Below are positions 1-64,000 of a stretch of DNA of 64,000 nucleotides, piece by piece. Source of the stretch: Burkholderiales bacterium (GTDB lineage: Bacteria > Pseudomonadota > Gammaproteobacteria > Burkholderiales > Casimicrobiaceae). The translations under genes and the position numbers were made by a program. The notes under the pieces are model-generated. The model saw only the letters and a program-made list of their open reading frames with translations. It searched no databases and was not told the origin of the DNA. Where the stretch lies: positions 1-64,000 of the forward strand of contig JADZDD010000013.1 in NCBI GenBank assembly GCA_020851235.1, written 5' to 3'. The number at the start of each line of letters is the position of its first letter. The first letter of the stretch is position 1.

Positions 1-8
1 CGTCGACC

Positions 9-842
9 ATGTCCACGCCGCCCGCCTGCATGCTCTTGATCGACATCGGCAACACGTTCCTCAAGTGGGGCGTGTTCCGTCCCTCGGCCGCCGGGACCGC
101 GCGCGACAATCGCGTGGCGTCGGGTCACGCGCTGCTCGAAGAGATCCCGACCCTGCGCCGGCCGCTCGCCAGGTTGCCGACGCCCGCGTCGATCGTGATC
201 TCCAACGTCGCCGGCACCCGCGCGCGCTCGGCGGCCATACGCATGCTGGAGACGTGGTCCGATGCCCCCGCGCCGTACTGGCTCGTGCCGCAGGATGCGC
301 AATGCGGTGTGACCAACCGCTACCGCGATCCGGCGCAACTGGGCAGCGACCGGTGGGCGGCGCTCATCGGCACGCGTCACCTCCTGGGCGCGCGGCCGGC
401 GATGGTCGTCGTGTGCGGCACCGCCACGACGATCGACTTCCTGACCGCGGATGGCGTGTTCAAGGGCGGCGCGATCCTGCCCGGCGTGGGCTTGATGCTG
501 CGCTCGCTCAACGAAGGCACCGCAGCGCTGCCGGACCAGGGCGGCGAATTCGCCGACTACCCCACACGCACGGTCGACGCGATCGCCAGCGGTTGCCAGC
601 ACGCGCAGGCCGGCGCGATCGAGCGGCTATTCGCGCACGAGCGGCAGACGACGCCCGACGTGACCTGCCTGCTGTCCGGAGGCGCCGCGCCTGCCGTCGC
701 GCCCCGGCTCACGATCCCCTACACCGCGCACGAGAATGTCGTGCTGGAGGGGTTGTATGCGATCGGCATGTCGCTGCACACGGAAGCGCTTCACCGCCGC
801 GCAAACCCCGCGAACGCCGAACGCGACGCTACCCTGCCCTGA
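9..842 (+). CDS. coaX: Type III pantothenate kinase
   Basis: Catalyses the ATP-dependent phosphorylation of pantothenate, the first step of coenzyme A synthesis, in the cytoplasm. The 277-residue protein carries the family signatures: DIGNTFLKWG from residue 12, GSDRWAALIG near 112, CGTATTIDF near 136 and GGAILPGVGLM shortly after. The ATG at 9 leads directly into the conserved first strand, so the start is probably right. In many betaproteobacteria coaX directly follows birA; here birA is about 24 kb away on the other strand. The 3' end overlaps the convergent TerB-like gene by 14 bases. Confidence 0.95.
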   Translation: MSTPPACMLLIDIGNTFLKWGVFRPSAAGTARDNRVASGHALLEEIPTLRRPLARLPTPASIVISNVAGTRARSAAIRMLETWSDAPAPYWLVPQDAQCGVTNRYRDPAQLGSDRWAALIGTRHLLGARPAMVVVCGTATTIDFLTADGVFKGGAILPGVGLMLRSLNEGTAALPDQGGEFADYPTRTVDAIASGCQHAQAGAIERLFAHERQTTPDVTCLLSGGAAPAVAPRLTIPYTAHENVVLEGLYAIGMSLHTEALHRRANPANAERDATLP

Positions 843-1764
843 TCGCGCTCATCACCTTGGACAAGTCGAGCGATCGCGCCTGCTCGGCGATCTGCGTCGT
901 GTACTGCCCCTGCATCTGCTTCGCCTGACCCAGCATCTGCGAAAACGCCTGCTGCAGTCCCGCGGCGTCGATGTTGCGGCCGCCGGCGTAATAGCGCTTC
1001 GCGACCTGGCCGAGCGCGTAGGTCGTGGCAAACGAGAAGGCGGCACCGGTCCCGGCGCGGCCGAGGCCGCCCAGCAAGCCGCCGCCGATGCTTCCGAGCA
1101 ACCCGCCCATGAGCTTGCGGCCGAACTGCTCCAGGTACTGCGAGGTGAGCCCGACGCCGAGGGTGGCGAGGAGATCCTTGATGTGCCCGCTGTCGAGTTC
1201 GAAACCGTGCGCCTTGCCGATGCGATACACCATGCGCATCTGCAGCGGAATGATCGCCATCGAGGCAAGCGACTGCGGCAGGAGTTCGAGCGCACCGTTC
1301 AGGATCGCGTAACTTTGGATCATCTTGTCGAGGTCGACCCCGGTGGCCGGGATCGTCGCGGCCAGCGCGCCATCGAGCGCGCCGCTGGCCGGCGACACGG
1401 TCGCCATGGTCGTCGCATCCTGCTCCACGCCCGCCGCGTCCGCGGGGGAAACGCCGAGCGCCTGCGCGAGGCGGACGAGAAAGTCGTGCTCGGCCGCCGT
1501 CGTGGCGCCGTCGGCGTTGCAAATGCCGGCCGCCATCTCGTAGGCGAGCCTCTTCTGCTCGGGCGTCGTGAAGGCCGCACCGACGCTCGCAAGCTCGGGC
1601 CGGCGCAGGAGAACCTCCTCGTACACGGCCGTGAGGTCCACGCCGTTGCCGAACGACGCCGCGGCGCGCTGGAGTGCCGCCCGCTCCCGCTCGTCGTTGT
1701 TGCCGTCGGCAAATGCCGCCATGAGACACAGGGTGAGCGCTGCGCGCTGCTGCGAGGCTTCCAT
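829..1764 (-). CDS. TerB-like domain protein with glycine-rich C-terminal segment
   Basis: A 311-residue protein. Residues about 5-130 resemble the helical TerB (tellurite-resistance/DjlA) domain: an acidic helix start with AAFADGNNDERERAAL, then a second repeat with AAGICNADG and EHDFLVRLA. The second half has DUF697-like features: LLPQSLASMAIIPLQMRM, then a glycine-rich hydrophobic stretch (GGLLGSIGGGLLGGLGRAG) that could sit in or on a membrane. No catalytic motif is visible. It is a single gene, convergent with coaX and divergent from the thiolase. The biochemical role is unknown; the family name does not prove tellurite resistance. Confidence 0.75.
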   Translation of the reverse strand: MEASQQRAALTLCLMAAFADGNNDERERAALQRAAASFGNGVDLTAVYEEVLLRRPELASVGAAFTTPEQKRLAYEMAAGICNADGATTAAEHDFLVRLAQALGVSPADAAGVEQDATTMATVSPASGALDGALAATIPATGVDLDKMIQSYAILNGALELLPQSLASMAIIPLQMRMVYRIGKAHGFELDSGHIKDLLATLGVGLTSQYLEQFGRKLMGGLLGSIGGGLLGGLGRAGTGAAFSFATTYALGQVAKRYYAGGRNIDAAGLQQAFSQMLGQAKQMQGQYTTQIAEQARSLDLSKVMSAIRAG

Positions 1765-1834
1765 GGGCGAGGCCCGTCGTCGGTAGGGAAAGCGAGTGTA
1801 GCGTACCGCAGTGGGAGCTTTTTGCGCACCGCAG

Positions 1835-1840
1835 TATGAT
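1835..1840 (+). promoter_or_regulatory. Candidate -10 element of the thiolase gene
   Basis: TATGAT lies 26 bases before the thiolase ATG, and a good Shine-Dalgarno sequence (GAAGGAG) follows at about 1854-1860. No convincing -35 hexamer is seen 16-18 bases upstream. Confidence 0.4.
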
Positions 1841-1866
1841 GACGGTCTCTACTGAAGGAGATTGCC

Positions 1867-3054
1867 ATGAGTGACCGCGAAGTCGTCATCCTCTCCGGCG
1901 TACGCACCGCCATCGGTGATTACGGCGGAAGCCTCAAGGACGTTGCGCCGAGCGAGCTCGGGGCGAAGGTCGTGAAGGAGGCCATCGCGCGGGCGAAGAT
2001 CGACCCGGCGAGCGTCGGCCAGTGCGTGATCGGCAACGTGATCCACACCGAGCCGCGTGACATGTACATGTCCCGGCTTTGTGCGGTCAACGGCGGGCTG
2101 CCGCATGCGTCCGGTGCGCTGACCGTGAACCGTCTGTGCGGCAGCGGGCTGCAAGCGCTGGTCAGTGCGGCGCAGTACATCCTCCTCGGCGACACCGACA
2201 CGGCGATCGCCGGGGGCACCGAGAGCATGAGCCGCGCGACCTACGCGAGCCTGACGCAGCGCTGGGGCTCGCGCATGGGTGACGCCAAGCTCGTCGACAT
2301 GATGACCGGCGCGCTCACCGACCCCTTCGACACCGTCCACATGGGCGTCACCGCCGAGAACGTCGCGACGAAATGCGGAATTTCCCGCGCCGAGCAGGAT
2401 GCCTTTGCGGTCGAGAGCCATCGCCGCGCCGCTGCTGCCGCCGCCGCGGGCCACTTCAAGAGCCAGATCCTTCCGATCGAGATCAAGACGCGCAAGGGGA
2501 CCGTGGTCTTCGAGCACGACGAGCACGTGCGCAGCGACGCCACGCTCGACGGGATGGCCAAGCTGAAGGCGGTGTTCCAGAAGGAGAATGGCACCGTCAC
2601 CGCGGGCAACGCCTCCGGCATCAACGACGGCGCCGCGGCGCTCGTGCTCATGGAGCGCGCGGCAGCGGCCGCCAAGGGGTTGAAGCCCATGGCGCGCCTC
2701 GTTGCCTACGGTCACGCGGGAATCGACCCGAAGATCATGGGGCTCGGCCCCGTCTCCGCGGTCAAGCACGCCCTCACCAAGGCCGGGCTCGCACTCAAGG
2801 ACATCGACATCATCGAGTCGAACGAGGCCTTCGCCGCGCAGGCACTCGGCGTGAGCAAGGAGCTCGGTCTCGATCCGGCCAAGGTCAATCCGAACGGTGG
2901 CGCCGTGGCCATGGGCCATCCGGTCGGCGCCACCGGGGCACTGCTCACGGTGAAGGCGATCTACGAATTGCAGCGGACGGGCAAGCGCTACGCGCTCGTG
3001 ACGATGTGCATCGGCGGTGGCCAGGGGATCGCCGCGATCTTCGAGCGCATGTAA
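1867..3054 (+). CDS. Acetyl-CoA C-acyltransferase (thiolase)
   Basis: Thiolase of 395 residues, the usual family length. It condenses or cleaves acyl-CoA with acetyl-CoA, either for beta-oxidation or for acetoacetyl-CoA formation as in PhaA/BktB/AtoB. All three catalytic motifs are present: nucleophile Cys91 in NRLCGSGLQ, His351 in GHPVGATG and Cys381 in TMCIGGGQG. The ATG at 1867 follows GAAGGAG by seven bases. It stands alone as a transcription unit, with a strong hairpin downstream. Substrate chain length cannot be read from the sequence; biosynthetic acetyl-CoA acetyltransferase is the most likely use. Confidence 0.93.
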   Translation: MSDREVVILSGVRTAIGDYGGSLKDVAPSELGAKVVKEAIARAKIDPASVGQCVIGNVIHTEPRDMYMSRLCAVNGGLPHASGALTVNRLCGSGLQALVSAAQYILLGDTDTAIAGGTESMSRATYASLTQRWGSRMGDAKLVDMMTGALTDPFDTVHMGVTAENVATKCGISRAEQDAFAVESHRRAAAAAAAGHFKSQILPIEIKTRKGTVVFEHDEHVRSDATLDGMAKLKAVFQKENGTVTAGNASGINDGAAALVLMERAAAAAKGLKPMARLVAYGHAGIDPKIMGLGPVSAVKHALTKAGLALKDIDIIESNEAFAAQALGVSKELGLDPAKVNPNGGAVAMGHPVGATGALLTVKAIYELQRTGKRYALVTMCIGGGQGIAAIFERM

Positions 3055-3070
3055 GACACCGACCCCGGCG

Positions 3071-3107
3071 GGCGGCAGGCGGCGCCTTCCGTCCGCCGCC
3101 GGCCGCC
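3071..3107 (+). terminator. Strong hairpin downstream of the thiolase gene
   Basis: The arms 3071-3084 and 3094-3107 pair over 14 positions with one mismatch around a 9-base loop, starting 17 bases after the stop codon. There is no T tract, so this is terminator-like rather than a canonical intrinsic terminator. Confidence 0.5.
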
Positions 3108-3151
3108 GTCCCTCGCGCGCGCATTGAACTTCGCGCGTGCGGGCCTGATCT

Positions 3152-4753
3152 ATGGCATCCTCGCGTGCCCGCTGCACCCCGTCGATGCCCCCTTCGTTTG
3201 CTTCCCTTCGTGCGCTCGCGCGTGCCCGCGGCTGGCCGGTCATCCGCAGGCGCGGGCTGCGTCTCGCGTCGTTGCTGCTTGCGACCCTGGTCGCGCTTCC
3301 CGCGCTCGCCTTCGATTTCGACGACGTCGCGAAGCGGGCGGCGCACCTCGCCGAACGCCCGTACAAGGCGCCCAGCGTCAAGCTGCCCAAGACGCTGCAA
3401 AGCCTCACCTACGACCAGTACCGCGACATTCGCTTCAAGCCGGCGCTGGCGCTGTGGCACAACGCCGGCCTGCCGTTCGAGATCCAGCTCTTCCACCCCG
3501 GCCTGTACTACGACCATCCGGTGCGCATCTTCGAGGTCGTGCGCGGCCAGCCGCGCGAAGTCCGCTTCGACCCGGATCTTTTCGACTACGGCAAGAACGA
3601 CGTCGACCGGAAGTCACTGACCGGACTCACCTTCGCGGGCTTTCGGGTGCACTTCCCGGTGAACAGCCCGAAATACAAGGACGAGGTGCTCGTCTTCCAG
3701 GGGGCGTCGTACTTTCGCGCGCTCGGCCGCGACCAGCGCTACGGGCTGTCGGCGCGCGGGCTTGCGATCGACACCGCGCTGGGCTCGGGCGAGGAGTTTC
3801 CGCGCTTCACCGAATTCTGGATCGAGCGTCCCGAGCCGGGCGCCAAGGAACTCACGATCTATGCCTTGCTCGATTCGAAGCGGGTCGCCGGCGCCTATCG
3901 CTTCGTGCTGACGCCGGGCAGCGAAACGGTCACTGCGGTCAAGGCACGCCTGTTCCTGCGCGAGAACGTGACCAAGCTGGGGCTCGCCCCGCTCACCAGC
4001 ATGTACTTCCACGGCGAGAACCAGACGGCGGTCGCCCGCGACTACCGGCCGGAGGTGCACGACTCGGACATGCTGCTCATCCAGTCGGGAACCGGCGAGT
4101 GGATCACGCGGCCGCTCGTCAATCCGCGGCGCCTGCTCGTCACCTCGTTCGCCCTCACCAATCCGGTCGGCTTCGGACTCATGCAGCGCGACCGTTCCTT
4201 CGCGAACTACCAGGACCTCGAAGCGCGCTACGAATTGCGCCCGAGCGCCTGGGTCGAGCCGCGCGGGGCCTGGGGCGCCGGGCGGATCGAACTCGTGCAA
4301 ATCCCCACCCCGGACGAGACCAACGACAACATCGTCGCGTTCTGGGTGCCCGACACGCCGCCGGCGCCGAAGACCCCGTTCGATTTTTCGTATCGCATTC
4401 GCTGGCAGAAGGACAACGAGGTCAAGCCGCCGCTCGCCTACGTCGCGCAAACGCGCCGCGGGCACGGCTATACGCGCGTTCCCGATCCGTCGATCGGCTT
4501 CGTGATCGACTTCGAGGGTGCCGTCTTCAAGAGGCTGCCGCCGGACGCGACGGTCGAGCCCGTGGTGAGCGCCGATGGCAACGCCGAGATCGTCGAAAGC
4601 CACGTCTTTCGCAACGACGTGACCGGAGGCTACCGATTGCGCCTGCGCGTGAAGCCGATCGACGACAAGAAGCCGGTCGAGCTGCGCGCCTTCCTGCGCT
4701 CCGGCGTCAACACGCTGACGACGACGTGGAGCTACATCCTCCCCCCCGAGTAG
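3152..4753 (+). CDS. opgG: Periplasmic glucan biosynthesis protein OpgG (MdoG)
   Basis: Periplasmic protein needed for osmoregulated periplasmic glucan (OPG) synthesis, thought to work on the glucan backbone made by OpgH. It has 533 residues as called. A hydrophobic export segment (LASLLLATLVALPALA) lies at about residues 38-53 and the mature start FDFDDVAKRA is typical of the family. The N-terminal extension before the signal peptide is long, and an internal ATG at 3185 would give a more usual signal peptide, so the start is uncertain. Family motifs include YDQYRDIRF, YFHGENQ and DPSIGFVIDFEG. opgH follows after 67 bases, the classic opgGH operon order. Confidence 0.93.
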   Translation: MASSRARCTPSMPPSFASLRALARARGWPVIRRRGLRLASLLLATLVALPALAFDFDDVAKRAAHLAERPYKAPSVKLPKTLQSLTYDQYRDIRFKPALALWHNAGLPFEIQLFHPGLYYDHPVRIFEVVRGQPREVRFDPDLFDYGKNDVDRKSLTGLTFAGFRVHFPVNSPKYKDEVLVFQGASYFRALGRDQRYGLSARGLAIDTALGSGEEFPRFTEFWIERPEPGAKELTIYALLDSKRVAGAYRFVLTPGSETVTAVKARLFLRENVTKLGLAPLTSMYFHGENQTAVARDYRPEVHDSDMLLIQSGTGEWITRPLVNPRRLLVTSFALTNPVGFGLMQRDRSFANYQDLEARYELRPSAWVEPRGAWGAGRIELVQIPTPDETNDNIVAFWVPDTPPAPKTPFDFSYRIRWQKDNEVKPPLAYVAQTRRGHGYTRVPDPSIGFVIDFEGAVFKRLPPDATVEPVVSADGNAEIVESHVFRNDVTGGYRLRLRVKPIDDKKPVELRAFLRSGVNTLTTTWSYILPPE

Positions 4754-4820
4754 GCGCGCGGCGTCCGGCGTCGCCGGTCGCACGTGGCCAAGCGTCGCCC
4801 CGACCACGAGTACCCCTGCG

Positions 4821-7040
4821 ATGGACCCCCTAGGCAACCGGCTGCGGGCGATGCTCGGTCGCGCCGGCGCGAGCAGCGCGGTTCGCATCGATGCGCGCGG
4901 CCACGCCCGCCTCGTCACCACCCCCGACCTCGTGCGCAGCCCCATGGGTCCGCGACCGTGGCGCGGCCGCGGCGACGCCGATCTCGCACCACCGCGTGCG
5001 ACCGCGCGAACGACGTGGTCGCGTGCTGCGAATCGGCGTCGCTTCGTGCTGCTCGGTCTCGTGCTCGGCCTCACCTGGCTCGCCACCGTGATGATGAGCG
5101 CGGTCTTGCCCTACCACGGCACGCGGCTCCTCGAGATCGCGATCCTCGTGCTCTTCGCGATCCTCTTCACGTGGGTGGCGCTCGGCTTCTTCACCGCGCT
5201 CGCCGGATTCGCGCTGCTGGCGAGCGGGCGCGATCGTTACGCCATTTCGCGCACTGCGGCACCCGACGCGCCGATCGCGGACGAGGCCCGGACCGCGATC
5301 GTGATGCCGATCTGCAACGAGCACGTGCCGCGCGTGTTCGCCGGACTGCGGGCGACGTACGAGTCGCTCGCGCGCACCGGCGAGCTCGCGCGCTTCGACT
5401 TCTTCGTGCTGTCGGACACGAACGATCCCGACCACCGCGTCGCCGAGATCGCCGCCTGGAACGACCTGTGCGCGAGCGTCGGCGGCTTCGGCCGCATCTT
5501 CTACCGTTGGCGCCGCCACCGCATCAAGCGCAAGAGCGGCAACATCGCCGATTTCTGCCGGCGCTGGGGACGCCGCTACCGCTACATGGTGATCCTCGAT
5601 GCCGACAGCGTGATGAGCGGCACCTGCCTTGCGACGCTCGTGCGTCTCGCTGAAGCCAACCCCGACGCCGGCATCATCCAGACCGCGCCCCGGGCCACGG
5701 GCCGCGAAACGATGTACGCGCGCATGCAGCAGTTCGCCACGCGCATGTATGGCCCGCTGTTCACCGCCGGCCTGCACTACTGGCAGTTGGGCGAGTCGCA
5801 CTACTGGGGTCACAACGCGATCATCCGCATCGCGCCGTTCATGCGCTACTGCCAGCTCGAGCGACTGCCGGGCCGCGGCGCGCTGTCGGGCGAGATCCTC
5901 TCGCACGACTTCGTGGAAGCCGCACTCATGCGCCGCGCGGGGTGGGGAGTGTGGATCTGCTACGACCTTCCGGGGAGCTACGAGGAGATGCCCCCCAATC
6001 TCCTCGACGAGCTGAAGCGCGATCGTCGCTGGTGCCAGGGCAACCTCATGAACGCCCGACTCATGTTGACGCGCGGACTGCACCCGGCGCATCGCGTCGT
6101 CTTCATGACGGGCGTGATGGCGTACCTGTCGGCGCCGCTGTGGTTCGCCTTCCTCGCGCTGTCGACGATCCAGCTCGCCTTCCACACGCTCGTCCCGCCG
6201 CAGTATTTCACCGCGCCGTACCAGCTCTTTCCGCTGTGGCCCGAGTGGCGGCCGGAGTGGGCGATCGGTCTCGTCACCGGCACGGCGACGCTCCTCTTCG
6301 CGCCCAAGCTCCTGTCGATCCTGCTCGTCCGCGGCGCGTCGACGGCGCGCCACGGCGGGCGCGCGGCGCTCGTGGCCAGCGTGCTCTTCGAGATCGTCGT
6401 CTCGGCGCTCCTGGCCCCCGTGCGCATGCTCTTCCACACGAAGTTCGTCGTGATGGCGCTCCTGGGCTGGGCGGTGCAATGGAAGTCACCGCCGCGCGAG
6501 GATTCGCACACGGGGTGGGGCGAGGCCTTGCAGCGCCACGGTGTCCACACCGTCTTCGGCGTTGCCTGGGCGAGTGCGGTGTACCTGCTCGAACCCGGAT
6601 TCCTGTGGTGGATCGCGCCGGTCGTTTTCGCGCTCATCGTCTCGATCCCGCTGTCGGTGTACACGAGTCGCACCTCGCTCGGGCTGCGCCTGCGTCGCCG
6701 CGGCATATTCGTCATCCCCGAGGAAGCGGTGCCACCGGTCGAGATCGCCGACACCGCGCGTTACGTGCGTGAAGCGCCGGCGCCACCGGGATTCACCGAC
6801 GCCGTGCGCGATCCCGAACTCAACGCACTCGTCGCCGGGATCGGCGTCGCCCGGCCCGTGCTGCCCGAAGGCGAGCGCGAACGGCGCGAGCGCCTGGTCG
6901 AGCGCGTACGCAACGACGGGCCGCAGGCGCTGACGACGGCCGAGCGCACGAAGCTCCTCTCCGATCCGCAGGCGATGACGGCGCTCCACGACCTCGCGAC
7001 GGCGAGGTCGACGTCGGGCGCAATCGAACCGGCGGCGTGA
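4821..7040 (+). CDS. opgH: Glucan biosynthesis glucosyltransferase OpgH (MdoH)
   Basis: Inner-membrane GT2 glucosyltransferase that polymerises and exports the beta-glucan backbone from UDP-glucose. At 739 residues it is shorter than the E. coli protein (about 850), mainly at the N-terminus. Two transmembrane helices lie near residues 72-95 and 105-130, followed by the cytoplasmic catalytic domain with VILDADSVMSG (the DxD motif), a conserved HDFVEAALMRRAGW, and DRRWCQGN (the QxxRW-type motif as RRWCQGN). Several further membrane helices follow from about residue 425. It is the second gene of opgGH, and no opgC/opgD-type modification gene is nearby. Confidence 0.93.
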   Translation: MDPLGNRLRAMLGRAGASSAVRIDARGHARLVTTPDLVRSPMGPRPWRGRGDADLAPPRATARTTWSRAANRRRFVLLGLVLGLTWLATVMMSAVLPYHGTRLLEIAILVLFAILFTWVALGFFTALAGFALLASGRDRYAISRTAAPDAPIADEARTAIVMPICNEHVPRVFAGLRATYESLARTGELARFDFFVLSDTNDPDHRVAEIAAWNDLCASVGGFGRIFYRWRRHRIKRKSGNIADFCRRWGRRYRYMVILDADSVMSGTCLATLVRLAEANPDAGIIQTAPRATGRETMYARMQQFATRMYGPLFTAGLHYWQLGESHYWGHNAIIRIAPFMRYCQLERLPGRGALSGEILSHDFVEAALMRRAGWGVWICYDLPGSYEEMPPNLLDELKRDRRWCQGNLMNARLMLTRGLHPAHRVVFMTGVMAYLSAPLWFAFLALSTIQLAFHTLVPPQYFTAPYQLFPLWPEWRPEWAIGLVTGTATLLFAPKLLSILLVRGASTARHGGRAALVASVLFEIVVSALLAPVRMLFHTKFVVMALLGWAVQWKSPPREDSHTGWGEALQRHGVHTVFGVAWASAVYLLEPGFLWWIAPVVFALIVSIPLSVYTSRTSLGLRLRRRGIFVIPEEAVPPVEIADTARYVREAPAPPGFTDAVRDPELNALVAGIGVARPVLPEGERERRERLVERVRNDGPQALTTAERTKLLSDPQAMTALHDLATARSTSGAIEPAA

Positions 7041-7048
7041 GGTCGCGT

Positions 7049-8413
7049 CTATCGGGGCGAGTCGGCGCGAGGCAACACGAAGGTCGCGACAAAGCCGCGA
7101 GCCCTCCCCGGCGGCGGTGACGCCAGCGCGAGCTTCGCACCGGTGGCGGAGGCGATGGCGCTCACGATGGCAAGACCGAGCCCCGTGCCATCGCCTTGGG
7201 CCTGACCGCGCTCGAAGGGTCGTGTCAGGCGGGCGAGCACGTCCGGCGGGACGCTGGGTCCATCGTTGGTCACGGTGAGGGTGCCGTCCGGGGCGAGGGT
7301 CACGGCCACCGGAGCGTCGACCGCGCCATGCGTGAGCGCGTTCTCGACGAGATTGCGCACGACGATCGCGAGCGCGTCGGCATCGATGGCGGCCGGGATC
7401 GACGTATCCGGCACCCCGGCCGTGATCCTCCCCGCAGCAGCGGGACGGCGCGCCATCTCGTCGACGACGAGTCGCACCACCTGCGCCGCATCGGTCGTCG
7501 TGCTTCCACGCAACTCCCCGCCCTCGGCGCGCGCGAGCTGCAGGATCTTTTCGGCGAGTCGCGCGAGCCGGCGCAACGCCGTCTCGATCTGCCGCGCACG
7601 CTCGCGTACGGCGCTCTCGCTCGTCTCGGCCGCCAGGCGCTGCGCTTGCGCGAGCGCCGCGGCGACCGGCGTGCGCAGTTCGTGCGCGGCGTGCGCGGTG
7701 AAACGACGCTCCGCCAGGAGTGCGTGTCGAAGCCGATCGAGGAGACGGTTGACCGCCTCGGTGAGGGGCACGATCTCCGCCGGTAGGCGAGCCACCCCGA
7801 TCGTCGACAGGTCGTCCCGGCCGCGTGCCTCCAGCGCCTGGCGCAGATTCCGGATCGAACCCAGCGAGCCGCGCACGACCAGCCAGACGCCACCGAGACT
7901 GAGCGGCACGAGAACGGCGAGCGGCCAGGCGAGTGCGGCAAGCGTGCGGCCGGCAACCTCGCGCCGATGCGCGAGCGGCTCGGCGACCGCGATCGTGAGG
8001 TTTCCTTGCATGGCGGCGTCGAAGTAGATCCGCTGCGTGGGCGTGTCGACGAAACCGACGCCGGCATACGGGGGAAATGCGGCGACGTCCGCGTTGTGCG
8101 AACGCAAGAGTACGGCACCGGCGGCGTCGCGCACGACGTAGGTGAAAAGATCGTCGCGCCGGCGCAGCGTCGAGATGCGCTGCGGCGGATCGCCCTCTTC
8201 ACGATTCACGACGTCGAGGACGGCGAGCGGCAACAGACGTTGGGCCGCCTCTTCGAGCGTGCGATCGAAGACGGCATCCATCTCGTGACGCAGCTTTTGC
8301 GCGGTCAGTACGGCAGCGACGATCCAAAGTAGCGCGACGACGAACCCCACCCACAGCGAGATCCGCCATTGCAGGCTGCGCGGCGCGCGTGGCCGCTGCG
8401 CCGCGTCGCTCAA
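7049..8413 (-). CDS. Two-component sensor histidine kinase
   Basis: Membrane sensor kinase paired with the response regulator just upstream. I place the start at the TTG at 8413, which overlaps the regulator's stop as TTGA; longer in-frame starts would run about 200 bases into the regulator gene. The 454-residue protein has one transmembrane helix near residues 18-40, a periplasmic loop, a second helix near 165-185, a HisKA motif HAAHELRTPVA (phospho-acceptor His about 243), and an HATPase domain with NALTHGA and GDGTGLGLAIV. It resembles the QseC/TctE/PmrB class. The signal is unknown. Context and nearby operator-like repeats suggest control of the divergent PepSY/apbE operon. Confidence 0.88.
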   Translation of the reverse strand: MSDAAQRPRAPRSLQWRISLWVGFVVALLWIVAAVLTAQKLRHEMDAVFDRTLEEAAQRLLPLAVLDVVNREEGDPPQRISTLRRRDDLFTYVVRDAAGAVLLRSHNADVAAFPPYAGVGFVDTPTQRIYFDAAMQGNLTIAVAEPLAHRREVAGRTLAALAWPLAVLVPLSLGGVWLVVRGSLGSIRNLRQALEARGRDDLSTIGVARLPAEIVPLTEAVNRLLDRLRHALLAERRFTAHAAHELRTPVAAALAQAQRLAAETSESAVRERARQIETALRRLARLAEKILQLARAEGGELRGSTTTDAAQVVRLVVDEMARRPAAAGRITAGVPDTSIPAAIDADALAIVVRNLVENALTHGAVDAPVAVTLAPDGTLTVTNDGPSVPPDVLARLTRPFERGQAQGDGTGLGLAIVSAIASATGAKLALASPPPGRARGFVATFVLPRADSPR

Positions 8414-9072
8414 GCCGCGCGTCCCAACCGGTAGCCGAGACCGCGGACCGTCGCGATGAGGTCGTGGCCCAATTTCTTGCGCAAGCGACTGACGTGCACT
8501 TCGATCGCGTTGCTCTCCACCTCCTCGCCAAACGCGTAGAGACGGTCCTCGAGCTGCGCCTTCGACAGCACCTGGTTCGGACGCTGCAGCAAGGCCTCGA
8601 ACAGCGCCCACTCGCGCGCGGTGAGATCGATGCGCTCTCCCGCGCGGTCGATCGATCGGGTCGCCACGTCGATCGTGAGCTCGCCGATGCGCACGAGCGG
8701 ATTGGGGTTGCCGGCGTAGCGACGGGCGACCGCATGGATGCGTGCGGTGAGCTCGGACAGATCGAAGGGCTTCACGAGATAGTCGTCGGCGCCGGCATTG
8801 AGCCCGTCGATGCGATCCGACAGGCGATCGAGCGCCGTGAGGATGATCACCGGCGTCGCATTGCCGCCGCTGCGCAGGTCACGCAGGAAGCCCACGCCGT
8901 GCCCATCGGGAAGCATGAGATCGAGCAGCACGAGATCGTAGGCGGCGCTGCGCAGATGCAGGCGCGCAACGTCGAGGCGGGAGACCCAGTCCGCCGAGTG
9001 CCCTTCGGCCACGATCTGGTCGCGCACCGCCGCGCCGAGAATCTCGTCGTCCTCGATCAGGAGGATTCGCAT
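8410..9072 (-). CDS. OmpR-family response regulator
   Basis: Winged-helix DNA-binding response regulator of 220 residues, like QseB/TctD/PmrA. The receiver domain begins MRILLIEDDE and has Asp51 in LVLLDLMLPDG as the phospho-acceptor; Lys of the LVKPF motif follows. The C-terminal winged helix includes LTAREWALFEALLQRPNQV and ends YRLGRAA. The ATG at 9072 is preferred because it begins directly at the conserved receiver strand; an alternative GTG lies at 9087. It is translationally coupled to the kinase (TTGA overlap). Four copies of a 9-bp box in the upstream intergenic region are plausible binding sites for it. Confidence 0.92.
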   Translation of the reverse strand: MRILLIEDDEILGAAVRDQIVAEGHSADWVSRLDVARLHLRSAAYDLVLLDLMLPDGHGVGFLRDLRSGGNATPVIILTALDRLSDRIDGLNAGADDYLVKPFDLSELTARIHAVARRYAGNPNPLVRIGELTIDVATRSIDRAGERIDLTAREWALFEALLQRPNQVLSKAQLEDRLYAFGEEVESNAIEVHVSRLRKKLGHDLIATVRGLGYRLGRAA

Positions 9073-9158
9073 GAGGTCGTATCGCACCTACGCGCGTGAC
9101 CCGGCCGCGCGCCGTGACGCGCTGCGTGGCGTGGCGCGTGACCCATTGCGTGGCGTGT

Positions 9159-9182
9159 GGCGTGGCACATGGCGTGGCACAT
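9159..9182. repeat. Perfect 12-bp tandem repeat (GGCGTGGCACAT x2)
   Basis: Two adjacent copies of GGCGTGGCACAT lie within a wider stretch (about 9120-9190) of imperfect GGCGTGGC-type repeats, between the response regulator and the PepSY operon. It is non-coding, and I see no established element that explains it. Confidence 0.7.
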
Positions 9183-9211
9183 GGCGTTGTGCTGCCGCCA
9201 TTGTCACCGAA

Positions 9212-9266
9212 AACCTGACGGCAACCTGACGCGTCATCGGCGATGCGGTCAGGTTCTCGTCAGGCC
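9212..9266. promoter_or_regulatory. Four-copy 9-bp operator array, likely response-regulator binding site
   Basis: AACCTGACG occurs at 9212-9220 and 9223-9231, a direct repeat with an 11-base period. Two inverted copies follow: GGTCAGGTT at 9247-9255 (8 of 9 match) and CGTCAGGCC at 9258-9266 (7 of 9), again 11 bases apart. Direct repeats spaced by one helical turn are typical for dimers of OmpR-family regulators. The array sits between the regulator gene and the divergent PepSY operon, so it could control both. Confidence 0.65.
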
Positions 9267-9313
9267 GCGGGTGCAAAAAGGAGCCTGCATCCCATTCACC
9301 TGGAGAGTTGAAC

Positions 9314-9721
9314 ATGAAAGAGAAGCTTCTGATCGCTGCCGTTGGCCTTGCCGTGCTCGCCCCGGGCATCGCGTTCGCGGATGACGACTGCCAGGTCCCG
9401 ATGGCGCAATGGCAATCTCGCCGCGCCGTCGAGGAGATGGCGAGCGCGCGCGGCTGGACGGTGCGCCGGATCAAGGTCGACGACGGCTGCTACGAGATCA
9501 AGGGGCAAGACGAGACCGGCCGCGACATCGAAGTCAAGATCGACCCCGCCTCGCTTGCCATCGTCAAGCTGAAGCACAAGGACCGCAGGGCGGAACGGGA
9601 CCATGAGCGGACCGGCACGCGCGGCGCGGGTGCGGCCCCGACGGGCGCGGACGGCACGGCGCCGCCGCCGGGGCGCGGCGTCGTCAACAAGGGCACGCCG
9701 CCACGCGTGGACGTGCAGTGA
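9314..9721 (+). CDS. Periplasmic PepSY-domain protein
   Basis: An exported 135-residue protein. The signal peptide (LLIAAVGLAVLAPGIAFA) ends near residue 23. A single PepSY-like domain follows (ARGWTVRRIKVDDGCYEIKG, then DIEVKIDPASLAIVKL), with a disordered basic and then Gly/Pro/Ala-rich tail. Small PepSY proteins of this kind are commonly encoded beside QseBC-type two-component systems. The ATG at 9314 has GGAGAG seven bases upstream. It is the first gene of a four-gene operon leading to apbE, downstream of the four-copy operator. Its molecular role is unknown; it may bind or inhibit a periplasmic partner. Confidence 0.85.
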   Translation: MKEKLLIAAVGLAVLAPGIAFADDDCQVPMAQWQSRRAVEEMASARGWTVRRIKVDDGCYEIKGQDETGRDIEVKIDPASLAIVKLKHKDRRAERDHERTGTRGAGAAPTGADGTAPPPGRGVVNKGTPPRVDVQ

Positions 9722-9755
9722 ATCCCGCCACACCCCCATCCCCGGAGAGATCGCG

Positions 9756-10226
9756 ATGAAACCGACCCTCGCCGCGTTGGCCTTGAGCCTCGCGTTGTCC
9801 GTGTCCGCGCCGGCCATGGCGCGTTCCGTCACCTTGACCACCACGCTCAACGCCTACGGCGGTAACGGCGCGTACCTCGCGTTCTACGTGACCGACGCTG
9901 CCGGGGCCTACAAGGGCACGCTGTGGATGGCCGGCAACAAGACGAAGTACTACAGCCACTTGACCGGCTGGCAGCGTGCCTCCGGTGGCCGGCTCGCCGA
10001 GATCGACGGCATTACGGGAGCAAGCGTCGGCGCCGGCCGAACGCTCAAGGTGACGCTCGATCTCGCCGACACACTCTTCGATGCGGGCTATTCGCTGCGT
10101 ATCGATGCCGCTGCCGAGGACATGCGCGACAGCCCCGCCGAAGTCGTGGTGCCGCTGGCCACCGCCGGTGCCGGCACGCCCGTGGCCGGTCGCACGTACA
10201 TCCGCAGTTTCACCTTCGACCTCTAA
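9756..10226 (+). CDS. Periplasmic DUF2271 protein
   Basis: An exported 156-residue protein with a signal peptide cleaved after about APAMA (residue 22) and a beta-rich DUF2271 domain (AYLAFYVTDAAGAYKGTLWMAG). Residues 84-90 read D-G-I-T-G-A-S, which resembles the D-G-x-[ST]-[SG]-A-[TS] acceptor motif that ApbE flavinylates; apbE is in the same operon. The ATG at 9756 follows GGAGAG. DUF2271 genes recur with PepSY-membrane reductases and ApbE in other proteobacteria. Covalent FMN on Ser90 is inference: canonical sites use Thr, and I cannot check structure. Confidence 0.82.
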   Translation: MKPTLAALALSLALSVSAPAMARSVTLTTTLNAYGGNGAYLAFYVTDAAGAYKGTLWMAGNKTKYYSHLTGWQRASGGRLAEIDGITGASVGAGRTLKVTLDLADTLFDAGYSLRIDAAAEDMRDSPAEVVVPLATAGAGTPVAGRTYIRSFTFDL

Positions 10227-10251
10227 GGCGAGTCGACCGGAGACGTACGTC

Positions 10252-12459
10252 ATGTTTCGTCGTATTCATGCCTTCCTGGGACTGCTTGCGGTCGCCCTCC
10301 TTCTGCTGGTGGCTGCAAGCGGTGCGGTGCTCTCGGTCCTGCCGGCGATCGAGCACACGCAAGTCGTCGCCGCGCCGGCGGCCGGCACCAGCGTGGCGAG
10401 CGTCGCCGGTCGCGTCGCCGCACAACAACCCGGGGTCGAGACGCTAAAGCGCCTGCCCTCGGGCGCGGTCATCGCGTATTTCACCGGGGATGGTGCGCCG
10501 CCGACGTCCGTCATCGACCCTGCCACGGGTACGCCGGTCGCCGCCTACGTGCCTTCGTCCGTGCAGCGCGCGCTCACCAACCTGCATCGCTCGCTCTTCC
10601 TGGGCGATGCGGGACGCCTTGCGATGGGGTTGACGGCACTCGCCTTGCTGGTGCTCATCGTGTCCGGCCTCGCCATGACCGCGCGTCGCATGGGCGGGTG
10701 GCGGCGAATGCTCGGCCGTGCGCGCGGCAGCGGCATGCAGCGCGTCCACGTCGACCTCGGCCGACTTGCGCTCGTGGGACTCGTCCCGTCGACGCTGACC
10801 GCACTCTACCTGTCGCTTGCCACCTTCGGCGTGATCCCGGACGGGAGCGCGCCGCTCACCCCACTGCCGACGATGTCGGTGAGCGCGCCGGCGCTTCCCG
10901 TGGGAGAACTCACAGCGTTGGGTCGCGTCGATCTCGAGGAGCTTCGCGAGCTGACCTTTCCCGATCCCGCGCAACCCGACGATCTCTTCCACCTCAGCAC
11001 CGCGCGCGGCGAGGGCTTCATCGACCCGACCACCGGGTCGCTGCTCGCCTGGCATGAGCACGGCGTGGCGGCGCGCCTGTACGACGTCGTCTACATGCTG
11101 CACACGGGGCAAGGGCTATGGTGGCTGGGACTCGTGCTCGGGGCCGCTGCACTGTGCCTGCCCATCCTGGGCGTCACCGGCGCCGTGATCTGGTGGCGCC
11201 GGCGCCGCACGCAGGTCGCGGTCGCGCACGACGCCACCGAGACGCATGCCGATACGGTGATCCTCGTCGGCAGCGAGGGCGGCAGCACCTGGAGCTTCGC
11301 CCGCACGCTGCATGCAACGCTCACCGCCCACGGCCATCGCGTCCACACGGCGCCGATGAACGAGTTGCGCGCGTATCCGGCGGCACAACGTCTTCTGGTG
11401 CTCACCGCCACGTATGGCGACGGGACGGCGCCAGCGAGCGGCGGCGCATTCCTCGAGCGCATCGAGGCGATGCCGGGCGCACCCGCGTATCCCGTCGCGG
11501 TGTTGGGTTTCGGCGATCGCCAGTTTCCGCACTTCTGCCGATTCGCGGTGGACGTCGATGCGGCTCTTGCGCAACGGGGCTGGACGCGTCTTCTCCCGCT
11601 GACGACGATCGACCGTCAATCGGCACCGTCATTCGCCCGGTGGGGTGCAACGCTGGCCGCCGCCATGGGTGAAGCCTTCACGGTGACCCACGTGCCCGAG
11701 CGACCACGCACGCACCGCTTGCCGCTCGTCGCCCGCATCGACTACGGCGAGGCCATCGATGCGCCCACGGCGGTCCTGCGCTTCGCCCTGCCGCCGACCG
11801 GCCTCGTTGCGCGCCTGACCGGGCGCGGCCTGCCGCGCTTTGCCGCGGGGGACCTGCTCGCTGTCGTCCCTCCGGGCAACACGGTGCCGCGCTACTACTC
11901 GCTCGCGAGCGCGAGCGCCGACGGCTTCGTCGAGATCTGCGTGCGCAAGCGGCCCGGCGGTCTATGCTCGGGATTGCTGCACACGCTTGCGGTCGGCGAC
12001 ACGATCGACGCCTTCGTGAAGGCCAATCCGCAGTACCGGCCGGCGCGCGGGCGCCGACCGGTGATCCTGATCGGCGCCGGTGCCGGAATCGGTCCACTCG
12101 CGGGCTTCATCCGCGCCAACGCGGCGCGGCGCCCGCTGCACCTTTACTTCGGCGGGCGCAGTTCGGCGTCGGACTTTCTCTATGAGCGTGAGATCGCCGG
12201 GTGGCTCGACGAGGGACGCCTGACGACGCTTGCGACGAGCTTCTCGCGCGAGAGGGGGGGCGGCTACGTGCAGGATCGCGTGCGCCGCGACGCCGAGCGC
12301 CTGCGCTCACTCATCGCCAGCGGAGCGCACGTCATGGTGTGCGGCGGCCGCGAGATGGCCAACGGTGTCATGCGCACGCTCGCCGACGTGCTCGCGCCGA
12401 TCGGCCTGACGCCACTCGCGCTCAAGGCGCAGGGACGATACAGCGAAGATGTCTACTGA
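10252..12459 (+). CDS. PepSY-TM / flavodoxin / NAD(P)H-flavin reductase fusion
   Basis: An inner-membrane electron-transfer protein of 735 residues. An N-terminal PepSY-associated membrane part has helices near residues 8-30, 120-140, 165-185 and 285-310 (LHRSLFLGDAGR, LHTGQGLWWLG). A flavodoxin-like FMN domain from about 333 follows (ILVGSEGGSTWSFARTL, TATYGDGTAP). The C-terminal FAD/NAD(P)-binding reductase domain carries RYYSLASAS, GAGAGIGPLAG and the final aromatic Y of RYSEDVY. It resembles the sulfite-reductase flavoprotein architecture and should move electrons from cytoplasmic NAD(P)H across the membrane. Its partners are probably the periplasmic DUF2271 and PepSY products of the same operon. 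Confidence 0.88.
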   Translation: MFRRIHAFLGLLAVALLLLVAASGAVLSVLPAIEHTQVVAAPAAGTSVASVAGRVAAQQPGVETLKRLPSGAVIAYFTGDGAPPTSVIDPATGTPVAAYVPSSVQRALTNLHRSLFLGDAGRLAMGLTALALLVLIVSGLAMTARRMGGWRRMLGRARGSGMQRVHVDLGRLALVGLVPSTLTALYLSLATFGVIPDGSAPLTPLPTMSVSAPALPVGELTALGRVDLEELRELTFPDPAQPDDLFHLSTARGEGFIDPTTGSLLAWHEHGVAARLYDVVYMLHTGQGLWWLGLVLGAAALCLPILGVTGAVIWWRRRRTQVAVAHDATETHADTVILVGSEGGSTWSFARTLHATLTAHGHRVHTAPMNELRAYPAAQRLLVLTATYGDGTAPASGGAFLERIEAMPGAPAYPVAVLGFGDRQFPHFCRFAVDVDAALAQRGWTRLLPLTTIDRQSAPSFARWGATLAAAMGEAFTVTHVPERPRTHRLPLVARIDYGEAIDAPTAVLRFALPPTGLVARLTGRGLPRFAAGDLLAVVPPGNTVPRYYSLASASADGFVEICVRKRPGGLCSGLLHTLAVGDTIDAFVKANPQYRPARGRRPVILIGAGAGIGPLAGFIRANAARRPLHLYFGGRSSASDFLYEREIAGWLDEGRLTTLATSFSRERGGGYVQDRVRRDAERLRSLIASGAHVMVCGGREMANGVMRTLADVLAPIGLTPLALKAQGRYSEDVY

Positions 12460-13414
12460 TCGCATCCGACACGTGACGAGCGGCGCCACGATGGGCACGC
12501 GGTGGTCGGCCACCTTCCACGCGACCGCGGCGACCGATCCCGCGGCGGTGCATGCCGCACTCGCGCGCGTGGTCGATCGCGTCGATGCGCAGATGTCGAC
12601 GTGGCGGCCGGAGAGCGACCTCATGCGCTTCAATGCCACCGAGCCCGGCGTGTGGGTCGCGCTGCCCGCGGAACTCATGCACGTGCTCGATCGCGGGCTC
12701 GCGATCGGCCGCGCCTCGGCAGGCGCCTTCGACATCGGCCTGGGCGACGTCGTCGCGGCATGGGGCTTCGGCGCGGCGCAGCGCGCACCTGCCGCGGCAC
12801 GCCTGCGCGCGCCGCGACGCTTCCCGCGCCCGCCGACGCATGCGACGCTCGAAGTCGACCTCGCGGCCGGTCGCGCCCGCAAGCACGCCGCGTGCACGCT
12901 CGACCTGTCGGGGATCGCCAAGGGGTTCGCCGTCGATGCGATGACGCGCATGCTGCGCATCTTCGGCATCGACGCGGCGCTCGTTGCCCTCGACGGCGAG
13001 GTGCGCGCGCTTGGGACGCGGGGCGATGGTGCGCCGTGGGTCGTCGCGGTGGAAACGCCCGACCATGAAGTGCGCAGCACCTGGGGCACGCTCGCGCTCG
13101 ACGATGCCGCCGTGGCCACGTCCGGTGACTACCGGCACTGGGTCGAGGTGGACGGGGAACGCCTCGGCCACACGATGGATCCCACGCGCGGTGCGCCCGT
13201 TGCCAACGGCGTCGCGTCGGTGAGCGTGGTCGCGGCAAACTGCACCGATGCCGATGCGTGGGCGACCGCGCTCCTCGTGCTCGGCCCCGAAGCCGGCGCG
13301 GCGCTGGCGCGCCGGCTTCGCCTCGATGCGCTCTTCGTGTGTCGCGAGGGCAACGCGCTGACCGAGGTGGCGGTCGGCCCGCGGTTCGAACCGGAGGTTG
13401 CGCCGTCGCCCTGA
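12449..13414 (+). CDS. apbE: FAD:protein FMN transferase
   Basis: ApbE transfers FMN from FAD onto a Ser/Thr of target proteins, usually in the periplasm. The 321-residue protein has the signature segments MGTRWSATF near residue 15, DLSGIAKGFAVD, TSGDYRHWVEVDG, GHTMDPTRG and the C-terminal DADAWATALLVLG with metal-binding Asp. The start overlaps the preceding flavoprotein gene by 11 bases, so the two are translationally coupled. I see no clear N-terminal signal peptide with this start; many ApbE proteins have one, so export or cytoplasmic action is open. The likely substrate is the DUF2271 protein or another PepSY-operon product. Confidence 0.92.
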   Translation: MSTDRIRHVTSGATMGTRWSATFHATAATDPAAVHAALARVVDRVDAQMSTWRPESDLMRFNATEPGVWVALPAELMHVLDRGLAIGRASAGAFDIGLGDVVAAWGFGAAQRAPAAARLRAPRRFPRPPTHATLEVDLAAGRARKHAACTLDLSGIAKGFAVDAMTRMLRIFGIDAALVALDGEVRALGTRGDGAPWVVAVETPDHEVRSTWGTLALDDAAVATSGDYRHWVEVDGERLGHTMDPTRGAPVANGVASVSVVAANCTDADAWATALLVLGPEAGAALARRLRLDALFVCREGNALTEVAVGPRFEPEVAPSP

Positions 13415-13459
13415 CCGGGCGCGACACCTCGCTATCGCTCGCTTGGGCAGCGGCGGCGC

Positions 13460-13465
13460 TACCAT
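13460..13465 (+). promoter_or_regulatory. Candidate -10 element (TACCAT) of the DUF1254 gene
   Basis: TACCAT follows GGCGC, the same context as TACAAT upstream of the DUF1993 gene. It lies 46 bases before the ATG at 13512. No strong -35 is seen. Confidence 0.35.
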
Positions 13466-13511
13466 ACGCGTCCGGGTGACGCGCTGCCCACGTCCAAACG
13501 AGGTTCCCGCA

Positions 13512-15041
13512 ATGTCCTTGCCCTCTCGCCGCCCCGCGAGCGCCGTCGCCTTGTGCGCGGTCGCGTGCGCCTTCCTGCTTGCCGCGTGCGGCGCCGACAC
13601 CCCGCCGCCGGCGAAGTCCGCGGCCGTGGCAGCGCCCGCCGCGGCGCCGGCACCCGCGCCTGCGCCGCCGCCGGCGCAAAAACCCGACACCGAAGAGAAG
13701 CGCCTCGCCTCGGAACTCTGGATCTGGGGCTTTCCGCTCGTCCTGACCGACGTCACGCGCGAGGTGGCAACCGCCGGCATCGGCATGAACGTGTTCAAGC
13801 ACGAACGCGGCGTGCCGGACGCGACGACGGCCGGTGCCGTCAATCCCAATGCCGACTTCCTCTACTCGCAGGCGTGGCTCGACCTCGCGAAGGGGCCGGT
13901 GCTGCTCTTGGTTCCGGATACCAAGGAGCGCTACTACCTTCTCGCGCTCCTCGATGCGTACACCAACGTCGCCGGCTCGATCGGCAAGCGCACCACGGGC
14001 ACCGAGGCCCGCACGTTCGCGCTCGTGGGACCGCACTACAAGGGATCAGTGCCGGAGACCGCGACCGAGGTGCGCTTGCCGACCGAACTCGCCTGGATCT
14101 TCGCGCGCACCGCGGTCAGCGACACGGCCGACATCGCCAATGCGATCAAGGTGCAGGACCAGTTCAAGCTGACGGTCAGTGGCGCCCCGAGCAAGGCGCC
14201 CAAGGGCAAGGCAGCCAAGGGCAAGGGCGCGAAGGACAAGTCCAAAGCCGAGCCCAAGGCCGAGCCCGCACCCGCCCCTGCGGCGCAGGTCGATACCACG
14301 ACGTCGCCGCGCGATCAGGTGGTCGCGATGGATGCGACCCGCTTCTTCACGCGGCTCGCCCTCCTCCTGCCGGGCAATCCGCCGCCCAAGGAAGACGCCG
14401 AGATCGTGGCGAAGCTCAAGAAGCTCGGCATCGAACCCGGCAAGCCGTTCAATGCAACGCAACTCGACGTCGCGAAGCAGCGAAGCCTGGAGGAGGGTAT
14501 CCGCGCTGCCGTCGCGGCCGTGCAGGGTGCAGCGGGCGGCCTGGCGGGCGCCGACATCCGTCACGGCTGGCGCATCGACCGTGCCCTGGGGCGCTGGGGC
14601 ACCGACTACGGGCGGCGCGCGATCGCCGCGTGGAACGGCATCGGCCAGAACGCCCCGGAAGATGCGATCTTCATGAGCACGTACCTCGATGCCGCCGGCA
14701 AGCGCCTCGACGGCGCCAACCGCTACGTGCTGCACTTCGCCGCCGGCGCACTGCCGCCCACCAGCGCTTTCTGGTCGTTGAGCCTGTACGACAGCCAGCA
14801 GAAATTCGTGCCCAATGCCCAGAACCGGTTCAACATCGGCAACAGCGACCGCCTCCATCGCAACCCCGACGGCTCGCTCGACATCGCCATCGCCCCCGAC
14901 CCGCCGGGTGGTGCGATGGACGCGAACTGGCTGCCGGCGCCGAAGGGCCCGTTCAATCTCATCTTGCGCGTCTACTGGCCGAAGCAGGCGGTGATCGACG
15001 GGCACTGGAATCCGCCCGGCCCCAAGCTCGTCACGAAGTAG
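13512..15041 (+). CDS. DUF1254/DUF1214 lipoprotein
   Basis: A predicted lipoprotein of 509 residues: lipobox LLAAC with Cys26, then an Ala/Pro-rich linker. DUF1254 follows (WIWGFPLVLTDVTREV, NPNADFLYSQAWLDLAKGP), and DUF1214 forms the C-terminus (ALPPTSAFWSLSLYDSQQKF, then LRVYWPKQAVIDGHWNPP). Between the domains, near residues 228-265, is an inserted Lys/Ala/Pro-rich segment built from APKGKAAKGKG-like units, unusual for the family. The family is widespread; its function is not established. It stands as a single gene after the apbE operon. Confidence 0.85.
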   Translation: MSLPSRRPASAVALCAVACAFLLAACGADTPPPAKSAAVAAPAAAPAPAPAPPPAQKPDTEEKRLASELWIWGFPLVLTDVTREVATAGIGMNVFKHERGVPDATTAGAVNPNADFLYSQAWLDLAKGPVLLLVPDTKERYYLLALLDAYTNVAGSIGKRTTGTEARTFALVGPHYKGSVPETATEVRLPTELAWIFARTAVSDTADIANAIKVQDQFKLTVSGAPSKAPKGKAAKGKGAKDKSKAEPKAEPAPAPAAQVDTTTSPRDQVVAMDATRFFTRLALLLPGNPPPKEDAEIVAKLKKLGIEPGKPFNATQLDVAKQRSLEEGIRAAVAAVQGAAGGLAGADIRHGWRIDRALGRWGTDYGRRAIAAWNGIGQNAPEDAIFMSTYLDAAGKRLDGANRYVLHFAAGALPPTSAFWSLSLYDSQQKFVPNAQNRFNIGNSDRLHRNPDGSLDIAIAPDPPGGAMDANWLPAPKGPFNLILRVYWPKQAVIDGHWNPPGPKLVTK

Positions 15042-15102
15042 CCCCCGCGCTGCCTGCGGCCCGTCGGGATCCGCGCGACCTCGCAATGCGCGCCACGCGT
15101 GT

Positions 15103-16494
15103 ATGCGCGCCCGCATCGGCGGCGCCGATGGCACGACGCCGGACGGCATCGTGAGGTGGCCCGATCTCCTAGCCACGCGCAGCGGACGGCTCGCCGCGTT
15201 CTTCCTGCTCTACACGACCGAAGGCATTCCGCTCGGATTCACCGCGACCGCGATCGCGACGCAGATGCGCCGGCAGGGACTGGGGCCGGTCGCGATCGGC
15301 GCATTCGTGGGGTCGCTCTACCTGCCGTGGGCCTTCAAGTGGGTGATGGGCCCGATCGTCGACACCTTCACGTCGGACCGGCTCGGCCGACGCCGGCTGT
15401 GGATCGTCCTGACGCAAGTCGGCATGATGGCAACGCTCCTGATCGCGATGCCCGTCGACTACGTCGCGCAGCTCACGCTCTTCACCGCGATCATCTTCGT
15501 CCACAATGCGTTTGCCGCCACGCAGGACGTCGCGATCGATGCGCTCGCGGTGAGCGTGCTGCCCGAGCACGAGCGCGGCCTCGCCAACGGCTTCATGTTC
15601 GCCGGCGCCTCGGTCGGACAGGCGATCGGCGGCTCCGGCGTGCTGTTCCTGGCCGCGGTGATGCCGTTTCCCGCGACGTACCTCTTCGTGGTCGGGGCCC
15701 TCCTTGCGGTACTCGTGTTCGTCGTGCTTCCGCTGCGCGAGCCACCCGGCGCGCCGCGCCCGCCCGTGCCATGCGGCGCGCTCGCCGCGATCGGCGCCGA
15801 CCTCGCCGCCTTCGTCACCGATGCGTGGCGCGCGTTCACCGGCACGCGCGCCGCATGGGTCGGCGTGATCGCTTCACTGTTGCCGTTCGGTGCGTATGCG
15901 CTGAGCCTCGCGCTGCAGTCGAACCTCGCCGTCGAGCTGGGCCTCGACGACAACGCCGTCGCGCAACTCAACCTCGTGTCGACGGTCGTCTTCGCGCTCG
16001 CGAGCGTGGGCGGCGGGTTCCTTTCGGATCGTTACGGACGCCGGCGCACGCTCGCCTGCTTCGTCTTCCTCACCGTCGTCCCCACGCTCTACCTCGCCTA
16101 CGCGATGCAGCAGGCCGGGTGGATCCTTCCCGTGGACATGACGCAGCCGAACCGGCCGCTCCCGCCGCCGTCACTCGTGGTGACGTTCTGGCTCGCCGTG
16201 CTCGCCTTCAACGTCTGCCAGGGGCTGTACTACGGGGTGCGCTCGGCGCTGTTCATGGACGTCACCGTTCCCGCGGTTGCGGCGACGCAGTTCACCGCGT
16301 ACATGGCGATGGCCAATCTCGTCGTCTCGTACACGTCCTGGTGGCAGGGCGCCGCGATCGTCGCCTGGGGCTATCCTGTCACGCTCGCGATCGATTCCGC
16401 AGCCGGTCTCGTCGTGCTCTTCCTGCTGCCCTTCATGAAGGCGCGCCACACGCAGGCCGCACCGGCCGCGGCGTCGAACCCCCGCACCACGTAG
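15103..16494 (+). CDS. MFS permease, AmpG-like
   Basis: Inner-membrane major facilitator transporter of 463 residues with about 12 predicted hydrophobic segments. The opening FFLLYTTEGIPLGF and the segment LYLPWAFKWVMGPIVDTF match the AmpG/PAT branch, as does DRLGRRRLWIVLTQ after helix 2. AmpG imports anhydromuropeptides for peptidoglycan recycling; related proteins move other substrates, so the substrate is not certain. An internal alternative start is possible because the first 30 residues are poorly conserved. No recycling enzyme or beta-lactamase gene is adjacent. Confidence 0.8.
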   Translation: MRARIGGADGTTPDGIVRWPDLLATRSGRLAAFFLLYTTEGIPLGFTATAIATQMRRQGLGPVAIGAFVGSLYLPWAFKWVMGPIVDTFTSDRLGRRRLWIVLTQVGMMATLLIAMPVDYVAQLTLFTAIIFVHNAFAATQDVAIDALAVSVLPEHERGLANGFMFAGASVGQAIGGSGVLFLAAVMPFPATYLFVVGALLAVLVFVVLPLREPPGAPRPPVPCGALAAIGADLAAFVTDAWRAFTGTRAAWVGVIASLLPFGAYALSLALQSNLAVELGLDDNAVAQLNLVSTVVFALASVGGGFLSDRYGRRRTLACFVFLTVVPTLYLAYAMQQAGWILPVDMTQPNRPLPPPSLVVTFWLAVLAFNVCQGLYYGVRSALFMDVTVPAVAATQFTAYMAMANLVVSYTSWWQGAAIVAWGYPVTLAIDSAAGLVVLFLLPFMKARHTQAAPAAASNPRTT

Positions 16495-16529
16495 CGCCTT
16501 CGAGCACACCGGGTACGTCGCGCCGGCGC

Positions 16530-16535
16530 TACAAT
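16530..16535 (+). promoter_or_regulatory. Candidate -10 element (TACAAT) of the DUF1993 gene
   Basis: GGCGCTACAATCC lies 26 bases before the ATG at 16562. TACAAT is a good sigma-70 -10 match; the -35 region is weak. Confidence 0.45.
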
Positions 16536-16561
16536 CCACTGTCCACGAACGGAGAAATCCG

Positions 16562-17071
16562 ATGCCCCTCTCCATGCACCAGGCGTCCGCGGCCGCCTTC
16601 GACCGCGGCCTCACCGCACTCGCCAACGTCCTGCGCAAGGGTGTTGCAAACGCGGCCGAACGGAAGATCGACGATCGGATCCTCGTCGAGGCTCGCCTGT
16701 ACCCCGACATGCTCCCCTTGCGCTCGCAGGTGCACATCGCCACCGACTTTGCCCGCGGCACGCTCGACCGGCTGCGCGGTGAAGAGACGGCGAAGTGGGA
16801 CGACAACGAGGCCACCTTGGCCGAGCTCGCGGCCCGCGTCGAGCGCGCGCTCGAGCTCGTGCGCAGCGTCGACGCCGCGTCGCTCGCGGGTTCGGAGACG
16901 CGTGAAACCGTGCGCAAGGTCGGCGGCAAGGATCGCACCTTCACCGGCGCCGACTACCTGACGCAGTACGCGCTGCCGAATTTCTACTTCCACGTCACGA
17001 CCGCGTACGACATCCTGCGTCACAACGGCGTGCCGCTCGGCAAGGCCGACTACATCGGCGCGTTCACCTGA
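16562..17071 (+). CDS. DUF1993 family protein
   Basis: A soluble, mainly helical protein of 169 residues matching DUF1993: PLSMHQASAAAFDRGLTAL at the start, DMLPLRSQVHIATDFARG, and TGADYLTQYALPNFYFHVTTAYDILRHNGVPLG near the end. It has a DinB-like four-helix look. The start has GGAG at about 16551-16554. No function is established. It is followed convergently by metH. Confidence 0.85.
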   Translation: MPLSMHQASAAAFDRGLTALANVLRKGVANAAERKIDDRILVEARLYPDMLPLRSQVHIATDFARGTLDRLRGEETAKWDDNEATLAELAARVERALELVRSVDAASLAGSETRETVRKVGGKDRTFTGADYLTQYALPNFYFHVTTAYDILRHNGVPLGKADYIGAFT

Positions 17072-17094
17072 TCGGCGACGCCGTACCTCGCGTC

Positions 17095-19748
<2,654 letters not shown>

Positions 19749-19761
<13 letters not shown>

Positions 19762-20780
19762 GGAACGTCCTCACCCACTGCGCGCGGCGGCAGCGTCGCC
19801 ACCGCGCGGGCAATCGCCGCGATGTGCTCGGGTGTGGTGCCGCAGCAGCCGCCGACGATGTTGACGAAGCCGCTTTTGGCGAAATCGGCGAGCAGCGCCG
19901 AGGTCTGCGCGGGCGTCTCGTCGTAGCCCGTCTCCGCCATCGGATTGGGCAGCCCGGCATTCGGGTGGCAGGACACGAACGTGTCGGCGATGCGCGCGAT
20001 CTCCTCGATGTACGGACGCATGAGCGCGGCACCGAGCGCGCAGTTGAGGCCCACGGCAAGCGGCTTGACGTGACGCACCGAGTTCCAGAACGCCTCCGGC
20101 GTCTGCCCCGAGAGCGTGCGGCCGGAGGCATCGGTGATCGTCCCCGAGACGATCACCGGCAGGCGCGCACCGGCCTTCGCGAAGAACGTTTCGATCGCGA
20201 AGAGCGCGGCCTTCGCATTCAGCGTGTCGAATATCGTCTCGACGAGCAGGAGGTCCACGCCACCCTCGACCAGGCCCGCGATCGCCTCCGAATACGCGGC
20301 GACGAGCGCGTCGTACGTGACGTTGCGCGCCCCCGGATCATTCACGTCCGGCGAGATCGATGCGGTGCGATTGGTCGGACCGAGGACCCCGGCGACAAAG
20401 CGCGGCTTGTCGGGTGTGCGGGCGGTCCACGCGTCGGCCGCCGCGCGCGCGATGCGGGCCGCCGCGACGTTCATTGCGTGCACCTCGCGCTCCATGCCGT
20501 AGTCGGCCTGCGCGATCGACGTCGCGCTGAAGGTGTTGGTCTCGATGATGTCCGCGCCCGCCTCGAGATAGCGCTCGTGCAGCTCACGCACGACATCCGG
20601 CCGGGTCAGCACGAGCAGGTCGTTGTCGCCCGCGAGTTCGTGCGCGTGATCGTGGAAGTGCCCGCGAAAGTCACCCGCCGTGAGCTTGCAGTGCTGCAGC
20701 ATCGTGCCCATCGCGCCGTCCAGGATGAGGATGCGCTGGCGCAGGAGACGGACGAGTTCGGCGGTGCGGTCGGGTTGCAT
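19749..20780 (-). CDS. metH: Methionine synthase: homocysteine-binding part (split MetH, N-terminal gene)
   Basis: The zinc-dependent homocysteine S-methyltransferase module of MetH, 343 residues. Zinc ligands are Cys247 (GLNCALG) and Cys312/Cys313 ([11 protein letters not shown]), almost the positions in E. coli MetH. The N-terminus reads [13 protein letters not shown] choose the ATG at 20780: an upstream in-frame ATG at 20873 lies only a few bases from a good -10 (TAGAAT), so transcription would begin at or after it. It is the first gene of a two-gene operon with the folate/B12 half. No cobalamin riboswitch is recognisable upstream. Confidence 0.94.
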
Positions 20781-20876
20781 GCGCGAAGGCAGCGGCGGAT
20801 GGCGCCGGACCGGGCGGTCCGAGAGGCGGGAGCTGCGTGGAGTCGAAACGGCGTTGTACTGCGTGGAATGCATGCA

Positions 20877-20882
20877 ATTCTA
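20877..20882 (-). promoter_or_regulatory. Extended -10 promoter element of the split metH operon
   Basis: Read on the minus strand the sequence is TGCTAGAAT, an extended -10 (TG-N-TAGAAT), about 97 bases before the chosen ATG at 20780. It argues against the more upstream ATG at 20873. Confidence 0.5.
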
Positions 20883-20943
20883 GCATCGGCCCCACGCGCC
20901 GCCGGAAAGCGCAACGCGGCATGGCGGCGCGCGATCACGACGT

Positions 20944-20999
20944 GTAACGCATTGTTACCGTTGTGACGCGCCGTGTTGCAGATGCAAGGCTTTGTTGCA
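20944..20999. promoter_or_regulatory. Inverted repeats upstream of cytochrome b561
   Basis: GTAAC-N5-GTTAC spans 20944-20958, and a TTGCA-GA-TGCAA palindrome followed by TTGTTGCAA lies at about 20973-20999. These occupy the intergenic region between metH and the cytochrome gene and may be operators. I do not recognise the regulator. Confidence 0.35.
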
Positions 21000-21064
21000 A
21001 ACGGCCTGCGGCACGCGGACATCGCCTACCATGCAATCACCATGGATATTCACGAGACCGCACC

Positions 21065-21598
21065 ATGAATGCGACACACGTTGGTACCGTCCACAACCGC
21101 CTCACCCGCGTCTTTCACTGGGGGATGGCACCGCTCATCGTCGGCATGCTCGCGCTGGGCTTCCTCTTCGAAGGCATTCCCAAGGGCCCCGTCAAGGGGA
21201 GCCTCATGGACCTCCACAAGCTCATCGGGACACTCTTGCTCGTGCTGACCGTCGCGCGCCTCGCGTGGGTCGCCGCCACCGGCCATCCCGCGTCGGCACC
21301 CGGGCAGCCCGCGTGGCAGCGCCTGACCGCGCGCGCCGCGCACGCGGGGCTGTACGTGGCGATGCTCGGCATGGCAGGCAGTGGATTTCTGGCGAGCAAC
21401 TTCAGCCGCGGCGTCAAGTTCTTCGGCATCGCGCTGCCGCAGTTCGGCGGACTCGATCCCGCGCTCGGCAAGACCTTGATGACGTTCCACATGGGCTTCG
21501 CGTGGTTCCTGGTCGGCCTCCTCGCCGTGCACGTGCTCGCCGCACTGTGGCACCAGTACGTGCGCCGCGACGCGACGCTCGAACGCATGCTCGCGTAG
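21065..21598 (+). CDS. Cytochrome b561 family protein
   Basis: A four-helix inner-membrane di-heme b cytochrome of 177 residues. Helices lie near 18-36, 45-65, 88-105 and 140-160. Candidate heme-ligand histidines are His18 (RVFHWGMAP), His47 (DLHKLIGT), and the histidines of AAHAGLYVAMLG and HMGFAWFLVGLLAVHVLAALWHQ. CybB-type proteins move electrons from quinol or to periplasmic partners. The ATG at 21065 is chosen because the first helix follows immediately. It is transcribed divergently from metH and followed by a strong hairpin. Confidence 0.88.
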   Translation: MNATHVGTVHNRLTRVFHWGMAPLIVGMLALGFLFEGIPKGPVKGSLMDLHKLIGTLLLVLTVARLAWVAATGHPASAPGQPAWQRLTARAAHAGLYVAMLGMAGSGFLASNFSRGVKFFGIALPQFGGLDPALGKTLMTFHMGFAWFLVGLLAVHVLAALWHQYVRRDATLERMLA

Positions 21599-21611
21599 CG
21601 CGAGCGCGCAA

Positions 21612-21641
21612 CCGGCCCGGCGGCGCCTCGCCGCGGGCCGG
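21612..21641 (+). terminator. Hairpin downstream of cytochrome b561
   Basis: CCGGCCC (21612-21618) pairs with GGGCCGG (21635-21641), and inside these GCGGCG pairs with CGCCGC, with one bulged G and a 3-base loop. It starts 14 bases after the stop codon. No T tract follows. Confidence 0.5.
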
Positions 21642-21700
21642 AGCGGCCGGGGCAACGCCCGCCATCGCATGCGAGCAGCACTCGCGCACGCGCCGGGCGC

Positions 21701-21706
21701 TACACT
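21701..21706 (+). promoter_or_regulatory. Candidate -10 (TACACT) giving a leaderless transcript
   Basis: TACACT ends seven bases before the rhodanese ATG at 21714. A transcript starting at the usual distance would begin at or next to the A of the ATG. No Shine-Dalgarno sequence is present. Confidence 0.4.
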
Positions 21707-21713
21707 ACGCGGC

Positions 21714-22100
21714 ATGAAGCACCTCGAACCGCGCGAAGCACACGCCTTCCTTGCCGCCAATCCGCAGGCGGTGCTGATCGATTGCCGCAGCGAGATGGAG
21801 TATTTCTTCGTTGGCCACCCGATCGGCGCGCACCACGTCGCGTGGAACGACGGCCCCGACTGGGAGATCAACCCGCGATTCGTCGGGCAGGTGAAGAAGG
21901 TCGCCAGCATGAACCGGCCGGTGGTGCTCATCTGCCGCAGCGGGCAGCGTTCGGTCGACGCCGGGCGCGCACTCGAGCAGGCGGGCTTTTCGGACGTCTA
22001 CAACGTCCGCGACGGCTTCGAGGGGCCGCTCGACGAGCACCACCATCGCGGCACGCGTGCCGGCTGGCGCAAGGACGGCCTGCCCTGGGAGCAGATGTAG
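21714..22100 (+). CDS. Rhodanese-like domain protein
   Basis: A single-domain rhodanese fold of 128 residues. The active-site loop CRSGQRS carries the catalytic cysteine (near residue 72), preceded by MNRPVVLI. The early motif VLIDCRSEMEYFFVGHPIGAHHVAW is the usual CH2A-like segment. Single-domain rhodaneses carry sulfur as persulfide; the partner is unknown. The ATG at 21714 has no ribosome binding site and lies directly behind a -10-like TACACT, so a leaderless message is possible. The gene is convergent with the TPM gene pair. Confidence 0.88.
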   Translation: MKHLEPREAHAFLAANPQAVLIDCRSEMEYFFVGHPIGAHHVAWNDGPDWEINPRFVGQVKKVASMNRPVVLICRSGQRSVDAGRALEQAGFSDVYNVRDGFEGPLDEHHHRGTRAGWRKDGLPWEQM

Positions 22101-22117
22101 CGCAGTGCCCGCGCGAA

Positions 22118-23146
22118 CTACCAGCTGCCGGAACTGCCGCCGCCGCCGGAACTGCCGCCGCCGCCGGAGAACCCGCCAGACGACGATCCCCCGCCTGACG
22201 ACCAGGTCGAGCCGCCGCGGCTCATGGTGAAGCCACCGACGCTCGCCGTGCCCTTCGTGCGCAGGTCGTTCTTTGCCTTCGCGTACCACGCGCTGCGACT
22301 CACGATGATCTTCGCGATGGGGAACCCGACGAGATAGATCCCGAGCAGCACCAGCGCGCCGTGCATGCCGAGGATGACGATCGGAAACATCGCCCAGAAG
22401 GGGATCAGGAAGAAGTACAGGAACCATCCGACCCCGGGCGTGACGATGCCCACGAAGGTGAACACGCCAATGATGCCGAAGATGAAGCAACCCAGGAGGA
22501 TGCGCATCGGCCACGGCAGCGGGCTCTCCTCGAAATCCGTCATCAATCCCTTGCCCGACGCCGGGGTCGATTCCTCCGCCGGCGCCGCACCGCCTTCGAG
22601 CAGCGCGACGATCGCCGTCACGCCGCGCTCGATGCCGCCGTCGAAGTCGTTGGTCTTGAACCGCGGCGTCATCTCGTTGCGGATGATGCGGCTCGCCATC
22701 GCGTCGGTGAGCGTACCCTCGAGTCCGTAGCCGACCTCGATGCGCATCTTGCGATCGCCCGGCGCTACCACCACGAGCACCCCGTTGTCCTTGCCCTTCT
22801 GGCCGAGTTTCCAGGCGTTGAACACCGCGTTCGCGTACTCCTCCACGCTCTGCCCGTCCATGCTCCGCACGGTCAGCACCGCGATCTGGTCGGTCGTCCG
22901 CTCTTCGTGCGCCTTGAGGAGCGCGCCGATGCGATCGCGTGCCTGCGGCGAGAGGATCTCGGCCTCGTCGACGACGCGCCCCGACAGGTAAGGGACGTCG
23001 GCTGCTGCCGCGGCTGCCGCGATGGCGAACACGCCCGCGACGACGCCCACGGCGCCGATGCGTCGCGCCCTCGCGACGAGAGCACGGGCAACGACCCGCC
23101 ACGCCCGATGCGGCGGCGACCACCGGTGGACGAGGGCGACGCTCAT
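22118..23146 (-). CDS. TPM-domain membrane protein (YgcG family) with Gly/Ser-rich tail
   Basis: A 342-residue exported or membrane protein. An N-terminal hydrophobic segment (IGAVGVVAGVFAIAAAAAAA, about 30-49) precedes a TPM domain (VPYLSGRVVDEAEILSP, DQIAVLTVRSMDGQSVEEYA, KDNGVLVVVAPGDRKMRIEVGYGLEG). Two or three membrane helices near 220-275 follow, then a tail rich in GGSS repeats. The start ATG overlaps the upstream TPM gene's stop as ATGA, so the two are coupled. Relatives usually sit beside lemA; no lemA is seen here. Suggested roles for the family (phosphatase, chaperone, photosystem repair in plants) are not proven for bacteria. Confidence 0.87.
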   Translation of the reverse strand: MSVALVHRWSPPHRAWRVVARALVARARRIGAVGVVAGVFAIAAAAAAADVPYLSGRVVDEAEILSPQARDRIGALLKAHEERTTDQIAVLTVRSMDGQSVEEYANAVFNAWKLGQKGKDNGVLVVVAPGDRKMRIEVGYGLEGTLTDAMASRIIRNEMTPRFKTNDFDGGIERGVTAIVALLEGGAAPAEESTPASGKGLMTDFEESPLPWPMRILLGCFIFGIIGVFTFVGIVTPGVGWFLYFFLIPFWAMFPIVILGMHGALVLLGIYLVGFPIAKIIVSRSAWYAKAKNDLRTKGTASVGGFTMSRGGSTWSSGGGSSSGGFSGGGGSSGGGGSSGSW

Positions 23147-23817
23147 GGCGAGCGCCGATCGATGACCGGCGCATCGGCGAAGACATTCGCCGCGGTGCGC
23201 GCGATCGGCTTGCCGGCCAGCAACGCGTGCACGGCATCGAGTCCGGCGAGCACCGCGGCCCCGGTGGCGCCGCGGCGTAGCTCGTGCGTCATCCGCTCGA
23301 CCACGCCGCGCCACTGCGCCGCGCCGGCGAGCGCGCGCAATCCCTTGTCGGGCAAGACGACGACACGCCGCTCGAACAGGCTGACCATGATGAGGAGCGC
23401 GGTGCGCTCCGGCGTGGTGAAGAGTTCGCGTTCGAGGAACTGGTCGTGCGCACGCTGCATCACCTCGGCCTGCGCCTCTTCGGGATTGAGGAAGAGGCGC
23501 CCGAAGGCCGGCACCCACGCCGCGGCCAGCGCGGCCAGCGCGCCGGTGGCGAGCACGACGACGAGCGAGGTCAGCACGAGTCCGCCGCTGACCCAATCCG
23601 GCTGCACGAGGTCACCGATCGCAAGCGCGAGTGCCGCAAACGCGGTGCCGACGGCAAAGGCCTTCCACACGACCTCCGGGTACGCGTCGGACCGGGCGCT
23701 GACCACGGTGACGATCTCGATGCCGAGCGCTTCCTCGAGCGCGGCGACGCGGGCGGCGATCGCCGCCTTCTCGTCGCTGCCGAGAAAGCGGTGGGTCGAA
23801 TCGCGGGCTTCGGCCAT
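23143..23817 (-). CDS. TPM-domain membrane protein, second copy
   Basis: A 224-residue protein with an N-terminal TPM-like half (RFLGSDEKAAIAARVAALEEALGIEIVTVVSARSD in outline), two membrane helices near 48-66 and 78-100, and a C-terminal TPM half (RERELF-type segment ERELFTTPERTALLIMVSLFERRVVVL). It is translationally coupled to the following TPM gene by a 4-base overlap and preceded by the SPOR gene with an 11-base gap, so the two probably form one membrane complex. No signal peptide is seen. The function is unknown. Confidence 0.8.
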   Translation of the reverse strand: MAEARDSTHRFLGSDEKAAIAARVAALEEALGIEIVTVVSARSDAYPEVVWKAFAVGTAFAALALAIGDLVQPDWVSGGLVLTSLVVVLATGALAALAAAWVPAFGRLFLNPEEAQAEVMQRAHDQFLERELFTTPERTALLIMVSLFERRVVVLPDKGLRALAGAAQWRGVVERMTHELRRGATGAAVLAGLDAVHALLAGKPIARTAANVFADAPVIDRRSP

Positions 23818-23828
23818 GACGGCGGCGA

Positions 23829-24476
23829 TCAGCTCGCCCGCTCGCAGCTGCCGACGCGCAGCTCGCTGCCGGGATACTGCGCCGCGAGTTCGCGCAACTT
23901 CGCCATCGTCGGCTGCGGCGGATCGCGCACGACCATCACCGTTTGCGTGATCGGCTGGTCGCGTCGCTCCACGCGCACCAGCGTGATGCCGAGTTGCGCG
24001 AGCTCCTCGGCGCGCGCGGTCGCGGCGACCTCGGTGCGAAACGTGCCGAACGAGATCGCGTACTGTCCGCGCGGCCCGTCGACGACGGTGAGATCCCTCG
24101 CGCCCTGCCGACGCAGCTCCGCGCTGCGTGCTTCGCCCGCACCGCGGTTGGGGAACGGCCCCATGCTGACCCAGTAGCCACCGTCGAGCTCGACGCGCTT
24201 TTGCGTCAGCAATCGACCGAGGGCCAGGGGCTCGAGCTCGGCGAGGACGCGGCTACGCTCCGAGTCCCCGAAGGGACCCCAATCGACGCAGACGTCGGCG
24301 AGTGCCGCGACCTTGCCCGGGCCGAGGGCCGCCACCTGCTGCGGAGTGAGGAGCCTGATCTTGTCCGGCTGGACCTGATCCTGCAGCAGGATCGCCTCGC
24401 CGTTGCCGGTGTCGAGTCGCGTGTACGCGTACAGCGTGAGGTTGGCGAGGATGAGCAGGATGATGACGATGCGCAT
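23829..24476 (-). CDS. SPOR-domain membrane protein
   Basis: A 215-residue bitopic inner-membrane protein: a helix at residues 3-17 (IVIILLILANLTLYAY), a periplasmic stem, and a C-terminal SPOR domain (GGYWVSMGPFPNRGAGEARSAELRR, then GQYAISFGTFRTEVAA) that in relatives binds denuded peptidoglycan at division sites. The ATG at 24476 is chosen because the membrane helix follows at once. It lies 127 bases after birA on the same strand; a SPOR gene beside birA/coaX is common in betaproteobacteria. Here coaX is absent from the cluster. Confidence 0.85.
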   Translation of the reverse strand: MRIVIILLILANLTLYAYTRLDTGNGEAILLQDQVQPDKIRLLTPQQVAALGPGKVAALADVCVDWGPFGDSERSRVLAELEPLALGRLLTQKRVELDGGYWVSMGPFPNRGAGEARSAELRRQGARDLTVVDGPRGQYAISFGTFRTEVAATARAEELAQLGITLVRVERRDQPITQTVMVVRDPPQPTMAKLRELAAQYPGSELRVGSCERAS

Positions 24477-24603
24477 GACAGCCCGGGACACGAGCAACGC
24501 GGCGATGCGCCGCGGCCCGCCGTCTGTCCGCGATTATCCACGAACGCACGCGCTGCCGGCCACCCAGGCGCCGGCCGGCGTGCCGGAGCCGCCGTTGCGA
24601 CGG

Positions 24604-25614
24604 CTACGCGCGGCGCAGCGAGATCTCGCCGGAGAGGAAGCGCGCGCGCCGCGGACCGTCGGCGAGCACGAGTGCACCCGTGCTGTCGACGCCGGCCACG
24701 GTGCCCTTGACGCTCGCCCCATCCGGAAGCAACAGCTTCACCGGCTTCCCCTGGTAGGCGTGGCGGCGCTGCCATTCGGCGGCAAAGGCCGGGAAGCCCG
24801 CCCGCGAATAGGCGTCGAGCGTCACCGCGAGCTCGGCCACGAGGCGCGCGAGCAGGTGATTGCGGTCGATCGGTCGCGCGCCGCGTCCGGCCACGGTGGT
24901 GAGATCGCTCACCGGCTGTTCGAGGTTGCGGCGGATCTCCACCGGCAGGCGCACGTTGAGTCCGACGCCCACCACGACCGTCGAGGGCCCGAGCGCGTCG
25001 CCGTTGAGTTCGACCAGGATGCCGCCGACCTTGAGGTGGCGATGGATGAGATCGTTGGGCCACTTGAGCTCGACCCCGGTGAGACCTTCGGCTTCGAGCG
25101 CCTTGACGACCGCGACGCCCACCGCGAGCGACAGGCCGGCGAGGTATCCCGCCCCCTGCTCGTAGTGCCAACCGATGGAAAACGTGAGGCTCCCACCGGC
25201 GACGGCGGCCCAGGCCTTGCCGCGCCGACCCCGACCGGCGCTTTGCCACTCGGCCGCAAGCACGGCACCGTGGATGTCGCGGCGCTGCGCCCGGCGCAGC
25301 AACTCGGTCGACGTCGATCCGATCTGATCGACGACCTCGATCTCGAGCGGCGGCAGAGGCGGCGCCTTGGCGGTCAAGGCGGCGAGCTTGCGGCGGACCT
25401 CCTCGGCGTCGAGAAAGTCCGGAGTGGCGGTCAGGCGATAGCCAAGACCACGCACGCGCTCGAGCGAAAGGCCCGCGGTTTCCGCCTGCTTCAGGAGCTG
25501 GGACACGCGGGCGCGGGTGAGCCCCACCGTGGCTGCGAGGTCTTCGCCAGAATGGAAGGCGCCGTCGGAAAGCTGGCGCAGGAGCGAGAATCCGAGAGGA
25601 GTGAGCACTGACAT
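24604..25614 (-). CDS. birA: Biotin-[acetyl-CoA carboxylase] ligase and biotin operon repressor
   Basis: A bifunctional BirA of 336 residues. An N-terminal winged helix (LGFSLLRQLSDGAFHSGEDLAATVGLTRARVSQLLK) should bind DNA. The ligase domain carries GSTSTELLRRA, the biotinyl-AMP loop GRGRRGKAW near residue 123, and KWPNDL, followed by the small C-terminal SH3-like domain. It attaches biotin to the AccB carrier protein and probably represses biotin genes, which are not in this window. The ATG at 25614 starts right before the winged helix. Usually coaX follows; here the next gene is the SPOR protein. Confidence 0.94.
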   Translation of the reverse strand: MSVLTPLGFSLLRQLSDGAFHSGEDLAATVGLTRARVSQLLKQAETAGLSLERVRGLGYRLTATPDFLDAEEVRRKLAALTAKAPPLPPLEIEVVDQIGSTSTELLRRAQRRDIHGAVLAAEWQSAGRGRRGKAWAAVAGGSLTFSIGWHYEQGAGYLAGLSLAVGVAVVKALEAEGLTGVELKWPNDLIHRHLKVGGILVELNGDALGPSTVVVGVGLNVRLPVEIRRNLEQPVSDLTTVAGRGARPIDRNHLLARLVAELAVTLDAYSRAGFPAFAAEWQRRHAYQGKPVKLLLPDGASVKGTVAGVDSTGALVLADGPRRARFLSGEISLRRA

Positions 25615-25870
25615 CTGCCTGTCATGTTGCACCGCCAAATGTACCATGACGGCGCGTTTCGCGCATCAACTTGCGGTGTCGGGACTAGTGGATGTGCGTC
25701 CGCGCGACCCGATTTGCAAGCGAAGCCGGGGCGGGGGCGCCAAAAGCCGACCGCCGTCGCGCGGCCGGGGCATGGCTACCTTTATACCCGGGCGGGGTCC
25801 CGGGTCAAGCCCCCGCGGGACGGCCGGTCGTTGGCGCGGCGTGGCGCGCGCCATCCCGGCCGGGCGCCGG
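25615..25870. other. Non-coding region between hisN and birA
   Basis: This 256-base gap carries a weak -10-like TACATT for birA (minus strand, 25643-25638) and, nearer hisN, GC-rich palindromes (two CCCGGG hexamers at about 25788-25806 and CCCGCGGG near 25813) that could terminate hisN. I see no gene in it. Confidence 0.4.
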
Positions 25871-26686
25871 TCAGCGGGACGCGCCGGCGGGTGCGGCGAG
25901 GCGGGCGATGAGCTCGCGATGCAGCGTCGGATCGCCACAGGCGAGCACGTCGCCCCCCTGATCGCACGGCCGCCCCTGCCAGTCGGTGATGACCCCCCCA
26001 GCCGCCTCGATGAGCGGAATCAGGGCCTGCACGTCGTAGGGCTGCAAGCCACTTTCGATGACCACGTCGGCGAGGCCCATCGCCAGTTGCGTGTAGCAGT
26101 AGCAGTCGCCCCCGTAGCGCAGGAAGCGCGCGCCGCCACTCACCCGCGCGAAGGCCTCCTGCCGTGCCGGCGAGGCGAACTGTCGCGGGTCGGTCGTGAC
26201 CACCCACGCCTCCGCCAGGCGCGGGCACGGGCGCGTGCGCAGCGTCCGCGACGCGGTGCCGCGCCGCCATTGCGCGATGCCACCGGCGCTGCCCAGGAAC
26301 GTCTCGCCGACGAAAGGCTGGTGCGTGACGCCGGCGATCGGACGCGTGCCGTCGTGCAGCGCGATGAGCACGCCCCAGTGCAGGTGCCCAAGGATGAAGC
26401 TCTTGGTGCCGTCGATGGGATCGATCACCCACGTGAGCGGCGAGCTGCCCGCCTCGTGGCCGTGTTCCTCGCCCAGGATCCCGTGCGTCGGAAAGCGTGC
26501 CTTGATCGCGGCCCGAATGACGCTCTCCGCGGCGCGGTCGGCGACCGTGACGGGGTCGTAACCCATGAAGTTGTGCTTGTCCTCGACGGCGAGCGCGTTG
26601 CGGAAGTGCGGCAGGATCGCCTCGCCCGCAGCCAGCGCGAGATCGTGGGCGAATTCGAGGTACGAGGCGGTCTCGCTGGGGGTCAT
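25871..26686 (-). CDS. hisN: Histidinol-phosphatase, inositol-monophosphatase family
   Basis: A 271-residue IMPase-fold phosphatase. Metal-binding motifs are complete: GEEHG near residue 72, WVIDPIDGTKSFI near 86-98 and the C-terminal PYDVQALIPLIEAAGGVITDW. The DPIDGTKSF variant and overall length match HisN-type histidinol-phosphate phosphatases (step 8 of histidine synthesis). Other IMPase substrates (inositol phosphate, fructose bisphosphate) remain possible. It is the last gene of a possible minus-strand operon with the epimerase, dehydrogenase and EamA genes. No other his gene is in the window. Confidence 0.87.
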   Translation of the reverse strand: MTPSETASYLEFAHDLALAAGEAILPHFRNALAVEDKHNFMGYDPVTVADRAAESVIRAAIKARFPTHGILGEEHGHEAGSSPLTWVIDPIDGTKSFILGHLHWGVLIALHDGTRPIAGVTHQPFVGETFLGSAGGIAQWRRGTASRTLRTRPCPRLAEAWVVTTDPRQFASPARQEAFARVSGGARFLRYGGDCYCYTQLAMGLADVVIESGLQPYDVQALIPLIEAAGGVITDWQGRPCDQGGDVLACGDPTLHRELIARLAAPAGASR

Positions 26687-26761
26687 GGGTCGTGTTCGGA
26701 TGTCAGGAAAGGTGCCACCGCGTCGCGGCTCGCCACGACGATCCGGCAGCGCAAGGCGCGC

Positions 26762-27802
26762 TCAGTGCAACGGTGCTCCGCGGCCGCTCGTGCGGATCAC
26801 GTCGCGCTCGGCGTCGGCGGAGAGCACGTCGCGCCAGGCGCTCGCATTGTCGCGCTGCGCAAGCCACGCCGCGGTGTCGGCGATGGTGGCGGCAAGCGGA
26901 CGGGTGCGAAGCCCCGCGCGCTGCGCGCGCGTGCAATCGATCTGCATGAATCCGGCCTCGCTTGCGAACGACGCGGGAATCCACAGCGGCAGGCCGATCC
27001 ACGGCTCGACCTTGTGGGCGACGAGGTCGTCTTCATCGATCCAGGCGACCTCGGGTGCACCCGCACCGCCCGCCGCCGTGAGCGCGGCAACGACATCCGC
27101 GAACGTCCATTGCCCGCGCGGACTGGTCGCGTTGTACGTGCCGTCCTGCCCGTGGTCGAGGAGCGTCAGCATGAACTGCGCGAGGTCGCGCGCGTCGATG
27201 AACTGCAGCGGGCGCGCGGGTGGATTCGGCACGGCCGCGACGCCGCCGCGCCATCCGAGTAACTCCGGGTGCACGAAGCGCGCAACCCAGTAGCCGAAGC
27301 GATCCGTGGGGTCGTGCGGACCGACGATGAGGCCCGGTCGCACGTTGAGCGCGCGAGCGCCGAAGATTTCGGTGACCACGCGCTCGCAGGCGGCCTTGAG
27401 CGGGCCGTAGTACTTGCCCACCCCCTCGGTATCGGGCGTCGGGAGCGTGCCGACCGGATCGGCCTCGGTGAGTCCCGGACGACTCGCGTCGGTGAACACC
27501 GAGATCGACGAAACGAAAAGGTAGCGTCCGACGCGTTCGGCGAGGAGTTCGGCCGATGCCCTGACCACGCGCGGGACGTAGCCCGAGGTGTCGACCACCG
27601 CATCCCACTCGCCCGCGGCGAGCGCGGCAAGCCCCGGCGCCTGTCGCGGATCGCGGTCGCCGATCAGGTGCGTCACGCGTTCGGCCCAGGGGACGGGCTG
27701 CGTCCCGCGCGTGAAGAGCGTCACCGCGTCCCCGCGCGCGAGCGCCGCCTCGACCAGGTGCCGGCCGAGGAAGCGGGTGCCGCCCAGGACCAGGAGACGC
27801 AT
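26762..27802 (-). CDS. NAD-dependent epimerase/dehydratase (extended SDR)
   Basis: An extended short-chain dehydrogenase/reductase of 346 residues. The Rossmann motif GGTRFLGRHL is at residues 8-17, and the SDR catalytic YxxxK is seen as YYGPLK near residue 131. SSISVF and the substrate-side VRPGLIVGPHDPTDRF follow. This class acts mostly on nucleotide-sugar-like substrates, but no sugar pathway is adjacent. It lies 18 bases after the dehydrogenase gene and 75 bases before hisN on the same strand. The substrate is unknown. Confidence 0.82.
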   Translation of the reverse strand: MRLLVLGGTRFLGRHLVEAALARGDAVTLFTRGTQPVPWAERVTHLIGDRDPRQAPGLAALAAGEWDAVVDTSGYVPRVVRASAELLAERVGRYLFVSSISVFTDASRPGLTEADPVGTLPTPDTEGVGKYYGPLKAACERVVTEIFGARALNVRPGLIVGPHDPTDRFGYWVARFVHPELLGWRGGVAAVPNPPARPLQFIDARDLAQFMLTLLDHGQDGTYNATSPRGQWTFADVVAALTAAGGAGAPEVAWIDEDDLVAHKVEPWIGLPLWIPASFASEAGFMQIDCTRAQRAGLRTRPLAATIADTAAWLAQRDNASAWRDVLSADAERDVIRTSGRGAPLH

Positions 27803-27820
27803 ATGCGACCCCGCGCGCGA

Positions 27821-28732
27821 TCAGGCCTTCGGCACGATCGTCATGCCGGTGAGCTTCTCCTGCGCTTCGATGAGCGACGGCACGAACTTGTCACCGAATC
27901 CCAAGAGGTTCGCGTTGACGAGGCTCTGATGCACCGCCTCGCCGACGATCGCCGAGGTCGGCAGCGATTCGGCGAAGTGCGTGTAGTAGCGCATGTCCTT
28001 CGTCGCATTGGCGATGGTGAACTTCATGCCGCCCAAGTCGCCCTTGTTCTCGAGCATCTTGCCGACGATCATCTGGAAGATGCCGCTGTTGACGCCCCCC
28101 GCCGAGATCACCTGGTGGAGCTTGGCGATCGCGAGCCCCGACCGCGCCGCCGTGGCGCACGCCTCCGCCGTTGCGGTGGCGATCGAGAGCGCCATGAAAT
28201 TGTTGATGAGCTTCAAGGCGATGCCGTGCCCCGCGGGGCCGGCGTGAATGACGTTCTCGCAGAACGCACGCAGCACCGGCTCGAGCCGCGCGAACGTGGC
28301 GTCGTCGGCGCCCACCATGATGTTGAGCTTGCCGAGCTCGGCCTCCACCGGCGTGCGGGCGAGCGGCGCATCGACGAAGAGCACGCCCTTGCCGGCGAGT
28401 TCGTCGCGCAGCTTCGCCGTCGTTGCGGGCTCGCTGGTCGACGTGTCGACGACGATGAGGCCGCGCTGCGCCACCGCTGCGATGCCGTCCTTGCCGTTGA
28501 TGATCTCCTCGACTTGCGGCGCGCCGGTCACGCAGAGGAAGACGATGTCGTTGCCCCTGGCGAGATCGGCGTTGGTCTGCACCTCCTTCGCTCCGGCCGC
28601 GACGATGTCCTCGAGCGGCTTGCGGTTGCGATGTGCGCGCACGGTGAGCGGGTAGCCCTTGGTGACGAGGTTCTTTGCCATGCCGTGGCCCATGAGTCCG
28701 AGGCCGACGAATCCGATGCGAGGCTTGTCCAT
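27821..28732 (-). CDS. NAD(P)-dependent beta-hydroxyacid dehydrogenase
   Basis: Member of the 3-hydroxyisobutyrate dehydrogenase / tartronate semialdehyde reductase family, 303 residues. The N-terminal motif GFVGLGLMGHGMAKNL (residues 7-22) binds the dinucleotide, DTSTSEPATT is the substrate loop, and KLINNFMALS holds the catalytic Lys near residue 171. The substrate within the family is open. It precedes the epimerase by 18 bases and follows the EamA transporter gene by 36 bases, suggesting an operon with a transporter. Confidence 0.85.
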   Translation of the reverse strand: MDKPRIGFVGLGLMGHGMAKNLVTKGYPLTVRAHRNRKPLEDIVAAGAKEVQTNADLARGNDIVFLCVTGAPQVEEIINGKDGIAAVAQRGLIVVDTSTSEPATTAKLRDELAGKGVLFVDAPLARTPVEAELGKLNIMVGADDATFARLEPVLRAFCENVIHAGPAGHGIALKLINNFMALSIATATAEACATAARSGLAIAKLHQVISAGGVNSGIFQMIVGKMLENKGDLGGMKFTIANATKDMRYYTHFAESLPTSAIVGEAVHQSLVNANLLGFGDKFVPSLIEAQEKLTGMTIVPKA

Positions 28733-28768
28733 GCGTTAATCCCTTTCTTGCCGGTTGTCGTATGAGAA

Positions 28769-29677
28769 TCAATCGATCGCGGTTGGTTCCGCCGCGACGG
28801 TCAGCGCGCGCCGCCGCTCGCGCCACGTGAGCAGGAGCCCGCTCCCGGCGATGAGCGCCATGCCAGAGAAAGTCAGCGCGTCGGGCAGGTCGCCGAACAC
28901 GAGCCACCCCAGCATCGTAGCGAAAACGAGGTGCACGTAGGTGAAAGGCGTCAACCCCGACGCCGGCGCCCGCTGGAACGCGAGGATGAGGAAGAAGTGA
29001 CCTGCCGTGCCGACGAGGCCGATCGCGACCATGAGCACGACGTCGATCCACGTGACGTCGACGCGGGAGCCGAACCACGGCCACACGAGCGTCATGATGC
29101 CGACCCCGACGAGCGCGGGATAGAAGAGCGTCACGCGCGGGTCCTCCGCAGCGAGCATCCGCGTGCTGACCTGGTAGGCCGCCGAACAGGCCGCGGCGCA
29201 CAGGATGAGGAGCGAGGCGCCCTGGAAGAGGTCCGCCCCGGGTTGCACGATCATCAGCATGCCGACCAGGCCCGCGACGACGAAGGCGATGCGCGGCCGC
29301 GTCAGCCGCTCGCCGAGGAAGCGGACCGCAAGCACGATGACCAGGGTCGGCGTGAGATAGCTCAGTGCCGTCGCGTTGGCAAGTGGCATGTACGCCAACC
29401 CCGCCATGAAGAAGAGCGATGCCGCGGTGAGCAGCACGCCCCGGATGAGTTGCATGCGCAACTGCCGCGTGTGCACCATGCGCACGCCCATGCTCGGCGC
29501 GAGCCAGATGAGCATCGCGAGCACCTGCGTGCCCCATCGCGCCCACACGAGGAGCGGGATCGGCTGGCGGGCGGCAAGCCACTTCACGATCGTATCGGTC
29601 GTGGCAAAGCAGGCCACGGCACCGACGATCATGAGGATCGCCGACGACGGCACGCGAGCGACCGCGCGCGGCCTCAT
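28769..29677 (-). CDS. EamA-family (DMT) transporter
   Basis: An inner-membrane drug/metabolite exporter of 302 residues with ten predicted helices in two EamA repeats (SSAILMIVGAVACFATTDTIVKW in repeat one, FQRAPASGLTPFTYVHLVFATMLGW near the end). I use the ATG at 29677 because earlier in-frame codons encode a basic, poorly conserved stretch; this start is not certain. The substrate is unknown. It is first in a likely operon with the dehydrogenase, epimerase and hisN genes. A TAGAAT -10-like site on the minus strand (29824-29819) lies about 140 bases upstream. Confidence 0.83.
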   Translation of the reverse strand: MRPRAVARVPSSAILMIVGAVACFATTDTIVKWLAARQPIPLLVWARWGTQVLAMLIWLAPSMGVRMVHTRQLRMQLIRGVLLTAASLFFMAGLAYMPLANATALSYLTPTLVIVLAVRFLGERLTRPRIAFVVAGLVGMLMIVQPGADLFQGASLLILCAAACSAAYQVSTRMLAAEDPRVTLFYPALVGVGIMTLVWPWFGSRVDVTWIDVVLMVAIGLVGTAGHFFLILAFQRAPASGLTPFTYVHLVFATMLGWLVFGDLPDALTFSGMALIAGSGLLLTWRERRRALTVAAEPTAID

Positions 29678-30096
29678 GCGACGGAGGGCGCAAGCCGCAC
29701 CCCGAACCCGATGCAAGGAATGCGTGCGCACCGCGCCAGGCGGTGCTCGGCAGGGACGTTCAAGGCGGGATTACGGCAAGGTGGATGAGCGGCCGGGCAC
29801 GCGCCCGCCCAAGGCGCCATTCTACTGTAGCCGCAGGCGCCGATCGGGCGCGTTGGCGCAGGGGCCCGGGCGTGCCGTTGCGCGCGACGCGCGCCGCGCG
29901 CCGCGGCGCTACAATCGCTCACCCGCGACCGCGAAGAGCGGCGACACGGGGTCACGCATCACCTCGAGGTTCCTGCCATGTCGCGACGAGAGTCCTGTTC
30001 TTCCCAACGTGCCGGGCAGCCGCGGCGGCCTGCTTCACGCAGCCGCGGCTTCGCGCGTGACGCGGCCTTCCGGGCCGCCTGCGACGGCGTGACACC
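29678..30096. other. Divergent non-coding region with structured leader upstream of the LarA-family gene
   Basis: This 419-base region has no supported gene. It holds a minus-strand TAGAAT (29824-29819), a plus-strand TACAAT -10 in GGCGCTACAATCG (29908-29913), an 11-bp direct repeat GCAGCCGCGGC (30016-30026 and 30039-30049) able to fold back, and a GCGGCC-TTCCG-GGCCGC hairpin (30062-30078) just before the LarA-family start codon. Confidence 0.5.
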
Positions 30097-31362
30097 ATGG
30101 GCATGATCGGCACCGGCCACGTCGACCGCTACCTCAGCGCCGACGAGGTGCGTGACATCGTCGCCGCCGCCATCGATGCGCTCGCCCCCGACGGCAAGCG
30201 CTTCCTCTTCATCATTCCCGACGGCACGCGCACGATGCCGATGCCGCAGATGGCCTCGCTCGTGCGCGATGCCTTGCGCGGGCGTGCCACGGCGGTGGAC
30301 TTCCTGATCGCGCTCGGCACGCACCAGCCGATGACCGACGCGGCGCTCTCGGCGCACCTTGGCTTCACCGTCGTCGACGGCCAGGAAGCCGGTGTCAGCG
30401 GCGGCTCGCGCGTGTTCAATCACGAGTGGCACGACCCGGCGATGTTCCGCACGATCGGGACGATCCCCGCATCGGAGATTCGCGCGCTGTCCGGAGGCCG
30501 CCTCGACGAGGACGTCCCCGTCGCGCTCAACCGGCGCATCTTCGATTACGACCAGCTCGTCATTCTCGGCCCGGTCTTTCCGCACGAGGTGGTCGGCTTC
30601 TCGGGCGGCAACAAGTATTTCTTTCCCGGCATCGCCGGCGCCGACGTCATCAACTTCACGCACTGGCTCGGTGCGCTCATCACCAACTACGAGGTGATCG
30701 GCTCCGGGTACACGGCGGTGCGTGCGGTGATCGATCGCGCCGCATCTCTCGTGACGGTGCCCACCGCGTGCTTTGCGCTGGTCGTCACCAAGGACGGGAT
30801 CGGCGGCCTGTACTGCGACGACGCGAGGGCCGCGTGGGAACACGCCGCCGTGCTCTCGTCGCAGCGACACATCGTGTGGCTCGACCAGCCGCTGCGCACC
30901 GTGATCTCGGTGATGCCCACGATGTACGCCGACGTCTGGACGGCCGGCAAGGGCATGTACAAGGTCGAGCCCGCGGTGGCCGACGGCGGCGAGGTCATCA
31001 TCTACGCGCCGCACATCCGCGACGTGAGCGTCACCCACGGCAAGATCATCGAAGAGGTGGGCTACCACTGTCGTGACTATTTCACCGCGCAGCCGGAGCG
31101 CTTTGCCGGATACCCGGGCGGCGTCCTCGCGCATTCGACGCACGTCAAGGGCCTCGGCACGTACGATGCGCGCACCGGCGTCGAAACGCCGCGGGTGACC
31201 GTCACGCTCGCCACCGGCATTTCCGAGGCGAGGTGCCGCCGGATCAATCTGGGCTATCGCGATCCGGCGTCGATCGATCTGGCCGCCTGGCAGGGTCGCG
31301 AGCGCGAAGGCATCCTCGTCATCCCGCGTGCCGGCGAGATGCTCTACCGGCTGCGACGCTAG
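30097..31362 (+). CDS. LarA-family (DUF2088) nickel-pincer racemase/epimerase
   Basis: A 421-residue relative of lactate racemase LarA, which uses a nickel pincer nucleotide covalently held by Lys. Here Lys173 (SGGNKYFFPGI) and His189 (INFTHW) keep the 16-residue spacing of LarA Lys184/His200, and His163 keeps the 10-residue spacing to the Lys. PDGTRTMPMP near residue 41 matches the LarA D-x-x-R loop. The substrate may be a 2-hydroxyacid or related compound rather than lactate. No larB, larC or larE cofactor genes are nearby. The ATG at 30097 lies behind a structured leader. Confidence 0.85.
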   Translation: MGMIGTGHVDRYLSADEVRDIVAAAIDALAPDGKRFLFIIPDGTRTMPMPQMASLVRDALRGRATAVDFLIALGTHQPMTDAALSAHLGFTVVDGQEAGVSGGSRVFNHEWHDPAMFRTIGTIPASEIRALSGGRLDEDVPVALNRRIFDYDQLVILGPVFPHEVVGFSGGNKYFFPGIAGADVINFTHWLGALITNYEVIGSGYTAVRAVIDRAASLVTVPTACFALVVTKDGIGGLYCDDARAAWEHAAVLSSQRHIVWLDQPLRTVISVMPTMYADVWTAGKGMYKVEPAVADGGEVIIYAPHIRDVSVTHGKIIEEVGYHCRDYFTAQPERFAGYPGGVLAHSTHVKGLGTYDARTGVETPRVTVTLATGISEARCRRINLGYRDPASIDLAAWQGREREGILVIPRAGEMLYRLRR

Positions 31363-31458
31363 CAGCGCCGTCGTCGCGCACGGCACCCTTCTGCCCGCCC
31401 TTGCCACGCCGGCAGCGGACGGGCACCGCACCCCACGTCACGCCCCGCACCCAACGCC

Positions 31459-31674
31459 ATGCCCATCTACGAATACACCTGCAACGCCTGCGGCCACGAG
31501 TTCGAGACGCTCGTGCGCACCGGAAGCGTCCCCGACTGCCCGACCTGCCATGCCACCGATCTCGTCAAGAAGCTCTCGGTCTTCGCGAGCCCGACGCCGG
31601 ATGCGGCACCTGCCGTGGCGCCGTGCGGCGCCTGCGGCAATCCAGGCGGACCCGGGTCGTGCGCGTTCGAGTGA
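31459..31674 (+). CDS. FmdB-family zinc ribbon protein
   Basis: A 71-residue protein with the FmdB/zinc-ribbon start MPIYEYTCNACGHEFE and a second CxxC pair (CPTC), then a short Ala/Pro linker and a Cys-containing tail (CGACGNPGGPGSC). These small proteins are widespread; the role is unclear and the regulatory label in databases is weakly supported. It lies 96 bases after the LarA-family gene. Confidence 0.88.
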   Translation: MPIYEYTCNACGHEFETLVRTGSVPDCPTCHATDLVKKLSVFASPTPDAAPAVAPCGACGNPGGPGSCAFE

Positions 31675-31759
31675 CCGGGCGCCGCATCGGCAACGCGCGC
31701 CGCGTACCGCAGCACGTTGCCGATCGCCTTCGATGGCTCGCGGATTGCGCCGCGCGCGC

Positions 31760-32782
31760 CTAGAAGGCGAGCACCACGCGACCGTCGATCGTGCCCGCCT
31801 TCATGCGATCGAAGATCGCATTGATGTTGTCGAGCCGATCGGTCGTGAACTGTGCCTTGACCAGACCGTCTCCGGCGAAGGCGAGCGATTCGATGAGGTC
31901 GGCGCGCGTGCCGACGATCGAGCCGCGCACGGTCTTCGCATTGAGCACGACGTCGAAGATCGGTAGCGGAAAGTCGCCCGGCGGCAATCCCACGAGCGAC
32001 ATCGTCCCGCGCTTGTGCAGCATGCCCAGCCCCTGCGCGAATGCCGAGCGCGAGACGGCGGTCACCAGCACGCCGTGCGCGCCGCCGACCGCTTTCTGGA
32101 TCTCGACCACCGGATCCTGCTTCGAGGCATCGACCACGATCTCGGCGCCGAACCGGCGCGCCAGCGCGAGCTTGTCGTCGGCGACGTCGACGGCGATGAC
32201 GTGGAAGCCCATCGCCCGCGCGTACTGCACCGCCATGTGACCGAGGCCGCCGATGCCCGAGATCGCCACCCAATCACCCGGCTTGCAATCGAGCACCTTG
32301 AGTCCCTTGTAAACCGTCACGCCGGCGCACAGCACCGGCGCCGCTTCGGCAAAACCCAAGGCATCGGGCAGCCGGCCGACGTAACCGGGGTCGGCCAGCA
32401 CGTACTCGGCGTAGCCGCCGTTGACGCTGTAGCCGGTGCGCTCCTGCGTGTCGCATAGCGTCTCCCAGCCGGTGATGCAGTATTCGCAATGCCCGCAGGC
32501 GGTGTGCAGCCAGGGCACGCCGACGCGATCGCCCTCCTTGATGAATTTCACGCCGCGGCCGACGCGGGCGACGTGGCCCACGCCCTCGTGACCCGGAATG
32601 AACGGCAGCGAAGGCTTGACCGGCCAGTCGCCATTGGCGGCGTGCAGATCGGTGTGGCACACGCCCGATGCCGCGACCTTCACCAGCACCCGACCCTCGG
32701 GAACGGCAGGAATCGATACCTCCTCCACCACCAGTGGCTTGCCGAATTCGTGGACGACGGCGGCTTTCATCTTTTCGGTCAT
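31760..32782 (-). CDS. Zinc-dependent alcohol dehydrogenase (AdhP type)
   Basis: A medium-chain NAD-dependent alcohol dehydrogenase of 340 residues. The catalytic zinc site is GVCHTDLHAANGDW with GHEGVG; the structural zinc loop is CGHCEYCITGWETLC; the Rossmann motif is GIGGLGHMAVQYA. It oxidises primary alcohols such as ethanol, or runs in reverse. The start at 32782 gives MTEKMKAAV; the ATG at 32770 is also possible. It is a single gene, divergent from the amino-acid ABC transporter. Confidence 0.92.
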   Translation of the reverse strand: MTEKMKAAVVHEFGKPLVVEEVSIPAVPEGRVLVKVAASGVCHTDLHAANGDWPVKPSLPFIPGHEGVGHVARVGRGVKFIKEGDRVGVPWLHTACGHCEYCITGWETLCDTQERTGYSVNGGYAEYVLADPGYVGRLPDALGFAEAAPVLCAGVTVYKGLKVLDCKPGDWVAISGIGGLGHMAVQYARAMGFHVIAVDVADDKLALARRFGAEIVVDASKQDPVVEIQKAVGGAHGVLVTAVSRSAFAQGLGMLHKRGTMSLVGLPPGDFPLPIFDVVLNAKTVRGSIVGTRADLIESLAFAGDGLVKAQFTTDRLDNINAIFDRMKAGTIDGRVVLAF

Positions 32783-32884
32783 GGGAAGGCTCCTGTGCGA
32801 TCGATGGACAGTCGTTTCGAGCAACTTCGCACCTTCATGTCTGCTGTATATTGACTTGCGTCACAGACCCTCGAAGAGGACCGC

Positions 32885-33787
32885 ATGTCGATCAAGTCCA
32901 TTGCGAAATCCACCATGGTGGCCCTGGCGATCGTGACCGGTGGGTCGGTTTTCGCACAGGGCACGCCCATCGATGCCGCGGCGTTCGACGCGCTGGTGGC
33001 GCGGGGCCCCGTCGCCGACGCGGTGACGATCGCATCGAGCACCTGGGCGAGCAAGATCAAGGAGGCCGGCACGCTGCGCCTCGGCGGCACGCAAACCTCG
33101 AATCTCTTCTCGCTGCGCAACGAGAAGGACGGCAGGATCCGCGGCTTCGACGCAGGCCTTGCCCAACTCATCACGCGCTACATCCTGGGCGATGGGACCA
33201 AGTACCAGTTCACGCAGGTGACCTCGTCCACCCGCGAGCAGGTGCTCATCAACGATCAGGTGGACATGGTGCTCGCCACCTACTCCATCACCCCCGCCCG
33301 CGCCGAGAAGATCTCGTTTGCCGGCCCTTACTACACCTCGCAGGCTGGCGTGCTCGTCAAGGCGAACAACCAGACGATCCAGTCGTACAACGATCTGGCC
33401 GGCAAGAAGGTCGCCACGCAGGCGGGCTCGACGGGGCCCGCGATCCTGGCGCAGTACGCGCCCAAGGCGGTCGTGCAGGAGTTCCAGACGCATCAGGAAG
33501 CGCTCGACGCGCTGCGCCAGGGACGCGTGGACGCCTACGTGACCGATTACACGCTGCTGCTCAACGCGTTGAGCCTCGGCACCGGCGACACGCGGCTGGC
33601 GGGTACGCCCTTCGGTGCGCAGGACCCCTACGGCGTCGGGCTGCCCAAGGGCTCGGACGGTGTGCCCTTCATCAACGCTTTTCTCAAGAAGATCGAAGCC
33701 GACGGCACCTGGGCAAAACTCTGGACCGTTGCCATCGGACAGCGTACCGGCAGCACTGCCGTGCCGACGCCGCCTGCCATTCCGTAA
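32885..33787 (+). CDS. Amino-acid ABC transporter substrate-binding protein
   Basis: A periplasmic family-3 solute-binding protein of 300 residues with a signal peptide ending near VFAQG (residue 24). Typical features are GTLRLGGTQTSNLF, GFDAGLAQLITRYI, DMVLATYSITPARAEKISFAGPYY and GSTGPAIL. It is closest in style to glutamate/aspartate binders (GluB/GltI). The ATG at 32885 has GAGG about eight bases upstream. The first permease gene begins three bases after the stop. The importer ATPase is missing from the locus. Confidence 0.9.
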   Translation: MSIKSIAKSTMVALAIVTGGSVFAQGTPIDAAAFDALVARGPVADAVTIASSTWASKIKEAGTLRLGGTQTSNLFSLRNEKDGRIRGFDAGLAQLITRYILGDGTKYQFTQVTSSTREQVLINDQVDMVLATYSITPARAEKISFAGPYYTSQAGVLVKANNQTIQSYNDLAGKKVATQAGSTGPAILAQYAPKAVVQEFQTHQEALDALRQGRVDAYVTDYTLLLNALSLGTGDTRLAGTPFGAQDPYGVGLPKGSDGVPFINAFLKKIEADGTWAKLWTVAIGQRTGSTAVPTPPAIP

Positions 33788-33790
33788 GCG

Positions 33791-34453
33791 ATGGGCGAAG
33801 TTTCCAGGCTCCTGGTCGACTACGGGCCTGCCTTCGGGCAGGCCCTTTTTCTGACCTGGAAGCTCACGGTCATGTCGTTCGTGGCCGGCGTCCTGCTGGG
33901 TATGGCCGTGACGGTGCTTCGGCTCCTCCCGGTGCCGCCGCTGCGCTTCGTCCTGACCGGCTACGTCGAGATCTTCCGCAACATTCCCGGCGTCGTGCTG
34001 CTGATCTTCATCGTGTTTGCGCTGCCCGATCTCGACGTCGTGATCGACTACGAGCCCAGCGTGATCCTGACCTTGTCGCTGGTCTGCTCCGCCTTCACGG
34101 CGGACTACCTGCGCACCGGCATCAACACCATCCCCGGTGGCCAGATCGAAGCCGCACTGAGCCTGGGCATGCGGCCGATGCGCATCATCTCGGCGGTGGT
34201 GCTGCCGCAGGCGTGGCGCGCGGTGGTGCAGCCGATGACCTCGCTGCTCATTGCGCTGATGCTGTCGACGTCGTTGGCGTCGCAGGTGCCGTTTCCGGGC
34301 CGGGAGCTCACCGCGCTCGTGTCCAAGGTCGCCACCGATTCCGCCGCCGGCATGCCCGCGTTCGCGGTGGCCGCCGCGTTGTACGTGGCGACCGGGTTGC
34401 TCATCGCCTGGGCGGGCGCCACCCTGGAACGGAAGGTGCGGATACTGCGATGA
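33791..34453 (+). CDS. Amino-acid ABC transporter permease, first subunit
   Basis: An inner-membrane His/Glu/Gln-type permease of 220 residues with about five helices. The ABC-interaction loop reads EAALSLGMRPMRIISAVVLPQAWR, and EIFRNIPGVVLLIF is the usual family segment. It is coupled to the second permease by ATGA overlap. A textbook intrinsic terminator (33824-33850) lies inside codons 12-20 of this gene, which may keep permease expression below that of the binding protein. Confidence 0.9.
   Translation: MGEVSRLLVDYGPAFGQALFLTWKLTVMSFVAGVLLGMAVTVLRLLPVPPLRFVLTGYVEIFRNIPGVVLLIFIVFALPDLDVVIDYEPSVILTLSLVCSAFTADYLRTGINTIPGGQIEAALSLGMRPMRIISAVVLPQAWRAVVQPMTSLLIALMLSTSLASQVPFPGRELTALVSKVATDSAAGMPAFAVAAALYVATGLLIAWAGATLERKVRILR
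33824..33850 (+). terminator. Canonical intrinsic terminator inside the permease coding region
   Basis: GGGCCTGCC (33824-33832), a TTCG tetraloop, GGCAGGCCC (33837-33845) and TTTTT (33846-33850): a perfect 9-bp GC-rich stem directly followed by five Ts. It begins 34 bases into the permease gene and 37 bases after the binding-protein stop codon. It is a strong candidate for partial termination or attenuation. Confidence 0.8.
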
Positions 34454-35250
34454 GCCGGCCTCTGGACGACGTTCTATTCGGTGCTCCGAGCCCCCAGGCG
34501 CAGGTCGCCATGCGCGTCGCCAGCGCAAGCGCAGCGATCGTGTTGCTCCTGCTGGCTGCGGGTGTCGGGTTCCGGTTCCATGCTGCAGGACAACTCGACG
34601 CTCGATTCTGGGAATTCTTCGCCTGGCCGACGACCTGGTCCTTCCTGGGCAGGGGTCTGCTCGGCACCCTGACATCGGCAGCGATGGCCGCCGTCATCGC
34701 GCTCACCCTCGGGCTGGTGCTGCTGGCGGGACGCCTGACGCGGCTGCGGCTCGTGCGTTGGCCGAGCATCGCGACCATCGAGTTCCTGCGCGGCACGCCG
34801 ACACTGCTGCTCATCTACGTGTGTTTCCTGGTGCTGCCGCCGGCCGGGATCAAGCTCTCCACCTACTGGATGTTGACGTTGCCCGTGAGCCTCAGCACCG
34901 CCGCCGTGGTGGCCGAGGTCTATCGCGCGGGCGTGCTCGCTGTTCCGCGCGGCCAGGCTGCCGCGGCGCGAAGCCTGGGGCTCACCGAAGTCCAGGTTTT
35001 CTTCCTCGTCGTCTTCCCGCAGGCCGTTCGCTACATCGTCCCGGCACTGGTCGCGCAACTGGTCATCGTGGTCAAGGACACCACCTTCGGCTACGTCGTC
35101 ACCTACGGTGAACTCATGGAGAACGCCAAGGTGCTCATCGCCAACTACCACGCGCTGGTGCCCGTGTACCTCGTCGTGGCGGTGCTTTACTGCCTCGTGA
35201 ACTACGCGATATCGAGCGCGAGCAGGCGGCTCGGTCGGCCGATGCACTGA
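34450..35250 (+). CDS. Amino-acid ABC transporter permease, second subunit
   Basis: A 266-residue permease that begins in an ATGA overlap with the first subunit. It has an N-terminal helix (ASAAIVLLLLAAGVGF), then the family-3 core with ATIEFLRGTPTLLLIYV and ARSLGLTEVQVFFLVVFPQAVRYIVPAL, and DTTFGYVVTYGEL. It should form a heteromeric channel with the previous gene. The operon ends here without an ATP-binding gene; the next element is a tRNA on the opposite strand. The ATPase must come from elsewhere. Confidence 0.9.
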   Translation: MSRPLDDVLFGAPSPQAQVAMRVASASAAIVLLLLAAGVGFRFHAAGQLDARFWEFFAWPTTWSFLGRGLLGTLTSAAMAAVIALTLGLVLLAGRLTRLRLVRWPSIATIEFLRGTPTLLLIYVCFLVLPPAGIKLSTYWMLTLPVSLSTAAVVAEVYRAGVLAVPRGQAAAARSLGLTEVQVFFLVVFPQAVRYIVPALVAQLVIVVKDTTFGYVVTYGELMENAKVLIANYHALVPVYLVVAVLYCLVNYAISSASRRLGRPMH

Positions 35251-35357
35251 CGGGGGTTCCTGGCCGACCGGGATGCATGTCGCGCACCTCGATCGACGCC
35301 CGTCCAAAAGTCTGCCGGGCATCCATCGAATTTCCTGGACGCCCATCGAAGTTCGGC

Positions 35358-35431
35358 TGGAGCGGGTGAAGGGAATCGAACCCTCGTCGTAAGCTTGGGA
35401 AGCTTCTGCTCTGCCATTGAGCTACACCCGC
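35358..35431 (-). tRNA. tRNA-Gly (anticodon CCC)
   Basis: Read on the minus strand, the 74 bases begin GCGGGTGTAGCTCAATGG and end CACCCGCTCCA with an encoded CCA. Acceptor stem GCGGGTG/CACCCGC, D-arm with GAGC, anticodon loop TTCCCAA (CCC), a 4-base variable loop and T-arm GAGGG-TTCGATT-CCCTT all fit, and the anticodon arm matches E. coli glyU. A G-A mismatch closes the top of the anticodon stem. Confidence 0.95.
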
Positions 35432-35441
35432 GCGAAGCGGC

Positions 35442-35447
35442 ATTCTA
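35442..35447 (-). promoter_or_regulatory. -10 element (TAGAAT) of the tRNA-Gly gene
   Basis: TAGAAT on the minus strand ends about ten bases before the first tRNA base, a normal tRNA promoter distance. No clear -35 is seen. Confidence 0.5.
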
Positions 35448-35486
35448 CTGCACCCCGCGCGCTGCGGCGGCGTCGGGCCGAGGTGC

Positions 35487-35492
35487 TATATT
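35487..35492 (+). promoter_or_regulatory. Extended -10 (TGCTATATT) of the phn transporter operon
   Basis: TG-C-TATATT is an extended -10 with a near-consensus hexamer, about 107 bases before the phnD ATG at 35600. Confidence 0.55.
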
Positions 35493-35599
35493 CCCTGCCC
35501 GCACGGATGGGGTCGAGTCGACCCGACGTGCGGCCGCACGGTCTCGCCACGAGGCCCGTGAGGATGGGGATCCAACGACCAGAACGGGGAGGTTCGTCG

Positions 35600-36643
35600 A
35601 TGTTGCGACATGCGCTGCGCGCCGGCACGGTGGCCGGAGCTTTGCTCGGAATGCTTCTGTACGGTGGTGCGGCGATGGCGCAGGACAACTGCCCCAATCG
35701 CGGCCAGCTCGACGACCAGTACTGCGACGCGAACGGCGACCTCGTCGCCGATACGCCGACCGATCCGGCCAAGCTCAAGGACCCGTCGACGCTCGTCTTC
35801 GCGTATACCCCGGTCGAGGACCCCGCGATCTACGCGAATCTCCTCAAGCCCTTCATCAACCACCTCAACACCTGCATCGGCCGCAAGGTCGTGTACTTCG
35901 CCGTGCAATCGAATACCGCGCAGATCGAGGCGATGCGCTCGGGACGGCTGCACATCGCGGGCTTCTCCACGGGTCCAACCGCCTTCGCCGTCAACATGGC
36001 GGGCGCGGTGCCGTTCGCGGCCGGCGGCTCGGCGGCGGGTCCGCGCGGCTACAAGCTGATCGCGCTCGTCAAGGCGTCGAGCGACTACAAGACCCTCGCC
36101 GACCTCAAGGGCAAGAAGGTCGCACACACTTCGCCGTCGTCGAATTCGGGCAACCTCGCCCCGCGCGTGCTGTTCCCGCCGCTCGGCCTCACCCCGGACA
36201 CCGACTACAAACCGCTCATGTCCGGCGGCCACGACAAGTCGATCCTCGGCGTGAGTCACGGCGACTACGACATGGCAGCGGTCGCCGACGACGTCTTCGA
36301 GCGCATGATCGCGCGCGGCACGGTCAAGCGCGAGGACTTTCGCGTGCTCTACACGAGCGAGGTCTTCCCGACCAACGGCTACGTCCACGCGCACGATCTG
36401 AAGCCCGAGCTCGCGGCGAAGGTGCGCGAATGCTTCTTCAACTACAAGTTCACGCCCGAGGAGCAGAAGGAGTTCAACGGCGAGGATCGCTACGTCCCGA
36501 TCACCTACAAGGAGAAATGGGCCGTGGTCCGCGAAGTTGCCGAGAAGTCGGGGACGCCGTTCAACAAGCGCAGCTACGAGGCCGAGTCCAAGCGCGAAGC
36601 CGACGCGATCGAGCGCAAGAAGGCGCAGCCGCCGAAGAAGTGA
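35600..36643 (+). CDS. phnD: Phosphonate/phosphite ABC transporter substrate-binding protein
   Basis: A periplasmic PhnD-type binding protein of 347 residues. The signal peptide ends near GGAAMAQDN (residue 28). Family segments include LVFAYTPVEDPAIYANLLKP, VVYFAVQSNTAQIEAMRSGRLHIAGFSTGP and KKVAHTSPSSNSGNLAPR, the last lining the phosphonate site. GGGGAGG precedes the ATG at 35600. The ligand could be phosphonate, phosphite or another phosphate ester. It is the first gene of a complete importer, but no C-P lyase, ptxD or other catabolic gene follows. Confidence 0.92.
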   Translation: MLRHALRAGTVAGALLGMLLYGGAAMAQDNCPNRGQLDDQYCDANGDLVADTPTDPAKLKDPSTLVFAYTPVEDPAIYANLLKPFINHLNTCIGRKVVYFAVQSNTAQIEAMRSGRLHIAGFSTGPTAFAVNMAGAVPFAAGGSAAGPRGYKLIALVKASSDYKTLADLKGKKVAHTSPSSNSGNLAPRVLFPPLGLTPDTDYKPLMSGGHDKSILGVSHGDYDMAAVADDVFERMIARGTVKREDFRVLYTSEVFPTNGYVHAHDLKPELAAKVRECFFNYKFTPEEQKEFNGEDRYVPITYKEKWAVVREVAEKSGTPFNKRSYEAESKREADAIERKKAQPPKK

Positions 36644-36706
36644 GACCCTGGGCGGTGATCGGGGTGGGCCTGCCCGGGCGTGGCGGGCCCGACCTCCCCT
36701 GACGGC

Positions 36707-37489
36707 ATGACTCCCACGGAGCCCGCAAGCGACTCGGCGTTGACGATTCGCCACCTCGTCAAGGAGTACCGGCGTGGCGCGCCGGTGCTCAAGGACGTGA
36801 GCCTGACGTTCGCGTCCTCGGGGGTCACCGCGATCATCGGCCCGTCGGGCACGGGCAAGTCGACGCTCATCCGCTGCATCAATCGCCTGGTCGAGCCGAC
36901 CGCAGGCGAGATCTGGTTCGAAGGCGAGAACCTCGCCGCACTGCCGCCCGCGCGCCTGCGCCGGGTACGGCGCCGGATCGGCATGGTCTTCCAGGAGTAC
37001 AACCTCGTCGAGCGTCTGTCGGTGATCGAGAACATCCTCACCGGACGCCTGGGCTACGTTGCCTTCTGGCGCGTGTGGCTGCGCCGGTTTCCGGCCGAGG
37101 ACATCGCGCGTGCCTTCGCGCTGCTCGACGCGGTCGGACTCGGCAGCGACTTCGCGACCCGGCGCGCCGACCAGCTCTCCGGCGGACAGCGACAGCGCGT
37201 CGGCATCGCCCGCGCGCTCATGCAACAACCGCGACTCCTGCTCGCCGACGAGCCGACGTCGTCGCTCGATCCGCGCACGTCGGTGGAGATCATGGATCTC
37301 CTGCGCGCGCTCGCCGAGCGCGAGCGCATCCCGATCGTGATCAACATCCACAACGTCGAACTCGCGCGCCGATGCGCGAGCCGGATCATCGGCATGGCGC
37401 AAGGCTCCATCGTCTTCGACGGTGCGCCGGAGGCTCTCGACGACGATCGTCTGGCGACGATCTACGGCGGCGAAGGATGGCTGCAGTGA
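36707..37489 (+). CDS. phnC: Phosphonate/phosphite ABC transporter ATP-binding protein
   Basis: Cytoplasmic ABC ATPase of 260 residues with Walker [10 protein letters not shown] near residue 45, Q-loop [12 protein letters not shown], signature LSGGQRQR and Walker [14 protein letters not shown], then the switch His in INIHNVELA. The VFQEYNLV and [14 protein letters not shown] segments are typical for PhnC. An in-frame ATG at 36680 would add nine residues; the one at 36707 is preferred because it fits family length. It overlaps phnE1 by 13 bases. Confidence 0.93.
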
Positions 37490-38277
37490 GCGCGCCGGCG
37501 CCGCATCCGGACCCGTTTCCCGCGCACTGGGCCGCACGGGGCTTGAAGCTCCTCGTCGTTGCCTACGCGCTGTATGCCGCGTCGACGCTCGACCTCACCT
37601 GGACGCGCTTTGTCTCGGGGCTCGACCATGGAGCGGCCTTCATCGCGCGCATGTTCCCGCCGCAAACCGCACCGGACAAGCTGCAACTGCTCTACGAGGG
37701 AACGCTCGAGAGCCTGCAGATCGCGATCCTCGCCACGTTCTTCGGCGTCGCGCTGTCGCTGCCGCTCGGCTTCCTCGCCGCACGCAACCTCATGCCGCGG
37801 GCGGTGTGCTGGGCGGCGCGCGGGGCCATCGCGCTGTGCCGCTCGCTGCACCCGGTCATCGTCGCCATCCTCTTCGTCAAGGCGGTGGGCTTCGGCGCAC
37901 TCGCCGGTGCGCTCGCGCTCGTTGTCGCCTCGCTCGGCTTCATCTCGAAGCTCTTCAGCGAGGCGATCGAGGACATCGACATGAAGCCGGTGGAGGCAGC
38001 GCGGGCCGCGGGCGGCTCGTTCCTCGGCGTGACGATCATGGCGGTGATCCCGCAGGTCGCCGCGCGCTTCATCGGCTTCTCCTCGTACCAGTTCGATTCC
38101 AACCTGCGCAATTCGACGATGGTCGGCATCGTCGGCGGCGGCGGCATCGGCGCGCCGCTGTTCACGGCGTACCAGCGCTTCGATTACGACTTCGTGCTGA
38201 CGATCCTCATCACGGTGATCGCCCTCGTCCTGGCCACCGAAGCGCTGACCGGCCGGCTGCGCCGGCTCTTCCAATGA
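37477..38277 (+). CDS. phnE: Phosphonate/phosphite ABC transporter permease 1
   Basis: An inner-membrane permease of 266 residues with about six helices. PhnE features: [53 protein letters not shown], and the ATPase-contact loop [30 protein letters not shown]. The ATG at 37477 overlaps phnC by 13 bases; a GTG at 37486 would give a 4-base GTGA overlap and is equally possible. The 3' end is coupled to the second permease by ATGA. Confidence 0.92.
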
Positions 38278-39086
38278 CCGCGGCCGCCACGACCCCTCCG
38301 CCGCCACGCTGGGTTCGCTTCACGCCGCTGCAGCGGGTCGGCCGCTTCGCCGCCTACCTCATCACCGTCGCCGCGGTCGTCTGGTCGATGAAGACGATCG
38401 AGATCATTCCCGAGTTTCTCTACGATGCGCCCGAGCAGACGCTCGACCTGTTCCAGCGCATGTGGCCCTTCGACTGGTCGTACTATCCCAAGGCCATCCA
38501 CGCGGCGCTGATCGAGACCTTCCACATCGCCACCCTCGGCACGCTCCTCTCGCTCGCCGTCGCCGTTCCCTTCGCCGTCCTCGGCGCACGCAACGTCACG
38601 CCGGTGCCCGTGCTGAACGGCCTCGCGAAGTTCGTCTTCGTCGCGTCGCGCTCGGTGAACTCGCTCATCTGGGCGCTGCTCTTCGTCGCCATCCTCGGTC
38701 CGGGTGCGCTCGCCGGCACGCTCGCCATCGCCTGCCGCTCGATCGGCTTCGTCGGCAAGCTCCTGTCCGAAGCGCTCGAGGAGGCGCGCCCCGGCCCGAT
38801 CGAAGCGCTCACCGCCCTCGGCGCGCCTGCGGGACACCTCCTGCTCAAGGGTTACTGGCCGCAGATCGAACCGGCCTTCTGGTCGGTGACGCTGCTGCGC
38901 TGGGATATCAACATCCGCGAGTCGTCGGTGCTCGGACTCGTCGGCGCCGGCGGCATCGGCGTCGCGCTCGATGCGGCGCTGTCCAACCTGTACTGGGATC
39001 AGGCCGGCCTCATCCTCGCCATCATCCTCGCCGTGGTGCTTGCCGTCGAAGTGCTGACCTCGGCCATCCGCCGGCGCATCATGTAA
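38274..39086 (+). CDS. phnE: Phosphonate/phosphite ABC transporter permease 2
   Basis: The second PhnE-type permease, 270 residues. It has TFHIATLGTLLSLAVAVPFAVLGARNV, RSVNSLIWALLFVAILGPG, and the coupling loop EEARPGPIEALTALGAPAG. Two non-identical permeases suggest a heterodimeric channel. Start and stop are clear (ATGA overlap at 38274; stop at 39084-39086). A GC hairpin follows and separates it from the convergent dehydrogenase gene. Confidence 0.92.
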   Translation: MTAAATTPPPPRWVRFTPLQRVGRFAAYLITVAAVVWSMKTIEIIPEFLYDAPEQTLDLFQRMWPFDWSYYPKAIHAALIETFHIATLGTLLSLAVAVPFAVLGARNVTPVPVLNGLAKFVFVASRSVNSLIWALLFVAILGPGALAGTLAIACRSIGFVGKLLSEALEEARPGPIEALTALGAPAGHLLLKGYWPQIEPAFWSVTLLRWDINIRESSVLGLVGAGGIGVALDAALSNLYWDQAGLILAIILAVVLAVEVLTSAIRRRIM

Positions 39087-39108
39087 GACGGTGGGACGAA
39101 GGCGGGTA

Positions 39109-39131
39109 CCGCGCGCGGCTACGCCGCGCGG
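39109..39131. terminator. Bidirectional hairpin between phnE and the 3-hydroxyacyl-CoA dehydrogenase
   Basis: CCGCGCG (39109-39115) pairs with CGCGCGG (39125-39131) around nine bases. It overlaps the last codons of the convergent dehydrogenase gene. No T tract. Confidence 0.45.
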
Positions 39132-40093
39132 CCCGCTTCGAGCGGCACCGCAAGGAAGTCCGGGGCGCGATACGCGGGATCCGGATACCGGTAGAAGCCC
39201 TCGCCGCCCAGCATGCCCTGGAGACCGCGATCGAGGAAGCGCTCCTTCAGATACGCGGCGTTGCGCAGCATCTGCTCGTCGTTGCGCAGGGCGCCCCAGT
39301 ACGCCGAGATGTCGTACGCCGTCTTCATGCCTACGGCGTCGATGATGCCGCAGGGCCCCATCGTGCAGCCCCGGTTGGCGATCATGTACGTGCGGTCGAC
39401 GTCCTCGGGAGTGGCAATGCCGTCGACCACGAGCCCGAGGCTCGCGGTCAGCAACGGCACCAGCCAGCTGTTGAGCACGTAGCCGTTGTGCTCCTTGCGC
39501 ACCGCGATCGGAACCTGGCCGATCTCGGTGGCAAAGCGCGTCACGGTCGCGAGCGTGGCAGGCGACGTCCCCGCGTGCCCCATCACCTCGACGACGTTCA
39601 TGATCCAGATGAGGTTGGCGAAGTGCAGCGCGCAGTACTGCTCGGGACGCCCCGTCGCCGCGGCAAAGTCGCTCGGCAGGAGGGTCGACGAGTTGGTCGC
39701 GACCCGCGTGTGCGCCGGCAGCAATGCTGCCATCTGTCGGTAGACGTCGGTCTTGATCGACGGCACCTCGGGCACGCATTCGATGACGAGGTCGGCACGC
39801 GCGACGGCGGTTCGCAGATCATCCGTGCGACTGATCCGTGCGCGCGTCGCGTCGATATCGGCCGGGGTCGCGTGAAGATCGTTGCGGTAGATCCCGGCGT
39901 AGCTCGCATGCGCTGCCGCGAGCTTGTCGAGCGCGTCCGGGAACGGGTCGTAGACGACGACGGTCTTGCCCTTGAACGCGCTGTGCCAGGCGATCTGGCC
40001 ACCGAGCACGCCGGCGCCGAGTACGGTCAGATGGTCGACGCCGCTTCGGGACGCGGCCGTCACGGCGCGGGAATCGTCGGGAATGGATGGCAT
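39119..40093 (-). CDS. 3-hydroxyacyl-CoA dehydrogenase family protein
   Basis: A 324-residue NAD-dependent dehydrogenase. The Rossmann motif LTVLGAGVLGGQIAWHSA is at residues 22-39, the HADH-type ECVPEVPSIKTDVYRQM follows, and the catalytic His-Glu region is seen as HFANLIWIMNVVEVMGH. The C-terminal half is the usual helical dimerisation domain (GYVLNSWLVPLL, GPCGIIDAVGMKTAYD). It could act on 3-hydroxyacyl-CoA or on a free hydroxyacid (carnitine-dehydrogenase-like). It lies 95 bases after the aldehyde dehydrogenase on the same strand and may be co-transcribed from the operator at 41730. Confidence 0.87.
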   Translation of the reverse strand: MPSIPDDSRAVTAASRSGVDHLTVLGAGVLGGQIAWHSAFKGKTVVVYDPFPDALDKLAAAHASYAGIYRNDLHATPADIDATRARISRTDDLRTAVARADLVIECVPEVPSIKTDVYRQMAALLPAHTRVATNSSTLLPSDFAAATGRPEQYCALHFANLIWIMNVVEVMGHAGTSPATLATVTRFATEIGQVPIAVRKEHNGYVLNSWLVPLLTASLGLVVDGIATPEDVDRTYMIANRGCTMGPCGIIDAVGMKTAYDISAYWGALRNDEQMLRNAAYLKERFLDRGLQGMLGGEGFYRYPDPAYRAPDFLAVPLEAGRAA

Positions 40094-40188
40094 GCGAGCA
40101 AATCTCCGGGGTGGGGTCGATGGTGGGCGTTGTGTTACGCGGGCTGCGCAAGGTACTCGCGGGGAGCGCGCGCCCTCGGCGTCATGGC

Positions 40189-41628
40189 TTACGCCGATGC
40201 CGGCGCGTGATAGCCCATGATCGCCTTGGTCTCCAGATAGTCGTCGAAGCCGAAGGCGCCCCACTCGCGACCGTTGCCCGACTGCTTGTAGCCGCCGAAC
40301 GGCGCATTGAAGTCGAGACCCGCGCCATTCAAGTGCACGTTGCCGGTACGAAGCTGCGCGGCCACCCGGCGCGCCCGCTCGAGATCGCTCGAGGTGACGT
40401 AGCCCGACAGTCCGTAGACCGTATCGTTGGCGATGCGGATCGCGTCGGCCTCGTCGCGATAGGGAAGGATCGCCAGCACCGGGCCGAAAATCTCCTCGCG
40501 TGCGATCCGCATGTCGTTGCGCACGTTGGCAAATACCGTCGGCTTGACGAAGTAGCCGCGAGCAAGCCCGTCCGGCCGGCCCGGCCCGCCGCAGACGAGC
40601 TCGGCGCCTTCGTCGATGCCCGCCTGGATCATGCCCTGGATCTTGTCGAACTGCGTCTTCGAAGCGACAGGCCCCATCGTCGTTTCTTGCGCGTCGGGAT
40701 CCCCGGGGCGCATCGCGGCCACCGTCGCGCGTGCGATCCCGACGACGTCGGCCATGCGCGACGCCGGCACCAGCATCCGCGTCGGTGCGTTGCAGCTCTG
40801 GCCGCTGTTGAGGAAGCATAGCGCGATGTCGCGTGCCACCGCGGACGCGAAGTCCGCATCGTCGAGCATGATGTTGGCGGACTTGCCGCCAAGCTCCTGG
40901 CATACGCGCTTGACGCTGTCGGCCGCGTTGATCGCCACCTGGACGCCGGCGCGCGTCGACCCGGTGAACGACACCATGTCCACGTCGGGATGGCGGGCCA
41001 GCGCCACGCCAACGCCCGGTCCGTCGCCGTTGACGAGGTTGAACACGCCCGCGGGAACGCCGGCATCGTGGATCACCTGCGCGAGCAGGCACGCATCGAG
41101 CGGGGCGACCTCACTGGGTTTGAGCACCACCGTGCAACCCGTGGCCAGTGCCGGCGCGACCTTGCATCCGACCTGGTTGCCCGGCCAGTTCCATGGCGTG
41201 ATGAGCGCGCACACGCCGACCGGCTCGTGGACGACGCGCGTGGTGCCGAGGTCCGCCTGAAAGCTGAACTGCTTCAGCGCCTCGATCGCCGTCTGGAAGT
41301 GGACGACGAGCATCGCGGCCTGGGCGTCGATGGCGAGTTGTTTCGGCGCCCCCATCTCCGCGCTGATCGCCTGCGCGAACTCACCATAGCGCGCCTTGAT
41401 CCCGTCCACGATGCGCTCGAGGAGTGCAATGCGCTCCTCGCGGGAGGTACGCGACCAGGCGGGGAAGGCACGGCGCGCCGCCGCCACGGCGCGGTCGACG
41501 TCGGCCGCGGATCCCAGGGAAATGCGGGCGATGGCCTCTTCGGTGGCTGGATTGACGACGTCGAGCGTACGCGGCTCGACGGGGTCGACCCAGGCGCCGT
41601 CGATGTAGAACTGTTCCGTGTGCTGCAT
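40189..41628 (-). CDS. Aldehyde dehydrogenase
   Basis: An NAD(P)-dependent aldehyde dehydrogenase of 479 residues. It has PWNWPGNQ near residue 155, LKPSEVAPLDA, FTGSTRAG, the general base in ELGGKSANI (Glu about 250) and the catalytic Cys in NSGQSCNAPTR (about 285), then EEIFGPVLAI. The ATG at 41628 follows GGAG closely. The gene lies behind a C6-N7-G6 operator-like repeat at 41730-41748. It probably oxidises a fatty or other hydrophobic aldehyde produced by the alcohol dehydrogenase of this island; the substrate is inferred from context only. Confidence 0.93.
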   Translation of the reverse strand: MQHTEQFYIDGAWVDPVEPRTLDVVNPATEEAIARISLGSAADVDRAVAAARRAFPAWSRTSREERIALLERIVDGIKARYGEFAQAISAEMGAPKQLAIDAQAAMLVVHFQTAIEALKQFSFQADLGTTRVVHEPVGVCALITPWNWPGNQVGCKVAPALATGCTVVLKPSEVAPLDACLLAQVIHDAGVPAGVFNLVNGDGPGVGVALARHPDVDMVSFTGSTRAGVQVAINAADSVKRVCQELGGKSANIMLDDADFASAVARDIALCFLNSGQSCNAPTRMLVPASRMADVVGIARATVAAMRPGDPDAQETTMGPVASKTQFDKIQGMIQAGIDEGAELVCGGPGRPDGLARGYFVKPTVFANVRNDMRIAREEIFGPVLAILPYRDEADAIRIANDTVYGLSGYVTSSDLERARRVAAQLRTGNVHLNGAGLDFNAPFGGYKQSGNGREWGAFGFDDYLETKAIMGYHAPASA

Positions 41629-41703
41629 GGAGGATCTCCGCTGATGATTTAAGGGGCCTCGCGCGAGGCGATCGACCGCCGGCTTCGCGTCGGCACGGCA
41701 TCG

Positions 41704-41748
41704 ATGATGTGACCCCGAGCGCACGGCGTCCCCCCTCGGCACGGGGGG
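41704..41748 (-). promoter_or_regulatory. C6-N7-G6 operator and promoter of the aldehyde dehydrogenase gene
   Basis: CCCCCC at 41730-41735 and GGGGGG at 41743-41748 form a perfect inverted repeat with a 7-base gap (TCGGCAC on the plus strand). Read on the minus strand, 17 bases after the G run stands TCACATCAT (41712-41704), the weakest -10 match of the five sites of this type. Could also act as a terminator for the preceding wax ester synthase gene. Confidence 0.55.
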
Positions 41749-41773
41749 CCTCCGAGGCGACGTGGCTCGTGCG

Positions 41774-43192
41774 CTACGCGCGACCGGAAGGCGTCTTCGC
41801 GGCCGCGGGCAGCGCGGCACGTGCCGGCGCCGCGGCGCGCAACGCGCTGAACGCCTTGCCCGTCGCGAGCGCGAGCCGGTCGAGGTCCGGCAGCGCGGCA
41901 CCGTTGGCGACGAAACCGAAGTCCATCGACTCCCCGCACGACAGGAGTGTCACGTTGAGCCCGATGCCGACGCCGAGCGCGGACATGGGGTACATCGCGG
42001 CCAGGCGCGCGCCGCGCAGGTACAGCTGCGTACGAGGACCGGGAACGTTCGACAGCACGAGGTTGGCGATCGGCAGCGATGCGCGCGCGCCGACGAGGCT
42101 CGCCGCCTCGCCCAGGCCGAATGCGAGCATCGCGTAGAGCATCGCGGCGTCCCCCGGCAACGCCCGCAGGTCGACCTTGGCTGCCTTGGTCGCGTCGATG
42201 ACACGGCGCATGCGCGCGACGACGTCCATGTCGGGGTCGCCCAAGGCGACGAACATGACCGTCGCCTTGGTCGTCGCCTCGGTGTCGCCTGCCGCACGCA
42301 GCGACAACGGGCACATTGCGACCAGCGGCCGCGCCGGGGGCTGCCCCAGCGCCGCGAGATACTCGCGCAGACCCGCATCGACGATCGTCGCCGCGACGTC
42401 GTTGAGCGTTCCGCCGTAGGCCTTGCCGACCGCACGCATGTCGGCGATCGGCAGCGAAAGCGTCGCCACGGAGCGGTCCTTCTCGATGCGGGCATTGAGC
42501 GGCCCGCGCGGACCGACGAAAGGGACGCTGCCCCCGGAGCGCTTGCCGGCGAGGCGCTCGGCGCCGGTGCGCAGCAAGCCCACGTACAGATCCTTGGCGG
42601 CGAGCGTCTGCCGCGTCACGAGTGTCTTGAGCGCCCGCAGCGCAGCGCTGCGCCCGCGCGTCGCCGCGGCGCGCGAGGGGTCCATGGCGACCGCGAAGAA
42701 CGGCTCCACCTTGCGCGCCGCGGGATCGGCGGACAGGCTCGCCACGATTCGGGCGACGGCCGACTGGCCGTCGACCATCGCGTGATGGATCTGGAAATAC
42801 ATCGCGAAGCCACCCGCGGCGAGGCCTTCGATGAGGAACAGGCGAAAGCACGGTTGGCTGCGGTCGAGGACTTCCCGGTGCAGACTGGCGATCTTCGCGA
42901 GGAGCTGGCGCTGTCCCCCGGGCTTGCGCAACACGAGATGCTGCACGTGATAGGCCATGTCGAGCGCGCTCGCCCGCTTCCACCGTGGCGCGTGGGTGAG
43001 ACCGGTGTCGAGGATGAGGTTGAACGGCGGCTCGGCGACCGCCTTGCGGTAGTCGGCCGCGAGATCGGCGACGAAGGTTCGGCCGGCCCGACGCGGCCGA
43101 TCGAAGAGCATCAGCGCCCCAACGTGCTTCGGATCGTCGCGCGACTCGAGCAGGAAGAACAGGAGGTCGACCAACGGAATCGGCTTCGTCAT
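41774..43192 (-). CDS. Wax ester synthase / diacylglycerol acyltransferase (WS/DGAT)
   Basis: A bifunctional acyltransferase of 472 residues that esterifies fatty alcohols or diacylglycerol with acyl-CoA for storage lipid. The active-site motif HHAMVDG is at residues 136-142, in the family context YFQIHHAMVDGQS. The C-terminal WES domain has LVLSNVPGPRTQLYLRGARL and LNVTLLSCGESMDFGFVAN. GAGGA precedes the ATG at 43192; an in-frame ATG at 43207 is less likely. It is transcribed divergently from the DUF1302 operon, behind its own G/C repeat. Confidence 0.92.
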   Translation of the reverse strand: MTKPIPLVDLLFFLLESRDDPKHVGALMLFDRPRRAGRTFVADLAADYRKAVAEPPFNLILDTGLTHAPRWKRASALDMAYHVQHLVLRKPGGQRQLLAKIASLHREVLDRSQPCFRLFLIEGLAAGGFAMYFQIHHAMVDGQSAVARIVASLSADPAARKVEPFFAVAMDPSRAAATRGRSAALRALKTLVTRQTLAAKDLYVGLLRTGAERLAGKRSGGSVPFVGPRGPLNARIEKDRSVATLSLPIADMRAVGKAYGGTLNDVAATIVDAGLREYLAALGQPPARPLVAMCPLSLRAAGDTEATTKATVMFVALGDPDMDVVARMRRVIDATKAAKVDLRALPGDAAMLYAMLAFGLGEAASLVGARASLPIANLVLSNVPGPRTQLYLRGARLAAMYPMSALGVGIGLNVTLLSCGESMDFGFVANGAALPDLDRLALATGKAFSALRAAAPARAALPAAAKTPSGRA

Positions 43193-43248
43193 GGATATCC
43201 TCGTCATTTGCGCCACCGCGGTCCGGGCCCGGACCACCGAAGCGGTGG

Positions 43249-43299
43249 AGCTTAGGACGTGCGATGGCAAGGCGCCCCCCCTGCTTGGAAGGGGGCGCC
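43249..43299 (-). promoter_or_regulatory. G/C inverted-repeat operator and promoter of the wax ester synthase gene
   Basis: GGCGCCCCC (43271-43279) and GGGGGCGCC (43291-43299) form a perfect 9-bp dyad. On the minus strand the run of seven Gs ends at 43275, and exactly 17 bases later comes TCCTAAGCT (43257-43249), the same element and spacing as at the divergent DUF1302 promoter. Confidence 0.65.
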
Positions 43300-43324
43300 T
43301 GCCCATGGCCCGACGCACCACGAA

Positions 43325-43395
43325 GCCCCCCCAGCGTCCCACCACGGATCCCACTCGGTTAGGGGGGGGCATTCCGGGCCGCTCGATCCTAGAGT
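43325..43395 (+). promoter_or_regulatory. G-run operator and promoter of the DUF1302 operon
   Basis: CCCAC-TCGGTTA-G8 (the G run is 43362-43369) is an imperfect version of the C6-N7-G6 repeat. TCCTAGAGT follows after exactly 17 bases (43387-43395), 38 bases before the ATG at 43434. A second C7 run (43326-43332) could also pair with the G run. Confidence 0.62.
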
Positions 43396-43433
43396 GCGAC
43401 CCTGCACGTACCCGATCGCCACTGGAGAGTCCC

Positions 43434-45302
43434 ATGCCGCTGACCGTCCGCTTCGCCTCGCCGACACCGCGCACGTTGCGCCAGTCCCTGCTCTGCGCCG
43501 CCTTGGGCGCCGTCTTCGCCGCTCCCGCGATGGCGTTCGAGATCCCCGAGGTTCATCCGGATCTCGTGATGCGCTGGGACAACACGATCCGCTACAACCT
43601 CGGCGTTCGCACGCAGTCGCAGGATCCCGCGATCCTCGGCGCCGTGAACAACGACGACGGCGATCGCAACTTCTCCAATGGCTCGCTCGTCGCCAATCGG
43701 TTCGACCTCCTGTCCGAATTCGATGCCGTCTGGCAGAAGAAGTACGGCGTCCGCTTCTCCGCTGCGCTGTGGTGGGATCCGGCGTACAACAGCCTCGACA
43801 ACGGCAACAACGTCACCGCCAACACGCTGGTCGACGGGCTCCCGGTGGCCGGCGCGCTGTCGCCGTACAGCAAGCGCTACGCCAAGGGGCCATCGGCCGA
43901 ATGGCTCGATGCCTTTGCCTTCGCCAACTTCCGGATCGGCGGTGTTCCGGTGAACATCAAGGCGGGGCAACACACGGTGTACTGGGGTGACAGCCTGCTC
44001 CTGGGCGGCGCGCTGCACGGCGTGTCCTACGCGCAGAATTCGCTCGATCTGTGGAAGGGGCTGTCGACACCGGGAGCCGAGGCCAAGGAGCTGTTCCGGC
44101 CGCGCGGCGGCCTCACGCTGCAGGCGCAGCCGACGAAGGACGTGTCGATCGCCGGGCAATGGTTCTACAACTGGCAGGCCGTGCGTTATCCGGAGTCGGG
44201 GAGCTACCTGACCGCGAGCGACGCCCTCAACTTCGGCGGCGATTCGCTGATCCTCGGGCCCAATCCGTTCGCGGCCGCGGTTCCCGGCGCACCCGCGCTC
44301 CTGCGCGCGTGGAACACGAACTCGACGCGGTCGTCGCGCTACAGCGGCAGCTTCAACGACTGGGGCATCTCGGCACGCTGGAGCCCGGAATGGCTCGACG
44401 GCACGCTCGGGCTCTACTACCGCAATGCCACCGACATCCAACCGCAGCTCATGCTCACGCAGGGGTTCGCGGCGGTCGCGGCCGCACCCTGCAGGGGCAT
44501 CGGCGGCATCGTGGTGGCCCCGGGCGCGTGCATCATCAACCCCAAGGTCACGAGCGTGGCCGACCTCACGCAGAAGGGCAAGGTGGGGGAGTACAGCACG
44601 GCCTACGGTGACGACATCCACATCATGGGCATCACGCTGTCGAAGAACATCGGTGGCGTGTCGGTCGGTGCGGAGTTGTCGTATCGCCAGAACATGCCGC
44701 TCATCAGCGATCCGGTGATCGTGCTCCCTGCGCCCCTGGTGGCGACCACCCCGGGCGCGATCGCGACCAGTGCGGTCCCCACGCACGGCACTCCGGGCGC
44801 GCTCGGCGACACGTATCACGGGCTGGTCAACGCCATCTGGACGTCGGCCAACACGCCGTTCTACAACAGTGCGGTGTTCCAGGCCGAGCTCACCTGGATG
44901 CACTGGGCCAAGGTCACGCAGAACGAAGCGGTGTTCAAGGGGCGCGACGGCTACAACGGCATCGATCGCGTCTCGCGCGACTACCTCGGCTTCGGCATCA
45001 ACTTCACGCCGACGTGGTACCAGGTCTTCCCCGGCGCGGACCTGATGGCTCCGCTGTCGTACGCGCGGGGCATCAACGGCAATGCGGCGGTGATGAGCGG
45101 CGGCAACGAGGGCGCTGGCAACTTCGCGGTGGGCTTGGCGCTCGACATCTACGCCAAGTACCGCTTCGATCTCAAGTACACGGGCTACTTCGGCGACTAC
45201 TCGACGAATCCGGTCACCGGCGCAGCGAACGCCTTCAGCGGCGTCACCGCGGCGCTCTCCGATCGCGGCTTCGTCTCGCTCACCTTCAAGACGACATTCT
45301 AG
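43434..45302 (+). CDS. DUF1302 outer-membrane protein
   Basis: An exported 622-residue protein with a signal peptide ending at APAMAFE (about residue 34). The DUF1302 domain follows: VMRWDNTIRYNLGVR, AGQHTVYWGDSLLLGGALHGVSYAQNSLDLWKG, FNDWGISARWSPEWLDGTLGLYYRN. It closes with a beta-strand rich C-terminus ending in Phe (LTFKTTF), as in outer-membrane barrels. DUF1302 proteins are probably porin-like channels for hydrophobic substrates; this is inference. It is the first of four co-directional genes with DUF1329, YCF48-like and RND products. Confidence 0.88.
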   Translation: MPLTVRFASPTPRTLRQSLLCAALGAVFAAPAMAFEIPEVHPDLVMRWDNTIRYNLGVRTQSQDPAILGAVNNDDGDRNFSNGSLVANRFDLLSEFDAVWQKKYGVRFSAALWWDPAYNSLDNGNNVTANTLVDGLPVAGALSPYSKRYAKGPSAEWLDAFAFANFRIGGVPVNIKAGQHTVYWGDSLLLGGALHGVSYAQNSLDLWKGLSTPGAEAKELFRPRGGLTLQAQPTKDVSIAGQWFYNWQAVRYPESGSYLTASDALNFGGDSLILGPNPFAAAVPGAPALLRAWNTNSTRSSRYSGSFNDWGISARWSPEWLDGTLGLYYRNATDIQPQLMLTQGFAAVAAAPCRGIGGIVVAPGACIINPKVTSVADLTQKGKVGEYSTAYGDDIHIMGITLSKNIGGVSVGAELSYRQNMPLISDPVIVLPAPLVATTPGAIATSAVPTHGTPGALGDTYHGLVNAIWTSANTPFYNSAVFQAELTWMHWAKVTQNEAVFKGRDGYNGIDRVSRDYLGFGINFTPTWYQVFPGADLMAPLSYARGINGNAAVMSGGNEGAGNFAVGLALDIYAKYRFDLKYTGYFGDYSTNPVTGAANAFSGVTAALSDRGFVSLTFKTTF

Positions 45303-45317
45303 GAAAGGACACCGATC

Positions 45318-46676
45318 ATGTTGCGCAAGACCCTGATGGCCGTGGCCATCGCATCGTTGGCCACGAATGCCCTCGCCACCGTATCCGCGGACGAGGCAAA
45401 GCAACTCGGCACGACACTCACCGCCGTCGGCGCCGAGAAGGCCGGCAACAAGGATGGGACGATCCCCGAGTACACGGGTGGGCTCACCAAGGCGCCCGCG
45501 GCGTTCAAGGCGGGCTCGGGCGAGCGCCCGGACCCCTTTGCCGGCGAGAAGCCGCGGCTCGTCATCGACGGCAAGAACGTCGGCCAGTACGCCGACAAGC
45601 TCACCGAAGGCACCAAGGAGCTGCTCAAGCGCTACCCGACGATGCGGGTGGACGTCTACCCGACGCATCGCACCGCCGCGGTGCCCAAGTTCGTGCTCGA
45701 CAACACGGCGAAGAACGCCACGGCGGCACGCACCGGCGAGGGTGGCCTGACGCTCGAGAATGCGGTCGCCGGCTATCCGTTTCCGATCCCGAAGACCGGC
45801 AACGAAGTCATGTGGAACCACCTCATGACGTACAAGGGCCTGGGATTCACTGCCAAGTACGACAGCGTCAACGTCGATGCCGCCGGGGTGCCGACACTGG
45901 CCACCTACGGCGAGGCCACCTACGAGTGGCCGATCTACGACAGCAAGAAGACGGGCCCGATCGACACCGCGAAGCCGTTCTGGTACGTGCGCCTCCAGTA
46001 TCTCGGGCCGGCGCGGCGCAACGGCGAAGCGCTTCTCGTGTGGGATACGCTCGATCCGCTCAAGCACGGCCGGCGGGCCTGGCAGTACCTGCCAGGGCAG
46101 CGGCGCGTGAAGCTCGCGCCGGACGTGGCGTACGACACGCCGAATCCCGGCACCGCCGGCGCATCCACCTACGATGACGCTTCGGTGTTCAACGGCGCCA
46201 TGGATCGCTTCGACTTCAAGCTCGTCGGCAAGAAGGAGATGATCGTTCCGTACAGCAACTACCGGCTGACCTACGCCAAGGCGACCGCCGACGTGACCAA
46301 GCCGAACCACCTCAATCCGGACTTCGTGCGCTGGGAGCTGCACCGCGTGTGGGTGGTCGAAGCCACGCTCAAGCCCGGCAAGCGCCACATCTACAGCAAG
46401 CGAGTCTTCTACATCGACGAGGACACGTGGGCGGCACTGGCCTCCGACCAGTACGACGGGCGCGGCCAGCTCTATCGCTCCGGGTTCGCGCATCAGTCGC
46501 AAAGCTACGACGCGATGGCGCCGTGGATCGATACGCTCGCCTACTACGACTTCAGCTCAGGGATCTACAACATCGGCGCCCTGCCGGGTGGCCATTACGG
46601 TGTCCGCTACTTGACCGAGCCCAAGGAGGACACGTTCTGGTCGTCCGAGGAACTCGCCGGGTCGGGCATCCGCTAG
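45318..46676 (+). CDS. DUF1329 periplasmic lipid-handling protein
   Basis: An exported 452-residue protein with a signal peptide (LMAVAIASLATNALA). The DUF1329 family resembles LolA/LolB-like lipid carriers: VSADEAKQLGTTLTAVGAEKAGN at the mature start, NEVMWNHLMTYKG, RRAWQYLPGQRRVKLAPD and ELHRVWVVEATLKPGKRHIYSKRVFYIDEDTW. It lies 15 bases after the DUF1302 gene with AGGAAAGGA as the ribosome site. Together with DUF1302 it probably moves a hydrophobic substrate through the envelope. There is no direct proof of ligand. Confidence 0.9.
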   Translation: MLRKTLMAVAIASLATNALATVSADEAKQLGTTLTAVGAEKAGNKDGTIPEYTGGLTKAPAAFKAGSGERPDPFAGEKPRLVIDGKNVGQYADKLTEGTKELLKRYPTMRVDVYPTHRTAAVPKFVLDNTAKNATAARTGEGGLTLENAVAGYPFPIPKTGNEVMWNHLMTYKGLGFTAKYDSVNVDAAGVPTLATYGEATYEWPIYDSKKTGPIDTAKPFWYVRLQYLGPARRNGEALLVWDTLDPLKHGRRAWQYLPGQRRVKLAPDVAYDTPNPGTAGASTYDDASVFNGAMDRFDFKLVGKKEMIVPYSNYRLTYAKATADVTKPNHLNPDFVRWELHRVWVVEATLKPGKRHIYSKRVFYIDEDTWAALASDQYDGRGQLYRSGFAHQSQSYDAMAPWIDTLAYYDFSSGIYNIGALPGGHYGVRYLTEPKEDTFWSSEELAGSGIR

Positions 46677-46722
46677 CAGGACCGCGCGGCGACATCGTTC
46701 GCCGTGCGTACCGTCTTTCCTC

Positions 46723-46750
46723 ACCCCGGGGCAGCGCCTGGCCTCGGGGT
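46723..46750 (+). other. Intra-operon hairpin between DUF1329 and YCF48-like genes
   Basis: ACCCCG (46723-46728) pairs with CGGGGT (46745-46750), with further GC pairing possible inside. It sits in the 95-base gap and may adjust expression or mRNA stability. No T tract. Confidence 0.4.
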
Positions 46751-46771
46751 CTTCTCCATCGCAGCAAGGGC

Positions 46772-47854
46772 ATGACCATGCGCGTTCACAGCTTCACACG
46801 GGCCCTCCCGGTCGTGGCGGCGGCGCTGTTCGCGGCGAGCGTCGTCGCCGCACCGTTCGTCGATCCACTGGATACCCCCGCGGCCGTCTCGCCGCTGGCG
46901 AGCCGGACGTTGCTGCAGGGGGTGGCGCGCGCCGGCGATCGCGTGGTCGCCGTCGGCCAGCGCGGGCACATCGTCGTATCGACCGACCAGGGCAAGACGT
47001 GGCGACAGGCGAAGGTGCCGGTGAGTTCGGATCTCACCGCGGTGTTTTTCGTCGACGACCGGAAGGGATGGGCGGTGGGACACGACGGCGTCGTGCTCGC
47101 GAGCGAGGACGGCGGCGACACGTGGCAGTTGCAGCTCGACGGTCGGCGCGCCAACGTGAAGCTCGTCGAGCACATGCAGCAGCGCGTCGCCGAGGCGCCC
47201 GACTCGAAGGAGCTCGCGCGGCTGCTCGAGGACGCCAAGCGCTACGTCGAGCAGGGTGCGGACAAGCCGTTCCTCGACGTCTGGTTCTCCGACGCCAGTA
47301 CGGGCTACGTCGTCGGCGCTTACAACCTCATCTTCAGGACCACCGACGGCGGCAAGAACTGGCAACCGTGGTTCGACCGCACCGACAACCCCAAGGCCTT
47401 CAACCTGTACGCGATTCGCCCCGTGGCAGGCGACCTCTACATCGCCGGTGAGGGCGGCCTCGCGCTCAAGCTCGACCCCGCGGCCGAGCGTTTTCGTGCC
47501 CTCGACGTGCCGTACAAGGGGAGCTTCTTCGGCGTGACCGGCGGCAAGGATGGCGTCGTCCTCTACGGCCTGCGCGGGAACGTCTACCGCAGCGGCGACG
47601 CGGGGCGCACCTGGAGCAAGGCCGATGCCGGACTCGTCGCGACCGTGACCAGCGCGGCGCGCACCTCGGCCGACGCGATCCTGCTCGCCGATGCGGGCGG
47701 GCGCTTCGTCGAGAGCACCGACGGCGGGCGCGCCTGGAGCAAGGTCGCCGCATCGACCCCCGTGCCGGTGACCGGCTTCGCCGAGCTTGGCGGCGGGCGC
47801 TTCGCCCTGGTCGGGCCACGCGGCGCCACCGTCACCGAACTCACGCCGCGCTAG
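46772..47854 (+). CDS. YCF48/BNR-repeat beta-propeller protein
   Basis: An exported protein of 360 residues with a signal peptide ending near SVVAAPFVD (about residue 26). It has repeated BNR/Asp-box units: VSTDQGKTWRQ, ASEDGGDTWQL, RTTDGGKNWQP, RSGDAGRTWSK, ESTDGGRAWSK, as in the HCF136/YCF48 photosystem II assembly fold. Here it is a companion of DUF1302, DUF1329 and the RND exporter and presumably a periplasmic scaffold of that complex. ATG 46772 or 46778 could be the start. Confidence 0.88.
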   Translation: MTMRVHSFTRALPVVAAALFAASVVAAPFVDPLDTPAAVSPLASRTLLQGVARAGDRVVAVGQRGHIVVSTDQGKTWRQAKVPVSSDLTAVFFVDDRKGWAVGHDGVVLASEDGGDTWQLQLDGRRANVKLVEHMQQRVAEAPDSKELARLLEDAKRYVEQGADKPFLDVWFSDASTGYVVGAYNLIFRTTDGGKNWQPWFDRTDNPKAFNLYAIRPVAGDLYIAGEGGLALKLDPAAERFRALDVPYKGSFFGVTGGKDGVVLYGLRGNVYRSGDAGRTWSKADAGLVATVTSAARTSADAILLADAGGRFVESTDGGRAWSKVAASTPVPVTGFAELGGGRFALVGPRGATVTELTPR

Positions 47855-47895
47855 CCGTACGCACGGCGCGCCCTGCGGCAAGAAAGGATCTCATC

Positions 47896-50376
47896 ATGGC
47901 GATTGGAAGCGGCGACCTCGACCCGATGCCGGTCGTGCGCAATCTCGGTGACTTCGACCGCAGCTCGGGCAATCTCCTCGAGCGGCTCGTCTTCAATCAT
48001 CGTCTGGTCATGGTCGCCCTGTGCGCGCTGATCACGATCGCGCTCGGCTACTTCGCGGCGACCCGGCTCGTGCTCAATGCGAGCTTCGAGAAGATGATTC
48101 CGCACCACCAGCCGTACATCGAGAACTACCTCAAGTATCAGAAGGACCTGCGCGGGCTCGGCAACTCGATCCGCGTCGTCGTGGAGAACACCGGCGGCGA
48201 CATCTTCGATCCCAAGTATCTCGAGGTGTTGAAGCAGGTGACCGACGAACTCATCCTGACTCCCGGCGTGGATCGGGCCTGGGTGAAGTCGCTTTGGACA
48301 CCGGCGGTGCGCTGGGCCGAAGTGACCGAGGAGGGCTTCAGCGGCGGGCCGGTGATGCCCGACTCGTACGACGGCTCGGCGAAGACGGTGGAGCAACTGC
48401 GGCAGAACATCGCCCGCGCCGGCATCGTGGGCAGCCTCGTCGCCAACGATTTCAAGTCGAGCATGATCTTCGTGCCGCTGCTCGACAAGATACCGGGAAC
48501 CGGCAAGCCCATCGACTATCACGGGCTGTCGAAGATCCTCGACGAGAAGATCCGGGCCAAGTACGAGATCGCGCAGCACCTCGAGAAGGTGCGCAGCGGC
48601 GGGGAGACGACCGACATCAAGGTCCGGGTGATCGGCTTTGCCAAGCTCGTCGGCGACCTGATCGACGGGCTCTTCAAGGTGATGCTGTTCTTCGGCATCG
48701 CCGCACTCATCGCCACTGCGATCATCTACGCGTACACGCGCTGCGTGCGCAGCACGCTGCTGGTCGTCGCCTGTTCCCTGGTCGCGGTGGTGTGGCAACT
48801 CGGGCTCGTCGCGCTCCTGGGTTTCGAGCTCGATCCCTTCAGCATCCTCGTGCCCTTCCTCGTTTTCGCGATTGGCGTCTCGCACGGCGCGCAGAAGATG
48901 AACGGCATCATGCAGGACATCGGTCGCGGCACGGTGAAGCTCGTCGCGGCCCGCTACACCTTCCGCCGCCTGTTCCTGGCGGGGCTCACCGCGCTGCTCG
49001 CCGACGCCGTCGGTTTCGCCGTGCTGATGGCCATCGACATCCCGGTGATCAAGGACCTCGCCTTGACCGCGAGCATCGGGGTGGCGGTGCTGATCTTCAC
49101 CAATCTCCTGCTCCTGCCCGTCCTGCTGTCCTACACCGGCGTGTCCGCGAGCGCCGCCGCGCGCAGCCTTCGCGAAGAGAGGGATGAAACGGGCGGCAGG
49201 GGAATGGGGCAGATCTGGCGGCTGCTCGAGCGCTTCACCACCCGGCCCTACGCGACCGGGGCGATCGGTGTCGCAGCTGCGCTGGCGGTCTTCGGCTTTG
49301 CCGTAAGCCAGCATCTGAAGATCGGCGATCTCGATCCCGGCGCACCGGAGCTTCGCCCGACGTCGCGCTACAACGTCGACAACGCGTACATCACGCGCCA
49401 CTACGCGCTGTCGTCGGACCAGTTCGCGGTGATCGTGAAGACGCCGAAGGAGGGCTGCCTCAAGTACGAAACGCTCGTCGAGGCCGATCGTCTGGCGTGG
49501 GCGCTGAAGCAGGTCCCCGGGGTGCAGGCGACGGTTTCGCTCGCCGATGCAGCCCGCCAGATCACCGCCGGATCGTTCGAGGGCAGCCCGAAATGGCTGA
49601 CGCTCAATCGCAATCAGGACGTGCTGAACTACGCCGCACAGCAGGCCTCGGTGAACAATCCCGACCTCTTCAATACCGACTGCTCGGTGATGCCGGTCAT
49701 CGCCTATCTCACCGACCACAAGGCCGAGACGCTCGACCGCGTGGTGGCCGCCGCGCAGTCGTTCGCCGCGCAGCACGACGACAAGGATCGCGCCTTCCTC
49801 CTGGCCGCGGGCAGCGCGGGGATCGAGGCCGCGACCAACATCGTGGTGCGCCAGGCCAACCGCACCATGCTCCTCTACGTCTATCTCGCGGTCATCGTGC
49901 TGTGCTTCATCACGTTCCGGAGCTGGCGCGCGGTCGTGGTGGCCGTGGTCCCGCTCGCCATCACGTCGATCCTGTGCGAGGCGCTGATGGTGGGGCTCGG
50001 CATGGGGGTGAAGGTCGCGACGCTGCCGGTGATCGCGCTCGGCGTGGGCATCGGCGTCGACTACGCGCTCTATCTCCTGTCGGTGCAGCTCGCGCAGCAG
50101 CGCAAGGGCGTGGAACTGCCCGAAGCGTACCGCGGCGCACTGCAATTCACCGGCAAGGTGGTCGCGCTCGTCGGCATCACGCTGGCCGCGGGGGTCATCA
50201 CCTGGGCCTTCTCGCCGATCAAGTTCCAGGCCGACATGGGCATCCTGCTCACGTTCATGTTCCTGTGGAACATGGTCGGGGCGCTGGTGCTCATCCCGGC
50301 GCTGTCGCACTTCCTGCTGCCGACCCGGGCGGTGTGCAAGACGCCGTTGCCCAACGTGGCGACACAGGCGGCATGA
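47896..50376 (+). CDS. RND/MMPL-family transporter
   Basis: An inner-membrane RND-superfamily protein of 826 residues with two halves, each with one helix, a large periplasmic domain and a five-helix bundle. First helix: LVMVALCALITIALGYFAATRL near residues 36-56; second bundle starts near 640 (TMLLYVYLAVIVLCFITFRSW) with the MMPL signature GVGIGVDYALYLLSVQL. It is most like the HpnN/MmpL lipid-exporter branch and may energise movement of a hydrophobic substrate with its three upstream partners. It is the last gene of the operon and is followed by a strong hairpin. Confidence 0.9.
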   Translation: MAIGSGDLDPMPVVRNLGDFDRSSGNLLERLVFNHRLVMVALCALITIALGYFAATRLVLNASFEKMIPHHQPYIENYLKYQKDLRGLGNSIRVVVENTGGDIFDPKYLEVLKQVTDELILTPGVDRAWVKSLWTPAVRWAEVTEEGFSGGPVMPDSYDGSAKTVEQLRQNIARAGIVGSLVANDFKSSMIFVPLLDKIPGTGKPIDYHGLSKILDEKIRAKYEIAQHLEKVRSGGETTDIKVRVIGFAKLVGDLIDGLFKVMLFFGIAALIATAIIYAYTRCVRSTLLVVACSLVAVVWQLGLVALLGFELDPFSILVPFLVFAIGVSHGAQKMNGIMQDIGRGTVKLVAARYTFRRLFLAGLTALLADAVGFAVLMAIDIPVIKDLALTASIGVAVLIFTNLLLLPVLLSYTGVSASAAARSLREERDETGGRGMGQIWRLLERFTTRPYATGAIGVAAALAVFGFAVSQHLKIGDLDPGAPELRPTSRYNVDNAYITRHYALSSDQFAVIVKTPKEGCLKYETLVEADRLAWALKQVPGVQATVSLADAARQITAGSFEGSPKWLTLNRNQDVLNYAAQQASVNNPDLFNTDCSVMPVIAYLTDHKAETLDRVVAAAQSFAAQHDDKDRAFLLAAGSAGIEAATNIVVRQANRTMLLYVYLAVIVLCFITFRSWRAVVVAVVPLAITSILCEALMVGLGMGVKVATLPVIALGVGIGVDYALYLLSVQLAQQRKGVELPEAYRGALQFTGKVVALVGITLAAGVITWAFSPIKFQADMGILLTFMFLWNMVGALVLIPALSHFLLPTRAVCKTPLPNVATQAA

Positions 50377-50424
50377 CGCTCGTCAGCCCGCCCCGGCGCG
50401 TCCAGTCCCCGAGTCGACCTCGCC

Positions 50425-50452
50425 TCATGATGCCGGTGACCCGGCATCATGA
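50425..50452. terminator. Perfect 12-bp hairpin between convergent RND and LuxR genes
   Basis: TCATGATGCCGG (50425-50436) and CCGGCATCATGA (50441-50452) are exact inverted repeats around TGAC. The hairpin overlaps the stop codon region of the LuxR-type gene (stop at 50447-50449) and lies 48 bases after the RND stop, so it could stop transcripts from both sides. Confidence 0.7.
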
Positions 50453-53092
50453 CGCCAATACGTCGCGACCCTCCAACAGCCCCATCATGCGCGCGCGGTC
50501 GACGGCATGACGGCGTGTTCCGGCCGACAGCTTCGAGAAGAGGTTCTTGAGGTGCCACTTCACCGTCTCGTCGCTCACGTCCATCGTCCTTGCGATGAGC
50601 TTGTTGGAATGGCCCGCGGCGAGGAGCTGCAGGACCTCCGCTTCCTTCGGGGTCAGCAGGCCGCCGGCGGCGGCAACCTCCTTGCGCAATCGCGGCGCCG
50701 TCGCGGGAGCGGGGCGGGCGGGCGGCGCGGCCTCGTCGCGCAGCGTCACCGCAGCCGGATGCGTGTCCTCGGCGACCCGCAGGCAGCCGTGCATCGCAGC
50801 CACCGCCAGCGCCTCGGCGAGCCGCGCCGGCGCGCGATCCGCTTTGCGCTGGCGCGCGGCCACCGCCTGCAGCACCTGGACGGTCAGCGCGTCGCGCGTG
50901 CGGTTGCCGGACGCGGCCATCGCGGCGGCTTCGCCGAGCTCGGCCTCGGCATGCGCCGTGTCGTATCGGGCCAGCGCCACGTACGCGCGCGCGATCGAGC
51001 GCTGCAGCCGGTACTCGGTCTGAAACGGCTGGAACTCGGGCGCGTCGAACGCGCCTTCGAGCGCTTCGAGGCTCGCCATGAGCGTGGCGGCAGTTTGCGC
51101 GTGCCCCTCCTGCGCGTAGAGCGCGACGCGCATCGCGAGGCTTGCCAACGTGAAGCGTGGAATGCCACGTGCGGCACCCAGCGCGGTGAGGTTGTCGAGC
51201 ACGAACCGCGCCCGCTGCAGGTCGCCCTGCGCCACGGCCAAGCGCGCGAGAGCACGCGAGGCGAGCAGGATCGGATCGGGAAACGTGAAGCGCTCGATGA
51301 CGTCCATGCGATTGGCCAGCATCGCCTCCGCGCGCGCGATCTCGTTACGCTCGACCAGCGCCGCGGCAAGGCAGGCGGCGTAGATGCCCGCCACCGCGCT
51401 GCGCCGCCCGAGGGTGCGCTCGGCATGCACGAGCGCGGGATGCAACAGCGATTCCACGCGCTGCGGGTCGGCCTCGCGCAGGAACGCCATCGACGCGAAC
51501 ATGCGTCCGAACGCCTGCACCAGCATGAGCGTGCGGTTGGACGTCGCCGTCGGCGCCGGTGCGGCAAGTGCTCGCGCCGTTTGCGTGACGCCGTTGTGGA
51601 AATCGATCGCGGCACGCGTGTTCGCGTACGCAAGACCGTGCACCGGATCGTCGAGGTCGGCGGGGCACTCGGGCCAGCGGGCCATGATCGGCGCCACCGT
51701 CCCGATGCGATCGCACGAGGCCTCGATGGCGGAAGCGACGAGCGCTGCGACAAAGGCGACCTTGCTTGGCGATGCAGGATCGGACAGTGCGGCGGCCGCG
51801 ATCGGTCGCGCGCGTTCCACGCGCTCGGAGAACGCCATGATCCAGGCGCCAATGAGGCGCAATTCCGGCTCGAGCGTTTCGAGCGGAAACTGATCGAGCC
51901 AGTGCAGCGCTTCGGCGAGGTTGCCGGTCGTGCCCAGGACCCAGAGGCTGCGCCCGGCATACGCCTTCGCGCTGTCGACGTCGCCGGCCATGATCGCGTG
52001 GCGGCTCGCCCCGGGCAGGTGATCGTGGTCGGCGAGCCAGGCGGCGGCCCGCCGGTGCAACTCCATCCGCTCCTGCACCGGCAGTTGCTCGAAGCGGCCG
52101 AGCAGGAAGTCGCGCGCGAGGGTGTGCAGCCGCATCCAACCCTGCAACTCCGCCACACTCAGGATCGGCGTGTCGGCCATGATCTGGTCGAGGAATGCCG
52201 GTGCGCACGCGCACCCCGTGACGGCCTCGCACAATGGCGGCGACAGCGGGTCGAGGATCGCGATTCGCGTCAGGAACTGCACCACGGGCTCCGGCAGGCG
52301 ATCGAGCAGCGAGCCGATGAAGTAGCGCTCGATGTCGCCGTGCCGCGCGGAGAGCGCGGTGATCGCGCTGGGATAATGCGGCGCGCGCTCCACCGCCGCC
52401 GCAGCCAGCTGCAGGCCGATCGGCCAGCCTTCCGTCAGCTCGTGCAAGCGGACGCAGTCGTCGAGCTCGATGCGCTTGCCGAAGCGCTTGCGCAGCAGTG
52501 TCACCGCCTCGTCCAGGTCGAGCCGCAGGTCGCCGACGTCGACCCGTGCGTGATCGGCGTGCGCAATGATCTGCACCGAGGCGAACTCGCGGGCGACGCG
52601 CGTGCCGGCGACCACGGTCAGGTTCGCCGGGGCGTTGATGAGGAAGTACGAAAGCGCATCCTGCACGGTGTCGCGCGGCAGGCGCTCGGCGTCGTCGAGC
52701 ATCAGGATCGTCGGCGTCGCAAGGCTCGCGACTTCCGCGAGGATTGCGGTGAGCGCGTCGCGCTCGCGCGCGGCATCCTCGGCAAGTTCCCCGACGCGGG
52801 CGAACGACGTGCGCCCGCTCGCCACGCGCAGCGCGTACGCGAGCGCCGCGGCGAAGCGGTTGGGCGTGTCCTCGGCATCGAGCGTGAGCCAGGCCACGAG
52901 CGCCCCGCGCTCGAGCCAGCGGCGACGCCACTGCACCATCAGCGTGGACTTGCCGAAGCCACTCGGCGCGCAGATCTCGATCATGGCGCGCTCGTGCACG
53001 GCGTCCCACAACGCGTCGAGGCGCGGTCGCGCGATCGCCATGCGGTGCGCGCGCGGCGGTGTGGACTTCAGGACGAGGCGGGGCGAATCCAT
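50447..53092 (-). CDS. LuxR-family ATP-dependent regulator (MalT/AlkS-like)
   Basis: A large signal-transduction ATPase regulator of 881 residues. The P-loop APSGFGKST is at residues 42-50, Walker B-like ILMLDDAERLP follows, then a winged-helix and tetratricopeptide-rich sensor region. The C-terminal LuxR HTH is LLTPKEAEVLQLLAAGHSNKLIARTMDVSDETVKWHLKNLF in outline, near residues 815-860. MalT and AlkS bind G-rich sites and activate catabolic genes after binding an inducer. Its place between the RND operon and the esterase makes it the best candidate for reading the C6-N7-G6 sites. The ATG at 53092 is preferred over one at 53134. Confidence 0.92.
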   Translation of the reverse strand: MDSPRLVLKSTPPRAHRMAIARPRLDALWDAVHERAMIEICAPSGFGKSTLMVQWRRRWLERGALVAWLTLDAEDTPNRFAAALAYALRVASGRTSFARVGELAEDAARERDALTAILAEVASLATPTILMLDDAERLPRDTVQDALSYFLINAPANLTVVAGTRVAREFASVQIIAHADHARVDVGDLRLDLDEAVTLLRKRFGKRIELDDCVRLHELTEGWPIGLQLAAAAVERAPHYPSAITALSARHGDIERYFIGSLLDRLPEPVVQFLTRIAILDPLSPPLCEAVTGCACAPAFLDQIMADTPILSVAELQGWMRLHTLARDFLLGRFEQLPVQERMELHRRAAAWLADHDHLPGASRHAIMAGDVDSAKAYAGRSLWVLGTTGNLAEALHWLDQFPLETLEPELRLIGAWIMAFSERVERARPIAAAALSDPASPSKVAFVAALVASAIEASCDRIGTVAPIMARWPECPADLDDPVHGLAYANTRAAIDFHNGVTQTARALAAPAPTATSNRTLMLVQAFGRMFASMAFLREADPQRVESLLHPALVHAERTLGRRSAVAGIYAACLAAALVERNEIARAEAMLANRMDVIERFTFPDPILLASRALARLAVAQGDLQRARFVLDNLTALGAARGIPRFTLASLAMRVALYAQEGHAQTAATLMASLEALEGAFDAPEFQPFQTEYRLQRSIARAYVALARYDTAHAEAELGEAAAMAASGNRTRDALTVQVLQAVAARQRKADRAPARLAEALAVAAMHGCLRVAEDTHPAAVTLRDEAAPPARPAPATAPRLRKEVAAAGGLLTPKEAEVLQLLAAGHSNKLIARTMDVSDETVKWHLKNLFSKLSAGTRRHAVDRARMMGLLEGRDVLAS

Positions 53093-53205
53093 GGCGGGGT
53101 CGGGCACGCCCGCAGGTCCCTGCACCCAGATCACCAGCGGCCGCGCGGGGCAAGAGTATCACTGCACCGGCGTAACGACGCGCTCGACCGGGGTTCGCAG
53201 CGCCG

Positions 53206-54159
53206 ATGAACGCACCCTACGTGGAGATCGTCGACGACCCGCGCGGGCGCCTGCGCCGCTGGCTCCTCTTCGTGACGTTGCGCGCCACGGCGCGCCGCAT
53301 GCGTGTGGATGAGGCGAACGTCGCCGCCCTGCGGGAGAGCCAGGCACGCCTCGATGCGCGGCTCGGCGGCGCTCACGCACGGGTCGCGTCCACGCCCGTG
53401 CGCGAACCTGGCGTAAACGCGCAATGGATCGCGCCGCCCGACGCGCGTGAGGATCGCGTGCTGCTGTATCTCCACGGCGGGGCGTTCATGTTTCGCTACC
53501 CGCACACGCACGCCGCGCTCATCACGCCCTGGTGCGAGGCGCTCCACGCGCGCGCGCTCATGGTCGATTACCGGCTCGCGCCGGAACACCGCTTTCCCGC
53601 CGCACCGCATGACTGCCACGCCGCGTACCGATGGCTGCTCGGGCGTGGCGTGGCGCCACGCAGCATCGTGCTCGCCGGCGATTCGGCGGGCGGCAACCTC
53701 GTGCTCGCCACGCTGCACGCGATCAGGAGTGCGGGCGAGCCGATGCCCGCCTGTGCCGTGCTCCTCTCGCCGGTGGTCGACCTGACCCTGTCCGGTGCGA
53801 CCTTCGTGACGCGTGCCGAGCGCGATCCCGTGTTCTCGCTGCCGCAGCTCATCGGCATTCGCAACCACTACCTGGCACCCGAGCAGTTGCTCGATCCGCG
53901 CGCCTCGCCGCTGTTCGCGAGCTTCCGGGGCTATCCGCCGCTACTCATCCAGGTCGGGACCGAAGAGGTGCTTCTCGACGACGCGGTGCGCGCCGCAGCG
54001 CGCGCACACGCCGAAGGGGTCGCGGTCGAACTCGAAATCTGGCGCCACATGCCGCACGTCTTCCAGGCGGTGCGCACCCTGCCGCAGGCCGCGGCCGCGC
54101 GGGAGCGCATCGTCGCCTTCATCGCCCGCCACACCGACGCCGCCCCGCAACGATCATGA
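53206..54159 (+). CDS. Alpha/beta hydrolase, hormone-sensitive-lipase family
   Basis: A carboxylesterase/lipase of 317 residues with the HSL-family oxyanion motif HGG at residues 90-92 (YLHGGAFMF) and the nucleophile Ser160 in GDSAGG. The catalytic Asp and His are probably in QVGTEEVLLDD and HMPHVFQ. Such enzymes cleave short to medium acyl esters and are cytoplasmic; no signal peptide is seen. It is divergent from the LuxR-type regulator with a 113-base gap. It could release the acid or alcohol used by the island's oxidation genes. Confidence 0.9.
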   Translation: MNAPYVEIVDDPRGRLRRWLLFVTLRATARRMRVDEANVAALRESQARLDARLGGAHARVASTPVREPGVNAQWIAPPDAREDRVLLYLHGGAFMFRYPHTHAALITPWCEALHARALMVDYRLAPEHRFPAAPHDCHAAYRWLLGRGVAPRSIVLAGDSAGGNLVLATLHAIRSAGEPMPACAVLLSPVVDLTLSGATFVTRAERDPVFSLPQLIGIRNHYLAPEQLLDPRASPLFASFRGYPPLLIQVGTEEVLLDDAVRAAARAHAEGVAVELEIWRHMPHVFQAVRTLPQAAAARERIVAFIARHTDAAPQRS

Positions 54160-54160
54160 C

Positions 54161-54187
54161 GGCGCGCAGCGCTGAACGCGGCGCGCC
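54161..54187. terminator. Hairpin between convergent esterase and outer-membrane protein genes
   Basis: GGCGCGC (54161-54167) pairs with GCGCGCC (54181-54187) around 13 bases, starting two bases after the esterase stop. No T tract. Confidence 0.45.
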
Positions 54188-54190
54188 CCG

Positions 54191-55021
54191 TCACTTGGGA
54201 AACATCAACTGCACCTGCAACCGCAATTGCCAATTGGCGCCGTTGTCGGGGTGCACCACGTTGTAGTACGCGCCGAGTTGCGTGTTCACCGGCAGCTTGC
54301 CGAAGTGGAAGATCTTGCCGACGCCGCCGCCCAGCGGCACGGTCCAGCGCTCGCTGTTCTCGGCCTCCCAGTTGGCAGTGATGACCGGCGACGACGTGAA
54401 GTACACCCCGCCGGGGAAGTTGTAGTTCAGGAACGGTTGCACCAGGAAGTTGTTGTAGCGCCCGCCTCGCTCACTGCCGGAGAGCGACCAGACGTTGTTG
54501 ACGAGCACGCCGTAGACCCAAGGGTTGCCCTGCTCGAGTTTCAGCACCACGGCAGTCGGGCCGAGTCCCCAGTTCTTGTTGCCGAGCACCGCGTCGGAGT
54601 TGGTCGGCAACTGCGCGATCGCACCCGCGCCCCAGATCAAGCCGCCCGGCCCAGGATTCGCCGGCGACAGGAACGCCGAGAACTGGATGTCGCCGAGGCC
54701 GAAGGTGTTGCCCTCACCAGGAACGAACTCGGGCTGCCAGATGAGCGGCATGATCGTCCGCGTGATGACGTTCCAGTCCTTGTTCACCGTGATCGGGATC
54801 ACCGGCTGGATGTTCAGGATGTTCTGCGTTCCCGACAGCGGCCCGACGTTGAAATTGGTGTTGTTCTGGAAGGGCACGCTGATCATCGCCCCGACCGGGT
54901 TCTGCGCCATCTTGGCGAGTTCCTCGGCGGAAAGTTCGGCGCGCGCGGTGGGAGCGGCCGCCAGCAGTGCGGCCGTCGCAGCCGTCGCCACGAGCCCGGC
55001 GTTCATGCGTTTCCCGTTCAT
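54191..55021 (-). CDS. Outer-membrane transporter-like beta-barrel protein
   Basis: An exported protein of 276 residues with a signal peptide ending near APTARAELS (about residue 26). It then shows alternating beta-strand pattern: FNVGPLSGTQNILNIQPVIP, FGLGDIQFSAFLSP, NNFLVQPFLNYNFPGGVYF, and ends VQLMFPK. It is like the family often annotated neuromedin-U-like or MetA-pathway transporter and resembles phenol-degradation outer-membrane proteins. It probably forms a channel for a hydrophobic compound. GGAAGGAG precedes the ATG at 55021. It is the third gene after the exported peptide and alcohol dehydrogenase. Confidence 0.82.
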   Translation of the reverse strand: MNGKRMNAGLVATAATAALLAAAPTARAELSAEELAKMAQNPVGAMISVPFQNNTNFNVGPLSGTQNILNIQPVIPITVNKDWNVITRTIMPLIWQPEFVPGEGNTFGLGDIQFSAFLSPANPGPGGLIWGAGAIAQLPTNSDAVLGNKNWGLGPTAVVLKLEQGNPWVYGVLVNNVWSLSGSERGGRYNNFLVQPFLNYNFPGGVYFTSSPVITANWEAENSERWTVPLGGGVGKIFHFGKLPVNTQLGAYYNVVHPDNGANWQLRLQVQLMFPK

Positions 55022-55088
55022 GTCTCGATGCTCCTTCCTGGGGGCATCATCCCGGGCGGCGGAGTCACCTGCCTCGGGATGAAGCGGT

Positions 55089-56249
55089 TCAGTGCACAAG
55101 GGTTGCCCGGCTCGTCGGATCGATGAGGATCTTGGCGTGGACTTCCGGATTGCCCAGGGCGTCGAAGGCGCCATCGACCCCTTCGAGGCCCACGGTACCG
55201 GTGATGAGGGGGGCGCAGGCGAGCCGGCCGTCGGCGATGGCGTGCAGCGTATCGCGATACTCGAGCGGCGTGTAGCCCATCGCGAAGCGCAGGTCGACCT
55301 CCTTGTTGATCGCGATCGCCGGCTCGAGGTGGTCGGTCTTCATGCACACCCCCACCACGACGACACGCGACAAGAGGGGCGCGCCTTCGATGATGTGCTG
55401 GAGCACGCCCGGCGCCCCGACGCACTCGAAGACGACCGGTCGCTTGGGCGTGATGCCGAGCTTGTCGACGAGCCGCCAGGCGTGCCACCACGGCACGGGC
55501 AGGCGGCCCAGCTTCTCGCGCGTTTCCACCAGCAGCGAAAGACCGCCGGTCACCTCGTCGATGAAGCCGTGGTTGCGCGACGACGCGAATGGGGAGTGAC
55601 TGGCAGGGTCGACGACGACGTCCGCGCCGCACTTGCCGGCAAGCGACCGGCGTGCCGCCGAGAAATCACTTGCCACGACCGTGGCCACCCCCGTCGCCTT
55701 CAACGCGCAGATGACACCCAGGCCCACCGGGCCGCAGCCGATCACGATCGCGACATCCTTGCGGCTCACCTCGCCGCGACGCACGGCGTGCCACGCCACC
55801 GCCATCGGTTCGGTCAGCGCGGCCAGCTCGTCGGGCAGGCCGTTGGGTACCCGGACCATCATCGAGGTCTCGACCACGGTACGCTCGGCGTACGCGCCGG
55901 TCGAGCGCGGCGACAGGCCGATGAGGTCGATGGTCTCGCCGTGGCGCAGCAGCGGCAGCGCGCACACGCGCGTGCCGGGCTTCCATGTCTTCGCGGTTCC
56001 CGGGCCATAGTCCAGGATCTCACCGCAGAACTCGTGACCGAACACGACCTCCTGATCCGAGCGCATGAAGCCCCGGTAGCCGGTGCGCTCCATGAGCGCG
56101 TTCCAGTGGTCGCAGTGATGGCGGGCGTGCAGGTCGGAGCCGCAGATGCCGCAGCGCAGGACGCGCAGCAGCGCCTGCCCCCGACGAGGCGTGGGCTCCG
56201 GCAGTTCGGCGACGCGCAGCTGCGCGTCCTGGCAGACGACCGCCCGCAC
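55089..56249 (-). CDS. Zinc-dependent alcohol dehydrogenase (MDR)
   Basis: A medium-chain dehydrogenase of 386 residues. Catalytic zinc motifs are CGICGSDLHARHH and FGHEFCGEI; the Rossmann motif is VIGCGPVGLGVICALKA. The usual four-cysteine structural zinc loop is not visible in the expected place. The GTG at 56249 is chosen: it directly precedes the conserved first strand and lies two bases after the stop of the exported-peptide gene. Its place in the island suggests oxidation of a hydrophobic secondary or primary alcohol; related proteins act on threonine, butanediol or sugars, so substrate is open. Confidence 0.87.
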   Translation of the reverse strand: MRAVVCQDAQLRVAELPEPTPRRGQALLRVLRCGICGSDLHARHHCDHWNALMERTGYRGFMRSDQEVVFGHEFCGEILDYGPGTAKTWKPGTRVCALPLLRHGETIDLIGLSPRSTGAYAERTVVETSMMVRVPNGLPDELAALTEPMAVAWHAVRRGEVSRKDVAIVIGCGPVGLGVICALKATGVATVVASDFSAARRSLAGKCGADVVVDPASHSPFASSRNHGFIDEVTGGLSLLVETREKLGRLPVPWWHAWRLVDKLGITPKRPVVFECVGAPGVLQHIIEGAPLLSRVVVVGVCMKTDHLEPAIAINKEVDLRFAMGYTPLEYRDTLHAIADGRLACAPLITGTVGLEGVDGAFDALGNPEVHAKILIDPTSRATLVH

Positions 56250-56251
56250 GA

Positions 56252-56428
56252 CTAGCGACCGCGAGGAAACAGGTCCGCGACGCTCCTGGCGTAGACCCGC
56301 GGGAGCGGGACGTCGGCGCCGGCCTGGGTCTCCTGCCCGGCGTGCGTCGGGCGCGGCACCGCGACCAGGACGAGGGTGCAGATCATGGCGAGGACGATCC
56401 CCAGCAAGGCCTTCGCTTGGCGCTTCAT
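56252..56428 (-). CDS. Small exported protein of 58 residues
   Basis: A short open reading frame with a perfect AGGAGG ribosome site before the ATG at 56428. It encodes a basic N-terminus (MKRQAKA), a hydrophobic helix (LLGIVLAMICTLVLVAV) with a likely cleavage site at THAGQ, and a short mature part containing DVPLPRVYARSVADLF. The stop lies two bases before the alcohol dehydrogenase GTG, so the two are tightly linked. I recognise no family. It follows a C6-N7-G6 promoter. It may be a small accessory peptide of the dehydrogenase or the outer-membrane protein. Confidence 0.7.
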   Translation of the reverse strand: MKRQAKALLGIVLAMICTLVLVAVPRPTHAGQETQAGADVPLPRVYARSVADLFPRGR

Positions 56429-56460
56429 CGCATTCCTCCTGCAGTGCTTGGCGTGAGAGG

Positions 56461-56505
56461 AATGTATCCGCGCCACCCGCCGCCGTCCCCCCTCGCCGCG
56501 GGGGG
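56461..56505 (-). promoter_or_regulatory. C6-N7-G6 operator and promoter of the exported-peptide/alcohol dehydrogenase operon
   Basis: CCCCCC (56487-56492) and GGGGGG (56500-56505) flank seven bases. On the minus strand, exactly 17 bases after the G run, stands GGATACATT (56469-56461), a -10-like element 32 bases before the ATG at 56428. Confidence 0.62.
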
Positions 56506-56563
56506 TCGGACGTCCCGTCGTGACGCCCGGCGGTTTGGCGAGCCCTCCTTCGTCGGCCCTGCC

Positions 56564-58207
<1,644 letters not shown>

Positions 58208-58261
58208 GACAATCTCCGGTGAAGTGACGTTGGCGGCGGGTCCCGCCGCACGACCATCGTC

Positions 58262-58307
58262 ACGATAGCGCCGACGGGGCCTGCGCGCCCCCCCATCGGC
58301 CGGGGGG
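58262..58307 (-). promoter_or_regulatory. C6-N7-G6 operator and promoter of the acyl-CoA ligase gene
   Basis: C7 (58288-58294) and G6 (58302-58307) flank ATCGGCC. On the minus strand, exactly 17 bases after the G run, stands CGCTATCGT (58270-58262), matching the CTA core of the elements at the wax ester synthase and DUF1302 promoters. The ligase ATG at 58207 is 54 bases further. Confidence 0.62.
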
Positions 58308-58351
58308 CGCGCTCCGAACGTGCGAGCTTGCGACCGCGCCGTTCGTGGCGA

Positions 58352-60058
58352 TCAGGCCGACGGTCCGAAGTACACCTCGAAGAATCGCGAGAGGATGGCC
58401 GGCGGTACCGCCACGTTCGCCTCGACGCTGGTGCGTACGCACACCAGCGCGGGCCCGGGATGCGCTCGCGCACGTTCCAGCGCCGGGGCGAGTTGCGCGA
58501 TGTCGGTCACCGTCTCGCCGTGGCAGCCGAGACTGGTGGCAAGCTCGGCCCAGTCGACGGCGCCCATCGTGGTGCCGAAAGTCTTGCCCCAGCGCATCGT
58601 TCCGTTGGGAATCTCCATCGACCACTGGCCCTCGGCAAACACCACTGCGGTGATCTTGACGCCCTCGCGCACCGCAGTCGACAGCTCCATCACGTTGAAA
58701 CCCGCGGCGCCGTCGCCGCTGACGCACACCACCTCGCGCGAGGGATCACCGAGCTTCGCGCCGATCGCCGAAGGGATGCCGGTGCCGAGCATGCCGAGCT
58801 CCAGGATGCTGTGGAACGACGACGGGCGCGTCGACGGCAGCGCGATCGAGGTCCAAAGCGAGGTGAAGCCGCCGTCGGCGACGTAGACGGCGTCGCGTCC
58901 GAACGCTTCGCCGACGACCGTGCACGCCTGGCCGGGGTGAATGCCGCTGCCGTTCCAGCCGGTGAGCGCATCGGCGATGCCCTTCACGAATCCGGCGCGG
59001 CTTTCCCGCGCGGGGGCAAGATCGCGACGGGCATGACCCTTGATGGCGCGACCGGCAAGCGCGCCGCCCAATCCTTCGAGTGTCGCCTTCGCATCGGCGA
59101 CGATGCCCAGTGCCGTCGGTCGTGTCACGCCGATGTGCCGCGGATCGACGTCGACATGGATCAGCTTGCAGCGCGCGGGATCGCCCCAGTACTTGTCGTA
59201 GGGAACGTCGAGGTTCCCCACCCGCGAGCCGACGACGAGCATGACGTCGGCGCGCCGGCGCAGGTCATCCGCCGCGGGGCTTTGCGACAGGAAGCAGTTC
59301 GGATGATCGTGCGGGACCACCGCACGACCGGCGAGCGACGGGATCACCGGGCAATCGAGCACCGCGACGAGGTCGAGCAGCGCCTGGTTGGCGCCCGCAC
59401 GATCGACACCGCTTCCGGCGAAGATCACCGGATGCGCGGCGTCGGCCAGGAGATCCGCCGCGGCGGCAAGCTGTGCCGACGACGGTTGCGGCAGGGCGCC
59501 CCGGCCGGAGAACGCCGCGTGGATGGGAGCCGATGCGGCGTCCCCCGTCGCGTACATGGTCGGTCCGGGGATCTCGAGGTGCACCGGACCCGGCCGCCCC
59601 GCCCACATCTCGCGAAACGCCATGCGCACGAGTTCGGGAATGCGCGACCACTCGAATACCGGGCCGCCCCATTTCACCGTGGGTCGGAAGAGGTCGATCT
59701 GATCCTGGCCCTGGAACGTGGCGGAGGTGGAGGGGTAGGCGATACCGAGGCGATGCTGCGACGTGATGGCGAGCACGGGCACGCCTTCGTGTCTCGCGGT
59801 GACGATCCCCGGCAACAGATTCGCCGAGCCGGGCCCGGGATTGCCGAGAACCACACCGACTTGCCCCGTCGTCTTGTACAAGCCTTCGGCCATGTGCACC
59901 GCGGCCGCCTCGTGACGGATCGGTACCAGCCGGATCCCGTTGCCTTCGAGCGCCGCGAGGAAAGGATCGATCTCGGGGCACGACAGCCCGAATACGAACT
60001 TCACGCCTTCGTTGGCAAGCGCTCGCGCGAGAAGCTCACCGCCGCTGATCTGTGACAT
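58352..60058 (-). CDS. Thiamine-diphosphate-dependent enzyme, acetolactate-synthase-like
   Basis: A 568-residue ThDP enzyme with the three-domain layout of acetohydroxyacid synthase, oxalyl-CoA decarboxylase and 2-hydroxyacyl-CoA lyase. Catalytic Glu50 lies in IRHEAAAVHMAEG. The central domain has HPVIFAGSGVDRAGAN, and the ThDP/Mg motif reads SGDGAAGFNVMELSTAVREGV. No regulatory ilvN-type subunit is encoded nearby, so branched-chain amino-acid synthesis is unlikely. In this context a 2-hydroxyacyl-CoA lyase or similar role producing an aldehyde for the aldehyde dehydrogenase is possible but unproven. Confidence 0.85.
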   Translation of the reverse strand: MSQISGGELLARALANEGVKFVFGLSCPEIDPFLAALEGNGIRLVPIRHEAAAVHMAEGLYKTTGQVGVVLGNPGPGSANLLPGIVTARHEGVPVLAITSQHRLGIAYPSTSATFQGQDQIDLFRPTVKWGGPVFEWSRIPELVRMAFREMWAGRPGPVHLEIPGPTMYATGDAASAPIHAAFSGRGALPQPSSAQLAAAADLLADAAHPVIFAGSGVDRAGANQALLDLVAVLDCPVIPSLAGRAVVPHDHPNCFLSQSPAADDLRRRADVMLVVGSRVGNLDVPYDKYWGDPARCKLIHVDVDPRHIGVTRPTALGIVADAKATLEGLGGALAGRAIKGHARRDLAPARESRAGFVKGIADALTGWNGSGIHPGQACTVVGEAFGRDAVYVADGGFTSLWTSIALPSTRPSSFHSILELGMLGTGIPSAIGAKLGDPSREVVCVSGDGAAGFNVMELSTAVREGVKITAVVFAEGQWSMEIPNGTMRWGKTFGTTMGAVDWAELATSLGCHGETVTDIAQLAPALERARAHPGPALVCVRTSVEANVAVPPAILSRFFEVYFGPSA

Positions 60059-60132
60059 CGCCTATGCTCCTTTGCCGGATACGCGCGGATCGCGCGAAGG
60101 GTCGCCAGCATGGCGCCGGCGCCGCGCCGACA

Positions 60133-60152
60133 CACCCCCGGCGGTGGGGGGG
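60133..60152. promoter_or_regulatory. Imperfect C5-N6-G7 repeat between the ThDP gene and a divergent gene
   Basis: CCCCC (60135-60139), six bases, then seven Gs (60146-60152). It resembles the island's C6-N7-G6 sites but has a shorter gap, and no convincing -10 lies 17 bases away on the minus strand. On the plus strand GTCACGAGG stands at that distance, like the aldehyde dehydrogenase site. Orientation is ambiguous. Confidence 0.35.
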
Positions 60153-60268
60153 ATCGACGCCAAGCGAAGGTCACGAGGCGTTGCTGCAGGACCGGGCGAC
60201 AGCACCGGTCGAGTCGATGCGCCCCTTGCGATCTCCGGGTGCGGGTCGTGGCGGCGTACACTGCGGCC

Positions 60269-60820
60269 ATGATCGCTTACATCTTCTGGCACGTGGCGCC
60301 GGCGGGGACCGCGACCACCTACGAACCGGCGCTCCTCCGCTTCGGTGCCGCGCTCGCGGCGACGGGAACCCCGGGTCTTCTCGGCAACGCGACGTATCGC
60401 ATCGCCGGCACGCCATGGATGCCCGAGCCGGGTTACGAGGATTGGGCGTGGCTTGCGGGCTCCTGGGCGCTCGACGAGCTCAATCGGCGTGCCGTAGAGG
60501 GCGAGGCCAAGGTGCCGCACGACGCGGTCGCGCAGGCCACCAAGCACGGCGGCTTCGGCGCACTGCATTACCTCGTCGCCGGCGAACACCGGGCGCCTCC
60601 CGGCGATTCGCGCGTCTTCTGGATCTCACGGCCGCGCGGTGTCGTGTGGCGCGACGTCATGCCCGGCATCGTCGCCTCAGCGACGTCGCCGGTGACGGTC
60701 TGGCGCCGGCAGATGGTGCTCGGCCCGTCCAGCGAGTTCGCGATCATCGGCGCGCCAGGGTCCTCGCTCACGCTCCCCGAGGGCTGGAGCGTCACCGCGG
60801 TGGATCGACACCGGTTGTAA
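60269..60820 (+). CDS. Protein of unknown function
   Basis: A 183-residue soluble protein I do not recognise. It begins MIAYIFWHVAPAGTATTYEP and is rich in Trp and aromatic residues (YEDWAWLAGSWALDELNRRAV, VFWISRPRGVVWRDVM). No signal peptide or membrane helix is seen. Codon use and base content resemble the neighbours. The ATG at 60269 is chosen because upstream in-frame sequence is basic, low-complexity and overlaps the region before the divergent ThDP gene. No function is assigned. Confidence 0.65.
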   Translation: MIAYIFWHVAPAGTATTYEPALLRFGAALAATGTPGLLGNATYRIAGTPWMPEPGYEDWAWLAGSWALDELNRRAVEGEAKVPHDAVAQATKHGGFGALHYLVAGEHRAPPGDSRVFWISRPRGVVWRDVMPGIVASATSPVTVWRRQMVLGPSSEFAIIGAPGSSLTLPEGWSVTAVDRHRL

Positions 60821-60902
60821 GACGCGCGGCGAACGCTGCGCGATTCATCGCCGCGTCACGCCGCTGCGCAGGGGTCCGCCGCGCGGAGGCCGCGACGACG
60901 GC

Positions 60903-61757
60903 TCAGTTCAGCGCTGCGGCAAGCTCGCGCCGATAACGTCGCACGAGGTCACTGTCCGCCGGCAGCGCGGCAAACACCGTGAGCATCGTGCGCCGCCCGA
61001 CGTCGTCGCCGAAGCTGCGATCGGTGCGCACGATCGCGAGGAGTTCGGGGAGCGCCCGCTCGTACTCGCCCGCCGCCGCCAGCGCCCGTGCGTACGCGAG
61101 CTTGGCGGCGCAATCGACCGGATCGGTCGCAGCAGCGCGTGCGAGTCCGGCGATGTCGGCGCTGCCAGCCTCCGCAAGCGCCGCGCGTGCCGCAAGCGCG
61201 GCAAGCCGTTGCGGGTCGCGCAACGGCCGCCGCCGGGCGTCGAGCCTGCCGACGTCGACGCGCGCCTCGTCGATGCGTCCCAAGGCGAGCAGCACCTCGA
61301 TGCGCAGCAGCAGCGCGCGCTCGTCGTCCGGGTCGAGCGCGAAGGCGCGGTCGAGTGCGGTAAGCGCCGCCTCGTGCTCGCCAGCGTCGGCGTGCTCCGC
61401 CGCCGCAGCCACCCACGGCGCGGCCGGAGACGGCAGCGCGTCGAGCAGGAACGCGCGGACCGCGCTCTCCGGCAGTGCGCCGGTGAACTCGTCGGCGACC
61501 TCACCCGCGACGAACAGCTTGCAGTTCGGAATCCCACGCACGCCGTAGCGCGCCGCGATCTGCGGCTCCTCGTCCGAGTTCACCTTGACGAGCGTCATGC
61601 GATCGCCGAACTCGGCGGCCACCCGCTCGAGCACGGGTGCAAGCGCCCGGCAAGGCGCGCACCAGGGCGCCCAGAAGTCGACCAGCACGGGGCGCGAGGC
61701 GGAGGCACGCAAGACCTGTTCGTCGAAATCGGCGGTGGTGACGGTGGTAACGCTCAC
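60903..61757 (-). CDS. Thioredoxin-TPR co-chaperone (CnoX/YbbN-like)
   Basis: An N-terminal thioredoxin domain with the active site DFWAPWCAPCRALAP (Cys33 and Cys36) and the cis-Pro loop GVRGIPNCKLF, followed by an alpha-helical, TPR-like C-terminal half (ALDRAFALDPDDERALLLRIEVLLALGRIDEAR). CnoX protects substrates from oxidative damage and passes them to GroEL. The 284-residue length fits. The GTG at 61757 has AAGGA at proper distance; an in-frame ATG at 61799 is possible. The WCAPC motif differs from the redox-dead SxxC of E. coli CnoX, so it may still be an active thioredoxin. Confidence 0.88.
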   Translation of the reverse strand: MSVTTVTTADFDEQVLRASASRPVLVDFWAPWCAPCRALAPVLERVAAEFGDRMTLVKVNSDEEPQIAARYGVRGIPNCKLFVAGEVADEFTGALPESAVRAFLLDALPSPAAPWVAAAAEHADAGEHEAALTALDRAFALDPDDERALLLRIEVLLALGRIDEARVDVGRLDARRRPLRDPQRLAALAARAALAEAGSADIAGLARAAATDPVDCAAKLAYARALAAAGEYERALPELLAIVRTDRSFGDDVGRRTMLTVFAALPADSDLVRRYRRELAAALN

Positions 61758-61922
61758 GAATCGATCCTTCGCATGATGGGCAGCGCATGCCCGATCCATG
61801 GTGAAGCGTAACCTGTCGATGGCGGGACGATGCCGTTGCCACGCAGAAAGCGCTCGCCATGCCAGCGCCCGGCGATCCGATCGTGGCTCCCTCCCACGTC
61901 CCTTGGCTCCATGGTCCGGCGC

Positions 61923-62405
61923 TCAGCGGCGCGCCACGTGGCGCTTGCCGGCGCGAGTTGCCGACCCGCGCGCGACGGCGGGCGGGGGATCGGGCCGCAC
62001 TCGGCCGGGTTTCTTCCGTCGCACACCCGCTGCCGCGGCGCTCATCAGACGCCGGAACGAAGGACATTCCAAGTGGCTTGACGCGCGGCAGGCGACCGCA
62101 TGTCGCAATCCATCGCGCATCGCGGTGAGTCGTCGGATCGTGCGGTCGAGTTCGTCGGCCTTGTCCGACAGGAGTTGCCGGTCGATGCGTGGGCGATGCT
62201 CGGCGACGAACATGCGCGCGATCTCCGCGAGCGACAATCCCGCGGCGCGCCCCAGCGCGATCAGCGCCAGCTGCTCCACCACACGTGGCTCGAAGGTGCG
62301 GCGCAACCCATGCCTGCCAGCCGACGCGATCAGCCCCTTCTCTTCGTAGAAGCGCAACGTCGACGCCGGCACGCCGGTGACGCGCACCACCTCGGTAATG
62401 TCGAT
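61923..62405 (-). CDS. MerR-family transcriptional regulator with non-standard start codon
   Basis: A MerR-type activator of about 160 residues: the HTH reads ITEVVRVTGVPASTLRFYEEKGLI, then GLRRTFEPRVVEQLALIALGRAAGLSLAEIARMF and a short coiled region with one Cys pair-like ending (ACRASSHLEC). At the place where relatives begin with Met-Asp-Ile-Thr-Glu the codon is ATC (62405-62403) and the next candidate is ATT (62399-62397). No ATG, GTG or TTG lies near; the strong GGGGGAAGG ribosome site sits just before. I use the ATC. A longer start would run through the operator. It controls, most likely, the divergent DUF2938 gene. Confidence 0.78.
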   Translation of the reverse strand: MDITEVVRVTGVPASTLRFYEEKGLIASAGRHGLRRTFEPRVVEQLALIALGRAAGLSLAEIARMFVAEHRPRIDRQLLSDKADELDRTIRRLTAMRDGLRHAVACRASSHLECPSFRRLMSAAAAGVRRKKPGRVRPDPPPAVARGSATRAGKRHVARR

Positions 62406-62415
62406 GCCTTCCCCC

Positions 62416-62446
62416 TTGACTTCAAGTTCACTTGAAGTGGAATCAT
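62416..62446 (+). promoter_or_regulatory. MerR-type promoter with 19-bp spacer and operator
   Basis: TTGACT (-35, 62416-62421) and AATCAT (-10, 62441-62446) are 19 bases apart, the overlong spacing typical for MerR-activated promoters. Inside is the perfect repeat ACTTCAAGT-TC-ACTTGAAGT (62419-62438), close to SoxR/CueR-class boxes. Confidence 0.85.
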
Positions 62447-62492
62447 GCCATCTTCGTCTCGGGAAGGCAAAGACAAGCGAATGGGGATCGAC

Positions 62493-62984
62493 ATGGATCA
62501 CGTGTATAGCGCCCTCTTCATCGGCGTCGGCGCCACGCTGGCGACCGACCTCTGGGCCATCGCGCGGGCGCGCCTGCTCCGGGTTCCGATGCCCGACTGG
62601 GGCCTCGTCGGCCGCTGGTTTGCGCACATGGCGCGCGGGCGCTTCCGGCACGAACGGATCGCCGCGGCGGAGCCTGTGCGCGGCGAGCGCATGATCGGCT
62701 GGATCGCGCACTATCTGATCGGGATCGCGTTTGCCGGCGCGCTGCTCGCGACGTGCGGCCTCGCTTGGGCGCACCAGCCGACGCTTGCACCGGCGCTTGC
62801 AGTTGGCCTCGTCTCCGTCGCCGCGCCGTTCCTGCTGATGCAACCCGCCCTGGGGGCGGGCGTCGCCGCTCGGCGCACGCCGCGGCCCAACGTCGCACGG
62901 ATGCACAGCCTCATCACGCACACCGTCTTCGGGCTCGGCCTCTACGCGGCCGCGATCGTCCTTGCTACCATCTCAGGGAGGTGA
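62493..62984 (+). CDS. DUF2938 membrane protein
   Basis: A 163-residue inner-membrane protein with about four helices, starting YSALFIGVGATLATDLWAIARARLL and including IAHYLIGIAFAGALLATCGLAW and LITHTVFGLGLYAAAIVLA. It matches DUF2938, of unknown function. GGGGAT lies six bases before the ATG at 62493; an in-frame ATG at 62481 is less well placed. It is transcribed from a MerR-type promoter beside the MerR regulator, so it is likely induced by the signal that regulator senses, perhaps a metal or oxidant. Confidence 0.83.
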   Translation: MDHVYSALFIGVGATLATDLWAIARARLLRVPMPDWGLVGRWFAHMARGRFRHERIAAAEPVRGERMIGWIAHYLIGIAFAGALLATCGLAWAHQPTLAPALAVGLVSVAAPFLLMQPALGAGVAARRTPRPNVARMHSLITHTVFGLGLYAAAIVLATISGR

Positions 62985-63108
62985 AGAGCACTTCTCGCGT
63001 CCGATGCGCGCGGCCCGAGCCCGGGGATGCGCGCTGCACGGCCGGGCTAGGGGGACGGCCTGCAGCGGGAGGTTCGACCGCTCGACGCCGCAACGAAGAG
63101 ACCCGCGA

Positions 63109-63639
63109 TTACGCGGGAACGTAGACCAGGCGCATCACATCCTCGTCAACGCGCTCGTGCGCCACGAGGCCAAGTCGCGGACGAGGGCCGGCGAAGTACG
63201 GCTTGCCGTGGCCGAGCACGACGGGATGCAGGTAGATTCGATACTCGTCGATCAGGCCGAGTGCGGTGAGACTTTGCGCCAGGGTCGGGCCGGCGACTTC
63301 GATCTCGCCGTCGCGTTCGTCCTTGAGCTCGCGGATCGCGCGTTCGAGATCGCTTCCAACGAGTTGCGCATTGGGACCGACCGACTGCAACGTGCGCGAG
63401 ACGACCCATTTCGGCTGACTTCGCCACGCCGCCGCAAACGCGCGTTCATCGACGTTCCATTCGGGATGTTCGTCGTCCCAGTAACGCATGACGTCGTACA
63501 TCTCGCGCCCATAGATGCTGCCCACCTGGCGCTGCGCCTCGGCGACGAAATGACGGAAGAGCGCGGGGCCCGGCGCAAAGGCCATGTGATCGACGTAGCC
63601 GTCCAGCGACTGGTTCATTGCGAACACGAGCTTGGCCAT
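63109..63639 (-). CDS. Dihydrofolate-reductase-family (RibD C-terminal-like) protein
   Basis: A 176-residue protein of the DHFR/RibD-C fold: KLVFAMNQSLDGYVD at the start, YGREMYDVMRYW, KWVVSRTL, LKDERDGEIEVAGPTLAQSL (the NADP-binding strand and loop) and DEYRIYLHPVVLGHGKPYF. Many copies of this family are stress-linked and of unknown substrate. GGAGGAG precedes the ATG at 63639. It is a single gene, convergent with the DUF2938 gene and about 180 bases from the GNAT gene on the same strand. Confidence 0.87.
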   Translation of the reverse strand: MAKLVFAMNQSLDGYVDHMAFAPGPALFRHFVAEAQRQVGSIYGREMYDVMRYWDDEHPEWNVDERAFAAAWRSQPKWVVSRTLQSVGPNAQLVGSDLERAIRELKDERDGEIEVAGPTLAQSLTALGLIDEYRIYLHPVVLGHGKPYFAGPRPRLGLVAHERVDEDVMRLVYVPA

Positions 63640-63816
63640 GCGCATCTCCTCCATCGGCAGGGTACTCTACGCGGCGCCGGTCACGAAGACCGGCATGCAC
63701 GGCGACCGGCTGTTGCCGTCGTTCGAGCTCCTGGCTTTCTCGTCGCTGCGTTCGCTCGCCGCGAGGCTCGCATGAGGTCCGGCGCGCAGCGAATGCGCAT
63801 GGGCGCGAAGGCATGA

Positions 63817-64000
63817 TCATGTACCCAGGTGAAGTGCAAAAAAGCGGGTTCCCGGCAAGGGTGTCGCGCCGTACGGCGGGATCTCGACGAAGCCGAGTCG
63901 CGCATAGAGCGCCTGCGCCGCCGCCATCGTTGGAAGGGTGTCCAGGCGTAGCTCGCCGTATCCGGCGCGACGGGACGCCGCGATCATCGCCTCGACCAGG
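63817..64000 (-). CDS. GNAT family acetyltransferase, 3' part only
   Basis: The 5' part lies beyond the right edge. The 60 visible residues read LVEAMIAASRRAGYGELRLDT, then AAAQALYARLGFVEIPPYG and end TRFFALHLGT. The AxxLYxxxGF segment and FxEI strand are the usual C-terminal GNAT motif B region. The acceptor substrate cannot be told. Confidence 0.78.
   Translation of the reverse strand, partial: LVEAMIAASRRAGYGELRLDTLPTMAAAQALYARLGFVEIPPYGATPLPGTRFFALHLGT

What the first reader, a model, noticed from the sequence alone, without database searches (positions are those of the whole stretch)
41704..60152. A repeated G/C inverted-repeat promoter (C6-N7-G6, then N17, then a -10-like element) links the lipid island's transcription units
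Five intergenic regions carry a run of Cs, a short gap and a run of Gs: 41730-41748, 43271-43299, 43326-43369, 56487-56505 and 58288-58307. Reading toward the gene, exactly 17 bases after the last G comes a -10-like element: TCCTAAGCT (wax ester synthase), TCCTAGAGT (DUF1302 operon), CGCTATCGT (acyl-CoA ligase), GGATACATT (exported peptide/alcohol dehydrogenase) and a weaker TCACATCAT (aldehyde dehydrogenase). The repeat centre then lies near -40, where class II activators bind. The identical spacing on both strands is hard to explain by terminators alone. The nearest candidate reader is the LuxR/MalT-like regulator at 50447-53092; MalT itself binds G-rich sites. I know of no described site of this form for this regulator class.
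Basis: partly seen in the sequence, partly recalled or inferred. Interest (0 to 1): 0.88.

Follow-up and report, generated by a model that had tools for sequence, protein, structure and literature searches.

The report
C/G palindrome operator for MalT-like regulators
Five lipid-metabolism promoters in this bacterium carry the same short mirror-image C-run/G-run at a fixed distance from the transcription start signal, and comparison with many other bacteria shows it is very probably the DNA site of a poorly studied family of sensor-activators, with a simple code linking one amino acid of the protein to the site.

Summary
Five intergenic C-run/G-run palindromes (41730, 43275, 43350, 56487, 58288) each end exactly 20 bases before a -10-like hexamer (TAnnnT in four, CATCAT in the fifth). 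That places a 20-bp palindrome at -42.5, the class II (lux-box) position. A weight matrix trained only on distant genomes finds all five as the window's best sites (15.5-22.8) and no hit of 14 or more in 800 kb of control DNA from the same genome.

Of 80 named loci kept only because they encode relatives of the MalT-like protein at 50447-53134, 60 score above every shuffled control, 50 of these at the same spacing. 53 of 69 strong sites flank the regulator gene, 52 pointing away. Plasmid loci: 8 of 8 with regulators at least 35% identical have a site, 0 of 3 below 31%. One recognition-helix residue (E856 here) changes together with the site: E with CCCCC, A/V/T with CCCCT, G with CCCT.

Best reading: operator of an uncharacterised LAL (AlkS/MalT-like) activator clade, here driving a DUF1302/DUF1329/RND, wax-ester and acyl-CoA regulon. 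Binding, activation and inducer are untested. Lux-box, AlkS and RamA sites are precedents; this operator and its residue code appear new within the searches made.

The parts
41730..41749 (-). 20-bp C/G palindrome (GCCCCCCGTGCCGAGGGGGG), proposed operator before the aldehyde dehydrogenase gene
   Evidence: PWM 20.1 at spacing 20
41704..41709 (-). weak -10-like hexamer CATCAT, 20 bases after the box
40189..41628 (-). aldehyde dehydrogenase (proposed target gene)
   Evidence: Pfam Aldedh 1.9e-156
43275..43294 (-). 20-bp box CCCCTTCCAAGCAGGGGGGG before the wax ester synthase gene
   Evidence: PWM 17.9 at spacing 20
43249..43254 (-). -10-like TAAGCT
41774..43192 (-). wax ester synthase/DGAT (proposed target gene)
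   Evidence: TIGR02946 332 bits, above its cut-off; Pfam WS_DGAT
43350..43369 (+). 20-bp box CCCACTCGGTTAGGGGGGGG before the DUF1302 operon (left arm degenerate)
   Evidence: PWM 15.5 at spacing 20; DUF1302 orthologues in G003 (spacing 20) and G008 (spacing 21) also have a box
43390..43395 (+). -10-like TAGAGT
43434..50376 (+). proposed target operon: DUF1302 protein (43434-45302), DUF1329 (45318-46676), YCF48/BNR-like (within 46349-47854), MMPL/RND transporter (47896-50376)
   Evidence: Pfam
56487..56506 (-). 20-bp box ACCCCCCGCGGCGAGGGGGG before the small exported peptide and zinc alcohol dehydrogenase genes
   Evidence: PWM 22.8 at spacing 20, best site of the window
56461..56466 (-). -10-like TACATT
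56252..56428 (-). 58-aa peptide, signal-like N-terminus by eye; zinc ADH follows at 55089-56252
   Evidence: translations; Pfam ADH_N/ADH_zinc_N
58288..58307 (-). 20-bp box CCCCCCGGCCGATGGGGGGG before the acyl-CoA ligase gene
   Evidence: PWM 19.6 at spacing 20; an AMP-binding ligase gene of G008 has the box too
58262..58267 (-). -10-like TATCGT
56564..58207 (-). acyl-CoA ligase (model NF005426, 3-(methylthio)propionyl-CoA ligase, 984 bits, above its cut-off)
50447..53134 (-). proposed reader: LAL/MalT-like LuxR-family regulator (AAA ATPase, MalT-like TPR, C-terminal GerE HTH with recognition helix DETVKWHLKNLF, E856); start may be the ATG at 53092
   Evidence: Pfam; relatives, tree and residue-base coupling
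60135..60152 (-). C/G palindrome before the thiamine-pyrophosphate enzyme gene (58352-60058); probably not a functional site
   Evidence: PWM 8.2

Best explanation
The palindromes are operators of an uncharacterised clade of LAL (large ATP-binding, MalT/AlkS-like) LuxR-family activators. A dimer of the C-terminal GerE helix-turn-helix of the protein at 50447-53134 (possibly also its paralogue on contig C40) binds the 20-bp palindrome CCCYYYC-N5-KRGRGGGG centred at -42.5, overlapping the place of a missing -35 element. There it recruits sigma-70 RNA polymerase to a -10 of type TAnnnT (class II activation). In this genome five promoters (aldehyde dehydrogenase, wax ester synthase, DUF1302-DUF1329-YCF48-RND operon, exported peptide/ADH, acyl-CoA ligase) would be switched on together, presumably when the AAA/TPR sensor part meets a hydrophobic or acyl substrate. 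Shown here: the element, its fixed spacing, its conservation beside the regulator in beta- and gammaproteobacteria and at least one alphaproteobacterium (Azospirillum), and the co-variation of one recognition-helix residue with operator bases. Inferred: binding, dimer, activation rather than repression, the start points, the inducer.
For: Spacing: over 80 regulator-anchored named loci, a C4+/G4+ palindrome is followed by TAnnnT at 20 bases 42 times against 2.0 in Markov simulations; other distances from 10 to 35 give 0-4 except 19 (7), 21 (9) and 22 (17). Leave-one-locus-out matrix: 60 of 80 loci exceed the best of the shuffled controls (one shuffle per locus), 50 of the 60 at spacing 20 (close relatives of a locus stayed in its training set). 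Matrix from 36 sites, with the window's genome and the loci of its two near relatives left out: five window sites at 15.5-22.8, 0 hits of 14 or more in 800 kb of the same genome. Position: 53 of 69 strong sites lie within 500 bp upstream or 600 bp downstream of the regulator gene, 52 of these pointing away. Plasmid loci not used in training: 8 of 8 with regulator identity of 35% or more have a site of 20 or more, 0 of 3 below 31% reach 15 (some of the 8 are close kin of training loci). Co-distribution: the DUF1302 orthologue is in G000, G003 and G008 of 61 genomes, the same three with a regulator of 48% identity or more, and all three have the box, at 21 in G008. Coupling: top site with the residue at position 856: E/D with CCCCC 44 of 46, A/V/T with CCCCT 15 of 15, G with CCCT 8 of 8, two Q loci one each way; on a tree built without the DNA-binding domain, 8 residue changes and 9 site changes need only 10 joint changes. 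Weak: no -35/-10 pair found in 41500-60300, where shuffles give 1.1.
Against: No binding or transcript data. 15 of 80 named loci have no site above the 95% control level, and a branch of Lysobacter, Rhodanobacter and similar loci close to the window's regulator keeps the palindrome in part but lacks TAnnnT at 20. One of two regulators of G168 (C40) has no box within about 17 kb on either side. One genome without a detected regulator, G042 (68% complete), has a C7-G6 palindrome with TAAAGT at 21. In the window no box lies beside the regulator gene itself, unlike most relatives. The ALDH -10 (CATCAT) is weak; the box of the DUF1302 promoter is degenerate. Target genes differ between lineages, so the effector class is a guess. 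Exceptions to the residue rule: of 60 E sites 4 are not CC, among them L172 (CCCCT) and L127 (top hit CCCAACC at 21; its N20 box is CCCCCC); and two of three boxes in L252 (G with CCCCCT).
Confidence: 0.87

Rival explanations
1. Same operators, but the principal reader in this genome is the C40 paralogue (or both proteins share one regulon).
For: The paralogue has an open frame of 877 aa (notes one stop, which by the coordinates falls at the very end of the match), is 46% identical to the C13 protein, has a similar recognition helix with D in place of E, and a box (score 20.0, -10 GACAAT) lies about 10 kb from it before a short-chain dehydrogenase gene. G003, whose DUF1302 gene has the box, has one regulator that is equally close to both and joins the paralogue with weak support (0.49) on the tree.
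Against: The five boxes lie within about 9 kb of the C13 regulator, and G008, whose DUF1302 and ligase genes have the box, has a clear C13-type regulator (61%).
Confidence: 0.22
2. The box is the operator of this clade but works mainly as a repressor site overlapping -35 (as AlkS does on PalkS1).
For: The box overlaps the -35 place; a self-repressing mode exists for AlkS (PMC8784404, passages).
Against: No -35-like pair was found (weak), the centre is at the class II distance, and the exact spacing over lineages is what contact with polymerase demands.
Confidence: 0.08
3. The palindromes are rho-independent terminators or other RNA hairpins of the upstream genes.
For: Strong G+C stems lie downstream of co-directional genes at 41730 and 58288; an order-mate (G050) carries several CCCCCCTTT...AAAGGGGGG palindromes.
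Against: No run of more than two T within 12 bases on either side of any of the five; none listed among terminator-like sites (5 found against 7.6 in shuffles); the fixed 20 bases to TAnnnT is not explained; 43275 and 43350 lie in a divergent intergenic region.
Confidence: 0.02
4. The G-run is the -35 element of an alternative (ECF-type) sigma factor rather than an activator site.
For: A G-run at -38 to -33 with fixed spacing to -10.
Against: The site is a 20-bp palindrome with a matching C arm, it follows the LAL regulator from genome to genome, and its bases co-vary with the LAL recognition helix. No sigma factor was tested for co-occurrence.
Confidence: 0.02

Closest known systems
AlkS and its operators (Pseudomonas putida GPo1, Alcanivorax): LuxR/MalT-family alkane regulator
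   Same: LuxR/MalT-family activator; 20-bp inverted repeat upstream of the promoter; alkane oxidation genes (PMC8784404, passages; PMC12740625, passages). That its targets include alcohol and aldehyde dehydrogenase and acyl-CoA ligase is recalled.
   Different: The AlkS operator letters were not seen here, so base identity with the C/G box is unknown, and AlkS itself was not compared. Here the proposed targets include wax ester synthase and a DUF1302/DUF1329/RND set.
lux box / class II LuxR promoters
   Same: 20-bp inverted repeat (PMC9628970, passage); centre at -42.5 in place of -35 (recalled); GerE-type HTH.
   Different: Sequence is C/G runs; the sensor is a MalT-like ATPase/TPR, not an acyl-homoserine-lactone domain.
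RamA of Corynebacterium glutamicum
   Same: LuxR-type HTH regulator of carbon metabolism reported to bind C4 and G4 runs, motifs A/T/C-GGGG-N and A/T/C-CCCC-N (PMC4847777, passages).
   Different: Its NCBIfam model has 280 positions and only the HTH part aligns with our 895-aa protein; no fixed palindrome and spacing described in the passages seen.
E. coli MalT
   Same: Best characterised relative of the regulator (NF003420 238.7 bits, below the 537 cut-off; PDB 8bob).
   Different: The MalT box is the short motif GGA[TG]GA (PMC9628970, passage), not a palindrome.
ameABCD of Castellaniella defragrans
   Same: DUF1302 (AmeA), DUF1329 (AmeB) and RND transporter (AmeD), as in the window's target operon (PMC6394551, start of abstract in the listing and passages).
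   Different: It serves monoterpene metabolism/efflux; the words LuxR, MalT, regulator and promoter do not occur in its main text. Its promoter was not examined here.

Membership tests
LAL (MalT-like large ATP-binding LuxR) regulators | N-terminal AAA/STAND-type ATPase | tested here: met
   PF13401 30.0 bits against cut-off 27; profile match to the MalT structure 8bob, 9.8e-47
LAL (MalT-like large ATP-binding LuxR) regulators | MalT-like TPR region and C-terminal GerE HTH, about 900 aa | tested here: met
   PF17874 54.7 bits, PF00196 60.1 bits, 895 aa
LAL (MalT-like large ATP-binding LuxR) regulators | ATP- and inducer-dependent activation | not testable with these tools
   needs biochemistry
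class II (lux-box-like) activator site | about 20-bp palindrome at a fixed place in lieu of -35, centre near -42 | tested here: met
   consensus; spacing histogram; start points predicted only; absence of -35/-10 pairs is weak evidence (0 against 1.1 in shuffles)
class II (lux-box-like) activator site | bases of the palindrome are read by the GerE recognition helix | tested here: met
   residue 856 co-varies with bases 4 and 5; comparative evidence, not binding data
class II (lux-box-like) activator site | transcription rises with the bound activator | not testable with these tools
   -
AlkS regulon | regulator orthologous to AlkS and operator alike | not tested
   AlkS protein and operator letters were not obtained
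MalT regulon | regulator equivalent to MalT | tested here: not met
   NF003420 238.7 bits, cut-off 537
MalT regulon | GGA[TG]GA boxes | not tested
   the window was not searched for MalT boxes; the element studied is an inverted repeat
intrinsic terminator | stem followed by a T tract | tested here: not met
   longest T run 2 in 12 bases on either side; not among terminator-like sites

The most novel reading that the evidence does not exclude
A proteobacteria-wide clade of LAL activators uses one conserved 20-bp C/G operator at -42.5 with a one-residue recognition code (position 856: E reads CCCCC, A/V/T reads CCCCT, G reads CCCT), so that the regulons of a largely unstudied family, including lipid/terpenoid export, thiolase, acyl-CoA ligase, porin and Usp-hemerythrin genes, can be read from sequence alone.
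Probability: 0.75. Interest if true: 0.82.

Novelty: new variant of a known kind. Interest (0 to 1): 0.74.

Why it matters
To my knowledge (recalled) LAL regulators are numerous, few have known operators, and their effectors are hard to guess. A fixed operator with a residue code would turn regulon prediction for this clade into a text search. It also gives a concrete set of co-regulated genes for DUF1302/DUF1329/RND systems, whose transported substrates are mostly unknown (recalled), and it offers sensor-promoter pairs for hydrophobic or acyl substrates.

Tried and rejected
Intrinsic terminators, chance and an ECF-type -35 (by argument only) were set aside. Searching relatives for the bare palindrome alone led nowhere by itself: 18 of 61 genomes have one. 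I examined the first place of each; in the 15 of these genomes without a detected regulator (16 palindromes) none has TAnnnT at exactly 20, but G042 has TAAAGT at 21 (visible). The order-wide spaced pattern (399 genomes, 162 with a match, rows cut off) was too loose: several genomes without the regulator have many matches (for instance G392 and G213, 8 each), as has the regulator-bearing G125 (15 on each strand), and I did not look into these; at G337 its single match lies about 100 bp from the regulator found. Palindromes at L121:510 and L123:525 (G168, G413) have no TAnnnT at 17-23. The 15 fetched stretches with the other C5/G5 places of the own genome (L022-L036) gave no site of 14 or more (best 11.4). 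Distances 21 and 22 were looked at in a few loci (e.g. L145), where they are the same box with a mismatched end; not checked for all. Papers: no paper with DUF1302, DUF1329 and LuxR together (0 hits); nine further searches showed no description of this operator in their listings or in the passages I opened, but subscription papers are missing from the library and the AlkS operator letters were not found. The Usp-hemerythrin search gave one unrelated paper. PgnC proved to be described with AraC-type sites and was dropped.

Full report
What was claimed.

The observation. It is correct. Measured to the hexamer, the distance is 20 bases in all five: TAAGCT, TAGAGT, TATCGT, TACATT and, weaker, CATCAT. 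With the hexamer at -12 to -7 the 20-bp palindrome covers -52 to -33 and its centre is -42.5. Three palindromes fit C6-N7-G6; the one at 43275 is C5-N9-G7; the one before DUF1302 is 43350-43369 with a poor left arm, not 43326-43369. In 300 simulations of the window the mean number of C5+/G5+ palindromes was 0.62 and the maximum 3, against 5 seen. In the 3.93 Mb genome C6-N6-9-G6 occurs at four places, three of them here. A scan for ordinary -35/-10 pairs over 41500-60300 found none, where shuffles give 1.1, so this says little; none of the five palindromes is terminator-like.

The genes. Targets by position: aldehyde dehydrogenase, wax ester synthase, the DUF1302-DUF1329-YCF48/BNR-MMPL operon, a 58-aa peptide followed by a zinc alcohol dehydrogenase, and an acyl-CoA ligase. 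The regulator has an AAA ATPase, MalT-like TPRs and a GerE HTH; it is not MalT itself (238.7 bits against a cut-off of 537).

The regulator and the element travel together. Among 100 relatives the regulator was found in 6 genomes (E of 1e-30 or better), and among 399 genomes of the order in 6 (E of 1e-60 or better). On contigs with a regulator hit, the palindrome with exactly 20 bases to TAnnnT appeared in G008 (C85), G003 (2 sites), G029 (C387, where the hit is a 168-aa piece at 43%), G125, G168 (one of two regulators), G413, G400 and G337 (2 sites). G008 has three more C6/G6 places on contigs where no regulator was seen: C12 (20), C139 (21) and C368 (20, with a second site at 20 on the other strand). 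Loci of weaker relatives in G020, G097 and G029 (C169, C495), 24-31% identical, had none of 14 or more; one in G008 (C596) has a palindrome at 22. The DUF1302 orthologue (E of 1e-60 or better) is present in G000, G003 and G008 only, of 61 genomes, and its promoter has the box in all three (at 21 in G008). Against this stands G042, 68% complete, no regulator found, with a palindrome and TAAAGT at 21.

A wider test. One scan with the regulator alignment found 467 relatives and kept the best 80 named loci, chosen by the protein alone. In them the distance from a C4+/G4+ palindrome to TAnnnT peaks at 20: 42 cases against 2.0 expected; 17 at 22, 9 at 21, 7 at 19. 35 of 80 loci have a strict site. 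A leave-one-locus-out matrix raises this to 60 of 80 above the best shuffled control (65 of 80 above its 95% level), 50 of the 60 at spacing 20 (near-identical relatives of a locus remained in training, for instance among Pseudomonas). Of 69 strong sites (17 or more, spacing 20) in 53 loci, 30 lie within 500 bp upstream of the regulator gene pointing away, 22 within 600 bp downstream pointing away, 1 downstream pointing back, and 16 elsewhere. Plasmid loci, all 11 records with 80% coverage, gave 8 of 8 sites of 20 or more for regulators of at least 35% identity (7 with the top site at 20, L252 at 21), including an alphaproteobacterium, and 0 of 3 of 15 or more for those of 28-31% (14.5, 14.2 and none of 13). 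Three of the eight (L253, L255, L257) have boxes nearly the same as training boxes of kin genera, so they are not fully independent.

A recognition code. Lining up helices and boxes suggested that the residue three before KWH (E856 here) sets bases 4 and 5 of the left arm. In the 80 loci, all sites of 17 or more: E with CC 56 of 60, A with CT 6 of 6, V with CT 6 of 6, G with TC 8 of 8, Q with CC 1 of 1. In 13 further loci (8 plasmid, 5 of other families of the order) the top sites agree in 11 of 11 cases that the rule covers (5 E, 3 A/V, 3 G); Q (L256) and T (L124, CCCCT) were outside the rule as first formed, T being added to A/V afterwards; in L252 two lesser boxes are of E type although the residue is G. 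For the plasmid loci I had seen the boxes, not the residues, before forming the rule. On a tree of 71 regulators built without the DNA-binding domain (loci without a site of 17 or more left out), 8 residue changes and 9 site changes need only 10 joint changes, so about 7 are shared; the sisters L251 (V, CCCCT) and L199 (E, CCCCC) are the clearest (the sites of the window and the C40 paralogue were entered by hand). This is the best evidence that this protein clade, and not a neighbour, reads the box.

What it controls elsewhere. Downstream genes (76 proteins scanned, picked by me from the 119 called, mostly sites of 17 or more) match Usp (15), hemerythrin (12), thiolase (11), AMP-binding ligases (9), porin (6), DUF1302 (5), TauD (5), Rieske (5), acyl-CoA dehydrogenase (2), ADH (2) and others. 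The only common neighbour by construction is the regulator; targets vary by lineage, several being outer-membrane or acyl-CoA genes. In Azoarcus sp. KH32C regulator, fatty acid-CoA ligase, DUF1302 and DUF1329 lie side by side.

Limits. Start points are predicted; no binding or expression data exist; 15 of 80 loci lack a site at the 95% level, and a branch of Lysobacter, Rhodanobacter and similar loci keeps only part of the pattern; the window's regulator has no box beside its own gene; a paralogue on C40 (46%) with its own nearby box may share the work, and G003's regulator is equally close to both.

Known or new. A 20-bp inverted repeat for AlkS (PMC8784404, passages; PMC12740625, passages), the lux box (geometry recalled) and C4/G4 runs for RamA (PMC4847777, passages) are precedents in kind. 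The MalT box differs (PMC9628970, passages). Ten literature searches showed, in listings and opened passages, no paper describing this operator, its spacing or the residue code; the library lacks most subscription papers. I file it as a new variant of a known kind.

Noticed in passing
window 43434-50376: DUF1302, DUF1329, YCF48/BNR-like and MMPL/RND genes form a set like ameABCD of Castellaniella defragrans, a monoterpene efflux system (PMC6394551).
   Followed up: partly
G000 contig C40: 9604-12249 and 22049-22069 (L060, L021): A paralogue of the regulator (open frame of 877 aa) and, about 10 kb away, the genome's fourth C6/G6 palindrome before a short-chain dehydrogenase gene (-10 GACAAT at spacing 20).
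   Followed up: partly
L165:8658-9764 and L176:8498-9727: Proteins with Usp and hemerythrin domains in one chain lie downstream of the box; Usp (15) and hemerythrin (12) were the commonest families among 76 scanned.
   Followed up: no
L129, L131, L132, L135, L171 near 9760-9860: C/G palindromes lie just upstream of regulator genes in a Lysobacter/Rhodanobacter-like branch but without TAnnnT at 20; a different -10 or spacing may be in use.
   Followed up: partly
G042 C33:3089-3108 (L040): A 68% complete genome without a detected regulator has a C7-G6 palindrome with TAAAGT at 21; its neighbours were not examined.
   Followed up: no
window 60135-60152: A sixth C/G palindrome before a thiamine-pyrophosphate enzyme gene that does not fit the box (8.2).
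   Followed up: yes
window 54191-55174: 327-aa protein with signal-like N-terminus (by eye) and no Pfam or NCBIfam match, next to the ADH.
   Followed up: no
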